Of a stretch of DNA of 64,000 nucleotides, positions 1 through 64,000 are shown piece by piece; the first letter of the stretch is position 1; each line of letters starts with the position of its first letter. The position numbers were made by a program, and so were the translations under genes. The stretch comes from Straminergon stramineum. Lineage: Eukaryota > Streptophyta > Bryopsida > Hypnales > Calliergonaceae. The stretch covers positions 8,618,001 to 8,682,000 of the forward strand of contig OY987267.1 of NCBI GenBank assembly GCA_963920665.1. The letters are read 5' to 3'. The notes under the pieces are model-generated. The model searched no databases. It was not told where the DNA came from and was given only the letters and a program-made list of their open reading frames with translations.

Positions 1-1150
1 ACATGTATCCAAGACAATCATGTCATCATTGAAATTGCAACAATGCAAGCTATAAAGAAAGAGGTGACAATATTAAAACACTAGTCTTGTGGTTGAAGCT
101 TACATTCATTGGTTTGAACTATCTTTTTGAAAAGTTGCAAGTAGTTATATCCTTGGCTCCCCCTTAGCTCATAAAAACCCTCAATAGTTGATCTTATTCA
201 GAATAAATATTCCCCCCCCCCCCTTCCAATGTTCTAGATTAAATATATAAAAAAATGGTACCATATACAAAGAGAATAATTGATTGCCCACTCTACCTTC
301 TAAATCAAAATCTAGTTTTTTTATATAGATATTGTACACGGTTATCTAACATGGTATGATTTATATATACATGTATTGATACTAGTATGGCATGATGCAT
401 GGATACAAATATTAATACAAAATATGGACAATGTTATACTATATATATATTATTGCATATTGATTGCATTCTCACTTCATAAAAATATAAATGTAGGAGG
501 TATTCAATTACTTCACCAGCAACATACATATTCATTAATTCATTCTCAAAAGTGAGTAAAAGTTTGTTTGTACACAATGTGAGTGCAATTTCATGGATAC
601 ACAAGTTTGTACACAATTTGTTTGTACCACTTTTGAGTGTATAGTGATAAACTTTGTTCAAATGAACTATCACTCACTTTAATGAATGAATTATGAATAT
701 GTATATTACTTGTGAAGTACTTGAGTCCCCCCTATATTTGTGTTTTTATGAAGTTGTGAGATTGCAATCGATATAGGATAATATGGTACATATATCTATA
801 TCAATATGTTGTCAGTATAATGTTGCAAATACCTTATATCAATACCTATATCCACACATTATACCATATTAGTATCAATTATACATGTATCCATATATTG
901 TACCATAGTAGGTAGCGATATGTACTCTATATACAATATTTATATAAAAGCTTATTTGGATTTTGGTTTAGAGGGTGGGATGGGCAAATTAGATGTTGTC
1001 TTTGTATATTGTGCCCTTGTTTTGATATATTGAATCAACGGCATTGGGAGGGAAGACTCTATTTCTATTGAGATCAATGGTTGAGGATTTTTTGAGCAAG
1101 TGGGGAGATAGAGACAAAACTCACTACAAATTTTCAATGAATTATAGTCA
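1..1150. repeat. Large imperfect foldback (inverted repeat), arms about 500 bp
   Basis: The two halves are reverse complements of each other around a centre near 633. Matching pairs read by eye are about 155/1115, 218/1053, 255/1017, 314/951 and 475/760, so pairing runs almost unbroken for roughly 500 bp per arm at an apparent 70-80 percent identity. The loop is short, and the region near 555-680 also pairs with itself in part. The left end may lie before the window. No transposase or terminal duplication is visible. It could be a large MITE or foldback element, or a locus making long hairpin RNA that feeds small RNAs. The short reading frames in it are incidental. Confidence 0.75.
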
Positions 1151-1745
1151 TTATAAGTCATAAGTAGCAAACATTGCCATTTCTACAACTTATCTTGACA
1201 TTAACTTTGAATTGAACTCCTTGTGCTCATAATTACTACAACTTATCTTGACATTTACTTTGAACTAAACTCCTTGTGCTCATAATTCTACCTTTTGCCT
1301 TTGTACTATTAGCACTGACAAATCCCATATGGTAGTCATTATAAGTCAAGTGGCAAACACTACCATTACTACCAACTTATCTTGTGCTCATAATTCAACC
1401 TTTTGTCTTTGTATTGTTGGTACCAACAAATACCATTAGGTAGTCACTATAAGTCAAGTGGCAAACACTACCATTACTACAATTTATCTTGATGTTTATT
1501 TTGAACTAAACTCCTTGTGCTCATAATCCTAGATACCTTTTGTCTTTGTATTGTTGGTACCAACAAATCCCATTAGGTAGTCACTATAAGTCAAAAGTGG
1601 CAGACACTACCATTACTACAATTTATCTTGACGTTTATTTTGAACTAAACTCCTTGTGCTCATAATCCTAGATACCTTTTATCTTTGTACTATTGGTACC
1701 AACAAATTCCATTAGGTAGTCACTATAAGTCAGAAGTGGCAGATA
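1141..1745. repeat. Tandem repeat, unit about 140 bp, plus a stray copy at about 2265-2365
   Basis: Five to six degenerate units are marked by recurring landmarks. These are an ACTTATCTTGACA-like start (near 1190, 1231, 1373, 1481, 1620), a TTTGAACTAAACTCC segment, and GTAGTCAYTATAAGTCA (near 1330, 1441, 1577, 1716). A further isolated copy sits near 2265-2365. The array starts directly against the right arm of the foldback, and the first unit partly overlaps it, so the two repeats may be historically linked. No coding potential is visible. Confidence 0.7.
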
Positions 1746-2860
1746 CTAACATTAAGTTAAACATGCCTAAGACATGCAAAATGAGTGGTTTGTCCTATAG
1801 CCATTAGCAAAAAAGTTCCTTTTTTTCATACAAAGACAAATGTGAGAAATGAAGGAAGTAATAGAAATCTTATTTTTAGACAAAGTAAGAATTTATTATA
1901 AATTTTTGACGTGTACTGCCCAATTAGCCCCAAAGAGTCTCTAGACTACCCCAAATCAACACAAAATGTTTTCATAATGGTCATCTTACTACCTAAAGTT
2001 GGCACAACATTTTCTAACATGGCTATGACATGAAGGAATAAAAAAATAACTTTTTATGATGATTTTTTACTAGAAAGGTGTAAGTGTCCTATGACAGTCA
2101 CTAGTAACTCCATGACCATCTCCCAAAGCATTGTTTATGGCCACAAATTAATCTATTGTGTTCCTAATCCCATTTATTAGAAATTTTTTTGTCATGACTT
2201 AATATAATCCTCTCACAAGTAGTTCTCTAGGAACATGTTATATAGAAGATTTGTCTACGATAGGCACATTTACCTTACTACCAACCTATCTTGACATTAT
2301 TTTGAACTAAACTCCCAGTGCTCATAATTCTACCTTCTACTTTTGTATTGTTGGCACCAACAAATCGAATCAGCTTTGGATATTAGTTAATTATGTTTCT
2401 TTCTCACTACCTTAAAATTTCCTAATATACTACCTACTAATGTCACTTATTGGAAGAATCCTAAGTTATTTTTATCCTTCTTAGTTCTTAGTTACTTTCT
2501 TGGAGTTCAATATCAACCTTGTAGCAAGGTTGGCAAAAAATATTTTTGAAATATATTCTAAAATTTTTTAGACATATATTTTTTTCAATAAAAGGTATTT
2601 TATAAGAAAAAAAACTTTAACTTTCCATTTTAAAGTATCTACCAAATCTCATTTTCCAACTTTAATAAGTAATTTGGTAGGAAATACAACCCTAAGTGTA
2701 ATTTGATTTAGAATTCATAGGTACAATACTCTAATTTATTTGAAATACTAATGTGTATTTCAAAATAGATTTAATTATGATTATAATTTTCTACAAGAGA
2801 GAAGTTTCTTTTATCTTTTTGCTATTCATGTTGCAGAGTCTTCACACATATCACTTATAA
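1746..2860. other. AT-rich intergenic DNA, no gene seen
   Basis: Apart from the stray repeat copy near 2265-2365 I see no reading frame with codon structure, no RNA gene and no clear mobile element here. Confidence 0.5.
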
Positions 2861-3270
2861 AAAATTTCTTCCCTTGTAAGAAAATACACCATAACCATAA
2901 GTTAATTCGTTTCGAAGCACGTAATAGTAGGACAAATCAGTAGTAAAACCAGAAATCCTCGTTCAATAAAAAACGGATGTCATGAAACGGATGAACAGGA
3001 AGTCACCCTCGAACGACATCCATCCAGAGACTCATACAGACCGACCACTCGCGCACTTTGTGACCCGCCCCGACTCCATCTCACAGAATGAATCTGGTTC
3101 ACCAGATCTTCCTTTCCCCAAACCAACCATTTTCTTCAAAAATTCGGAGCCCCTTGTTGCCGATGATGATTAGAAAACGATCGTTTCACCACGCACGCCA
3201 TAGCCGGGAGAAGAGAATGAGGTAGAGAGGCTGCGATTTGCTCGTTTGTGTGCCAAATTGAGAGTAGGCG
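2861..3270 (+). promoter_or_regulatory. 5' flank and probable 5' UTR of the PGLP1 gene
   Basis: GC content rises sharply from about 2880, which is the usual sign of a plant gene start in otherwise AT-rich spacer. A 63-codon frame at 2982-3173 starts with ATG but shows no family resemblance and is best read as 5' UTR or promoter DNA; it could be an upstream ORF if transcribed. I cannot place the transcription start. Confidence 0.4.
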
Positions 3271-6200
3271 ATGGCAATTTGCGTGACTCCCTTTCGGACC
3301 CTGTCCTCTTCTCTTCTCCGTTCTGGCGCAGCTGCGGCACCAGCAGCTCTCGCCAGCTCGAAATCTGCAATCCTTGGCTACCATAGCGCGCTACGAACTA
3401 GCTTGAAACACACGCGAACGTCCAGTAGCTCGTACAGCGGAGGAATGAGTTTCTGCGCCCAAGCTGCAGCAAATGGTGAGAATTTGAATTAGAATGGTGG
3501 GTTTGGAGTGATGGGTTCATAATGGTGAGAATTTGCAGTGGAATGGTGGGTTTAGAATGTGAGAATTTGCATTATAATTTTGTGACGATGATGATGATTT
3601 GGTTGCAGACGCGATCTCTTCTTCAGCTCCTTTCTTGACGGACCATGCGAAGTTGATTGACAGCGTGGAGACCTTCATTTTCGACTGTGATGGTATTTTG
3701 TGCCCTCTCTTTCTTTTGCATCGTAATTTGATCTAAGGATGCAAATGAGACTTCCACATTGTAGATGAAATTCAATAGAAGAGTCAGTAAGTAATTAAAT
3801 GGTTACTAATGATGGTCTTTTTCATTGTCCTCTATGTGCCTGTTCCGGTTTAGATCGCCCTTCCCATAAAAAAAAGGGCAAAGCAGTACTTATTGGCTAA
3901 GGAATCGGCATGTGCTTGGCTTGAAACCGAGTTGGCTTTCAAAAAAGAGACTCTTATGGGTGGCGTGCTGCAGGTGTTATCTGGAAGGGCGATACGCTCA
4001 TTGATGGTGTCCCTGAGACGCTGGACCTGCTGCGATCCATGGTATGACCTTATTAATGCTCTCATGTCTTTGAAGTGCCTTAGGATTTGATAATGTGGGG
4101 TAGGGTTTCCCCAATTTGCAGTGTAAAGTATATGTCTCGATATTCCTGATGATGCTTACGGTATTTTGGCATCGGTTGGGGATGCAGGGTAAGCGTCTGG
4201 TATTCGTGACCAACAATTCCACCAAGTCGAGGAAGCAGTACGGGAAAAAGTTCGAGAGTCTTGGATTGAGTGTTACAGAGGTGGAAAGTTTGTGCCCTAA
4301 CGATTCATGTGTATCCATTAAGAATCCAAAGGAGCCCGAATTGGTGTTTCTTGGCTGTTTGGATTAGGTCGTATGGAGACCGTCTTTTTGTCCAATTTTA
4401 TTTGTTCTCACCAACACACGCAATGTTCTTCATCAATTTTGGTGATATTAAATTTTCCCTCATGTGAATTATGCTGTCCCTGATATCATCAGTCCAGAAG
4501 ACCATTTCAAAAATCACGAACTCCTGTCCTTTAGGTATTGGTGTGTTGCCACTGACTAAATATTTTCGTTCTGTCATATTTGATTCTTAAAAGTATCATC
4601 GACTTTGCAATTGTTTCAGGAGGAAATCTTTGCATCGTCGTTTGCTGCAGCTGCGTATTTGACGTCAATCAAATTTCCTTCCGACAAGAAGGTAATGTTG
4701 AGACCTATTACTTTTGGGACATGAATCTGCATACTTTAGGGATGTAAATCTTGCTGTTATCCATACGATTTTTTAGGTGAAAAATCTTTTATCTGCGCAG
4801 TTCTTCTCACTTTCTTGCTATGGGACTTGAACCAGGTGTACATAATTGGTGAAGCTGGTATTGAGTTGGAGCTTAAAAAAGCAGGCATCAATTATATTGG
4901 AGGCCCTGTACGTCACGCAGTATTCTCGAATTTTTGCTTTGGTTTTGGGGGGGAGTGTTAATATCAATATCAAGTATATTATTTTTATATTTGCGTGCTC
5001 ATTGTGCAAAATCCCTTCACATATAGCAAAAATTTCATGTGTAACAAACAGAATGGCGCCATTCTTGATCTTCTGAATATTTACCCTAATTATCATCTTG
5101 GTGTACCTATTTGGTTTTATCGTGAGGAAATTTTGGATGCTATTCAGTCCTTTGACGCGTTAGTAGTTTTGCAGGAAGATGGAGACAAAAAGATAACCCT
5201 GGCACCTGGTCAGCTTATGGAGCACGACCATGATGTATGTTCTGCACACTTGTAATCCTATATTAACCTCGTCCATTTCTTGATTGCCCTTCTTTCTTCT
5301 ATGGTTGGGTTTAATGAAAGAAATAAGATGTTTACAGGTTGCAGCTGTTGTGGTGGGTTTCGACCGATACCTCAACTACTACAAGCTTCAGTAAGTAATC
5401 AAACTCTCATGAAAGCTTATTTCCTGCAGCTCTTATGAAGTGCTAATTATTCCTTTTGTTAAGCTCTGTGTAAATCAAGTACAGAGTCACCTTTCTGAGG
5501 ATGCTGCTCTTAAAACTAATTTCCCTTGTAATACCAGGTATGCGACTCTTTGCATCCGTGAAAACCCAGGGTGCTTGTTCATTGCTACCAATTGTGACGC
5601 TGTAACTCATTTGACAGATGCACAGGAATGGGCAGGTACAACTGTTTTCCATATTTCCCCTATCCATATGAATGTTTCCTGGAGGCAGAAATCTCAATTG
5701 TGTCTATTCCAACGTTTGCTTTGTGCGCTCATCTACAAGTTCATACTAGCAAGGGATACTTGTGCTTTGTTGTTGACTGTTAATTGTTGCAACAGGTGGT
5801 GGTTCCATGGTTGGTGCTATCAAAGGCTCGACAAAGAAAGAGCCACTTGTGGTTGGCAAGCCCTCCACTTTCATGATGGACTATCTTGCATCAGAGTAAG
5901 AACTTGACTGTGAACCGGGACAATTTTCTTTCTGATTGATTGGCGTCATTACCGTTCTCGACCGGGTACTTGCCTCTAGGCGCAGTTGTACTTGATAGTT
6001 ATTACTGCAGGGGACCTCTGATTACGGATCTAATAGGTCACATTACGGTTGTGGCAGGTTCAACATAAAAACATCGCAGATTTGTATGGTGGGAGACCGT
6101 TTGGACACAGATATTCTCTTTGGCCAAAATGGAGGTTGTGCTACTCTCTTGGTTCTATCAGGTAAATTCCTTAATTTAAGCATTTTAGATTATGTGGGAG

Positions 6201-6531
6201 TGATTTTGGGGAGATGTATAGATCTGTTGAGAGATCTTTGGGTACAAGAGACAAACTTTGCTGAGATCAAATTTTCATTCTTATGCATGCACTTCTTCTG
6301 CAATTGCAAAGTGGGAGGTTGTAGACCTCTATAAGTGACAGTGAAACCCAATCCCTGCTTGTAAGGCGGTGTTGTGTCCTCACTAAACTTGAGAGATTAA
6401 TGCACTGGAATGTCCTCACAGGAGTGACTACGTTGGAGACTCTTCAGAGCCCCGAGAACAAAATCCAGCCCGATTTTTACACGAACAAGATTTCGGACCT
6501 TCTCGCAGCCAAGAAAGTCGCTAATGTTTGA
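3271..6531 (+). CDS. PGLP1: Phosphoglycolate phosphatase, chloroplast (12 exons, about 372 aa)
   Basis: Removes phosphate from 2-phosphoglycolate made by the Rubisco oxygenase reaction, the first step of photorespiration, in the plastid stroma. Exons by GT..AG borders and phase: 3271-3475, 3609-3692, 3974-4041, 4188-4280, 4620-4691, 4836-4907, 5175-5234, 5338-5390, 5538-5635, 5796-5895, 6058-6161, 6422-6531, totalling 373 codons with no frame break. HAD motifs are intact: FDCDGVIW (nucleophile and acid/base Asp) across the exon 2/3 join, VTNNSTKS (motif II), the conserved Lys in the VVGKPS block, and GDRLDTDI (motif IV). The first 65 or so residues are rich in Ser, Ala and Arg, as expected of a chloroplast transit peptide. 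Residue content and length match plant PGLP1 well. The start is the first ATG in the GC-rich segment. Confidence 0.93.
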
Positions 6532-8426
6532 TTGTGACTAATGGAAATTGTTGCCGATTTTTCCTTCTGTCCTCTAAAAACACTGATCCATCTGTTCCAT
6601 CTGTAAAATAGATGTTTGTATTTGGCATTGATATGGTTTCCAGTTTGTGATTCACTGTGATTCCTTACTCACTTGAATCTATCCAGTCTGAAACTTATGC
6701 ATTGAGTGGCATTTTGGACATTTTTCCTTGACTAATAGGTACCCCACAAGCATATTCTCATCCCAATTAGGCAAGTGCAGGCAGTGCAATTGTACAGGCT
6801 TGATTTGCCAGGCAAGGAATGAATACAACTGGCCAGGTACCAGGCCATATCAATAGGGTGAATGAACTGGGTTACTGAAAAAAATTAATTACTGCCAAAG
6901 TTGTCAGACTGAATCTGAATTGTAGTTCAGTTTCAAAGTTGGTTTATTGACTATTATTATTATTATTATTATGGAAGATTGTTGTATCAAGATGTACAGG
7001 ACTAGGATTCAATTGAAGCGACATCCTCTTTAGTAAACAAGACATCTCTGTGCTCTCGAGGTTTATATGCTTGTATGAACGTATTGCCAGTTTGCTGTCA
7101 AATCTCATGTATGGAGGTATGTACGTGATAGGATGGTTTGAAAATATTTTAAATGCTGAAAGAAAAGAAATGAAGATTAAATTAAATTATATGGATTTTA
7201 CAGCATTCTTGAAAGAAACTCTGATTCTTGGGCCGTTCTTCTAATTCGAGGGAGAATTTGAAAGAAAATTCCAACCAAGTTTGAAATCTTGCACAGAAAT
7301 TCAACAAAGAATTAGAGTGTCTAAGACTGCAATCTTCTCACAACTTCTTTCTTAACCCTTGAAGGACAATTGCTTGTTGAATGGACAATTGAAAATTTGG
7401 GTAGGTTCTTATGAAGTCAATTTTGGATGGATGTTTCTTGAAATTCAGATACAAGGTGTGAACATGTATCCTCTCAGTAGGAGTATTTCACATGATTCCT
7501 TTTGTGATTGGGTGTCCAAATCAAAAGTTATGTTGTTTGAAAAAATTTGGGCAATTTGAAATTTAGGCAATTCAGGCATCTTTGGGGCATCTTTTGCTAA
7601 AACCCTCATAGATTTTTGAAATTTGGCATGTATGTAACTAATAAAATATGGCATATTATATTATAATTTTTCAAAAAAGAAATTTTACTTCTCAAATCAC
7701 ATTCTAGGAGGAGTCAAAGTTTGTTGACTATGGTGGGGTAGTTTAAAGATATAGCATTTTCTTTTAACTTCAAACCCTATTATCTTGCAATCCAAGTGAA
7801 GACAAAGTTTTCAAAGATTTTCCCATTTATTCCAAATGTTTGTTTCTAACTTTTCACCATTTGGATTTCAAATAAAATTTTCCTTATGCAGAAGAAATCA
7901 TCAAAAAATGACTAGACAATTGACTTCATAATTTGGAATATTATCATGAATTTCTTAGGATGAATGCTACTCATCATATTCTACTTGAGAAGCTTTGCTT
8001 CATGTCATTCCAATTGTTCAAAGTTAGAAGGGTATTTTAGATTTCAATGTCAAATCAGACAACATAAAATATATCCTAAAAAAATATTAGTTATTTTAGA
8101 TGGATTTCATTGATTGATTGATATCTATTAAAAAAACATTTGAACCATTGAATATTGAATAACGAAGTAAAAATTATGAGGAGTTTTATTTTACAGGCAA
8201 TGAAGTTAGAAAAAACATATTAAGTTGTCTTTTGCTCTCAACTTTGAAAACTTTCAAATAAAAATAAATATTAAGGATATCAATTTTTTACTAGAACATT
8301 CTCACCATTAGAAACAACAATTCTCAAATTCTTCCAAAAGTTATTATCATATTAGTTTTCTCATTCATTCAATAACACCTTTTACTTTATATTTTTCTTT
8401 GAATGAATATGATAGTTTTTTTGGTT
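6532..8426. other. PGLP1 3' flank and AT-rich spacer
   Basis: Begins with the likely 3' UTR of PGLP1 and then becomes AT-rich without coding structure. A (TTA)n microsatellite lies at 6952-6972. The short frames at 7050-7650 on either strand show no family resemblance. Confidence 0.5.
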
Positions 8427-8441
8427 AAATATATATATATA

Positions 8442-8496
<55 letters not shown>
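8427..8496. repeat. Compound microsatellite (AT)n(GT)n
   Basis: An AT run from about 8427 passes into an uninterrupted GT run of about 22 units (8444-8488). It is likely polymorphic. Confidence 0.95.
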
Positions 8497-10060
8497 AATT
8501 TATTTTTATTTTTATTTTTTTAGTTACTTTTCCAATTTTATTGACCAAAATGCACAATTATAGGACATGTATTTTTTTCCTAAAAATGTTGGAAGACAAA
8601 ACTTTACTTTTAGGAAGGGCTAGAAAAGCCTACCTTTTGAAGTTTAGGCACATTGAATTTGCAATCATTGGGGATATTCACTCTAAAATTTTGGAACAAT
8701 GTACTTGAATAAGTTAACCAAAGGATCCTATGGTTGTATTTTTTGAAAAATAAATATTGATGAAGTTTTTAACCTTGCTTTGAGAATAAGTATTTTGAAG
8801 TAGTTTTGAGCCTCTAAACATGAAAAAAATTTAGGGTTTAAAAAATAAAGCATGCACTTATGAAGAGTTGTACAAGAATCTTAGAATTTTGATTTCATTA
8901 CATATGAAGCCACTTGACTAAACTTATACAATTTTGAAGCCACATGACTACATGATTGTTTGTTCTTCAAATATTAGACAATTGCTTTTTAAGAAATATT
9001 CTTTAGTTTGTCTTTTATCTACAAGCTATGACATTCTAGTTCTATGTAGAAAATGAAGACAATTGAAGTTTTTTTTAATCATTTAAAAAAAATGCTTTTG
9101 ATTAAACATTTTTTAATCATTTTTTAAAAATCAATTTTAGAATAATGTGACAAGGAAATACAAAACTTGTTTTTAATTAATGCCAATCATGCTTTTGAAT
9201 AGAAAGAAATTTATGCATCCTTTCATGAACAATACTTGTTAGACATGAATAGTACATATTAGGCATGAATTGCTTGTGCTTGGCACCAATTAGAAGAATG
9301 TAGGTCACAAAAAGTTGGCACCTAACATGTATTATTTGTGCCTAACACATACCATTCAAGGCATGGGATTTCTTTTATCATACTCTTATAGGAAGAACTT
9401 CTCATATTTCCTATTATTAGAAAGAATATGTCTTCTGTAAACAATGCAATTTAGACATATGAATTTCATATATTAATCCCTATGTGCTTTGTATTAAAGC
9501 TAAAACTATAGACAATCATAAATAATACAAGTTTTTCATGCTTTCATCCTATTTCTAGCCCCCAAAAGTATTTGGAGACAAAAATTGGATTACAAAGTCA
9601 CTTACTAGGATTTCATAGACTAATGAAGAGTCTTTTTAAAATGGCAAAATCTCCTTCTTGTGAATCTTGTAGTAATCTTCAAAAGATAATTCATTTACAC
9701 TAACCCAGGCATGTTTATAACTTTTTGTTTCTTGAGATGCAATTGGTTGACCAAAAATCCCTTCAAGTTGCTAAATTATTTATTTATTCATTTATAATTT
9801 AAAAAAATACAAACACCAAACCATCTACATGGGAAATTTTATTAAAATGGAAGTATTATATATGCCAATTTTTCCATTCATTTCTTTCTTTAGCTCTAAA
9901 GTCTAAGATAGGTATAGATTTTAGACAACAATCTAAAATGAAAAGTGTCAAGTTACTTTGTCAAATACCACTATTTAAACAAAAATTTGGTTCAATCGTT
10001 TTACAAATTTCCATTTACCTATTATTGTGTGCTTAAGTTTTAAAGATATTATGTCTAAAT

Positions 10061-10374
10061 CTTGGGGGGGGGGGGAGGGGGGAAGGGGCAATGTGTTAAA
10101 AAAATAAGGATATAGGTGTGAACAATCACTATTTCATAGGAGGGTATGAATTATTTTTTTAATTTATTTTTCACATGCTATCATTATGTAATTTTCTAAT
10201 GGGACCTATTATTCCATACCCTATAATACATTAAAGACGTCCAATGCCATTTTCGATACCCTATATTACTCTAAAACACAATTACAATTATAAGCCCCTA
10301 TGTTTTTAAAATACCCTATCATTTGTTCGCACATAGGTTGCTACTCCAACTGTTCACTCCCCCCACCCCCCGAG
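10061..10374. mobile_element. MITE with G-run/C-run inverted ends (314 bp)
   Basis: Starts CTTGGGGGGG and ends with C runs followed by GAG, so the ends pair as inverted repeats. It is flanked by GTCTAAAT (10053-10060) and ATCTAAAT (10375-10382), an 8-bp target duplication with one mismatch. The related copy B near 17030 reads through this site without the insertion, which supports a real insertion event. An 8-bp duplication suits hAT or similar superfamilies, but the termini are not typical and I leave it unclassified. Confidence 0.7.
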
Positions 10375-10761
10375 ATCTAAATTCTTGTAAATAAATCATT
10401 TTATTTATAATATTTTCATAATTCTATATTAAAAGAAAATCTTCTAAACTTTAAACATTCTTAATTCTATCCTTGGATTGTCACACTGGTCAAGTTTAGG
10501 TCATCAAATTGAACAAAGACAAATAGAAATCTTACATGGATTCTAGTTTTTAGGGCTTGGATTTAGAGTATGAAAAAAAATTATTGAGAATTCTTAATTT
10601 GCTATTAGTGCACTATTAGACAACATAGTAGAGGATTTTTAATATAGAATTCCATGATGAAAATCAAGCAACAATAGGAAGGCCAAGTCACAAAGAGAAA
10701 GGACCATACTTTGTGTCTATTACTCTTCTTCGATCAAAGCCTAATTCTAATTACATATAAT

Positions 10762-11124
10762 CAGGGTTGTTCTGTCGAACACATTTTGGGGTTCGGGTGT
10801 CGAGTTGTTCGTCTAATGTCGCGTGTCGTATAAGACGAGTGTCGTGTATACATGACAATTTTGACGATTAAAGCCCTATCTTAACAACAGAGATAATTTG
10901 AAATCTCATTTTATTTATGATCCATAATTAAGAATGTAATAAGTGATTATTAAATTGAGACACTTCAATAAAATGAAACTCAAATATGTCAAGATTGGAA
11001 ATAGAAAGTGCTTTATTTGAAAGTCAACCTTAAAGTTGACTCTATTAGACGGACAAGGGGGTCTACTAGACGTATTGGACGTCGTGTTCATCGTGTTGTC
11101 GAGTTGTTCGGCCGAACAACCATG
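10762..11124. mobile_element. hAT-type non-autonomous element (363 bp)
   Basis: Left end CAGGGTTGTTCTGTCGAACA and right end (read inward) CATGGTTGTTCGGCCGAACA form a 20-bp inverted repeat with 3 mismatches. CAGGG-like ends are typical of hAT elements. The perfect 8-bp target duplication CATATAAT flanks it at 10754-10761 and 11125-11132. Copy B of the surrounding repeat (near 17400) shows the corresponding uninterrupted site. The interior is AT-rich and noncoding, with GC-richer CG-dense subterminal segments. Confidence 0.85.
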
Positions 11125-12150
11125 CATATAATGCATTGAAATTTGAAAAGTCTAATGATTTGTTTTAGTCAAACAAACTCTTATACCCCTTGAAGATACA
11201 AATCCAAAAAACACCTTCATAAAAAAATCAAATACAATTTGATGATGAAAATTGATTTTTAAACAAAAATATTCATTTTTTCTTAATATTGGTACAATTA
11301 TATGATAGAGCAAAGTAGGCAATTATTTTAAACTCTCATTAAAATCTTAAAATTATATTCTTCAAATTTTTATTTTTATTTTTATTTTTATTTATTCAAA
11401 GACAACTTTTTGTTTTCTAGATATTATATAGAAAACAAAGATAATCTAGTTTCATTTTGACTTCCTTTTTCTAAAATACCATTGATCCAATATTTTTTTT
11501 GACATTTAATCTATTTAATAATAATGTGATTTTTAAAAATTAATTGTCAATTATACTTGTCAATCAAAAGGGAATTGATACTCATGTACTTTGGCATGAA
11601 TGATATGTGTTGGGTTCCAAAGAAGTTTATAGATAGCAACTGTTGGACACATTCTTCTTGTTGGGGCCCAACTTGTATTGTACTACTATTTGTGCCTAAT
11701 ATGTGCCATTCAAGGTAAGAATTTTTTTTCCAATACTCTTTTTTCTGACACAATGTTGTCAAATTATATCACTTGAAAATTTATATTTCTTTTCCACTAA
11801 TCAAGAATAGTTTTTCTTGCCAAATATTTACATTACATAATTATAATACAGATGAAATTGTTCTTTGTGGACGAAAATGGGAATGCATATAATTGAAATG
11901 TGTTGAAGATGGAGGAATCAGGAATGTAGAAATAACACTTGAACACCAAATTTCAAGTGATCATCGTCTTGACACTAATGATATGTGTTGGGTGCCAACA
12001 TGAAGAATGTGAGCATCACCCTTGGACACGCTCTTTCCATTGGCACTGACAACGTATTATACTATTGTTTGTGCCTAATATAGTAATGCGTGCCATTCAA
12101 GGCAAGGATTTTTTTTTCTAATATACCTTTTTCTTTTGACATAATGAAAT

Positions 12151-15100
12151 TAAATTTCAACCTTGAATTTATTTTTTTATTTTTTTACTTTTGTTAAATT
12201 TTAAATCTCAACTATAACATCATGTAGCTCATTCATTGAAGTATATTAAATTATAATTTCAAAGTCAAAAACTTCACTAATTGTCAGATATTCATTTGTA
12301 AAATGTTTTGTGGATTATTTATCTCATGACTTCGCAATTGTAGAGTTCATTTTTCAAAATATTTATAGTATAATGTGTGTATCTTACAACTTATATAAGT
12401 TGGTGACTTTCTTTTAAAGATAATTGGAAGTATATGAAGAAAATTTTCAGAAAGAAACATCAAATAGTAATTCATTTCTTATATATTTCTCAACATGTTG
12501 TATTGAAAACAAAAATACTAAATTGGACTTTACTTTGTAACCACTAATTCAAATCCTATAAAGTTTGGCTAGCATCCAAGACAATCCATGTGTACATCTA
12601 TGTGAAAAAATCAACAGCAGGATAAAAAATTCGAGATTGCAATTGCTTATCTGAAACTAATATGAGAGAAAAATGCACATTTCACTTGTTTAGGGGCTAA
12701 TAATTTAAAATTTGAAAATGGAGATACAAAAATTGTGACATTCTAAGTTAATCCTAGATTAAATTATACTATTTAAACTGATAATTTAGTCAATAGAAAT
12801 TGTCAACATTAGAAAAGTCTCCCAAAATATTGTCAAGAGCATTAACCAATGAATAGAAAACATGAAGGAATTTGAAAGAAGGACAAAAATTGATTATTAA
12901 TAATATTACTTATAAAATCCAATTATACAAATACTCATAATTTATAGTTTGGTACTTTTTATATTGTGAAAAGTTGAAAGTCATGTAATTGAATGATGAC
13001 AATAAATCATTCTTCACTCCAAAAATTGTCAATATAAAATTGTTAATGTTTGCACATCATATAATTAATTTATTATAAATAAGCTCTTCATGAATTGTAT
13101 TTTATACATCTACATATATGAAAACCTATGTATATTTAAGTAAAATAAATTCTAAGTTGTCAACCATTTGTCTTATCAATTATCTAATCTTGGCTATAAA
13201 GGACAGATATTCAAAAAACAAGACAATTGTCTCAAGTGTCTCTATGGAAACTTATTTGAGTATTTTTTAACAATCTAGCATCACCTACTCTAACAACTAG
13301 ATTCATCACCTTAGATAGTGTGAAATAACAAAAGACAATTATTACATAATGGGATTAGAAAACTAGATGTCATAATTCATGAGTGATACAAGTACAAATT
13401 TGTCACCACCACATAATATGAAGTGTGATGTATATAAATTTTTCTTAAAAATCCATGATTAAATTTTGCTTAAAATTTTTGTAGAACCATGCAATGCTTC
13501 GTATATTACAACTTCTATATCACTTTACACTTTTATAATTTCTTCAATCATTCTTGTGATAAGATTTTTCAATACAAATACTCCCAACATTAAGTTTGTT
13601 TTGTGGATATAATGCACTCAATTTAGAAGCAAATAAGAAAAAAATTCCTTAAAATTAAAAAGATAAAAGATAAGACAAATGTCTTTATCTTCTAATATTA
13701 TCAAAAGATGCAATTTGTCTTATCTTACCTATGACAATTTAGCATGTATTAATTGTGATATGAAAAGACAAAAATATTCAAGAGATAGTTTATAAGACAA
13801 GGGAGGAAAATAATTTAGAACACAACCTTAGCAATATATCAAGTCTCCAATTCTTAGAACACTCATGCAAAGAAAAAATTTCACAAAATTAGTTTGATAA
13901 CATATTTTAATTGGGTATCAACTTCATTCAAAACATACTAGCAAGGAATTTAATTTATCATACATCTTAACTTAAGAAACTCACCTATGTGAGGTGTACA
14001 TGTAATAGTTCCCAAAACAATCTATGACATAATTAAAAAAATATCAAGCAATTTTATTATTTGACATTTTCTTATACAAGTACTAGAAACATTAAAGATC
14101 ACTAGATACAATCCAATGTACAAGGGAGTTGATAGTTTTGGGTACTAGCATCATTGTTGAATGCCAATGGTGAGAAGTAGAAGCATAATTGAAAAACATA
14201 TGTTTGTTTAACTAATTACTAGAGTTTTTTTAATATGACATCTACATCAAAAACATTGCAATTATAATCTAGCAATGGCTTATAGGCAACTTATAGATTT
14301 TTTAGGTTTTCCAAGAATATTCTATACTTTTGATTCAATCAAATGTCTTCAATTCCATTTATACAAGTATCTATTGCATTTTTCAAATAATTTCCAAAAG
14401 AATAAAGTTTAAATTTTATTAATTTCAATGAAGGTGGGTGCTAAATATTATATAAAGACATGCCAAATTACGTGACTAATTTTGTGGTATTGAAGAAGTA
14501 ATTTTAAAAATAATTTATAGAATTTTTTGAAAGAGGTCCAAAATTAAGTAAGTAGGGTCACAAACTTTGATATTCATTAACTTTTGAGTTGTGATTGTAT
14601 TTTGCTTCAAATTCTTTTAGAAATGTAGAATACCTAACATACTAAAAATTTTGTATTTACATTGTACTTTTTCTTCACTCATTCTTGTACTATGGTATTT
14701 TGATTACAAATATTTTTAACATTGACTCAATTTTGAAAGTCATTGTAAGTAGTCTTCTGCCCTTCAGTCATCAATTCAACATCCACTAGTTGCCTATTCA
14801 ATTGAATTGCTATTATTGATTTTTATACATTAGATTGAGAGTTCATTTTGGGAACTCTATCAAGGATGAGTCTCTTAGAACAATGTATCATTCTATTTCT
14901 GATTATTAGGACACATTTTTCTTCCATTGTGCTATACATTTCAATGAAGAAGTACACCTTAGCTTGGATATTCAAAATTGAGGCTTTCTCGAGTCTATTG
15001 TAAGATGTCAAGGTTGAAAACCATCCTACATAATTTTAGAATAGTTTGAAGGCAATTGCAAGAAACACCTATATAATTTTCAATAACATGTTGAGTGCTA

Positions 15101-16650
15101 GAATGTTTTTCAAGCACAACTTTGAGAATAATGATCCAATGTAGAAATCATTATGAATGTGGATATAATGATATAATCATCTTAAATTTATTTTTATTTT
15201 TTAATTATTTTCTAAAAATTAATTTATTAGAAAATATTGATTTCTAAAATATGTCACATTTGTGACTTGTAGTATTAGGAGTTTGGAGTACTATTGTCTA
15301 TTGAGTATCCATTCTAACAAATATAGAGCTAAAATTTGGAGGAATTGATTTTCTTGTAGCCTAGCAACTATTCTATGAAGGAATTTTAAAAATAGATAAT
15401 TCTATGTTGCATAGAAGTTCACAAAGTGAGCTTCTTTTTACATGCATTTAGAAACATGAAAAAAATTATGTTGAATTTTTGTAAGAATGACCATTTCTAT
15501 GGAATTGTTATTAATGTTCAGTTTTTATTTTAGTTTTTGAACCATTTTATTATCTTTTACAAATCAAAATGTCAAAGTAACTATTTTCTTGAAGTAATCA
15601 ATTTCTCTTCCTTTGAAAACTATTCTAAGCTTCACCTTCCTTTGGTAAAATCTTTTTAAAGGACTATATATTGACCATATTTTTTATTTAAAAAAATAAT
15701 AATTTTAAAGTATTCTAGAGAAAATCATGAATATTGAAGAAAAAGGCAATAAAATCAACAAGTCTTTCTTACAATTTGGGGCAAAGGAGGGTCGTTTCAG
15801 AGTTGTTCTCCATGATATCTAGGAACTTTAAACTAGCCATTGCTATCAGAATTTTTTTCTAAAAATTTCAAAAGTGTTAAGAATTATTTCTTTTCAAAAA
15901 TAATACTTAACAATATTAAATAATGAAAGAAATAATGAAATAAAGAATATTATCTCATGTGGCTGTTTTCTAACCACATCACATTGTTGATATGGCGAGC
16001 TCCCATAATCCGGCAACTCTGGGGAACTCGTGAGCTTCTTTAGCCCTAAATTCTCTTCTAATGTGCCCTTGATAATTTTTAAGTTTTCGTGGAGTTTGGA
16101 ATCCAATAGGTTAATCTCTAAAAGTTCCTTGTATTTTGAGCCTAGAAAATGTAAGAAATGGCCATTTTTGAATCAAAAAATATTTTCAAATTCACCAAAA
16201 TTTCGAAAAAGATTTGTTATAAAATCCAAATAATGGAATCCTTTGTTGGAAGAAAATAGCATTAAGTAGTTAGAAAAAAATTGAAATTTTTTTCAATACA
16301 CAATTTTTAGGATATAAAAGGTGATTTTTTTTGTGATTGCTATAGAGGAGAAAATGAAGTGCATTGGCATGAATTGCAATTGAAAATAATTGCCAATCGA
16401 CAACTTGTAAACAATCTTTTAAGAATTACAAAAATTGAATTTTTTAGGCCCCAACACTCAATAATTCATAAAAAGTGCATTTGAACTTGGAAAAGACACT
16501 TTCTAACTCACAATAGAAATGTGCAACAAAAAATTTAATTTGTGTACTTGAAAAATCAAAAGACTACAACAATTGACCAAAACTTCATAAACCAAAATTT
16601 GATTAAAAGGATTTTTAGGAGTTAAGGAAACCAAAGTTGTTAGAACTATA
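12151..16650. other. AT-rich spacer without recognisable genes
   Basis: About 4.5 kb of very AT-rich DNA. I see no open frame with convincing codon use, no splice-linked exons and no RNA gene. The frames at 14823-15011, 15894-16106 and 16030-16233 are short and overlap on opposite strands. Old transposon debris is likely but was not resolved. Confidence 0.45.
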
Positions 16651-18260
16651 AAGAATCACAAATAGTACAAGTTTTTCACACTTTCATCCTATTTCTAGGT
16701 CCCCAAAAGATTTGGAGACAAAAATTGGGATATAATTACCTACTAGGATTTTATAGACCAAAAGAAAAGCCTATTTAAAATGGTGAAATCTCTTCATAAG
16801 TTTATAGCAATTTTCAAATGGTGCTTCCTTTGCACTAATTCATGTATGTTTGTAAATTTTTATTTCTTGAGATGCAATTGGTTGACCAAGAGTCCCTTCA
16901 AATTGACAAAAAATAGTCAATTTTTATTTATTTATTGTTAATTCAAAAAACACAAACATCCAACCATCTATTGTTTTACAAATCGTCATGAACCTATTAT
17001 TGTGAGCATAAATTTTAAAGACATTGTGTCTAAATTTTCAAAAAGAAATCAATTTTTTTACAATATTGTGATTATTCTATAGTAAAAAAAATCTTCTAAA
17101 CTTTAGAATATTCTCAATTCAATCTTTGAATTCTTAAATTAGGCAGGCTTAGGTTATAAAATTGGACAATGACAAATATCAATCTTACATAGATTCTTGT
17201 TTTTAGGGCTTGGATTTAGTGGGTGAAAAAAAATGAGAAATTATAATTTTCTATTAGCGTATTATTAGATGAGATAGTAGAGGATTTTTAATATAGAATT
17301 CCATGATGGAAATCGGGCAACAATAGGAGGACCAAGTCACAAATGGAAAAGGCCATGCTTGTATATGATACTCTTGTTTTAACAAAGCCTATTCCTAATC
17401 ACATGTAATGCATTGAAAAGTCATATTTTTTATTTTAGTCAAACAAACTCTTATAACCCTTTGAAGATGTGAATCCAAAAACACCTTTATAAAACTTACA
17501 TTAAAATTTTAGAAATATATTCTAACTAATATATTTTTTCTTTTATTTTTAAAATTTAAAGACAAGTTTATTATTTTTAGATATTGTATAGAAAAGGAAG
17601 ATAATCTAGTTTCATTTTTTTGACCTTTTATCAACCTTATAATAATGTGACATGCAAATACTAAATATTTATTTTAATAAATGCCAATTGTACTTGTCAA
17701 TCAAAATGGAATTGTGTATTGGCATACTTTGGCACAAGTGGTGCATGTTAGTCTCCAACGGGAAGAACGTGGGTGGCAATGATTGGATAGGTTCTTTCCA
17801 TTGGCATCCAACTTGTATTGTACTATTTGTGCCTAACATGTGCCATTCAAGGCAAGGATTTGTTTCAAATATACCTTTTCTTTACACAATGGATTGAATG
17901 AAGTCAAATTTCACCATTTCAAAAGACATATTTTTTCCACCAAATCAGAATAGTCATTTTTTGGACAATATTTAAATTTCTATTTAAAATATAGACGAAG
18001 TTCGCCATTTGTGAATGAAAATGGGAAATCATATAATTAACACATGATGAAGGTGGATGAATGTAGAAAGAGAATGCTTAAATTGTTGAACACATAATTT
18101 CAAGTGAATTATCATCAATCTTGGTACAAATAGTGCATATTGGATACCAACGAGAAGAACATGGTTGGCAACCATTGGATATATTCTTCCTCTTGGCACC
18201 TAATATGTTTTGTATTAATGTTTGTAACTAATATGTGCCATTCCAGGCAAGGATTTTTTT
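16651..18260. repeat. Dispersed repeat segment, copy B
   Basis: Second copy of the segment at 9180-12150 (pairs listed there), lacking both MITE insertions and therefore serving as an empty-site control. Its right part runs into the tandem repeats at 17680-19550. Confidence 0.7.
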
Positions 18261-18525
18261 AAGATAACTTTTTTTGATACAATTTAGTCAAATTGCACTA
18301 TTTCAAATGAAAATATATATTATTTTTACCAAATAAGAACAATCTTATTTTGCCAAAGATTTACATTTTTATTTAAAACGTAGATGGAATTGCATTTTGT
18401 GGATGAAAATGTACATGCAAATCTAATTGAAATATGTTGAAGATGGATGAATGAAGAAATACAATGCTTGAACACCAAATTTCAAGTGATTCTTCATTTT
18501 GGGCTCTTGGCACAAAAAGTACATC

Positions 18526-18657
18526 CACTAGCAGAAAACATGCTATAAACGATTATCCTAAATGCCTCAAAATTGTCCACAATGACTATAAATGAGTCTT
18601 TGTGAATGCTGTTTAGTCAATATGGACATTTATTTAGGACACCTTTTTCTACTAGTG
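18526..18657. mobile_element. CACTA-like MITE, copy 1 (132 bp)
   Basis: Starts CACTAGCAGAAAA and ends TTTTTCTACTAGTG, inverted repeats of the CACTA superfamily type. Flanks are ATC and GTC, compatible with a 3-bp target duplication carrying one change. An identical arrangement lies 519 bp downstream. Confidence 0.75.
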
Positions 18658-19044
18658 GTCATTACATCTGTCCGTATTGGGCGCCAATGTTAAGACCGTG
18701 GATGGCGATCGTTGGACACGTTCTTTCCATTGGCACCCAAAACGTACTACATTATTGTTTGTACCTCACACATGCCATTCAAGGTACAATTTTTTTTTCT
18801 AATATACCTTTTTTGAAACAATGGAGTCAAATTACACTATTTCCAAAAAAAAATCTCCAAATAAGTGTAGTCTTTTTTTGCCAAATATTTCCATTTCTAT
18901 GTAAAATATGCATGAAGTTTCCAATTGTGGATGAAAACAGGCAATCATATAATGAATGAAGATGGATGAATGTAGAAATACAATGCTTGAACACCAAATT
19001 TCAAGTGATTCTTCATTTTGGGCTCTTGGCACAAAAAGTACATC

Positions 19045-19176
19045 CACTAGCAGAAAACATGCTATAAACGATTATCCTAAATGCCTCAAAATTATCCACA
19101 ATGATTATAAATGAGTCTTTGTGAATGTTGTTTAGTCAATATGGACATTTATTTAGGACACCTTTTTCTACTAGTG
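19045..19176. mobile_element. CACTA-like MITE, copy 2 (132 bp)
   Basis: Same ends and same flanks as the copy at 18526-18657. It arose by tandem duplication of the host unit and not by an independent insertion, because the flanking DNA is duplicated too. Confidence 0.75.
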
Positions 19177-19559
19177 GTCATTACATCTGTCTGTATTGGG
19201 CGCCAACGGGAAGACTGTGGATGGTCATCGTTGGACACGTTCTTTCCATTGGCACCCAAAACGTATTACATTATTGTTTGTACCTCACACGTGCCATTCA
19301 AGGTACAATTTTTTTTTTTTCTAATATACCTTTTTTGAAACAATGGAGTCAAATTACACTATTTCCAAAAAAGAGTCTCCAAATAAGTGTAGTCTTTTTT
19401 TGCCAAATATTTCCATTTCTATGTAAAATATGCATGAAGTTTCCAATTGTGGATGAAAACAGGCAATCATATAATGAATGAAGATGGATGAATGTTGAAA
19501 TATAGTGCTTGAAACACCAAATTCCAAGTGATCATCATCTTGGCACTTTTTCAATAATT

Positions 19560-20153
19560 AAAAAAAATAGTGAAGGTCTTCCCTCCCTCTCTCATCTGCA
19601 CGGTCCTGATTGACTGATTCAGCACAACTCATCCGTTAATCACAAAGAAGTTAAGATGCAGGAAGCTTGTCTGCAGAGGAGATGGGCGTGAAATGTACGT
19701 GAGATGTCGACTAGGCTTCTTGTCAACTCAGGCCGAGACCGGGGCCATGGACTCTTGGTCGAACATCTCGTGAAGAGTGTACACTTTACGTAGATGATCG
19801 AGCGGCGCAAACTCCAGGTTGCTCGTATGCCTTGAGCGGTGTGAAGCTAGATGTATGTTACGGAATCTGTGGATGCTATCAATTCGATCTAGTTTGGTCA
19901 CTTGATGTAATCAATTCACTGTTTGAGACTGTGAGTGCTAGCTGTTCCAGAGTCTTCCAAATCGTCTTCCCGTGTCCTCCCGTGCCCTCCAAATTCTCAC
20001 CTATTTACGTTTCGAGTTGGGGGGGGGAGGCTTCTACTGTAGACACATTTTCGACAGCCAAATCCTGGTTCCCGTTCGGTGCTGTTGGTGAAACCAGCTT
20101 GAGATTTGCCTTTGAGAGACGCTGTTGAGCGAGTGCTGTTACAATAGATCAGA
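19560..20153 (+). promoter_or_regulatory. 5' flank and probable 5' UTR of the B3 gene
   Basis: Composition changes from AT-rich repeat to mixed GC DNA near 19570, as before PGLP1. A pyrimidine-rich stretch near 19960-19990 with repeated CTCCCGTG-like words could belong to the 5' UTR. The frames on both strands here show no family resemblance. The transcription start cannot be placed. Confidence 0.4.
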
Positions 20154-23100
20154 ATGATGGAGAGGTTCACGGAGCATCCGGCTTCAAGCTTCAATGACGC
20201 AGGGTTGTGGAGGAAGCTTCTTGAGAAAGCGGAGAAAGGGACCACCACGGAGCCTTACTTCGCTGCAGACATCGTGGAGGGAAGCTTGCAGACTTCCATA
20301 TTTGCCAAGCTTGTAAGCTCTTATGTCCCAAACAAAACCCCTTTGCAAAATACGCCTTTGGTAACAAGCTTGATGTTGCAGCTTACTCTTTTGCAGATGA
20401 GCAGCTAGTTAGTAATCGACTAGCTTTGAAGTTGCAGTTTCCTCTTTTGCAGATGAGTCTTAGGAAAGCTTGAGGTTTCGTGTTTTTTTCCTCTTACTTG
20501 AAGATGAGACTTCTAAAGAAAAGCTTGAAGTTTCGTTTCTCCCTCTAACTCGCAGATGCGTCCTACATAAGCTTCAAGTTACAGTTTAGGCTTTTTTAGA
20601 ATCTTGAGATGTTTTCCTCTTTAGCAGCTGAACCTCTCAAGATAATAAGCTTCGGAAGTTTCAGTTTCGCTGGTGCAGATGAATCTTTGATAGTTAGCTT
20701 GAAGTTTCAATTCCCCCTGTAAACCCTATTCCCTCGATATCCTTCTTGCATGCGAAAACTGAATGTGGTAGTGTGGCCATGGTTCCAGGGTTTGCCGGCT
20801 GAGTTTCTCGAGCACTACAACAAAAAACTCACAGAGAAAATCATTTTGGAAGGCCCTGATGGACAGAAATGGACAGTGATGTTAGGCCTGTCCTGGGACT
20901 CCAAACCGTGCTTCCTCCATGGATGGCGAGAGTTTGCAACCGATTGCAACCTCACTGTCAACGACCGAATCCTCTTCTTCCTGTGGGAAGACTCTCATTT
21001 CCTAGTTCAAGTCTTCGACAGTAACCACAAAATCAAACGCAGGGGTTGTGGTATCAGTGCTCATATAGCCAGAACTACTCTCCCAGAAGTGACGGATCCC
21101 ATCCCAAGTTCCGGCTTCAAGACGATGAGCCCGAATATATCGTCTCTCCCAAGCAGCAGCAACAACAACGGAGTTGCTGAGAACGTTCAGAAAGAGAATC
21201 ACACTACCCAGGCTTCACCATCAGGTGAGAAGCTAGGCAACCAAGAGCCTGGAGTAGAAGAGGATGATTACCGAGTCGCTGATTTCAATTCGAATTCTGG
21301 AAAGATGGTAGAGAGTTTTCAAAGCGCACCTCCTCCTGATGCGGAGGAGGACCAGGCATGGAGCATGGATCCGCCTGTGGGTACCTTGACGGTCCATGAT
21401 TACTATTTAAAAGCCGAAACTCGAGTTGACGAAACTGCCTGGGCACCAGTCAGAAGACAATTCATCCCGGAGAAGATGCCAGAGAAACGTGCAAGACAAG
21501 CTCCAACTGACCGCTCCCAAGCTGTTCGTGCAAGGTAAGTAGACTCACCCTAAACGGCTGCTGAAATAAGAAGCGCTGAGATTTGTTACTCGTGAAGTTG
21601 TAAGGCAGGTGAAAATCGTACTGCACTTTGAAACTCCACTTCATTGACTTAGTTATGAATTTCCCAAGTCATTGAGGTGCATGTGTTGCCCAAACCAAAC
21701 AGGCAACCACATGACATAATGTCACATGAAATGCTACAAGCCTACAACCAAGTGAAATCTTAGCACGCTGGAGCTTTGACTGGCTTAAAGCTGCAAGTAA
21801 TAAACATAGCATCACTAGCCCATGCACATCCGGTCCGCTCATGTCTTCAGTAAACAGTGTAGCAGGACACATGACTGTAGTTGGTCTCTATTTGCTCAAG
21901 GCAACAATGACAACTGCACAACATTAGGTTTCAGTCCTTATTCTCTGGTGCAATCACCACTTGCTTAATAACGTTGCAAAGAAACTGAGAACGTCAATTT
22001 CGTTAAATTGGCGATATTCAATTACTTTGGCGCGGTTCAGAGTGCGTAGCCTGAAACCAAAATCTCTAACTATACCTATCCTTGTTTGTGAACTGGAATA
22101 AGACCTTGTGAGAAGATATATGTCACATTTTTTTCCTGTGGAATATTACCAATGTATTTGACGAAATTGACGTTTCAGATTTACATATAACCATGACTGA
22201 GATTGTGCTTGGGACTGACTGTTTTCTAAACGACAGGATCTACCGCCCCTACCACCGCACTTGCAGGATACAGCAGGCTAGAGAAATGAAGAAGACGTCA
22301 CCAGACGATCCAGACTCACGAGCAACGAGGTCAGCTCCTGCCACATGGAACAGACTGAAGCTGCCCTGGAGTGGCGCGGCGGCAGCGATAGCTGCCGAAG
22401 CAGCGAAAGCTGCAGAAGCAGCGAAAGCAAGGGAAGCAGCCAAAGCAGCAGCCAACAAAGAAGGCGAGGCGAGAGCCCCAGCCCCAGCCCCGGCCCCAGC
22501 AAGTGATCCAGTGACGCCGCTGCCAGTAGAAGTTCCGAAGCAGGCATTCAAGCGCCCCCAACCCCGAAACCCATCGCCCCGGCAGCTGTACTTTTCCAAA
22601 CGCCGCCCCGTCACTCAGCAGGAACGCCTGGCGGCTCTGGAAGCAGGACAACGGTACGCCGCGGCGTCCTACAACAGTACGCATGTCATGCAACTGAGAG
22701 TTTCGCAAGTCTACTGCGGAAATATGCTGGTATGTAACTACCGCGCGCTGGGAAACAGTATTGCTTAATGTGTTTCTACTTGGCGTTTGGCTTTGTTCTG
22801 CACTCTCTGATCTTTGGGTACCCCCGCTGTTCATTCCTCGTTTTCTTAATTCATAGAATAAACGATGTGGATCGAGTATCGTAGCGGATGGGGTACGCTA
22901 CTAGTTGTAGTGGATGCATGTCACATTGAATCGTGATATCTACTGTTTTCACAAACAAAGCTACAGGGAATTTTGTTAAAATGGCATATTTCAAATGCCA
23001 TTTTAAGACCATAATAGTACCAAAGTTGTGGAATGGTGCCATTCTAATGAAATTTTCCGTAGGTGTAGTAGACTGCATATGATAGTCAATCTAGCGTAGT

Positions 23101-25275
23101 CAATGACAAAATTAGCAACGAATAAGATTGAAGCAATGTGGAACGATTTGTTGAGTAGAGGTGTGCTTTGTAGAAAACTGAAAGGCGTCTATGTAGTGTA
23201 AAGTTGGCATAGAGGATCCCCACCCATTCAACAGTCACATCTTTAGAGATGCAAAAGTTTTTAACTTGCTCCATCCCTCCTCACATCCTCTGATGGTGTT
23301 AGCTTTTCATACTAAGTCACATTCATTAATCCACATTAATGAAGTATTGGGGAAGTGTTGAATCTAAAGTTGTTCGCCCATGTCTTCTCAATTCTAGCAC
23401 CCCTTCCTCATATTAAATTATTCACCTCCCATCCTTCCCCAAATAATAGCATAAAAGTTGGGATCTTTTGAAATATTAGTTACCTTAAATGTCGAATGTC
23501 TTCAACTATATACATGACAATGATTCAAAGGTCATGTACCAATACAACCCTTCAAAGTTTCTTCCAAAGTGTCAACTTTGAAAATACTCAAGAAGATTAA
23601 ATTTAAATACATCAATTTTTTGGGAAAATGTGTGATTTTCATCTACCCACAAGTAAAAATGAACCTCCATTTTTATGCCAACTATTACGCTATCAATGCA
23701 GTTGAGTTCAAAAGAATAGTATAGATAGATCTATAAAGAAGAAAGAACCTCAAATGTATAACATCATTGACTCTATGTTTGGATATAGACTCAAATGAAA
23801 TGGTTAACTTCATAGGTAAAGAATGAACCTCTCATACTAATGTCGACTTGATCTAAGATAACATGACCTATTTCCGTCCCTTGAAGAGTCATAATTGATT
23901 AGTTTGTGTTGATTAGCCTTGTGGAGAAAAATTCAGTGGAAAAAAATATCTTAAAATTGTTTCTTTTCAAATTTCCTATGAATATTTGAAGTGAAGGGTA
24001 ACAACTTTCTATTAACTGTGTCCGTAAACATGTACTAAAAATTGTTCTTCTAAAAGTAGGAATTTCACGGATGAGAGTCCATCAATATCTCAAAAATATC
24101 TCAAAGGTGAGTGCACTTCACTTGTTCTATGCACATCAGCTCAAATTAACAGTTTAAACTGATCAGCAGGTAAACACAGAACCTCTAAAGCTAACATTGT
24201 TATGCACATTAGCTCAAAATTAATGAATGGTTAAGATAGGTCTACAGATAAAAAAAGAAACTCTAATGCTAACATGGACTCTACCTAAGATTCTATGCAC
24301 ATCATTCAACTAAAATGAACAGCTTAGAGAGGTTTATAGATTAAAAAAAATAAAAACAAAACCCCTCTAATTCTAACGTTGCTATGCACATTAGCTCAAG
24401 TGAACAGTTTCTACTGATCTACAGATAAAACCAACCTCTACTGCTAACATGGACTCTTTCTATGATTCTGTGCACATCAAATAAAATGAACAGTTCAGAG
24501 ACTGACTGAGGTCGACAGATAAAATAAAGAACCTGAAATGCACAGTTTAGAGAGGTCTACAGATTGAAAAAGAAGAACCCGACTCTTACTAATGCTAACG
24601 TTGCTATGCACATCAGCTCAACCGCAAGGCTTAGACAGATCCCCAGGTGAAAACCACCCTCTAATGCTAACGTTGACTCGTCGAAGATTCTATGCACATC
24701 AGCTCCGATGCACAGTTTCAGACAGACCAACTTGTTGTGAATTCGTGCAAATTCCTGACCCGGCCACCTGGTTAATTTGCCTTGCTTGCGTTCGTGCCTT
24801 CGTGCAGGGCGGGACCCAAGATTTTGCAACGGCGATGGAGCTTCCCCTGCAGGGATACAAACAAGTGATTCTCTACGACGTGACGGGCCGCAAATGGGCC
24901 GCAAAATGGATTGGCGAGCACCCCAAGCGCAGCGGCTTGGAAAGCTCCGGATGGACCACCTTCGTCCTGGACCATTGCTTGGAGGAGGGCGATGTTTGTG
25001 TGTTTGAGCTTCCCGACCCCAAAGTGTCCAACATCGCGGTGACAGTGTTCCCAGTCGTGCCCCTGAGGGAGACTCCCACCCCCTCGCGATGGAGAGACCA
25101 CTACTCGGTGGACGAGCCAGTGGTACCGGCCGTGGCACCAGTCGTGGTACCGACCGTGGTACAGACCGAGGCCGCCTTCGGCTTGGATCAGGCAACATTG
25201 GGGCAGTCCTCCAGCTTCGAAGAAGAAGGTGTGCTCAGTAGTAGAGACTTCTGCTTTGGAGAGCTGAGCTATTAA
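20154..25275 (+). CDS. Two-B3-domain plant DNA-binding protein (REM-like), 4 exons, about 621 aa
   Basis: Probable nuclear DNA-binding protein. Exons by splice sites and matching phase: 20154-20312, 20789-21534, 22237-22729, 24808-25275 (1866 nt, no break). B3 domain 1 spans about residues 24-140: PYFAADIVEG, then across the first intron GLPAEFLEHY, LEGPDGQKWTV, GWREFATDCNL and ILFFLWED. The middle is Ser/Pro-rich with an unusual EAAK-type Ala-rich stretch (near 22375-22460) followed by AP repeats. B3 domain 2 begins with VTQQERLAALEAGQRY and is completed in exon 4 (VILYDVTGRKW, SSGWTTFVLDHCLEEGDVCVFEL). The third intron is about 2.1 kb and full of repeats. The family resembles REM-type B3 proteins; targets are unknown. 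Two adjacent ATGs open exon 1, and the first was taken. Confidence 0.87.
22961..23062. mobile_element. Short MITE in intron 3 of the B3 gene
   Basis: Left end CTACAGGGAATTTT followed by TAAAATGGCA. The right end read inward is CTACGGAAAATTTC followed by TAGAATGGCA, so the ends are inverted repeats of about 25 bp. The left end closely matches that of the MITE at 25820-25973, so both belong to one family, probably Tc1/mariner-like with TA targets. The interior contains a further AAATGGCATTT-like inverted repeat. Confidence 0.6.
24120..24740. repeat. Degenerate intronic minisatellite, unit about 85-100 bp
   Basis: About seven units within intron 3 of the B3 gene, each opened by a TATGCACATYAGCTCAA-like word (near 24131, 24200, 24295, 24383, 24468, 24604, 24690) and carrying AACAGTTTA..GATCTACAGATAAAA and CTAATGCTAACRTTG. 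The array runs to within about 70 bp of the exon 4 acceptor at 24808. Confidence 0.7.
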
Positions 25276-25339
25276 GGCACAGTCAATTGGGAAACATGAA
25301 AGGGTGAAAGGGTCGGCATATGTAACAGTATTACTTAGT

Positions 25340-26390
25340 TGGGATCAATTATATATGCAACTGGGGGTGGGGGGTGGATCGTTTCCATCCTTGCGAAAGG
25401 TAACAGCTTCGATTTGTTAGTTGGAAGAATGTGCAACTGGGGAGGTACGTTCGTGGGGTGTGTGCCAGTTAATTATAGTCTTGCAAGGAAAGAATGAGTT
25501 AGCAACTTGTGTGGTTCGTAATATTGTAAGTTCAACTTACTGGGAGGCATGTGGGGTGGGGGTCGATCAGTTCTAGCCTTACTTAATTGCAAGGATAGAA
25601 TGGCTAGAAACTTCTGTTCGTGATATTGCTCAACTGTGGAGGCAATTATGTGAGGTGTGTGTCGATCTTTACAATCCTTGCAAGGTGTGTAGTAACTTCT
25701 GTGGTTTGGAAGAATGTGCAACTGGGGAGGTAGGTGGCCGTGGTGTGTCGATCGTTTCTAGCCTTACAATGAAAGAAGTGCCGGTAGCAACTTGAGTTGT
25801 TCGTAATTATGTTCAACTATAGCGAATTTTTGTAAAATGGCAGTCGTTCCGCAACTTTGTCAGTTTTACACTTTAAACCGCGCGGTCTGAATTCTATACC
25901 TCTCCCTAGATGGTTTAAACCCCGCGGTCTGAAAACGGCGTAAGGAATATTGACATTTCATAGAAATTCGCTATAACTGTGGAAGTGTGTGTGTGAGGTC
26001 GATCATTTCTAGCCTTGCAAGGAAAGAATGGGTAGCAACTTCTGTTGAATGTGACATTGCTCAATTGTGGAGGTAATTATGCGGGGTATACAGTGTCGAT
26101 AGTTTCTATCCTTGCAAGGTAGCAACTTCTGTGGTTTGGAACAATGTGCAACTGGGGAGATACTTGAGTGGTGTGTCGTTCCTAGCCTTGCTAGATAACA
26201 ATTTCTGTGGTTTATAACAATGTTCAGTCAACTGTGGAGGTGGGTGACTGGGTGGTATATATGCCGTTACTATCCTTGCAAGAAAAGAATGGGTAACACA
26301 TTCGGTTGTTCGTGACAATGTTCATTAATTCAACTGTGGAGGTGGTTGGTGTTTCAGTTCTATCCCTGCTAGAACAGATGACTTAAACAA
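25340..26390. repeat. Degenerate GT-rich tandem array downstream of the B3 gene
   Basis: About nine to eleven units of roughly 90-120 bp, each with GTGCAACTGGGGAGGT, then GTCGATCGTTTCTAGCCTTGC, AAGGAAAGAATGGGTAGCAA and CTTCTGTGGTTTG, in many variants. It lies just after the B3 stop codon and may form part of the 3' UTR or flank. It is interrupted by a MITE at 25820-25973. Confidence 0.7.
25820..25973. mobile_element. MITE with TA target duplication (154 bp)
   Basis: Starts TAGCGAATTTTTGTAAAATG and ends CATTTCATAGAAATTCGCTA, an inverted pair of about 20 bp, between TA dinucleotides (25818-25819, 25974-25975). Inside are two related blocks, TTTAAACCGCGCGGTCTGAA and GTTTAAACCCCGCGGTCTGA, in direct orientation. 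It splits a unit of the surrounding tandem array. The TA duplication suggests Tc1/mariner (Stowaway-like). Its end matches the MITE at 22961. Confidence 0.75.
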
Positions 26391-26466
26391 AGAGGAGACT
26401 GCCACATGACTCGATCTATGAATATTTCAAATTCTGAACCCCTTTGTTTGTCTTCCTATTTGTAGA

Positions 26467-26619
26467 CTCTGGGATGGAGGGGAAGCGGAGGAGGCTTACC
26501 ATCGACAATAACTCGGGGGAGGTGGAAATGAACAAAAGCTGCGAGGAGGACAAGAGCAGTGAGGAAGACAAGAGCAGCGAGAAGGAAAAACGCAGCATGG
26601 AGGAAGCAGCAACGAAGGG
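26467..26619 (+). other. Possible small Glu/Lys/Ser-rich exon
   Basis: A frame preceded by a good acceptor (TTTGTAG at about 26466) reads a basic cluster KRRRL and then Glu/Asp/Lys/Ser repeats, ending in TGA near 26619. It could be an alternative last exon of the B3 gene, a small gene, or chance purine-rich DNA. Other frames on both strands of 26415-26890 are equally open because of the biased composition, so support is weak. Confidence 0.2.
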
Positions 26620-26899
26620 ATGAAGCGAGAAAAAAAAGTGAGGAGGAAAAAGGGCATGATCGAAGAACAATTCTGCGTGGTGGAAAAAATCGTGGAGGAG
26701 GAAATCTGAGAGGAGGAAGTTCAGGAGAGTCTCTCTTGAAAAGTGAGCAAGTGCTACTGGGACAGAGCCTCTCTCGCAGTGTAATTGCTTCTTTCAACAC
26801 TGTGTTTTTATGCCAACTTGTCTTTGCCGGTGACTGACGGAAACATCCACAGCTGGTCACTAACGTTGCTTCAACAAGAGCAAAACTCACGTGACCGGC

Positions 26900-27640
26900 C
26901 TTTGATTTTCTTTTTCAATCTGCTATTTATTGCATAATTTATAACTTCTGCATATGTGATGCCTGGTAGAGGGGATTGATTCTAGTTTTTGGTGTTCCCT
27001 TTTATTGTGTTATTGTGATTCAATGCGTCAGTCTGAGATTGAGGTGCTGGAGAACTGCTGAAAGAAGCACCAAAGTCGCGGGCCTCTGATGAGATTGTGT
27101 CGGAATGTTGGCTTAAGTATCTATTTCCATCTGCATCTGGCGTCTTCTTTTGTAAATCGATGGCTCTTTGTATACTCAATAACGTGTGTCCAATGCGCAA
27201 GGTTTTGCCCGATCAGGATGTGCTGTTGTACGATTGTTTGGAAATGATTTTGAAGTAATTTTCATCACTGAATTGTCAACGAAAGTGTAAAAACAAGTTA
27301 AAAAATAAACACTCTATTGCTAGAGAAGAATCATCTAAATAATGAAAGAATCATCCACACAGAAATAAACACTCTACCAAGTTGTCCCATACTAATTTCT
27401 TGACATTTGACACTAAATAAATATTTACTGTTACTGTACAAGAATGCACTGCTTTTGAATTAGATATTGTTATAATTGGAACTCATGAACCTCCATGCAA
27501 ACTGTACAAATGGAAATATCTGTATGGAAATATCTGTAGAAGTATTTGTTGACTTTGATGGCTTGCAAAGTAACTTTCTTAATATAAGTCAACCTGATTG
27601 TTAAGTCAACCTAATTTCACTATGTTGCATAGTTACATGA
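26900..27640. other. Spacer, no gene seen
   Basis: Mixed AT-rich DNA with no coding structure that I can support. Confidence 0.4.
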
Positions 27641-27653
27641 GTGATCCTTCGAT

Positions 27654-27908
27654 TTAGAGTGTCTTTCTTGCACAGAAAGCTCCCCTGAAAACATGATCAA
27701 AGACCGAATAATCAGTGCTTGTCACACTCTCAAAATTCGGCAAATAGGTTGTGGGTGAAATATTCTGGCTATATTCTTGCTTGAACTCCAGACACCCATT
27801 TGCATTGGTTACTAATGTCATGACAAACTGAAAGTCCAAATCTTTTGTGTACAGATGGTTCGAGCTAATTGTAATGCCACTCAACTGTGGCGCAATTTGA
27901 AACTTCAT
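27654..27908 (-). other. Isolated 84-codon ATG frame, unknown
   Basis: The translation looks protein-like in composition (balanced, with acidic and aromatic residues spread evenly) but I do not recognise it, and I find no convincing neighbouring exons. It may be the remnant of a larger gene or a chance frame. Confidence 0.2.
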
Positions 27909-27984
27909 ACACTCAATTACAAACGTCCATCAGTAAAAGCAATCAACACGTGACCATCCCTTTTTTTTTACTTTTTGAGAAAGT

Positions 27985-28205
27985 GCCAAGGTGGTGATCA
28001 CTTAATTTGGTGAAGTATTGTATTTCTACATTCATCCATCTTTTGGACCAAAAAATACTTTTCAATCATATTCATATGTTTTTTCATCCAAAATTTGGCA
28101 AATTTATTCACATTTTAAATAGAAATAGAAAATTTCTGACGAAAAAAGATTACTTTTTTCTGGTGAAAAGTAGACATTTATTTTGGAAAGGTGCAATTTA
28201 GCCCC
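27985..28205 (-). repeat. Inverted, separated copy of the 17.7-19.5 kb repeat family
   Basis: Read on the minus strand this matches the unit body at 18810-19010, including the words GATGGATGAATGTAGAAATA, CACCAAATT and TTGGCA. The family is therefore dispersed in both orientations and not only tandem. Confidence 0.65.
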
Positions 28206-28538
28206 GTGGTGCCAAAAAAAAAGGGTTACACATGACCATGACTATAACTTAAATTTTGTGTACTTCTCAAAGGGGAACTACAGTCCACCCTTGACACTTG
28301 GGATTTTATCTGTTAACACTTGGGAGCAAGGAAACTTGAAACACTTATGTGGTGTTACCACCTGTCCGCAATTAACAATTCAACTGCACCTTGTGACTTA
28401 CACCATACACAACATATGGCAAGGGTACAAAAACTTGCATCCAATTCTGACAGCAACTGATGATGACATTTAGTGTTAACAAATGTAATTGATTAAAAAA
28501 TGCTAGAAGTTAGTAACTCTATATGAATATTTTTATGA

Positions 28539-28647
28539 TGAATACTTTTACAAATAGCATAAGGTAAGAGCACCCAGTGGCGTCCCTGTACCCAATGGCG
28601 TCAGACTTGAATACTTTTATGAATAGCGTAAGATAAGAGCACCTAAT
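28539..28647. repeat. 69-bp direct repeat at the left edge of the giant element
   Basis: TGAATACTTTTA..GAGCACC occurs at 28539 and again at 28608 (period 69). The second copy runs to the GAGCACCTAAT that abuts the element terminus. Having GAGCACC in the host repeat on the left makes the GAGCACCCAAT on the far right (60407) more credible as a target duplication. Confidence 0.65.
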
Positions 28648-28720
28648 GGTTATATGCCATATTTAACTACTTTTGGACTTTGGGGGGAATTCTGGACTTT
28701 TCTTCAAAAGATCTCCAGAT
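28648..28720 (+). repeat. Left terminal inverted repeat of the giant element
   Basis: GGTTATATGCCAT then ATTTAACTACTTTTGGACTT, TGGGG, and after a short gap GATCTCCAGATG. Pairs with 60330-60406. The core of about 30 bp differs at only one or two positions. Confidence 0.75.
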
Positions 28721-29050
28721 GAAAACTACCTACATTATGATGCATTTGAGACCACAATGACATTTGAAGTAGGAACGACTCTATTTGATAGAGCCTATAA
28801 ATATACTAAGAGCTATATGAGATAACATATTTTAGCAATGCAAACATGCAAATTGGTTATATTTGTATATAATTAACCAATCCATCTAGAGATATCTTCA
28901 TATTAAAGAATACCAAAAATTAGCTCTTAAAAACTGTAGATTGTAGGTAAGCAATGAGCATTCATATTCTAAAACATCTACATGATGATGTACAGGCATT
29001 CAGTTCCTCCATCAAACATTGGAGTTCCAATACTTAACTTTGAAATTGGA

Positions 29051-29248
29051 CATTTGGAGATCTTCAAATGCCATCCCTCAACTTTCTTCCACAAGTTCAC
29101 ACACAAAAGAGAATTCCAGAACAAAACTTCGGAATGGGAGATCTGGAGATCTTCAAATGCCATTCCCTCAACATTCTTTTACAAGTTCAAAGTAGAAAAC
29201 AATTCCAAAACCAAACGTAGGAATGGGAGATCTAGAGATCTTCAGATG
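29051..29248. repeat. Palindrome cluster 1: three units, period 89 bp
   Basis: Variants of the 20-bp palindrome at 29051-29070, 29140-29159 and 29229-29248, embedded in tandem units that also share CCCTCAACWTTCTTCCACAAGTTCA. Single copies follow at 29881-29900 (GGGAGATCTCCAGATG part) and 30470-30489. Confidence 0.8.
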
Positions 29249-30515
29249 CTATTCCCTCAACATTCTTCCACAAGTTCACATAAAGACATTTGTCTACTAA
29301 AGTAAGGTGGATTCACCTATATTTATTCACTTAGAAATACAAAGGAATAGGCATGTGCCTTCCACTGCTTAGAGTTCTAAAGCTAGTCTATTTGCTCTCT
29401 GGAATGCAGGTATCCCTAATACGAACATGTGGGAGTATTAGAGACCTCTTAAGCATGTTTAGGGGATTGATGTCAATGAATATAACAGTGTGATTCCTAA
29501 GCAAATTGTGCATTGTATCTCTACTAAAGAGTTCCCTAAAGAACTCCTTCCTATTAGGATGTGGATCTGACTTGTCCGGTAAATCACATCCTTGAACAAC
29601 AAATAGCCTGGTCACTATATTTTCTGGAATAAGAAATTGAAGGAGGTATTCCAATTTTGAAGTATTCATCTTTAACCAAACACCAACGGCAATGCGTCCC
29701 AACAATAATCAAACGAGATATCCAAAGCTCCCCAACTGCATATTTTGTTCAGCAATAGAGACAGCACCCTCAATGCATAGAGGACTTGTTAGTACGATGA
29801 CCACCACCCTTTGCAAAGACCCACCTCAACACATAATCAACTGTAGACAATATCCAACCGCATGACAAACAAACTAAAAACATCGGGAGATCTCCAGATG
29901 CCCTACAAAATAGAATTTACAATAAACAACCACGGCACACCAAACAAAGTACATACACAAATGGTACCCTAAAGTGCATTTACCACAAAATGAGCAGGAA
30001 GACCGCAAAGCAGACTTTAGAATTTCAAAATCATCTGCAAGTGACAAAAAAACTCTACGGGACTTGTATCGTAAGTGCTATCCTTATGCATTACTATCCT
30101 AATGATTCAATACAATACGTAAATTATTTCAATTGCAAAGGATTCTTCGAAATATAGAGTAAAATCAATGTCAGCATGGAAATGTATCTTCTATTAGACA
30201 TCTAGATAAAATTTGCAGAGTGAAAACTATATATGTTCACTTGCAAGGCCAACTACCAAATAGTAATTGACAAATGCACCTACAATTTTACATACAATAA
30301 GATTACAAAACGCCTGTCATTCGAGTATATACAATAGTTATGGCGCTAATGGTAAAAGAAAGTGCATTCCCAATATTTACAGTATATTTGAGAATATTAG
30401 AGTCATTATTCCCATTCCTATACACAGCTATAGAAGTACAATGATTTTGAAGAATGTCTTGGAATTCATCATCTAGAGATCTCCAGATGATATCTTCCAG
30501 ATACAAGTACTAGGC

Positions 30516-31165
30516 CTACAAACATCCCTTCAAAATGCGATTTCCAAGAGTGCCCAGTGGATCCTCTGACATTTGACAACCAAAAAGCGGGTTAGCCCGA
30601 ACATAAACCAGCACAACTTCGTTGGACTTTAGAAGACCGTTGAGCCAAGGCCGTAAGTATACATTCAAGAAGTTGTCAAACTCATCACCAGACCAAGTTT
30701 GCGGGTGAATGGCATTGTGAGGATTATTCAACAAATTCTTCACTAGACTGTCATCAATCAAGAGCACGTTGTCTATAGAATCTACTTCCTCCATGAAAAC
30801 CAAGGTTGTCAAATCCTTCAAAAAATAGGGCTTAATCGGTTGAGTTGGATTCTTATACAACGATTGAGTACAATCCATCTGCATAAGATATAAGACCTCT
30901 TTGTAACCAATAGTAGTACATGACAGAATTGTCTGTAACAACAACAGCATGTTCTTCTCCAAAGCACTACTCCAGAAGATGATCCGTGCCCTAGGAAATA
31001 GCCAGTCAAGGAACGCCATTAGACCCGGTCTTTGCTTCACTATTGGATTAGTTTTGTGGAAAATCTGGTGATTGAGAAGTCCATTCAAATCTAGGACGAC
31101 ATTATATTCCCGACTTAATACCTGATCAGGCATAGTTGTCATCGTCTCCACAGCCTTGAGTCCAC
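30516..31165 (-). pseudogene. FCP1/NIF-type phosphatase domain, last exon of the left cargo gene
   Basis: An open 210-codon exon after an acceptor at 31166. It resembles the FCP1 homology (NLI-interacting factor) domain of HAD phosphatases, which dephosphorylate the RNA polymerase II tail in canonical members. Motif I reads VVLDLNGLL, so the first Asp is kept but the second (acid/base) Asp is Asn. Motif II is FWSSALEK, motif III Lys lies near KPYFLKDL, and motif IV reads LLIDDS followed by NPHNAI. This exon alone has no internal stop, but upstream exons are broken, hence pseudogene. The Asn change may make it non-catalytic even if intact. The exon joins in phase to 31268 across an intron at 31166-31267. 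Confidence 0.65.
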
Positions 31166-31267
31166 CTAGACACCAAAGAGAAAGACCTGAGTTAGAAAGA
31201 AATCCCTAATAATGAAGACCGGTAATGTACAACATACGTAACAAAAAGAGAATGTCACTTCAAGCAC

Positions 31268-32950
31268 CTTTGACAATGCCCACATTGCCGTCCTTCCCCT
31301 CTTCCACCTCAAACCCCTTCCCCTCCTTTGCACTATCGACCCCCTCTTCCACTTCCAACTCGAGCCCCTCCCCCAACACAGCCATATCCGACCCCTTCTG
31401 AACTTCCAAATTGGCCCCAATTCCTTTAGAATGCAACATGTCCACCCCCTCCCCCAATTCCGCCATATCCAACACCTTCTCCACTTCCAACTGGAGCCCC
31501 TTCCCCTCAAATGGTAGCATCTCGGCTCTCTCACTTCTTCCACGACTAGCGAGACAATGGAAAGAACTCCATTGTGAGAGTCATCTAGGTCAACTACTTG
31601 CAATGTTTGTCCATAGATGAACAAAAAACATTGAGCTATCAAAAAGCTGAAACACAAGTAAGCTATTGCATTAAAGGATAACAAAAGCTAAGACATGATG
31701 TTAGAAGCATGTGCCCATATTATTTGTGTATGGGAATGCATACAAGGTCTTAGATCCTATGAAAGGAACTAACCTTCTCACACGCCACTCTTTCAAATCA
31801 AGGAATAGACTCTAGACTAAACGGGTTTAAGTCTGTCAAAGTATCAACTCGAAGCGAATCGGACATTCCTTCTATTATCAATGGATTTAGAACCATCTGG
31901 GGATCTCTAGATGCACTTGGGCCCTTCTCTAGCTGTAGTCTATCCTCCCTTAGGCATGGAGCATCAATGACTTTAGGATTCAAAGACTACTAAACGATTT
32001 GCGGAATCTCCGGACAAGAGCACTCAACAATTGGTACAACTGGGGCAACCATTGCACAATTGAGTAGAAGATCATCTGCTGCGCTATCATTGTCATTTTC
32101 AATGCCATAGTTACAATTCTGAGCATCGGTAATTTCAGCATCAGGCATTGCCGCATCAGAAACTCCACCACATTCCGAATGCTCGAGGGCTTCAGATGCA
32201 TCCCCTGAAATATTGGCAGCCCGATTAAACGCAAAACTCAAATTTCCCTTCTTGCAATTCCCTAGAGTGTTTTTTAGTCTTTGCGGTTTTGTCACCTTCT
32301 TCCAATTCTTGGCAGCAGGTGGATTCTTTAGCAATTGGGAGGTCCTACCCTTCTTCTTGCTCCGTCCCTCTGACACCTCTAAAGGCCCTGGTCGTTTCAT
32401 AGATTTTGTTTTTTTTAAAGTTGGATTCTTCAACTACTTTGGCGGCGCCGCTGGAGAGGGAGGTAAATCGTGAGACAATAGCACATAATACATGAGACTC
32501 GAGACCTATAGCATTAGCTAGCAATCCAACATCTAGAGATCTCCAGATGATTAAAGGTCATGCAATACTCACTTCAATTAAGATACCTTTGTGTGGTACC
32601 ATCCCCTCACTCTTCTCAGAGTAGTAGTCATTAGTACTCTCCTCCGATTCAAACGTATCGGCTAACAATTCCTCAATATGAGGTCCTGCTTGCCAACTCA
32701 CACCCGTAGATTCATGTTCCGAAGCTATAGATTGGTGTTCTGAAGCCGACATTTTAGGGGTTTTAATAGGACCTGCTAGTTTCGGTCTATCATTGACGCT
32801 GAACTGCTCGACGATGTGCTTGGCAATCATTTGCCTTCTCGATTCAACATCCTTGGAATGAAAAATTTCAAGAATCTTCAGTCGCCCCCATTGCTCCAAG
32901 ACAACAAATATAAGTGAGATTTCAATGGAAAAGTACAAATCATCACACAT
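31268..32950 (-). pseudogene. Low-complexity linker exons of the left cargo gene
   Basis: Includes an acidic repeat segment (31268-31520) with recurring GKGLQLEVE, GEGVDM and GEGLELEVEEGVD blocks, ending in a donor at 31267. A basic, probably nuclear-localising segment follows at 31990-32433 (KKTKSMKRP, GRSKKKGRT), then a Ser/Glu-rich segment (32558-32890) that joins the upstream module through an intron of about 100 bp. Joins among these parts are uncertain, and palindromes at 31894-31913 and 32530-32549 probably mark intronic DNA. Function beyond being a linker is unknown. Confidence 0.45.
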
Positions 32951-34331
32951 CAAAGTGAAGTATGTCCGGAAATCTCACCGCTCCAAAGTGAGTAATTTCG
33001 GGACCCCCATTCACATTCACTAGAACCATGTTGGCCTCAAGGAAACCTGCAAATATTACTAACGTGGTATTTGACCTCAGATAGGGAACATCTGCACATT
33101 TACAAGATATATCAACTTCCGTCAGCATGTCCTTTGAATAGTACATTGCTTTGATGGAGGCATTGTTGGGGAAGAAAGTTCTGAAGCGTTTCCGTGCACT
33201 CTCCGCTACATAGTATTCGAAACAGAACACTAGATAAACATCGAAGTCCTCCCCCACAGTAGACTCAAGAAAGCCATCCTCGATCCCTGCAATGTAGTGA
33301 ATGACGTGCCAATCCCAAAGATGGTTTTCTGTTTTAGAATTCCTTTTGCATAAATGAGCCAATATTTCATGAAATCCCAGAGCATCCGTCATGAGAATGG
33401 CAGGAGACTGAACTTCAACTGTGTTTCGATCAGAGTCTGTGACTTCAAGTGCATCAAAAAGTCTTCATAGCTTTCGGTCTTCCAAAATCTTGGCCCAAGG
33501 ACCACTCGGTGAGGCCTCAAACATGTACCACATATAGAGGTGTCTTTTTCCCTTTCCTTGCCAAGCAACCATGTCTGGTTAAGCGAGAACTCCGCTAATG
33601 TTCCAAAAGTGTTCGTCCATGGTTTTGGACAAATAGAACTCTACAAAGCCCTTTTCCAAAGCCTCTACCACAACCACTTTAGCCTTGGCATTGATGAATA
33701 CTTCCCACATGTCGTGCACAACCTTTGGACAATCCAAGGGCTCGTGGGTTTTGTTGACATTCCTTATTCGTCCCTGCAACCACTACTTTCCGCCCTCTGT
33801 CAACATAGCTTTGTCCATCCAATGACATATTTCGATACGAGAGATCTTCTTCTCTGTCGAAAAGTCCTCCCAGTCCGCATCCGTGTATGGCACGTACTCG
33901 GGCTTCTTGCTTGGAAGATAGAACTTCCGGTAGTGGCACATCATTTCGTTCTTCATTGCCCAGATAAGCCTCTCTCTCTAACCAACATCATATAGAGACG
34001 GGAGTGAAGATCCAATGCCATGTTTTTTCGCCTTCATGCTCTTAACGCAGATTTTCTTGGTTTCGACCAGACCCACCAGGTAGTTGATATCCTCCGGGCG
34101 AAGACCGTAAAGAGGTTTGAAGTCGTTGATTGTCAACGGCTTCCATTTGGCATCTACTTTTTTGGATAAGCTCCCTTCAGTACTAGGGAGCATATATTGA
34201 ACGTACTTTTCTTCAATTCGGATCCATCTATTCATGTCGTTGTTGTTGTCAAGGAATAATAATGGAATTTTCACATCTGCCTCATTGCCTTTGACAGTTG
34301 TGAAGATGGTGGACATAATTGGAAAGAACTC
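32943..34331 (-). pseudogene. Middle module of the left cargo gene, unknown family
   Basis: One frame runs from an acceptor at 34332 (TTATGCAG) to a donor near 32980, interrupted only by in-frame stops: TAG after SLYDVG, TAG before WLQGRI, TAA before PDMVAW and TGA after the EDRKL block. No frameshift is seen. Each stop is explained by a single C-to-T change (CAG, CAG, CAA, CGA). The sequence is globular, with Trp-rich blocks such as HYRKFYLP, CHWMDKAML, DMWEVFI and WDWHVIHYIAG. I do not recognise the fold. Confidence 0.55.
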
Positions 34332-34422
34332 CTGCATAAGAGACAAGTAAGAATTACTCTGTTGTCATTCTCTGCATTTAACTTCTTCTATATTTCATTA
34401 CCAAGGCATTTGTGAGGAGACT

Positions 34423-34942
34423 ATCTGGAGATCTCCAGATGAATTTAACAAAACTGGTACTCACAAACTACACCTAGAGAAATTACGAATAATAGAAGTG
34501 GTCTAAAGCATGATGAAGAAAAAAAATGGGAAATGAAGCTTAGAATCATCTAGAGATCTCTAGATGATTTGAAGAACAATGATTGGGCCAAAAAAATAGG
34601 AAATCAAAACCTATCCATATTCAAGTCATCTAGAGACCTCCAAATGACTTCAACACAGATGCTTGGGGCCAAAAAAAAATGGGGGTGTAAATGAAAAGGA
34701 CTACTTGTATTTTAATCATCTACATATGACTAGATGGATTTAACAGAATTGATACTCACAGCGTATAAAAAAACAAATTATCAATACTATAAGCGATGAG
34801 GAGCATGGTAACAAAAAAAAAATGGGAAATGAAGTTTAGAATCATCTAGATATCTCCAGATGATTTGAAGACAAATGATTGGGCCAAAAAAATAGGAAAT
34901 CAAAGTCTGTCCATATTCAAGTCATTTGGAGATCTCTAGATG
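34423..34942. repeat. Palindrome cluster 2, inside an intron; duplicated unit of about 295 bp
   Basis: Palindrome variants at 34423-34442, 34548-34567, 34628-34647, about 34728-34747, 34843-34862 and 34923-34942. Pairs 34548/34843 and 34628/34923 are exactly 295 bp apart, and the intervening DNA (AATGGGAAATGAAG, ATTGGGCCAAAAAAATAGG) repeats too. The whole cluster falls in the intron between the ParB-like and middle modules. Confidence 0.8.
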
Positions 34943-35094
34943 ACTTCAAAAAAACATTCATACACAAAAATCATACTAACAAATACGGATGACATTATAA
35001 AACCACAAAGTCATTTTCAGAGGAATTCGACCTATAAAGACTTAAGCATTCTTACAATCTACCAACAAGGAGTATACGAGGAGAAGAAATATAC

Positions 35095-36380
35095 CAAGTA
35101 CAGCTCTGTGTGCGCTTGGCTGCCGTAGGATGGCTGTGGACTTCCCATTTCTTTCCATTTGATCCTTTCATAGATGAGCTATTTGGTGAATGATTGCTCT
35201 CTTTGTTCACCAACTACGTTTTAGTTAAGGGCTCACAAGAGTAATATGAGGTCATTCCATTTGCTGCAAGGAGCATAGACCGGAATTATATTAAAAGTCG
35301 ACGCCTCCTATTTGTCACACTCGGGGATCTCCCCATCTTGCACTAGGGCCTTGTACGCTTCCATTGTATGCTGGCCTCCAATGATAAAGTAGGGCGTGTC
35401 ATTCTTCAAGAATTCTCTCTTTGGGTAGGTATCATAGAATTTAGTCTACCCACTTGTGCCGTATGGCCCTTGCTTCACGGGAAGAACGACAATGTGTTTG
35501 AATTCAGACTGATAGTCGGTTTCTAAGTGTGCCTTGTTCTTGATACTCTTCAATCAACCCTCTTCAATTCCTCGGTACACAAGTTGGAGGACTGGAGCCT
35601 TGTACAAGTAATCGAAATGCACACGAAGCGACTCCCCAACCACATATGTGAATGGTTTTTTTCCCCATTTATACAGAAGATCAAATGTAGTCTTATAAAG
35701 AGCCTTCATGACCTTCATGTCCTTGGGTTGAAGCTTCTTCACTTCCGCCTCATTCATTTTTATGTACTAGATAAGGATAAGCTTCTTTACTTCGTCGTTG
35801 TCAACGTCGTTAGGGGCTTCCACTAAAGACTTCCGTTTCTTAGTCTTTTTCTTTGGTGATGACTCAAGCGGTGTGGCTTGAACATTTTTTGGGGTAGGGT
35901 TCATGTCATCTCGGGCCTCCTTGATCAGATCCCACTATACAGCCATGCTCTTAGGATTCCACCCCAAGACATCATTCTTGCAAAACAATAATCCAAGCTC
36001 TACACAACTATGACATAAACCGAGGTCCATTTTATTGTAATCTAGAATAAGCCCATATATTCTTGATTGCTCTGATTTTCCTATCTTTTCCTCAATTGTA
36101 ACGAGGATGTTGAACTCATCGAGACCTTGCATTTCGAGAACGTTCAAGCTTGCGGTTGGGTTCATCCTTCTGTGATTGATAAAACTTGGAACAATTTTGA
36201 CTCCACCATCAGCATCTTCCTTCCACTGAATCCCCCACTCTGTAATTTTGCTGTTGCAGCGATATATAGCTCCAAGGTAGAAGGCTCCACGATATTTGAA
36301 CTTATGAACCCATCCGTCATGGAAGGGGGCCAACTTTAGGGGTTGAGCATCCTTAGGACCCTCAGAGAAGTGTTCGTCTC
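35095..36380 (-). pseudogene. N-terminal ParB-like module of the left cargo gene
   Basis: A single frame from about 36380 (DEHFSEG) to a donor at 35094, then a 763-bp intron filled with palindromes (34332-35094). The block FIIGGQHTMEAYKALV resembles the GGxHR-type nucleotide-binding motif of ParB/Srx-like domains, with HIVVLPVKQGPYG just before it. Eight in-frame stops (for example after NPKSMAV, after IEEG and before EASTF) break it, with no frameshift. TAG dominates and each is explainable from CAG, CAA or CGA. A Lys-rich KKKTKKRK stretch near 35840 could be a nuclear signal. Canonical ParB domains bind or hydrolyse CTP; here a role in binding element DNA is only a guess. Confidence 0.5.
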
Positions 36381-36430
36381 TGCATCAAGTAATTGAGGCT
36401 AGTTAGAATTTTCGTAAACTACCAACAAGT

Positions 36431-36656
36431 CATCTGGAGATCTCCAGATGATAGTGGAGATAACGCGTACTAGCATGCCATATATTCAAAATTTTCTATT
36501 TCTATTCTCGACTTCTAATTTAATTAGTTAGACAGTGCTTGGGAGATGCGTTAATCACATCTGGAGTGGGATGTTCATTCTTTGTCATCTGGAGATCTCC
36601 AAATGATATGTACAGTAATTCCTAGTCAGAGACTACCATCTAGAGATCTCCAAATG
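36431..36656. repeat. Palindrome cluster 3, upstream of the left cargo gene
   Basis: Copies at 36431-36450 (perfect CATCTGGAGATCTCCAGATG), 36586-36605 and 36637-36656, just 5' of the first recognisable coding segment of the minus-strand gene. Confidence 0.85.
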
Positions 36657-36659
36657 ATG

Positions 36660-38500
36660 CTCACAAGAAGTCCTCTCGAGATAGCAATTGATAGTACAAA
36701 TACTATATTTTTGGGACATTTCCTTTCTATTTGGATCCTAAACTGTAGTCACTAGTACATATGTGGATATCTCTACATATTTCCGCGGTAATAGGTCCTA
36801 TTTCCTTCTATCTCCGTGCGTGAGGTTTACAAAGGGGTCATAGTGTAGAAGCATATGTGTCATCCCACAACGGTAGGATTCCCTTGCCCCGATCTAGTTT
36901 CATGATCATCCACACTCACAATCTGATGAAGCTTTCTTGCATACAAACAACAGAGTGTACATTCTGAATATAGTTTTTATGTCTCAATTTACTATGTAAC
37001 AGATTTCTCATTGCTTACAAACAACTAAAAGGAATCCTGAGGACAATTCTTGCAAGAAAGAGCGCATCGAGAGATAATTAGACAAATAAGGACCCTCTCC
37101 ATATGTACATATCAATTGCCAATTGGACATCCAAAAGCACAAAGACAATTGCAAATTCGCAACTGAAGATGTACTAAGGCAAAGCACACCCTCCGGAAGA
37201 TGACAATAATATGAGACTCACATTGTAAGCCTAAAGCACCAAACCAATTTTGAACCTACATTGACGTATTTATTTACTAACTTTTCTACTGTTGATCATT
37301 TGTATAGCAACTACAAAAATCAAGCAATCGGTCCTAATGCTAGTAGTGTAAGTTAGTCCAAAAATGGAAATCTAAAACAGAGTTCTAGCCGCAAGTTAGA
37401 AGCTAGGAACTCATGCAATCGGTCCTAACGCCTGTACTATAAGTTAGTTCGTCCAAAAATAGAAATCTGAAGCTAAAACCTAAACCACAAGTTAGAGGCT
37501 AGAAACTCAATCATGCAATATAACCTAAAACTACAATGAATACAATGACATTGAAAGTTTGGTAGACCCTGTGAGCAGGAAGTAACTTCTGTGGATGTCG
37601 ATCTCTCACTGCTGAAATGAAAAAAGAAGTTCATTGTCGCTAATTGCAATATAAACAAAATTGGCAAATTTGAACGTGGACTACCATTGTGAAACTTCCT
37701 TGTCCCAACCTCCATTCCTAAACAAACAATGCTCATAAACAAGCAATGCATAATGATTGTGAGGCAACCAAACCAACTTTGATCACAAATAAGAGCATGG
37801 TTTTGTTTCTACTTACCGAATATGCTTGGGTGCGCTCCGATAGTCGCTTACTACGCGCTCCAATCCTCTCTCTAGGCGCACTCCAATACTCTTTACATGC
37901 ACGCTGGACCCTTCTTCCCACAGAAACTTCTCACTCCACAACACTAGATTCGCGCAGGTCTTTTGTAAGTTCGAAGTCCGCGCCCCCTGGACTGTCGTTA
38001 GAAACACAACCCCTCCCCCAATATGCACTGAAATTTCACCGCTAAACCACCGTTACCTTCTCCAAGAGGTAGCGGTGGTGCAACTCCGTAAACCTCTTCA
38101 CGCAATACGACTCACACCGAAAGTGCAGTAGGGAAATTAAAATTCCTACGAACTGAAGTTCAGAAACGTCCAAGCGGACAGGCACAAGTTGCATGCCCAC
38201 ACCTAATCCAAAAAATAGGAACTAAGAATCACAAGAAACAACCAATCACGAGAAACAAACCATTGTGAGAAAAAAACCACCAATCGGACAAAGCTAAAGG
38301 AAAACAAGAGTGATAGGAGGAAGCCATCGGGGAAGAGATGAGGGACAATTGGAGTTGACGTCCTAGTCCTCCATCATCAAGGTGCTACTCCAGCCCATAA
38401 TGGCAAGTGAACTCACATAAGCATCAACTCAAGGTAAGTTCTCATTACTTGCCTCAGATTACTGAGTGTTATTAATTCAGGTTTTTTTAACCTTGTACCC
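36660..38500. other. Central non-coding part of the giant element, left side
   Basis: No gene recognised. It holds a two-unit direct repeat (about 37330-37500, period about 105-110 bp, with AATCGGTCCTAA and CAAGTTAGA), a GC-richer stretch at 37800-38110, and a 14-bp stem hairpin at 38046-38079 (ACCACCGTTACCTT paired with AGGTAGCGGTGGT). The position between two diverging cargo genes would suit a promoter region. Confidence 0.4.
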
Positions 38501-41500
38501 CCCTAAACTTACAAATTCATTTCCCGAATTCTAAATTCTGCGAAAACTAATTCAATATGAAGTTTCATCTATAAGCATATGTTGGAATTGATATACAAAT
38601 AAAACTTGTAGATTTTCATTTACATTTTCCATGATCTCAATCTATACTTAGATTCATCAATGCTATCATCCATATTTTTTTTAATTTGAAAGATCCTTCT
38701 AAAAATCCTTCTAAATTCAATTAAAAGAACAATATTATCATTTTTTTAGTAAAATTTGTAGGAATGGATTTATAATGAAGTTATCTTCATATGGCGATTT
38801 CCTTTTTGAAATTTCAATGTTTTTAAAATCCATGACCTCATTTTGGCAAATCCAATTTTGAACTAAATTCAATGCAATTTAACCACTTGACATACTGGCA
38901 CACTGTAAATTTAGAAAAATATATATTGTACTCTAATAACACCAAATCCAACCCTTATATAGGACAACAAATTTATATAATTAAATTTTGTATTTGCATA
39001 AATTAGAATATTAATTTTCATCCCAACAATTACAAGGATGAAATTTGAGTTCTCATTTATTCATTGTCCACAAAAAGGACGTCGAAACGGTTATAGGTTA
39101 ATTTGTTATGTATTTCAAAACCCGGTCTTGAAGCTTGCTAGTGTACATATTTTGAATTGCTCAAATTAAACCCTCAACAGACCAAACCCTTTTCTCCATC
39201 AAAAGGCCCTTTTAATTGCCACTTCTATTATAAGAGCAAAAAATTTGGAAACATGTTTTGTTCTCCATATAAAACTATAGGATCATGCACTATACTAGAA
39301 TGAGAATATATGATTGGAAGAAATTTCATATTAAACTTCGACGATATACATTACAAGATATTCACATCCAAAGTGAAGGAAACAATTTTTTGGGAACTTA
39401 CTACTTATGGACTAGATTTTATGGCTTTCAATCTTCTTAACTTAAAATTTTTGCATGTTTTTTTCCATTTTCTAGGTTTTTATATTGAATACTTTATTTG
39501 AAAATCTAGGAAAAAAATTCACAAAAAAAACAATTACTTTCTACTTTACTCATTAAAAAATTGTTATTAATAAGTAGTAGTATGTTCTAGATTGAATGAA
39601 AATCTAAATCATTCATAGATCTAAGATGAAATTGAAATACAATTATTTCGATGGTGTGATTGTTCTAATAAACAAACATAGTTGTGATTCTCTAACATTT
39701 TTTTTTGGGAAACGAATCCTATAAGTTAATTTTACTAGAAGATGCTTACATTGACTGAAAAACTAAGACTATCCATAACTTTCTCATCACTAGTATCAAT
39801 AGAATGAATCAATGCCTCAAATTTAGGGAAAAAAATTATGCTTTAGGAAAACAAATGAAAATTATTTAGGCACTTCATGATTTCTTTGAGCTGTCTACCA
39901 ACCTCCATGTATGCTTTATTGTAATTAAAGTAGACTAAGTAGCAAACCATCTTTCAGGACCAAAAAGACTCTCTCTAGTCCTCGAGAACCACTGAAAACT
40001 ATATCCATTGTGCTCCATCATCATTCTTATAAGAACCAATTTAACTAGCAATAGAACTAATTATGCTCATATTAGTCGGAGCAATAAAGTTAACTTCTTA
40101 TTAATGTATTGGACATGTATTATGTTTTGGAGGGTGTCTACAAAGAGGTTGGCAAAACAATCTCCAATTTGTTAATTCAATTTCGATCATAAGTACTTTT
40201 GAAATTATGCATTTTAATTTGGTAAGAATTTTAATTATTTTTTAAAAATGTACTAGTCTTCACAATTGATAATGACAAAAGACAATATAGTCACATACAT
40301 ATTGGTTATTTATAAATATGGTGTAGTTTCATCTACAATCCACCCAAAGTGGGAACACTCCATTCAAAATACATGAAATGCATTGTAATTATCATTTTCA
40401 TACAAAATGGAGAGAGATATTCACAAACTCATTCAAGTGCTTCTTGAATTTAGTATAGTTCTAAAATCATGAATCTAATGCATTTCTCGTTAGATAATTA
40501 AGTTAGCTATAAGTTAGAGTCTCTAGCAATAGAATTGCCATTTTGTTATGCCATAGCCCTAGACAGCATCCACAATACATTTATTTGGTTGCTTGGAGAT
40601 TGAAGAAATGAAGCTCCAATTTCATTATTTTAGGGTTACTTAGTTTATGGTTGGTCACGTATTGTGCACTAGTGACATGATTAAAATATTTGATCAATCT
40701 CCAATTATTTCCCTTTACAGTTGAAGTTTTGAAGTGAATCTTTTAGGATTTTCTTCAATAGTAGTCACTCTAACTTACAATGAGAAGTGCTTGTTGAATT
40801 CACGAATATGTGAAATGCCTATTTATTTTATCTTAAGTAATGAATTTAATGCTTGTATACCAATGTCATGTTCTTTTACCCTATCAACCTTCAATACAAT
40901 TGGAACTAGAATTTGTTGAATATGGACATATTAATTATTAAGGGGATTTCTTTAAAACAATCATTTCGGAGAGTCTTACACAATATTGGAAGTTCTATAA
41001 GCATAGGATAATTACCGATTGAAATGAATATATCTCAATGGGTAGCTTTAATTCTAAACTTCATCTACAATCATAAGTCATGACACTGCTATGTTTAACT
41101 AAACTTACATGGCATTGAACTTTTTTGTTGTTCTTCAATGAAATATTGAATATGGCATGATGATGGTTTTCCAAGCTTGCAAACACAATTCAATCATGAT
41201 GAAAGGGCACAATTACTAGTTTCATATTTTACTTAGATTGAAATTATGAATTTTGAACATAGTTTATGCATTTAGAGAGGTTGGAACTATACTGAGGCCC
41301 ATGAAATAAAGGACAATGAAGAACCCTAAACCCTAAAACCTTGAAAGAAGAATGAAAAAAAATGAAAAATTACATTTAAAAATTATCATGAAGATTAATA
41401 ACCCAACAAATTCCAAGGCCTAAACAACCAAGTTTTGTGAGGGAAGACACTAAGGTTTGTAAGATATGAAATTTGCCTTTCTCTTTCTCATTCTATAATT

Positions 41501-42388
41501 CTTGGAATAAGGCACTTTGGTTGGTGTCAATTTCTTTTCCACACTTCTGTTTGGGGGGAAGACACTTTCATAGGATTTTAGGATATACTTGTGAGATCAA
41601 GGTTCATCATAGTCATTTTTATAAGAAAAAATGATATTATTGGGTTTTTTGCTACAACATTATTAGCATTGGGACTTCCAATTTTTAGATTTTTTCAAGA
41701 GCAGAAGGGTTAGCATATTTGTTTTTATCTTTCATTCATTCACTAACACCTTGTACATTGGAATTTCCTAAGAAATATATATGTCAGCTTTAGTCTTTGA
41801 CAACCTTTTTTTTGATGCTTTGAAAACAATCCCTGTTCCAATGTATTGAAAGAGACTAAAGTGTCCCTAAACCCTAGTCCATATTTATTATTTGCTCAAA
41901 TTGTTTAAAAATAGAACCTCCCCTCTAACTTGGAAGTACTGAGAAAGCCTACATTTAGAAGCTCATGACATTCAACCAACTTACCTAATTTTGGAAATTA
42001 TCGGTGGATATAAAAATGCACTCTAAAATGATCCTACTAATTCTATTGCTAGATTCCCTAAAATATAAATATTTGTGAAGTGAACATTTGACCTTCCATA
42101 CTTGACAAGTGTAGAATTTATGTTTTCCATGGTTCACAACTAACGAGTTGGGATTTTAGAGTATATGGTTGGCAAACAATCATGTATTGGTTGAGGTTGT
42201 ATATAACCCTAAAACTGTGAAGTATCTATATAGATATTTGTCCAATGATCAACTTCGAGTACCTAAAAATGGTCATTTATTTACTATCGTGAATGTCTAT
42301 CTAGTTCATTGAATGTGTCAAAATTATGACTTTACCTTTTAAATATCATGAAGTTTGATTTCATGAAATGTAGTTCTAAGTACCTATG

Positions 42389-43350
42389 CTTAACCCCTAA
42401 AGGACCAAACGGTGTTGTTTGGCAACATAGTGATTTCGGGCAGCTTACTAGTTACTACGGATGGAATTTTTCTTTTTTTTCTTTGAAATTTTCGCATAAC
42501 ATGTGCCCGAGGAGTAGCTTTAAGACCCAACAATTTTCATAACTTTTGAATACATGATTAAAAAGTTATTGTATGATATGTTGTTTTCATTGCTCGGCGG
42601 GCAGATTGGGCAGCAAAAAAAACTTCTTCAAAAATCACTTTTTTTTAAAATAAAAATTTGAAATTGATTTTTAAGATTTCTATATACATGAAAAGCTTTG
42701 AATCATTCCATTTTGATTTATGAGATGAAAGTTATGAAGAGTTTTAGTTGTAGGTAGTTTGTGGGTAGTAATGGAATCTCTACTCTAAAATAAACTTTGA
42801 AGACCTTTATTTCACTCAATTTCTAATATTTTTGAAAAAAAATAAAAACTTGAGGTGTAGATTGTTTATTACAACAATTTAACCATTGGGATTGGCATTT
42901 TTCAATTTCATAAATAAATTATTAACAATTTAGTATTTTGAATCATTCTCTACTTCTTTCAACTTACTATTTTTTTCCTATATGTTGTACAATTCCAAAT
43001 GATCTAAAACGTTTCAAGCATGTAGCCAACATGAATTGGAAAATGAATCGAAAGAGTTACAACCATTTTGGACATTTTTTCATAATGATCTGACCTTGTG
43101 GAGTGCATCTGCCTGGATTTTTGCAGGGCCAAAAAATGGCTTTTTGTCACTTCAAATGCTAATATCTTACAATCCAAACGGTGGAAATTTCTGAAATTTT
43201 TTCCACATCTTTCTAAACCAGATTACTTCAAGATCCTACGGTTATATTTGTCCAAAAATGTATTTTTTCTAAAATTTGGTACTTGTACTAGAGATGACAG
43301 TTTTGGAGTGTTTTTGGTGAAAACATAGTCAAATACCTTTAGGGGTTAAG
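42389..43350. mobile_element. Candidate non-autonomous TIR element (962 bp)
   Basis: Starts CTTAACCCCTAAAGG and ends with its exact reverse complement CCTTTAGGGGTTAAG. The composition inside differs from the flanks, with GC-richer patches near both ends. I see no clear target duplication, so the call rests on the 15-bp perfect inverted ends alone. Confidence 0.45.
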
Positions 43351-44068
43351 ATAGTATACGAAGGAAAAAAATATCGTTATAAACAAAGAATTTCAAAAAA
43401 AATTCATGAATTTGTAAGTTGAAAAAATTGGTTCTGTCCTATGCACCTAGTTACCTCTAGAGGTAGCATTTGGAATATTAAAAACCTAATTACTTGGACA
43501 CAACTTACATTTAGTGGTACTAATATACATAAAATATTTAATTTTCTGAATACAAATTTAGTAAATTTTGCACTACGATGCTTGCTCATCACAGAATTTA
43601 GCAATTCTTTTCATCATTGTTTATCAAATAATAGATACCCCGAAAAATCTAACAATGACATTTTTTTAAATCATTAGTATCATACATCTAACTTCATTTT
43701 GACTGGTCTTTTGAGGTGTAAGAATATTTTTTCATTCTAGGGTCACTTGATAAAAATGAAAAAATTAAACAAAGTTTGGAGGATTTAAACCAAAATTACA
43801 TAATTAGTGTGTCCAAAAAGTGATACCTTAAGCTGACCATTACCCCTTCCAATGCTTTGACCACATGTCATGACTATTTGTAGAAATCTCCTGATGCTTA
43901 TGTTCATCTACAAATGTTTGCATACATTTCCTTCTGCTTTAGTTGGCGACCTCTAAATCTTCCAATTCGATGTGTTCATGTTTTGGATACAAAAGAAGGT
44001 ATGGAAGCAATGAATCATTGAGATTCTTAACAAATCTTGCACTATTTTTTGATTGTAGATTGAATTTT

Positions 44069-44291
44069 GAGATGGATTTACTATCAAAATTTATTGTCGA
44101 CTTGTAGTCATCCAAATTTAGTTTGAAATAGCAAATCCTTTTTTTTTTAAAAACTATTTGTAAATTCACTTGAATGTTTTGAGATGGATTTACTGTTTAA
44201 ATTTTTTGTCGACTTGCAATCATCCAAATTTAGTTTGAAATAGGAAATCCCTTTTTCAAAACAACTATCTGTACATTCACTTGAATGATTG
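44069..44291. repeat. Tandem duplication, period 112 bp
   Basis: GAGATGGATTTACT occurs at 44069 and 44181, followed in each by GTCGACTTG, CATCCAAATTTAGTTTGAAA and TTCACTTGAATG. Confidence 0.85.
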
Positions 44292-46198
44292 GGCATTATT
44301 TTCAGATATATAATATTTGACGTGAAATGAAAGGAGTGAAAGAAGTCACTTGAATGAATTTGAAATCATACTTCGAGATTATGATTACCACATTCATTGT
44401 TATTATTGATGTGTAGGGTTTAGTCTTTATGTAGAGAGTAAGGTTGACGGAGCAATGTGTTGTTCATTTGGTACATTGTCACCTTCGGAAGCATCATTCT
44501 ACAAATATTCATGACCTTGTTATGAGTATATTAACTTCATAAAGTGATTTTGGATGAAATTCTAAATAACTATGGAGATACATTATTTGTAAATCCCTTG
44601 ACTCCGAGAAATTATTTGTCTATCACTAGATCAATATTCATGGCCTTGCTACTTGGATAACTTCATAAACTAAGTGTGTGTCAACGAAATTCTAAATTAC
44701 TAGAGAGAACCTTTAGTACTTGTAAGCCTGATTCTTGTAAAATAATCGTTGGAACGAGAGAAATAGTTTATGTCTATGTGCAATGTACATAATTATGTAT
44801 TAATATTTGCAAAATACAAAATTTGGCTAACTTCTATTATGTGGTTGATAGCCTCATTTATTTATTTCTACAAGATAATGTATGAACTCAAACCGGAAAC
44901 TCAACAACAATAATTAGTGTTCCTAAGTTTCGGGTAGTATATATATATATATGTATATTGGGACACAAATAAATATTTTTCTAGGTAACGAAAAGTCATG
45001 TGTTATTTCATTAGAAGACTCAAACTCACCACATTTCATAATAGAATAGGGTAGAAAATATTAATTCTAGATTAATAATTATGTAAGGTGCATTGAAACT
45101 ACAATTTAATTTATGATCATTCCAAGGGTTAATGTATCATTAAAGAAAGTACTAAATTGACAATACGTTCTCATCATTGTATGTTAAGGTATTAGGGTTT
45201 AGAATGAACATTGCCAACTGAAGTGACATGAGTACACTCTATCAGCCTTTTTAAATGTGAGTTTCCCAATATCTTCAGTATTATTTGAAATGTACTAGTT
45301 ATCGAATTTTTATTGATCCAACTAGCCAAATGCTCCGCAATGATATATACATTAATTTTTCCATGATGATTGTGAAATATTATCAAGGATCTACAAATAT
45401 TTGGTATTCTCTCAAAGATGATTGGAATATAGATTGAAACTAAGATATATATAAGGAATTATTTGATTGAAGTACAATAATGAAAGATTCATTTTGCTCA
45501 TTGGTTGAATTCCTTTACAAAAGCACTTTCAATTTGTACAAGATAAGTAAATCAAAACAAGATCGCAAAAATTAAAAATAAAATCGTTAGTACTAACTTA
45601 CCTTCCAGTTTTTCCTTTTCTTCAAAACTAGAGATTCGATTTATGGTGAAAGAAGGTACTAGACTAGCCTATTGCAACCTTGATTCTAAATCTAAGTATA
45701 TTGGGACGACCTAAAGGAGGGGCACATAATTTTCAGAGGTGTGTACGCGTTTCATGAATCAAACCCAACTAGAATTACATTTTTCAGATGAAAATTGTAA
45801 TTTTTATAAATTTCTGAAGTGGTCTACCTCAAATTACAAAACCACTTGTAGACTATAGTGACAAACGTCCGAAAACAACCTATAGCCACCTTTACTTGAA
45901 CTTATGAGCACTTCAGTTTCCATCAATGAAACTCTTCCACGTTACCGAACTTAAAATTAATGCATTAAGATTGTCAGAAAAGTAAACGGATATACATAAG
46001 TTCTATGGCAGAGATGGGGCCCAAAAGAGTATGGTGGGAATAGGAAGGTGGTGCAAATAGGTTGGTCTACCTTGGAATCCCAAAGTACCATAAAATAGAG
46101 TTGACCAAACAAGCATCTTAGAAAGGCAGATTATGAATCCACGAGCCCATTAAGATGCAACATCGTCTCCAAAATGATGCCTTGTCATCCACAATTTT

Positions 46199-47320
46199 TG
46201 TCGCGCCCCTTAGTGGCACTTACCCCCTTAAGCTCACTTTCCAAACACTTAACACCTTAGTGCCACCAAGGTTCACGCTCTCCTAACATTGCACATGCCA
46301 TGCACCCACAATGTTAGGTTCCAACTCAAGTCACGGGGTTCCCCATTCCTCCGTGACTCCCAATCCTTTCCTTCCAATACTTAACTCCCACAAGACACCG
46401 GGCATGTCATTTGATGACATGGGGCGGAACTTCCATTGATGTCCAAGCACCCGGTGAGGCACTACTCCCACCAGTGCTAACCGCCCTTGAATGGGACCCA
46501 ACTCCCCACTAGGCCCAACCCAACTCATTTCGGGACTCACTAATCGGGACTCACCAAACGAGACTCACACCATGGCCTAGTGTAAAGTGGGAAACCACCC
46601 AACCGGTATCAAGGAGTGCACAAGCACTCCATGGTAACACACAAGTCGTGGTGAGGCTCCAACACTAGCCTCACCATCCGGGGCCACTTAGGCTCACCAT
46701 GGCACCATCCGAGAGTGAGGAGGGAGACCACCCCTCCTCATAGTACTCTCTACAGGATTCGGCAACCCCCCCCCCTTTGTATGTCAAGGGGGACTCCCAA
46801 ACACCCTTTGGTTTTGGAAGACCACCCATTTCTCCCGATTCGCGCTAGTTTAAGACTCCCGAACTTCCACCCGGCATAACTTTGCGGTCCGGGATCCAAA
46901 TCGCACATGCGACCCCATTTTCGACATTTACGCGACGCGTAGATGCCGATGGACTTCTCACTTGCTCCATTCGGACAAGTACTCGTCAAGATATCGCCCT
47001 CCAAAGATTCGGGACACTCCCGGCGCGGCCAGGGCACTCCTAGCGCGACCGGGACACCCCCAACTTTGAACGCCCATAACTTTTGACTCGCAAGTCCAAA
47101 TCACGCGTTCTTTGGACGGCTAGAAGCGTCTTCTCAAGACCTTTCCAAGCGTATATCACACGCCCCCAAATTCGTCCGGATCAGAGCGCTACATTGCTCT
47201 GATCGCTTGGGACTCCTAGTCCCCCTCACCTCATCTCTTGCAAGGCTTGGGGAGTCACCTCCAATGTCCCCCTTGCTCACCAAGGTGGCACGGGCACGCC
47301 TTGTGATGAGGGTCGTGACA
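46199..47320 (-). repeat. 3' LTR of the chromovirus (1122 bp)
   Basis: Plus-strand left end TGTCGCGCCCC, right end GGTCGTGACA. Nearly identical to 52854-53975 at a constant offset of 6655 at both ends. The sequence about 46765-46812 differs completely from the partner LTR. Confidence 0.95.
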
Positions 47321-47334
47321 CTCACCCCCACCAA
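47321..47334 (-). other. Polypurine tract of the chromovirus
   Basis: On the minus strand TTGGTGGGGGTGAG ends directly at the 3' LTR, the standard position of the plus-strand primer. Confidence 0.75.
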
Positions 47335-48208
47335 ATAGCGTCGATGCCCTCATCGACATTACTTCATGCCGGTAGTGTTAAGTTTCTCAGGTAGCCCACC
47401 TCCTTAACACTTGCATTGTGTTCTCGGGTAGCTAGCCCCACAATGCATCAAGTCCCCTTACTTGGTCTAAATGGCTAAGTCCTCAAAGGTGTCATTAAAT
47501 AGGTCTTAGGTCCAAGGCACCCTAGCCTTTCTCAAAAGAGGACCTAATCTAACTAAACCTACCTACCTTGAAACTCTCTCGAACTTAATTGGCTCAAAGG
47601 AACTTTCCCAAACCTTAGTTCCAAGCTAGGCCCAACTAGCTTATCACATTTCTCACTTGACTTAGGATGATTTCAAGGCTAACCAACTTCCACTTGGACG
47701 CAACTCCAAGACCCCTTTCTAACATTTCTGCCATTAAGTGATGAACTTTGCCCGCCTCAAGATAGTGTCAAGTCCCGCCCGACTTGTCTTTGCTTCACTC
47801 TAAAGACATAGTTGATCAAGCTATGCATTATCGATGGACAACTCACAAAGGCACTTTTATAAGCCCGTGCCACTACCTTGCCCCCACCCGGGCAAGTCCA
47901 AGGCTTGGGACTTATGTGGAATCACCCATTCACAACCCCCAAGCCAAGGCCCCTAATTGGCAGCATTCCAAAAGTTGGCTTCGCATATCACTTCAATCCT
48001 CATCTACCCAACTTACCTCTAATGAAGAGACTAGGACTCATCTCACATTTTTAAGCCACACAATTCCGAAATGCACTTACAACCTCAAGCCACTTTATTG
48101 CAAACCAAATATTACAAAGTGTGCCTTGCACAACTTCCTAACCAAGCACTATGCAAAGTCTCCCCAAGTGTGGTGTTTCACCCCCACCAACAAAGGTTGA
48201 TGTCCTCA
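47335..48208 (-). other. 3' non-coding region of the chromovirus
   Basis: About 870 bp between the gag-pol stop and the polypurine tract. The plus-strand frame at 47784-48200 overlaps the 3' end region and shows no family resemblance. No envelope-like gene is seen. Confidence 0.6.
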
Positions 48209-51200
48209 TCAACGCATCCGTCCTCGTTTGTTGCCTTGCCTTTGAGCTTCATACAAGTCCACTACCTCCTTGGCATTGACCATATGTTTGGCCTCTACCC
48301 AAGTTGCTTCCTTCTCATGATACCCCCGCCATTTCACCAAGTACTCTTTACCTTTCCTCTTGGTGTTTCTACTTTTCAAGATCCCTTCCACCTCATACTC
48401 AAGGTGGTCACCAACCAACTCCGGTGGAGGCCGCAACACTTGCTTGTGCTCCAGCCTCAAGGTATCTTCATAATATGGCTTGAGCAATGAAACATGAAAA
48501 GTTGGATGCACCTTGATTTCCGGTGGTAATGTTAACTTATAGACATCCTCAAACAAGCACTTTTCAATGACAAACGGACCCGCATACTTTGCCATGAATT
48601 TGGGAGTTAGGCCCTCCGGTAAGGTGAAGTTCTTCACATTCAACCAAACCTTTTTGCCCTCCTCATACTCAACATGGCGTCGCCCTTTGTTCACTTGGTC
48701 TACATACCTCTTTTGTGCTTTGGCTAACCATACCTTGGTCTTTTCGAGCATTTGCTCCCTTTTGGCAATCAAGTCCTCCGCATCTTGGTTTGGCAACGGC
48801 TCTACTTGTGCTTGCTCCAAGGCTAAGTCGGTAGGCATAAGTGGCTCCACTCCATAGGCCACTTTGAACGGTGATTCCCCGATCGCCGCATGCTTGGCTT
48901 TGTTGTAACTAAACTCTGCCAAAACCAAGTACTCCGTCCAATCACTTTGGTCTGCACTCACGTAATTCCTTAGGTATTGATTGAGAACCCCATTCACCCT
49001 CTCCGTTTGTCCATCGGTTTGAGGATGAAATGCCGTGCTAAACGCAAGTTTAGTCTTCATCTTACGAAACAAGTGCCTCCAAAATGCACTTGTAAACTTA
49101 GGGTCTCTATCCGAAACAATCACCCTTGGCAATCCGTGATGTCGCCACCACATGTTGAGGAACAAGACCGCGGTCTCCAATGTGGTCACCGTCCCTCGAG
49201 TTGGCTCCATGAGTGTCAACTTGCTAAAGTGATCTACCACCACAAAGATCGCATCATACCCTCATGACATCGGAAGGCTCGTGATGAAGTCCATGGAAAC
49301 ACATTCCCATGGCCCACTTGGAATAAGCAAAGGTCGTAACAATCCCGCTTGCTTTTGATAAGATGCCCGATTGCCTTGGCAAATGACACAAGTCTTCACA
49401 TAATGGGTAATGTCTTCCTTCATCCCCGGCCAATAAAACCTCTTGCTAACCGAACATATGGTGGATTTCTCCCCCCTATGCCCGGCCAAGGGGTTATCAT
49501 GTTCCTCTTTCAACACGGTTAACCTCAACTTGCCACTTGGAACATACACCCTACTTTGTTTGAACTTGATCAAGCCTTCATGCAACCGGATTCCTTTCAC
49601 TTTCTTACCACTTCGCAAGTCACTCAAAAACTTTTGAGCTTCCGGGTCCTTCATATACGCCTCCCTTATCTTCCTAGCCAAGTCCCCTTCACCCACATAC
49701 ATCATGCGCAAAATTTGGGTGGTACTTGGCCTATGCTCCTCTTTCCGACTTAGTGCATCCGGCACTACATTCTCACGCCCCAGCTTGTGGATCAACTCCA
49801 CATTCATAAGCGCCAAGGTATCATACCACCTCAATTGCTTTGGTGACACCCAAGCTTGGTTCTCAAAGTACTTCAAAGATACATTATCGGTGTATACCTT
49901 GGTCTTATGAAGACCAAGGTAATGTTGCTATGTCTTCAAACAAAGCACCACGGCAAACATTTCCTTCTCATGCGTTGGCCACTTGGTTTGAGTTCCATCA
50001 AGCTTTTTGCTCTCAAACGCAATGGGCCGCCCATCTTGCATGAGCACTCCCCCAATGGCAAAGTCGCTTGCATCGGTGTGCACCTCAAATGGTTTCTCAA
50101 ACTCGGGAAACTTCAATACTGGTGGAGAAGAAAGCTTTTGTTTGAGTTCTTCAAATGATCTCTCACAATCATCCGTCCACACTATGGCAAGGTTTTTCTT
50201 CAATAAGTCGGACATAGGCTTGGCAATTTTGGAAAAGTCACGAATGAACCGTCTATAATAATTGGCCAACCCAAGAAAGGATCTAACTCCCTTTTGGGTT
50301 GTAGGCCTTTTCCACTTTTGAATTGCCTCTACCTTTTTGTTGTCTGGCTTGATTCCCGACCCCGTCATAATGTGTTCCAAGAACTCCATTTCCATCAAAC
50401 CAAACTCACTTTTCTCCCCATTTGCATACAACTTGTTATCCCTTAGTTTTTGAAGCACCACCTCAAGATGCCTAGCATGCTCCTCCGCCGTCTTGGAAAA
50501 CACCAAAATGTCATCAATGTATACAATGACAAACTCATCAAGCTCCTCATGAAATATCATATTCATGAGTGTGGTAAAAGTCGAAGGTCCATTGCACAAT
50601 CCAAATGGCATGACCAAAAACTCATAGGACCCATATCTTGTCCTACAAGTCGTTTTCTCAACGTCACCCTCCGCAATGCGAATTTGGTAGTAACCCGATT
50701 TCAAGTCAATGCGGCTATAGTACTTAGCCCCCGCCAACCGATCAAAGAGATCATCAATTCGAGGCAAAGGGTAGTTGTTCTTGATGGTCACCTTATTGAG
50801 AGCCCGGTAATCCACACACATGCGGAGTTTCCCATTTTTCTTGTCCATAAACAAGACCGGTGCTCCATAAGGTGATTTACTTTGGCGAATATACCCCTTT
50901 GCCAAAAGCTCCTTGAGTTGTTTCTTCAATTCTTCCAACTCCCTTTGGTTCAATCTATATGGTGCCTTGGACGGTGGCTCCGACCCCGACACCACCTCGA
51001 TCTTGTGATTCACTTCTCTCTTCGGCGGTAGCTCATCAGGCAACTCTTGAGTAAGTACGTCCACAAACTTTCGGATTACATCACCAACACATTTTGGAGG
51101 TTGCTTCCCCTTAGCACCTCCATGGCTAACTCCTTCATGTGAGTCCGCCTGCATCACAATCAAAAACCTATTTTCCTCTAGGTCCTCAATGCTAGCTAGT

Positions 51201-52807
51201 AGGATTCGACTCCCCAATAATGAAGGAGTCCTAGTTATTTTCAACTCTATTTCCCTACCATCTGCATTAGCGACGACCTTCACCTTTGGTCGTCGCCGTA
51301 TGTCTACCTCATATGTATCCAAAAAGGTATTTCCTAGGATGAAGTCCACTCCATCCATGTCACATACAGTGAAGTCTTCCACAAAAGAAAATTCTCCACA
51401 CTTCACCTCCACATCCGTCACAATGTGGCTTGTTTGGTGAGGCTTACCCTTGGCAAACCTCACATGGATGGGCTTGCTTGCCTTAGTCTTTTGCAAGCCC
51501 AACTCCTCCGCCGCTCTTGGACTTATAAACGAGTGGGTTGCCCTTGTATCCAACAAAAATGAAACATCACGTTGGCCAATGGTCCCTTGGAGAAATAACA
51601 ACCTTGGTTTTATTTTGGTTCTACTTGCCTTAGCCACAAAGCCCCCATAAAGCAAGTGTTTTGTCAAGTGGGTGCGCATGCTTTGAGTACTCACCCGCGG
51701 TTTGGTGCAACCCTTTGCCATGTGGCCCTTCTCACCACAATTGAAGCAAGTCATTTGACTTCCATCCCCCTTTGGCTTGTTGTCACCTTCCGCTTTTCCT
51801 TTAGTAGAACCCCCTTTATTCCCACTTGGTTGTCCTCCATCTTGCCCATGCTTCCGCTTTTGCCAAACGCATTTCCTTAGTTGGTGCTTCGAATGTGCCT
51901 TGGTAGATTCATGTGTTGAGGCCCCATCTTTGGACCTCTTGTTGAGACCTTCATCATCCCCAATCCTCTCCGCAAGCTTCAATAACTCAGCACATGATTC
52001 TGGCAACCTTGGCATTCAAAACAATGCTTGTTCCGCCCAACTTTGGAGTCCATTGAAGAAAATGATCTTCTTCGCCAATTCATCTAACTTCGGGAGTACA
52101 CTTAGTTGTGCGTTGAACTCCCGCACATACCCCCTCAAAGTGCTGGTTTGCTTCAACCGCACTAATGCCATCCCATCACGAAGGTCTTGGTACTCCGGTG
52201 TGAACCGGTTACCTAGTAGTTTCTTGAAACTAGCCCAATCAAGGTTCTCTACCACCTCCCCATTCTCCTCTTTGTATTGGGTCCACCACGTCAAGGCGTG
52301 ATCTTTCAAGAAAGTCACCGCAATAGTGATCTTATCCTCTTCAAATGCACGTTGAGCTTCGAAGTACATCTCCATCTCCACAAGAAAGTCCTTAACCTTA
52401 TGAGCCTTGCCCATCCCCGTGAAAGAAGAGGGCATGTTGGTGTTGCACAACTTGTGAGATGAAGAGCTTGAGCTCTTCTCTTTTAGCTCTCTAATTTCCC
52501 CTTGCATGTCCCGAAGAGTTTTGACAAGTTCCTCAAACATCACATCACGTGACTTCTTTTTCCGACTTCGTGGTGCCCTCAAAGGACTAGAGGCGGTATC
52601 CCGATTGTCTTCACTAGCTTCTTGGTTCCTACTATGTTTCATAGCTAGCCCTTCTTGCTTTGCTATGGGGTTCACTCCTTCCTCCGAAGAGTGCACCCTT
52701 TCACCTTGTGTTTCTGAGGCTTCTCCATGCTCTTGACTTTGACTACGTGTTCGTCGACCCTATTCAGAAGGCTCAACTTCACCAATTTTGGTACCCTTTC
52801 TATCCAT
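48209..52807 (-). pseudogene. Gag-pol polyprotein of the chromovirus, four in-frame stops
   Basis: A single frame of 1533 codons from ATG at 52807, 33 nt after the primer site, with no frameshift but stops at 52762-52760 (TAG), 52018-52016 (TGA), 49930-49928 (TAG) and 49264-49262 (TGA). Each fits a single G:C to A:T change. Recognisable parts in order: gag core (WWTQYKEE, DLRDGMALVRLKQ), zinc knuckle [14 protein letters not shown], protease with DTRATHSFI in place of the usual DTGA (active-site Gly changed to Arg), reverse transcriptase YIDDILVFS, RNase [11 protein letters not shown], integrase HHCC (HRGEK..CVICQ) with DRDPKF and HPQTDGQTERVN, and a C-terminal chromodomain (YLVKWRGY, ATWVEA). 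The chromodomain presumably directs insertion to methylated-histone chromatin. Confidence 0.93.
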
Positions 52808-52839
52808 GCCTTCCAAACTCCGTCGCACTACGTAGCCCT

Positions 52840-52851
52840 GCTCTGATACCA
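52840..52851 (-). other. Primer binding site, initiator Met tRNA
   Basis: Minus strand TGGTATCAGAGC, the standard complement of the 3' end of plant initiator methionine tRNA, 2 nt inside the 5' LTR. Confidence 0.93.
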
Positions 52852-52853
52852 AG

Positions 52854-53975
52854 TGTCGCGCCCCTTAGTGGCACTTATCCCCTTAAGCTCACTTTCCAAA
52901 CACTTAACACCTTAGTGCCACCAAGGTTCACGCTCTCCTAACATTGCACATACCACGCACCCACAATGTTAGGTTCCAACTCAAGTCACAGGGTTCCCCA
53001 TTCCTCCGTGACTCCCAATCCTTTCCTTCCAATACTTAACTCCCACAAGACACCGGGCATGTCATTTGATGACATGGGGCGGAACTTCCATTGATGTCCA
53101 AGCACCCGGTGAGGCACTACTCCCACCAGTGCTAACCGCCCTTGAATGGGACCCAACTCCCCACTAGGCCCAACCCAACTCATTTCGGGACTCACTAATC
53201 GGGACTCACCAAACGAGACTCACACCATGGCCTAGTGTGAAGTGGGACACCACCTTATCGGTATCAAGGAGTACACAAGCACTCCATGGTAACACACAAG
53301 TGGTAGTGAGGCTCCAACACTAGCCTCACCATCCGGGGCCACTTAGGCTCACCATGGCACCATCCGAGAGTGAGGAGGGAGACCACCCCTCCTCATAGTA
53401 CTCTCTACAGGATTCGGCAACCCCCCCCATACTAGAGGTCACCGGGAACCCCCAAGATGCACCCCATCTTGGAAGACCACCCATTTCTCCCGATTCGCGC
53501 TAGTTTAAGACTCCCGAACTTCCACCCGGCATAACTTTGCGGTCCGGGATCCAAATCGCACATGCGACCCCATTTTCGACATTTACGCGACGCGTAGATG
53601 CCGATGGACTACTCACTTGCTCCATTTGGACAAGTACTCGCAAAGATATCGCCCTCCAAAGATTCGGGACACTCCCGGCGCGGCCAAGGCACTCCCGGCG
53701 CGATCGGGACACCCCCAACTTTGAACGCCCATAACTTTTGACTCGCAAGTCCAAATCACGCGTTCTTTGGACGGCTAGAAGCGTCTTCTCAAGACCTTTC
53801 CAAGCGTATATTACACGCCCCCAAATTCGTTCAGATCAGAGCGCTACATCGCTCTGATCGCTTGGGACTCCTAGTCCCCCTCACCTCATCTCTTGCAAGG
53901 CTTGGGGCGTCACCCCCAATGTCCCCCTTGCTCACCAAGGTGGCACGGGCACGCCTTGTGATGAGGGTCGTGACA
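52854..53975 (-). repeat. 5' LTR of the chromovirus (1122 bp)
   Basis: Partner of 46199-47320. It precedes the primer site in the direction of transcription. The promoter within it was not resolved; I see no clean TATA box by eye. Confidence 0.95.
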
Positions 53976-53980
53976 ATTTT

Positions 53981-54660
53981 GTCCTTTGGTCAAACTTTGT
54001 AATAAAGAGCCACCACAAAGGAATCTTGTGCACACGGCTATGGTGGGAGTTCAAATTCAAAAACGAACTCCCTCCTAAGCCATTACCAACAGTCTCATTG
54101 TCAGTCCATATATTTCTTTTGAACTTCCGATGAACCCTTTTGCACATCTACACTCTCACAGCTGGGGCGATTCACCACACTGACAAAGTTTCCTAGTGGT
54201 CTTGTCTTTCCACGTAGAGAAGTTCTTCGTCGACAGTGGCTTCGAGCAACCATGCACGCCATTTACACTTCCAAGTATACATCTTCTTTAGTGTCGCTTT
54301 CAATTATTCATCTAGGAAAGTCTTATGACAAATGGCTCTCCAATCAATTGTCACATCATTTACGATCCATCCTTCTTAATTTACTAGTTGGAGAGGATTT
54401 GATTGAGTCGACAACTGAGTTGTGTAAGGCTATTTGCAGTAGAAAACTAATGCTGTCTTGGACAAGTGGTATAGGATTTCCCTTTCCTCTTGCTCTAATT
54501 GATGGAATAAGAGCAGATGGCTCAAGTCCCATCAACAAACTCAAATCAACTGAAGAGTATAAATAGGTTAGTGTAAATCTAGTATTTGTAGAGAATATTT
54601 AGAATAGACGTGTACAAGTACAATACATAGTGAATGTTGAGTAGATAGACATGACTTCTT
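53981..54660 (+). other. Element DNA right of the chromovirus, with one open frame of unknown nature
   Basis: A frame open from about 54135 to 54566 (with ATG at 54252, 104 codons) is longer than chance in this composition and uses varied codons, but I recognise no family in it. It could be an exon fragment of a further cargo gene. The DNA continues the sequence broken at 46198 by the retrotransposon. Confidence 0.3.
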
Positions 54661-54667
54661 CATTATC

Positions 54668-55537
54668 CATCTAGAGATCTATAGATGGAGGTAGGATCCA
54701 AAAACCCTAACTCTTACTGAATTTGAGAAGGCATCATTAATGTTTCCCCCATCCTTCATCATCTAGAGATCTCCAAATGATCCTAGTGTAAGAGTTTTAT
54801 TGCCATTAGTACCTCAACATTATGCCAGATCATTATAGTATAGATGGATTTTCCTTATTTGGAGATCTCCAGATGGAGGTAGCTATTGAGTCAGTAAACA
54901 ATACCATGCTAAACTAGGATGGATGCTGGGTGTCTACAGCAGATCATCTAAGTTTAGTTCAATCCTTATTATCTGGAGATCTCCAGATAGAGCCGGCTTT
55001 AGGACTAATTGACGATATCGTACTTAACTGAGATGGTTGTTGCGTCTCTATGCTAAATCAAGAAGGTTCACTTCGATCCCTCTCATTTGGAGATCTCCAG
55101 ATGAAGGCATATTTAGGATCAAATGACCAGAACATTATACAATAGATTGGATGCCACTACTCTATGGCAAGTCATCGAAGTTTTAATTGATCCTTCTTAT
55201 CTGGAGATCTCTAGATGGGCGCGTCTTTTAGGCTCATTTGACATAAATGTGAAAAATTAGGGAGTATTTTCTGTCCTAATACAGAATCACTGGATCTTAT
55301 TTTGATCATCTTCATCTGGAGATCTCCAAATGAAGTGGCTTTTGGAATAGTTGACGGCAACATAATAAGATAGATTATATGTTACCGCCATGAAATTTGA
55401 TGAAGTGTTCTATCCTTTTCACGAGATCTCCAAATGCTCCTATATTTTGGGACTTGTTCCGTGAATAGGATCGAACGTGATGGATTTCACATATGTGATT
55501 TGGATTTGAGGACATCCTATCTAGAGATCTCCAATTG
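54668..55537. repeat. Palindrome cluster 4: phased array, period about 92-115 bp
   Basis: Nine positions: 54668, 54760, 54856, 54970, 55084, 55198, 55313, about 55416 (half site) and 55518. Five neighbouring starts are 114-115 bp apart. Spacers still share words such as TTAGG, TTGAC and GATCCTTCTT, so this began as a tandem repeat in which the 20-bp palindrome stayed constant while the spacer drifted. It lies directly upstream of the DUF7869-type gene. Confidence 0.85.
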
Positions 55538-55773
55538 AGGATGGATTTGGGTAACCCTAAGTATAGGAGTCACGCACTCGGTGGTCTTTGTGTTAGTGTT
55601 GCTCATTAAATGATGCCTTCTCATTTAGTATATCATCTAGTTTTAGAGGGATGAATTCAATTTATAGGAATTTATGTGGTGATTGGGTTTTCACTGTAGT
55701 GTTTTTTTGTGTAAAGTATCTAGGGACCTCCATATACATTTAGGAGCATGGAAACCCTGATTTACAGAATAGG

Positions 55774-58700
55774 ATGATTCTCACTCCCACGAATGGTTGT
55801 TTGATTATCATGTTTGTCATACAGTGGAAGGTGTCCAAGTACTCTAAGGTCATTTCAAGGGAAGTTCATATGGATTCCTTTGGTGGTTGCTCTAGCACTA
55901 CTGTCGTGCCATACTCAAGTAGCCCAACGTTGGAAGAAGCCTCTGAAGTCTCAACCGCCCGATGTGAGCCATTTCACAATGGAGATGAAGTGAAGCTTTC
56001 TATTCCAGGATTTGGTGAAGTTGGAGGTGGATTGGTTGTCGATACTTGTCCGCAAGGCCAATGGCTTGGGGTGGACATATCTTTAGAGCCAAGCCTTTTC
56101 ATTTTGATGCGGCCGCATACTGTATTTCAAGAAGCCTAGAGTATCCCTCTGTCCCCCTCCCAAAGGGGTATTACGTCATTGTGGGAGGCCATTGACCAGA
56201 CTGTGTTGTGGAACACAAATGATGTGAGGAAATTATCTGATGATCCGCCGATGGATATATCTCCATTTGTTCCTCAAGAGGATTGGATAGGGCTTGAAGT
56301 ACATCTTCAGAACTATGAAGGCACTGTCGAGGCATCAAGTAGAATTAATTGTTGGAGGTCGGAAGATCATTTCCAGGGTGGAACACTTGGTGAAGAATAT
56401 GTGGGTGTAACTATGTTGGATGTATTTCTGGGGAACAAAGAAGCTTTAATGACCCACGCCCGATGACCATTATCTTCCTCTTGGTTTCCTAGTGGCCGCT
56501 CTTTGAAAAAGACAATCGCACATTTTGCCACCATCCCCATTCCTGATGACCCATTGGCATATCTAGGAGGCAGACTGAAAGCTCCTTACTGATTCATCAT
56601 GCGGAAGCCCAGTGTATGTGTGAAAGACTCGTTAACCGCCTGTAAAACTCAAGATTATGAGATTCAGAAGGATAGTTCCGCTAGATGCTGCAATAGGCTG
56701 TGCTACCAATTTTTTTCTCATGAGCAGACATTAATGATAAGGCAAAGATTCTATTTGAAGTCTTTTGAAGACAGATGTGAATACGGCATCGCTACCTGTG
56801 GTTACATTCACCATTTTGATGGAGATCGGAATCAAAAAATCATTACATTAGAAGGTATGGAAGTATGTATTCCGGTGTGGTACATAATTCACGGAATTTC
56901 GAAGTCCACTTATCACAGTTATTCGCTCATGTACAAGGAAGGGGTTCTTTCGGGGACTCATGGAAACAAGGGAATTAAACGACCTCGGATAGGAACTGTT
57001 CAAGTCAGTGGAACTATGAAAGCAATCATAGACGAGAATGTTGATCAAATGCCACACCAACTGTGTAGCATCGGTCATGGACGAATGGACACTCTCAAAT
57101 TTCTACTTGTAGGAAACAATTGGAAGCGCTTGCATATTGAGGCAAACGAGGTACTTTTCAACTTTCGTTCGGTTTAAGGAATCATCTAGAGATCTCCAGA
57201 TGATCCGACCACATATTTCATTACGTTCTAATTGTAGTTGAGAAATTCTAATTGTCCTTTGTTTCCTTTAGAATTATATAGTATCACTCCAACAGCTCAT
57301 GCATGTTTTGTTTGGGGGGTGTAGTTAAATCTAGACTACGGCCTTCCGCCCTTGAGTCAATCAACAATTAGTCGAATTAAGAAGGAGCACTTCAACAATG
57401 TCTCCATTAAGTCGATTGGAAGTTCTTTTGCAAAATGTACCACGTGTGACGAGCTTTAGCAGTTTATATTGAAATCACTGAAGGCGAGCCAGGAGTCGTG
57501 GAGTTCATGAAACAATAGACTGAACATCTTAATTTGCAAGCCTCTTGCCGTCACCTGTATGCATCCTAGCCTGAGGAGTCCAAGAGGAATCCATTAGAAA
57601 TTCTTTGTGTTATTCACGACAAAATGGATACCTCAAAGACAGCCCTTCCAAAGATGCATGTGATAACGAAGACGACACAAGGTCTAGGTCAAATTCCAAT
57701 GAGTGTTACTAGAATGGTAGCTCATGGTCATGTTGATGGTGCGTACGCACATTATGCCCCATCATGCTGGCTAGGAGACTCCAACTTCACAATATCCTCT
57801 TTGGCAAGATTGTTTCGCTAACTGGAAGGTCCACCAATTCAGGAGACTGGTGACCTCTTCCCATATCCGGCAGCAAACCCTATGTTTGAGGCACTACTAA
57901 AAGGGAAGTCAAGATGTGTAGATTGTTTAATCCTAATAGAACCATGAGCCTGACATGGATCTTGCCCCCTTCCTAAATATTTATACCTTCAGCTAGACAA
58001 CTCTACAAAGGACAACAAGAACCAATATCTCATAGCGTTCTTATCCCTGTTGACTGCACGTCGTGTCTTCAAGGAAATTTAGGTTGGGTTCCTACTTGTT
58101 GGACATACTCACGAAGATATTGACGCTTACTTTAGCCATCTTTCGAAGGCCTTGAAGTCGAAGAACACTTTTGGGGTTGCCGACCTCATGAAAACCTTCA
58201 TGCAATCACAAGAAATGGCGTTCATGCCAGAGTTCATACAAGAGGTGGCAGACTTCAAGTCGTTCATCAAGGATTACATAAAGAGGTCACCGCTAGATTA
58301 ATTGGATTGAGAGAAATGCATCTTTTCAAGTTCTATGTGAACAATGATGGGGTCCCCGTCATGAGATACAAGAAGGCTACAATTGATACACAGTGGTTAC
58401 CAACTGATAAACCATCTCTTCACCTTTGGAAGAAAGATAGTACATGTCGACCAAGGCTTCCCCCAAGTTGTCCAAAGCCTGTTCCATTCAAGCCCATGTG
58501 GGGAAGTGAAGTTCCAAGCATGACCGGGAATCAAGAGAAGGCCGTGGAGTTGGCAAGGAAAGCTACCCTAAACAAGAATTTCATTATGGTAGGACTAGAA
58601 AAGTACCTATAGTATTGGAAGAACGGTATGTCCAAGTGTGAGGGATTTGCAACAGCCTTTCGTCCATACGTAGATTACCGGAATCGTGTGTTAGAGGAAC

Positions 58701-59257
58701 TCAAGAAACCACTACCTGACTACCCACCAGAATTGGTGGAAGGCTTTTGGCCAAAACACGATTGGAGGAAACCAACTCATGAAATCCCTCGTCGGTCATT
58801 AATGGTGAATCCTGTGGATGTCATTCCCGAAGAGGAGGACCGAGAAGCATATTGTGGCCCGGCAAATGAAACACCACCAGAAAGCTTCAATCCTTGGCTT
58901 GACATATGACCAGGCTGATGGATTCTTCTCAGACCTGAAGACCCTTCAATTTATACTGTTTGGCAAGGTAGAGCATTGTCCAACATATGCATAGTGCTAG
59001 GAGATGAGAATAACAGGAAGTTTTTATTGCAGTACTAGAGACCGGACAACTCTAAAGCTACTTTGGAGTTAAGGTACCAGAATTGTTGGTATGGCAAATG
59101 GGTTGTTGAGAACACTTCCCCTATATAGGTGGATGCAAATTGTGTTATGTATGCAAATTAGTCTAAGATAGTAGATCCAAAATCAAGGACAATTCCTAAG
59201 AAGAGTAGGGAGGCTGCCTTGGTGAATTTGAATATGGCGAATGAGGTAGATCCTTGA
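55774..59257 (+). pseudogene. DUF7869-type protein gene, probable transposase of the giant element (decayed)
   Basis: Frame opens with ATG at 55774. An intron lies at 57151-57324 (GAG before GT, GTGTAG acceptor) and contains a palindrome. N-terminal part: a Gly-rich GEVGGGLVV segment, then CCNRLCYQFF and CEYGIATCGYIHH, PRIGTVQVSGTMKAIIDENVDQ, and a FAKCTTC knuckle. Core blocks: CVIHDKMDTSKTALP, LYLQLDNSTKDNKNQYL, LVGHTHEDIDAYFSHL. The spacing of acidic residues resembles an RNase H-like DD(D/E) nuclease, which is my inference. At least 15 in-frame stops, mostly TAG and TGA explainable from CAG and CGA, and two single-base frameshifts (near 57485 and 58285). The C-terminus (EGFWPKHDW, then WILLRPED to NMANEVD) is still readable. 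DUF7869 is recalled as an uncharacterised family common in repeats. Confidence 0.7.
57183..57202. repeat. Palindrome copy inside the intron of the DUF7869-type gene
   Basis: CATCTAGAGATCTCCAGATG, flanked by T and A so that the palindrome extends to 22 bp, within the intron 57151-57324. A perfect CATCTGGAGATCTCCAGATG follows the gene at 59286-59305. Confidence 0.9.
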
Positions 59258-60329
59258 TTGAGTTCTGTATCCATGCTAGCAAGGTCATCTGGAGATCTCC
59301 AGATGTATTTTCTATCTTCACTTCTGAAGATAAGTGAGGTTCTTATTAGACAATGCTCTTTATAATTGTAATTACAAAATTTAGTGGATTGTTCAAGAGA
59401 GTTATGTTTGATGTTATGTATAAATATAACACATTAAGAGATTCAATGTAGCGTTCATGGTATTCATTTCTTCCATGTTGGAGAATGGAAGCCCGGAAGA
59501 CTTAATGTTTAGTTGGCGTTGTACTTCATTGCTCTCATTTCTTGGAGGAAAACTAGTACATATTTGAATGTAAAGAAATATGGCATGCTTGGAAATGACA
59601 AGCATTTGTAAGTTATGAGTCAATAAGATTGTCTTTTATGCCAAAGTTGGAGTGATGTCATTGTCAAGTAGGCCTATTTCTATTGTACCATGTATAGATT
59701 CATGTTGGTATCTTGAATGAATGATTGACCAAATTATTGTTTGCACTCCTGAAGACAACGATGTTGAACTTACACTCATTGTGGACACTCACTTCCTAAA
59801 CTTCTGGTGTATTTGACTTTGTTCTTCCAAGTTACTACAAATTACCTGAAGTATTTAGTTAATATTAGAGATCAATTGAGGTCTATATGGTATCCTGCAT
59901 TCAAGAATTCATCAATTGCTTTGGGGTGGGAGCCATATTCGCTTTTACTATTTGTCATCTAGAGATCTCTCGGTAGATAGTGTCACGTTTTCTATGTTGA
60001 ACAATGATTGGATGCAACCTTCTTTGCCATAGGGATAACTCAAGAATCCCTATCTGGAGAACTCCTAATCAAACTATGAGAACTCCTTGGCATAAGGATG
60101 TATTTGAGACACTTCTAAAGAAGATGGGCCCCGAACTATATACTTTTTTTGCTTTCCCAACACAAAAAGAAGTCCTTAGAATTATAATAGGTGCAGAATT
60201 TAGAGCATGGGAAGCATCTATACTACTTTAGAATGGGAGTTCTCCAGATATAGGTACATATAGGGTACAATTTGAAGCACATGAAACATCCATATCACTT
60301 GATTCTAGGAGATCTCCAGATGCAAGACT
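59258..60329. other. Right subterminal region of the giant element
   Basis: Non-coding, with a perfect palindrome at 59286-59305 and decayed palindromes or half sites near 59956, 60046, 60229 and 60306. A 75-codon ATG frame at 60004-60231 overlaps these half sites and is unlikely to be a gene. Confidence 0.5.
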
Positions 60330-60406
60330 AACCATCTGGAGATTTTAGTAGTTTTTAATTTTTGGACTTCTCCAAAGTCCAAAAGTAGTTAAATGTGGCA
60401 TTTATG
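60330..60406 (-). repeat. Right terminal inverted repeat of the giant element
   Basis: Read inward on the minus strand: CATAAATGCCAC, ATTTAACTACTTTTGGACTT, TGGAGAAGTCC and, after a gap, ATCTCCAGATGG. It also contains an internal GGACTTCTCCAAAGTCC hairpin not conserved on the left. Confidence 0.75.
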
Positions 60407-60592
60407 GAGCACCCAATTGATTATGCACTCTACAGAGCATAATTGAGCATAATCATTTCAAACTATAAATGTAAGTTAATTGTAGAGAGCTACATTTATG
60501 TTCTAGAATGAACTCCTAGCCTAGAGTCTGATGCCATAGGGTTCAATGGCTCTTACCTCAAGTATCAATATTATTCAAAGAGGAGGATCTTC

Positions 60593-60761
60593 GGTCCGAG
60601 ATGACCCTAAACTATTGGATGATGGTGGAAAGGTACCCAAGTGGTTGCGGGTTCGATACCTGGTTGTGACAGGTTGGTTTATCTGTCTGTGAAATCAACC
60701 TTTCTCCCTCACAAAAACCCTCACAATGTGTTCTTCAACACGCTTGTGTCAAGGAAAAAAA
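60593..60761 (+). mobile_element. SINE with tRNA-like head and 16-bp target duplication
   Basis: Flanked by AAAGAGGAGGATCTTC at 60577-60592 and 60762-60777. It contains an RNA polymerase III B-box-like GGGTTCGATACC near 60645 and a weaker A-box-like TGG-rich segment before it, and ends in an A-run of 10 or so just before the right duplication. Length about 169 bp. These are the marks of a plant tRNA-derived SINE. It lies outside the giant element, about 190 bp from its right end. Confidence 0.8.
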
Positions 60762-60799
60762 AAAGAGGAGGATCTTCATGGTCTATAAACATATTTGGT

Positions 60800-61660
60800 A
60801 ATAATATTCATGAAGAGTAAAAACTTATAACATTCTTAGTTTAATTAGTGTACATAATACCAAATATCATTATTAGTGGAGTGGATTTCTCTAAGAGGCC
60901 TGCAAGCAGTACTGCTCCATGTCTTCGCAAGTTACAGTGCTCGGGGACTCAATCATACCAGGGTCTCACATGGGTTCGCATTTTAAGATGATTTTCTCAG
61001 GTGCTATTGCAGACTACAGCCATGCATTACAATATCTCTGAACACTCGCAAAATCACTCACAAAATCACTCTTCTGCTGCCAACGTCGTGCAGAAGAAAA
61101 AGTTTTTAACTAGACTCAGAATTTTGAGTTTCGAAGTGCCAAAATCCAATTCAAGAGAGCTAATCCTTGAAACAACTATCAAAAATTCCCCGTTACGTGC
61201 AGCTTCGCACCTTTGATAAAAGGGTCACAACAGACCCCCGGAGAAGATATATCCTCTTACGGACAAAAAGATGTTCACATGTGCAGTGAAGAGGGACTAC
61301 TCCCTACCAGATCTCAACCTCATGATCACCACCGAAACTAATCAATGCATCGAAGATATAGTACTTGACCCTGAAAACCGATTCTCTTCTTCCCAACTTC
61401 AAATCTATCGGCAGTTTGACTACCTCATCGGTCCAGTCGCGTTTCAGAAAGTTTGCACTTCACAATATAGCTAATTCTTGGGGAGGAAAATGGAAAAGAA
61501 AACAACAAGACTCTATCAACAGAAACTGAAGTAATTGACAGGCTCCATCTGTGATTGCTACTAGAGCGAGTGGAGAGCAAAGGTGAGTAGAAATTCCTTT
61601 GAACTGCCGCTTCCAAGCTCTCAGTTCTCATAGAGACACTTCATCCACAGTACAATCTGC
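60800..61660. other. Spacer and 3' flank of the EDM2-like gene
   Basis: Two small plus-strand frames (61001-61216 and the ATG frame 61271-61474) have plausible composition but no recognised family. The region nearest 61675 is probably the 3' UTR of the minus-strand gene. Confidence 0.35.
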
Positions 61661-61675
61661 GATCATATCACGAAA

Positions 61676-63761
61676 TCAGTTATCAATCCATCCTCCATTA
61701 TAGCCGTTATCGTCTTCAGGTCGAAATTCAGGATGCCTGGAAGGTGATGGGCCTGGAAGAAACTCCTCCTGCCGAGGACCTCGCAGGAACCCATTTTCCA
61801 AAGGGCGAACAGGAGGTGGCAACCCCACGTAAGGACCACCGCGAGGAAACAGTGCAGGGTCAAAGGGAGAGTACTCCCCCGGATGATGGTGATGAGGGAT
61901 GAATGGGGGTGGTGGAGGAGGGAGGTACGGACCAGGCTGGTGTCGAGGATGCACTGCACGCAAGTGTAAATGAGGAGGATATGGAGGAGGCGGAAGGTTG
62001 TTTAGCCATGCAGACCTCGGGTTGTTGTTTCTGAACGGCACGTGACCTTGTGGGCTTGGCAATTCACCTTCCTCCAGTGAATCAGCACCCACCGGTCTGG
62101 ACACCCCAAGATACTGTCGGGGGTCACGATTGCGTGGCGCAGCAAGTTTCCCTGAGACTTGACTAGGCAGAGGTCGCGGCGGGACTGATGGAATGAAAAG
62201 ACTGGCCGTCGGTTCTGATGGAGATGGAAGCTTCTCAATCTTCCGAATCATTGAGCTTCGATTTGCTGTCGATGGCCCCTCAGGGGGCACCAGAACCACA
62301 CCCTTGTAGCGACCAACAAATTTCTTGTGGCAGTAGATGAAGAAGTGCGGGGGCACATTGTTGCCCTGCTCCAAGCTCTCCATGCTTTTTTCATTCACGC
62401 TTCCGGGTAGATAGAAAGACTGCGCATCATTGCAGGACATTAATGTCAGCAAAACAGGCATTGATCTAATTATTACGGAACACTCTCAAACCACTCTAAT
62501 AATACGGCCTCGAGGGGACACAAAAGCTTCTAAATGCACTCACATCTGTTCACAACTTGATGAGTGGAGGATGTCCAATCTGATGAGAACAGATACATAA
62601 CAGATTCTCAGGAAAAATATGGAGAGAACGGGCAATTACAGATGTGCCATTAGAGAGGGTTGAATGTACTTGAGAAATAAACTACTCGAAGAAATGACTA
62701 CAGTTAAATGAAGAAATGTGATAACCTTTTCCGCCATAAGTGAATCATCGTCCACCAGACATTCGTAACCTAGATGCTCTAGGCTGCACAATAGACAGAA
62801 ATCGTATTAACATACAAGCTATGGAGAGTATCCAAAATTCGAGGAAAGAAAATCACCAGATATATTCCTAAATAGTTGAATGAAAACTTACTTTTTCTTC
62901 ATTGGAGGAACAATAAGGACAAGTAGTCTCGGATTCATTCCCAAAGCGTGGGAAACAAACTTTTCCACGAATGCAAATGGAGGGTTCAACCCGATGACCT
63001 GTTAGACAGCCCCGGTTAAATATGCAAACCATGAAACGACACGAACGACACGATTACTTATTTCTAAGCTAAGAATTTAGCAACAGGAACCATTTCATTC
63101 GAACGAAAAGTGGTGTGAGAAGCATTTAGTGATAGACACCGGATTTAAATCAAACTGATACTGTGGCACGAAATACAAGGAAACAGAAACCACGTCATCA
63201 GCAACTCGTGCCTAGAACGAATGCCCAAAGGCCAAGACCTAAAAGAGTTGCCAAATTGGCTTCCATACCAAGTTTTCACCAGGCCCAAAATCTTTCAAGC
63301 CGACTTGCAACCAGTCCTTTTGCTCAAATCCAAAGGCATCCTATCCATGTGCAAACACTTAATCAGTAAGACTGTAGAACGCCAACAATAGATTGGGACC
63401 AAATCACCACGGAGATTACGTCAGCCAATTATGTCATCCATGTCAATAACTTGTCTTCGATAATTCTTTCCACTAGCCACACAAACATACCAACACTTTT
63501 CATAATGATATTCGCATGTAGGAGTGAGGGCTATGTCTATTCCTCACCAATTTCACTGAAACTTTTCAGAGAAATTTCTGTGAAGATCCAAGCCTACGAG
63601 GGACCTACGTGGAATGTTGCGAGTAACACTGAAACAAACGCACTTACTTTCGAAGGGAAGATATCGAAGTTCTTGAACTGGCAGTTGGTCTTTCTAGCCT
63701 CTGACAGAGCTTCGCGGATCAACCGGCAAAAGGAATTATCTCCACAGCTAAAATCCACAAT
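61676..63761 (-). CDS. EDM2-like chromatin protein, C-terminal part (gene continues beyond the window)
   Basis: Five minus-strand exons joined in phase: 63761-63648, 63340-63269, 62998-62892, 62783-62726, 62419-61676 (stop at 61676). They encode the methyltransferase-like domain of ENHANCED DOWNY MILDEW 2 proteins: IVDFSCGDNSFCRLI (cofactor-site-like block), NFDIFPSK, FEQKDWLQV, GLNPPFAFVEKFV with the NPPF motif, PRLLVLIVPP, and SFYLPGSVNEKSMESLEQ. A Pro/His-rich tail follows (PPPPP and HHHH runs) to the stop. In Arabidopsis EDM2 supports heterochromatin marks and proper transcript processing through genes holding intronic transposons. The PHD region would lie upstream, outside the window. 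Splice borders are GT..AG and the frame is intact. Confidence 0.82.
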
Positions 63762-64000
63762 CTAAGGCATCAACAAACAAGGCAATAGTGAGTCCATGAG
63801 GACAAAATCAGAAACACAATTTATTCTGCTTAAAAAAAATACGCAGCTACCGTTTGTGAAGATATCATGAATGGAAAAACTAAACACATGTCGGTAACCA
63901 GAAGTGGCCTCTTTCCTATTGGTTGTCTCTATACGATAACTGAAAAGCCTCGGTCAATATCGGCATGAATAAGTGGCCAATCGATACCTAAAAAATGAGA
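63762..64000 (-). other. Intron or unresolved exon region of the EDM2-like gene
   Basis: No exon matching the next EDM2 block was found here. It is probably intronic. Confidence 0.4.

Follow-up and report, generated by a model that had tools for sequence, protein, structure and literature searches.

The 64,000-nt stretch of DNA analysed here, called the window (contig C5, 8618001-8682000), holds one copy of a multicopy giant transposon family that has dozens of copies in the genome. The best explanation overall, which we consider highly probable, is that this is a member of a family of giant cut-and-paste DNA transposons whose proteins have the roles proposed below. The features found are as follows (window coordinates).

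28650..28653, no strand: target site duplication TTAT, left
28654..60401, plus: whole element, from its inverted ends, the 4-bp duplication and a second copy with the same order
28654..28683, plus: left terminal inverted repeat, ATGCCATATTTAACTACTTTTGGACTTTGG
28709..60342, no strand: CATCTGGAGATCTCCAGATG-type palindromes, 24 core sites at ≤1 mismatch
30519..31205, minus: FCP1/NIF-like HAD phosphatase domain exon (PF03031), E 2.4e-14
32946..34364, minus: ParB-like gene, C-terminal part, broken in the window
35100..36384, minus: ParB-like gene, N-terminal part, broken; assigned by reading the motif FIIGGQHTMEAYKAL, with no profile match
36660..46198, no strand: AT-rich for the most part, with no reading frame of 150 aa free of stops; alignable to the second copy over most of its length
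46199..53975, minus: nested Ty3-type chromodomain LTR retrotransposon, 7,777 bp
55870..58906, plus: DUF7869 (PF25273) gene, broken by stops and frameshifts; likely DDD transposase
60372..60401, minus: right terminal inverted repeat, 29/30 identical to the left
60402..60405, no strand: target site duplication TTAT, right

Element ends and target site duplication

The end 20-mer that the earlier note had placed at 28661 was found there and, reversed, at 60375-60394. The alignment of both ends covers 33 bp, 30 bp of which belong to the element (29/30 identical), and since TTAT is repeated at both junctions, the element was set at 28654-60401. Its length is 31,748 bp as found, or 23,966 bp once the nested retrotransposon and that insertion's 5-bp duplication are subtracted. 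The proposal of one mobile unit of about 24 kb, into which a retrotransposon later landed, was borne out: a collinear copy of 24,424 bp on contig C4 lacks the retrotransposon, and the latter has LTRs identical in 1078 of 1125 columns and a target duplication ATTTT at 46194-46198 and 53976-53980.

An 11-bp duplication, GAGCACC(T/C)AAT, had also been suggested, and this candidate was ruled out, as the repeat anchored at the junctions is only 4 bp long. A 4-bp duplication was exact in seven of nine giant-element end pairs, the window included; besides the window, six of the eight pairs had an exact repeat, one read CTCC/CTCA (one mismatch) and one had no repeat. No 11-mer was common to both flanks in the other end pairs checked, the longest shared word being 7. 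The GAGCACC motif adjoins the 4-bp repeat on its outer side, and repeated target DNA may be the reason for its presence at both junctions: a short dispersed repeat matches parts of both flanks (28557-28607 and 60442-60505), and one of its matches has another GAGCACC, although neither junction copy of the motif was covered by any other locus in the flank search. The search of this genome with the joined flanks for an empty site gave no locus across the junction (best 40 of 257 candidates). Inverted copies of the dispersed repeat occur elsewhere about 180 bp apart (e.g., C4:18248770 and C4:18248953), and two regions of the window outside the element, 1145-2366 and 17741-19543, are local direct-repeat arrays with spacings of, e.g., 139 and about 520 nt.

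Genome-wide (326 Mb, 59 contigs; ≤2 mismatches), the end 20-mer occurs at 699 sites (354 forward and 345 reverse), compared to 3 + 4 matches for its reversed control. With an end motif this common, the two ends could in principle be independent repeats lying 32 kb apart by chance; at least three of the first eight end loci examined were short elements of about 200 bp, and one exact end pair (C6:98522/132796) has no duplication. We regard this reading as scarcely credible, given that the C4 copy matches the window element from end to end, that an exact 4-bp duplication flanks the window element and six of eight other end pairs, and that the end, the ParB-like gene and the DUF7869 gene keep a fixed spacing. 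The short elements L001, L002 and L005 are bounded by these ends in inverted orientation and by 4-bp duplications (AATT, TTAT and AAAA); they are non-autonomous and contain degenerate palindromes.

Copies in the genome and linkage of the two genes

The C4 copy aligns to the window element from the first to the last base with its blocks in the same order; identity is 77-87% in the main segments and 71% in one AT-rich segment, and some stretches, of about 1 kb at most, remain unaligned. A second subfamily, sampled in full at C6:6149356-6170886 (21,531 bp), shares all three genes and their order with the window at lower identity, with long tblastx segments mostly at 42-77%. In the conserved layout, the FCP1-like and ParB-like genes share one strand, and the DUF7869 gene lies on the opposite strand with about 2 kb between it and the right end.

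The positions of 100 exact end motifs (all on C1-C6) were compared with those of 150 DUF7869 matches (77 on C1-C6). Among the matches listed, an exact end was present no more than 60 kb upstream of at least eight DUF7869 matches, always in one orientation; the distance was 18.6-22.3 kb for seven and 40 kb for one (C4:26172599), and one further exact end lay 57 kb downstream of a match. The excess of plain pairs within 60 kb was small (10 compared to 2-8 in five shifted controls), and the signal is the common distance and orientation rather than the pair count. For all seven elements at 18.6-22.3 kb, the right end was found about 2 kb beyond the DUF7869 gene. With these seven, the window makes eight elements, of which seven have exact duplications (TTAT, TTGT, ACAA, ATGT, GCAT, TAGT and ATAA) and the eighth has CTCC/CTCA. 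At C1:28382 there are two left ends, of which the outer gives a matching duplication and the inner none. The ninth exact end pair, the one on C6 without a duplication, encloses family ParB-like and DUF7869 matches.

Gene linkage supports the single-unit reading further. A genome search with the ParB-like C-terminal exon gave 110 matches, merged into 93 loci, and 28 of the 41 loci on C1-C6 had an exact end 4.1-10.6 kb away in the expected sense (mean 0.075 and maximum 2 for the same count in 200 random shifts). The search with the family DUF7869 exon, in which the best 124 of 711 candidates were scored, separated 79 copies at 66-100% identity (the family) from 45 at 40-43% (outside the family). 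A ParB-like locus lay 8-32 kb upstream on the opposite strand for 63 of the 79 family copies (45/49 off contig C11 and 18/30 on it), compared to a mean of 0.6 and a maximum of 3 in the shifted control and to none of the 45 copies outside the family; conversely, 63 of the 93 ParB-like loci had such a DUF7869 gene. Because of these counts, which are lower bounds as only the best-scoring candidates were scored, we conclude that the pair belongs to the element and is not chance cargo of one copy. Contig C11 carries 30 of the 79 family DUF7869 copies and 32 of the 93 ParB-like loci, although the matches on it cover a span of only about 17 Mb in a genome of 326 Mb; this contig may represent a sex chromosome or some other chromosome with little recombination.

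Gene products and relation to known transposons

In the window, the PF25273 profile matches at 58083-58298 on the plus strand. Three aspartates, D541, D677 and D717 (D-135-D-39-D), were invariant in all 32 DUF7869 relatives (E716 was present in 22), and the predicted fold of these relatives is RNase H-like (DDE/D). Because of this invariant triad on such a fold, the DUF7869 protein is likely to be a DDD transposase and not cargo, which would give a Pfam domain of unknown function a likely role. Foldseek gave no match at E <0.001 for either the DUF7869 or the ParB-like C-terminal model, and in the structure-match list P0002 for the DUF7869 model, MutY-like, Spt5 and Tudor chains fit other parts of the model. 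Among named proteins, the nearest relatives come from two mosses, Physcomitrium and Ceratodon, at 44-45% identity along 90-99% of the query stretch, so that the host is likely to be a moss; metagenome proteins are closer, several of them reaching 54-80% along shorter stretches. No paper in the literature library searched names DUF7869. The PF25273 genome search gave 860 candidate loci; the best 150 were scored, all of them above the cut-off, and DUF7869 probably forms one of the main transposase groups here. At five loci of another DUF7869 clade (C6:4992884, C6:1678583, C8:1117479, C11:3468694 and C11:4820612), Pfam scores and frame lengths are the same, suggesting that a different DUF7869 element has recently undergone a burst.

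The minus-strand part probably consists of two genes, ParB-like and FCP1-like, the latter starting, as a guess, near 32433. The earlier note's reading of two diverging cargo genes is wrong, with DUF7869 most likely the transposase and two genes probably opposite it. Among the gene identities that it had proposed, DUF7869 (PF25273) and FCP1-like (PF03031) were recovered by profile, while the ParB-like assignment came from motif reading. The NIF domain PF03031 was found in all three copies examined (E 2.4e-14 in the window, 4.3e-17 in C4 and 1.6e-8 in C6). The active site of FCP1/SCP-like phosphatases has the motif DxDx(T/V); the window, C4 and C6 copies read DLNG[LV] and depart from it. Our guess is that the protein is a phosphatase-like regulator.

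The ParB-like gene of the window contains stops and frameshifts. Its identity is a motif reading from the sequence, and the domain gave no profile or sequence match in Pfam, NCBIfam, PHROGs, PDB sequences or plasmids. For the C-terminus, taken from the intact exon of a relative, the predicted fold may resemble adenine methyltransferases; Foldseek ranked an RNase P subunit first (E 0.022) and a methyltransferase second (E 0.026), and a sequence search of this C-terminus for a methyltransferase gave nothing useful. At the position that we assigned by reading the sequences as the candidate for the catalytic motif, a [DNS]PP[YFW] (DPPY-type) motif was not found in any of the eight informative rows, three of which are close copies; these eight hold TDAAG, TDAVG, TDAIG, TDCEG or MDALG. 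By its model, the C-terminus is putatively methyltransferase-like and probably inactive, and a methylation role for the element is possible only given another, active subunit. In adenine methyltransferases of the MTA1/MTA9 and METTL3/METTL14 type, partners with a lost catalytic motif exist. The predicted fold here may be like theirs; unlike them, the domain is fused to a ParB-like part and encoded by a transposon.

Duplications are about 8-11 bp in MULEs and 8 bp in KDZ elements. It is very improbable that the element is a MULE or KDZ transposon, as its duplication of 4 bp falls short of both, including the 8-11 bp of Mutator-like elements. KDZ giant transposons of fungi and algae do resemble it in reaching tens of kb and in having accessory genes, as far as the accessible part of the source describes them (PMC12477816). 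Instead, the element fits a giant Sola-like transposon, a putative placement made by its structural features. The Sola superfamily is described, in the accessible parts of two sources, as having a DDD transposase, a 4-bp duplication and terminal inverted repeats of 11-1124 bp, with some elements >15 kb and a Sola1 in Physcomitrella (PMC10741241, PMC9033089). Here the duplication is 4 bp (exact in 7/9 giant end pairs and in 3/3 short elements with both ends in view), the transposase is DDD-type by residue pattern and predicted fold, the inverted ends are 30 bp (29/30), and the host is likewise probably a moss. Sola elements are mostly 2-9 kb in those parts, which do not mention accessory genes, whereas the element here is about 24 kb with two (PMC10741241, PMC9033089).

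The closest known counterpart is Sola1-1_Ec32 of Ectocarpus, a 21.5-kb Sola-1 element that also has a ParB-methyltransferase gene on the strand opposite the transposase (PMC12477816, accessible part), and calling the present element apparently undescribed was too strong. The ParB-like protein of Sola1-1_Ec32 has an N4/N6 DNA methyltransferase domain, and the fold match suggests likewise here; that domain is predicted to be active, whereas the DPPY-type motif was not found here (8/8 rows with data), and the host is a brown alga rather than a land plant (PMC12477816). The accessible part of that description makes no mention of an FCP1-like gene or of palindrome arrays, both of which are present here (PMC12477816), and the accessible part of PMC6431247 mentions neither Sola nor ParB. 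The descriptions, to the extent that they were accessible, make no mention of a land-plant form of this kind, of the FCP1-like gene, of a lost catalytic motif or of subfamily-specific palindrome arrays.

Palindrome arrays and their possible role

As the earlier note had stated, the palindromes are confined between the ends. With ≤1 mismatch, GGAGATCTCC-cored sites number 24 in the window element, 36 in the C4 copy and 60 in the C6 copy, and there are none in the other 32 kb of the window, where the 20-mer palindrome is also absent at ≤4 mismatches. Within the window element, GAGATCTC does not occur between 36643 and 54766. The 20-bp form in both subfamilies is CATC[T/G]GGAGATCTCC[A/C]GATG, centred on GATC, with both arms differing together: the consensus is CATCTGGAGATCTCCAGATG in the window and C4 and CATCGGGAGATCTCCCGATG in C6. 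At ≤3 mismatches, positions 5/16 are T-A in 23 of 25 sites in the window and 25 of 34 in C4, and G-C in 49 of 59 in C6. Over the fetched loci, some of which overlap so that some sites were counted twice, the first type had T-A in 53 of 72 sites, G-C in none and other pairs in 19, and the second type had G-C in 71 of 105, T-A in none and other pairs in 34. As a caution, the two types amount to a single split by descent, and tandem arrays occur among those counted.

Exact palindromes number 170 (T-type) and 257 (G-type) genome-wide, with no exact site for the reversed control of either. Of 50 listed T sites, 43 lie in window-type ParB elements (5 loci), none in the second type and 7 elsewhere, 3 of these with an exact end within 25 kb; of 50 listed G sites, 38 lie in the second type (7 loci), none in the window type and 12 elsewhere, all 12 with an exact end within 25 kb. 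No GGAGATCTCC-cored perfect palindrome was found in the 30 DUF7869 loci that ranked highest in the Pfam search (each cut at about 3.6 kb, and all outside the family list), although palindromes equally near the DUF7869 gene do occur in the window (59286) and in C4 (10359621). Because of these 30 loci, and because none of the 45 other-clade DUF7869 copies has a ParB-like gene, we conclude that the palindrome accompanies the ParB-like gene and not DUF7869 generally.

This conclusion bears on a reading that we hold to be rather unlikely, in which the palindromes bind the transposase itself, as dispersed sites like the subterminal repeats of En/Spm-like elements, and the ParB-like gene is unrelated cargo. 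Palindromes do lie close to both ends (28709; 60309-60336), and degenerate ones lie inside or beside the ends of L001, L002, L005 and L008; against it, besides the two observations just given, sites are also found 6-8 kb from the nearer end (C4:10344685-10346974). Passive repeats without function, spread within the element by tandem duplication and gene conversion, are unlikely as well: two arrays of the C6 copy have a regular spacing of about 50-55 bp, as such spread would give, but the sites extend across 20-30 kb, and most sites of each copy follow the symmetric difference between T-A and G-C.

That the palindrome is spelled differently yet remains palindromic in the sister subfamily suggests that the element may label its DNA so that it can be recognised. 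Tentatively, we propose as a possible reading a self-recognition system in a land plant, in which a ParB-like protein with an inactive, methyltransferase-derived DNA-reading domain binds the palindromes, and protein and palindrome have co-diverged, which would hold two subfamilies separate in one nucleus. The DUF7869 protein, as the putative DDD transposase, would cut at the ends and insert at 4-bp staggered sites. Less surely, dimers of the ParB-like protein would bind the 20-bp palindromes, which are centred on GATC and number in the dozens, and would thereby label or gather the long element; this could serve in condensing it and in synapsis of ends >20 kb apart, or as a label for its own transposase or protection against host silencing. 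The FCP1-like protein might, as a guess, act on host transcription or chromatin. Such a system would bear on how transposons >20 kb still join their ends and would extend to land plants the idea, raised in algae, that transposons can bind and label DNA of their own; the palindrome array that differs between subfamilies would be the missing cis partner. Separately, clusters of exact G-type palindromes at C1:6076098-6090925 and C2:13740748-13756282 adjoin an exact end without a listed ParB-like locus, and they are perhaps a non-autonomous relative.
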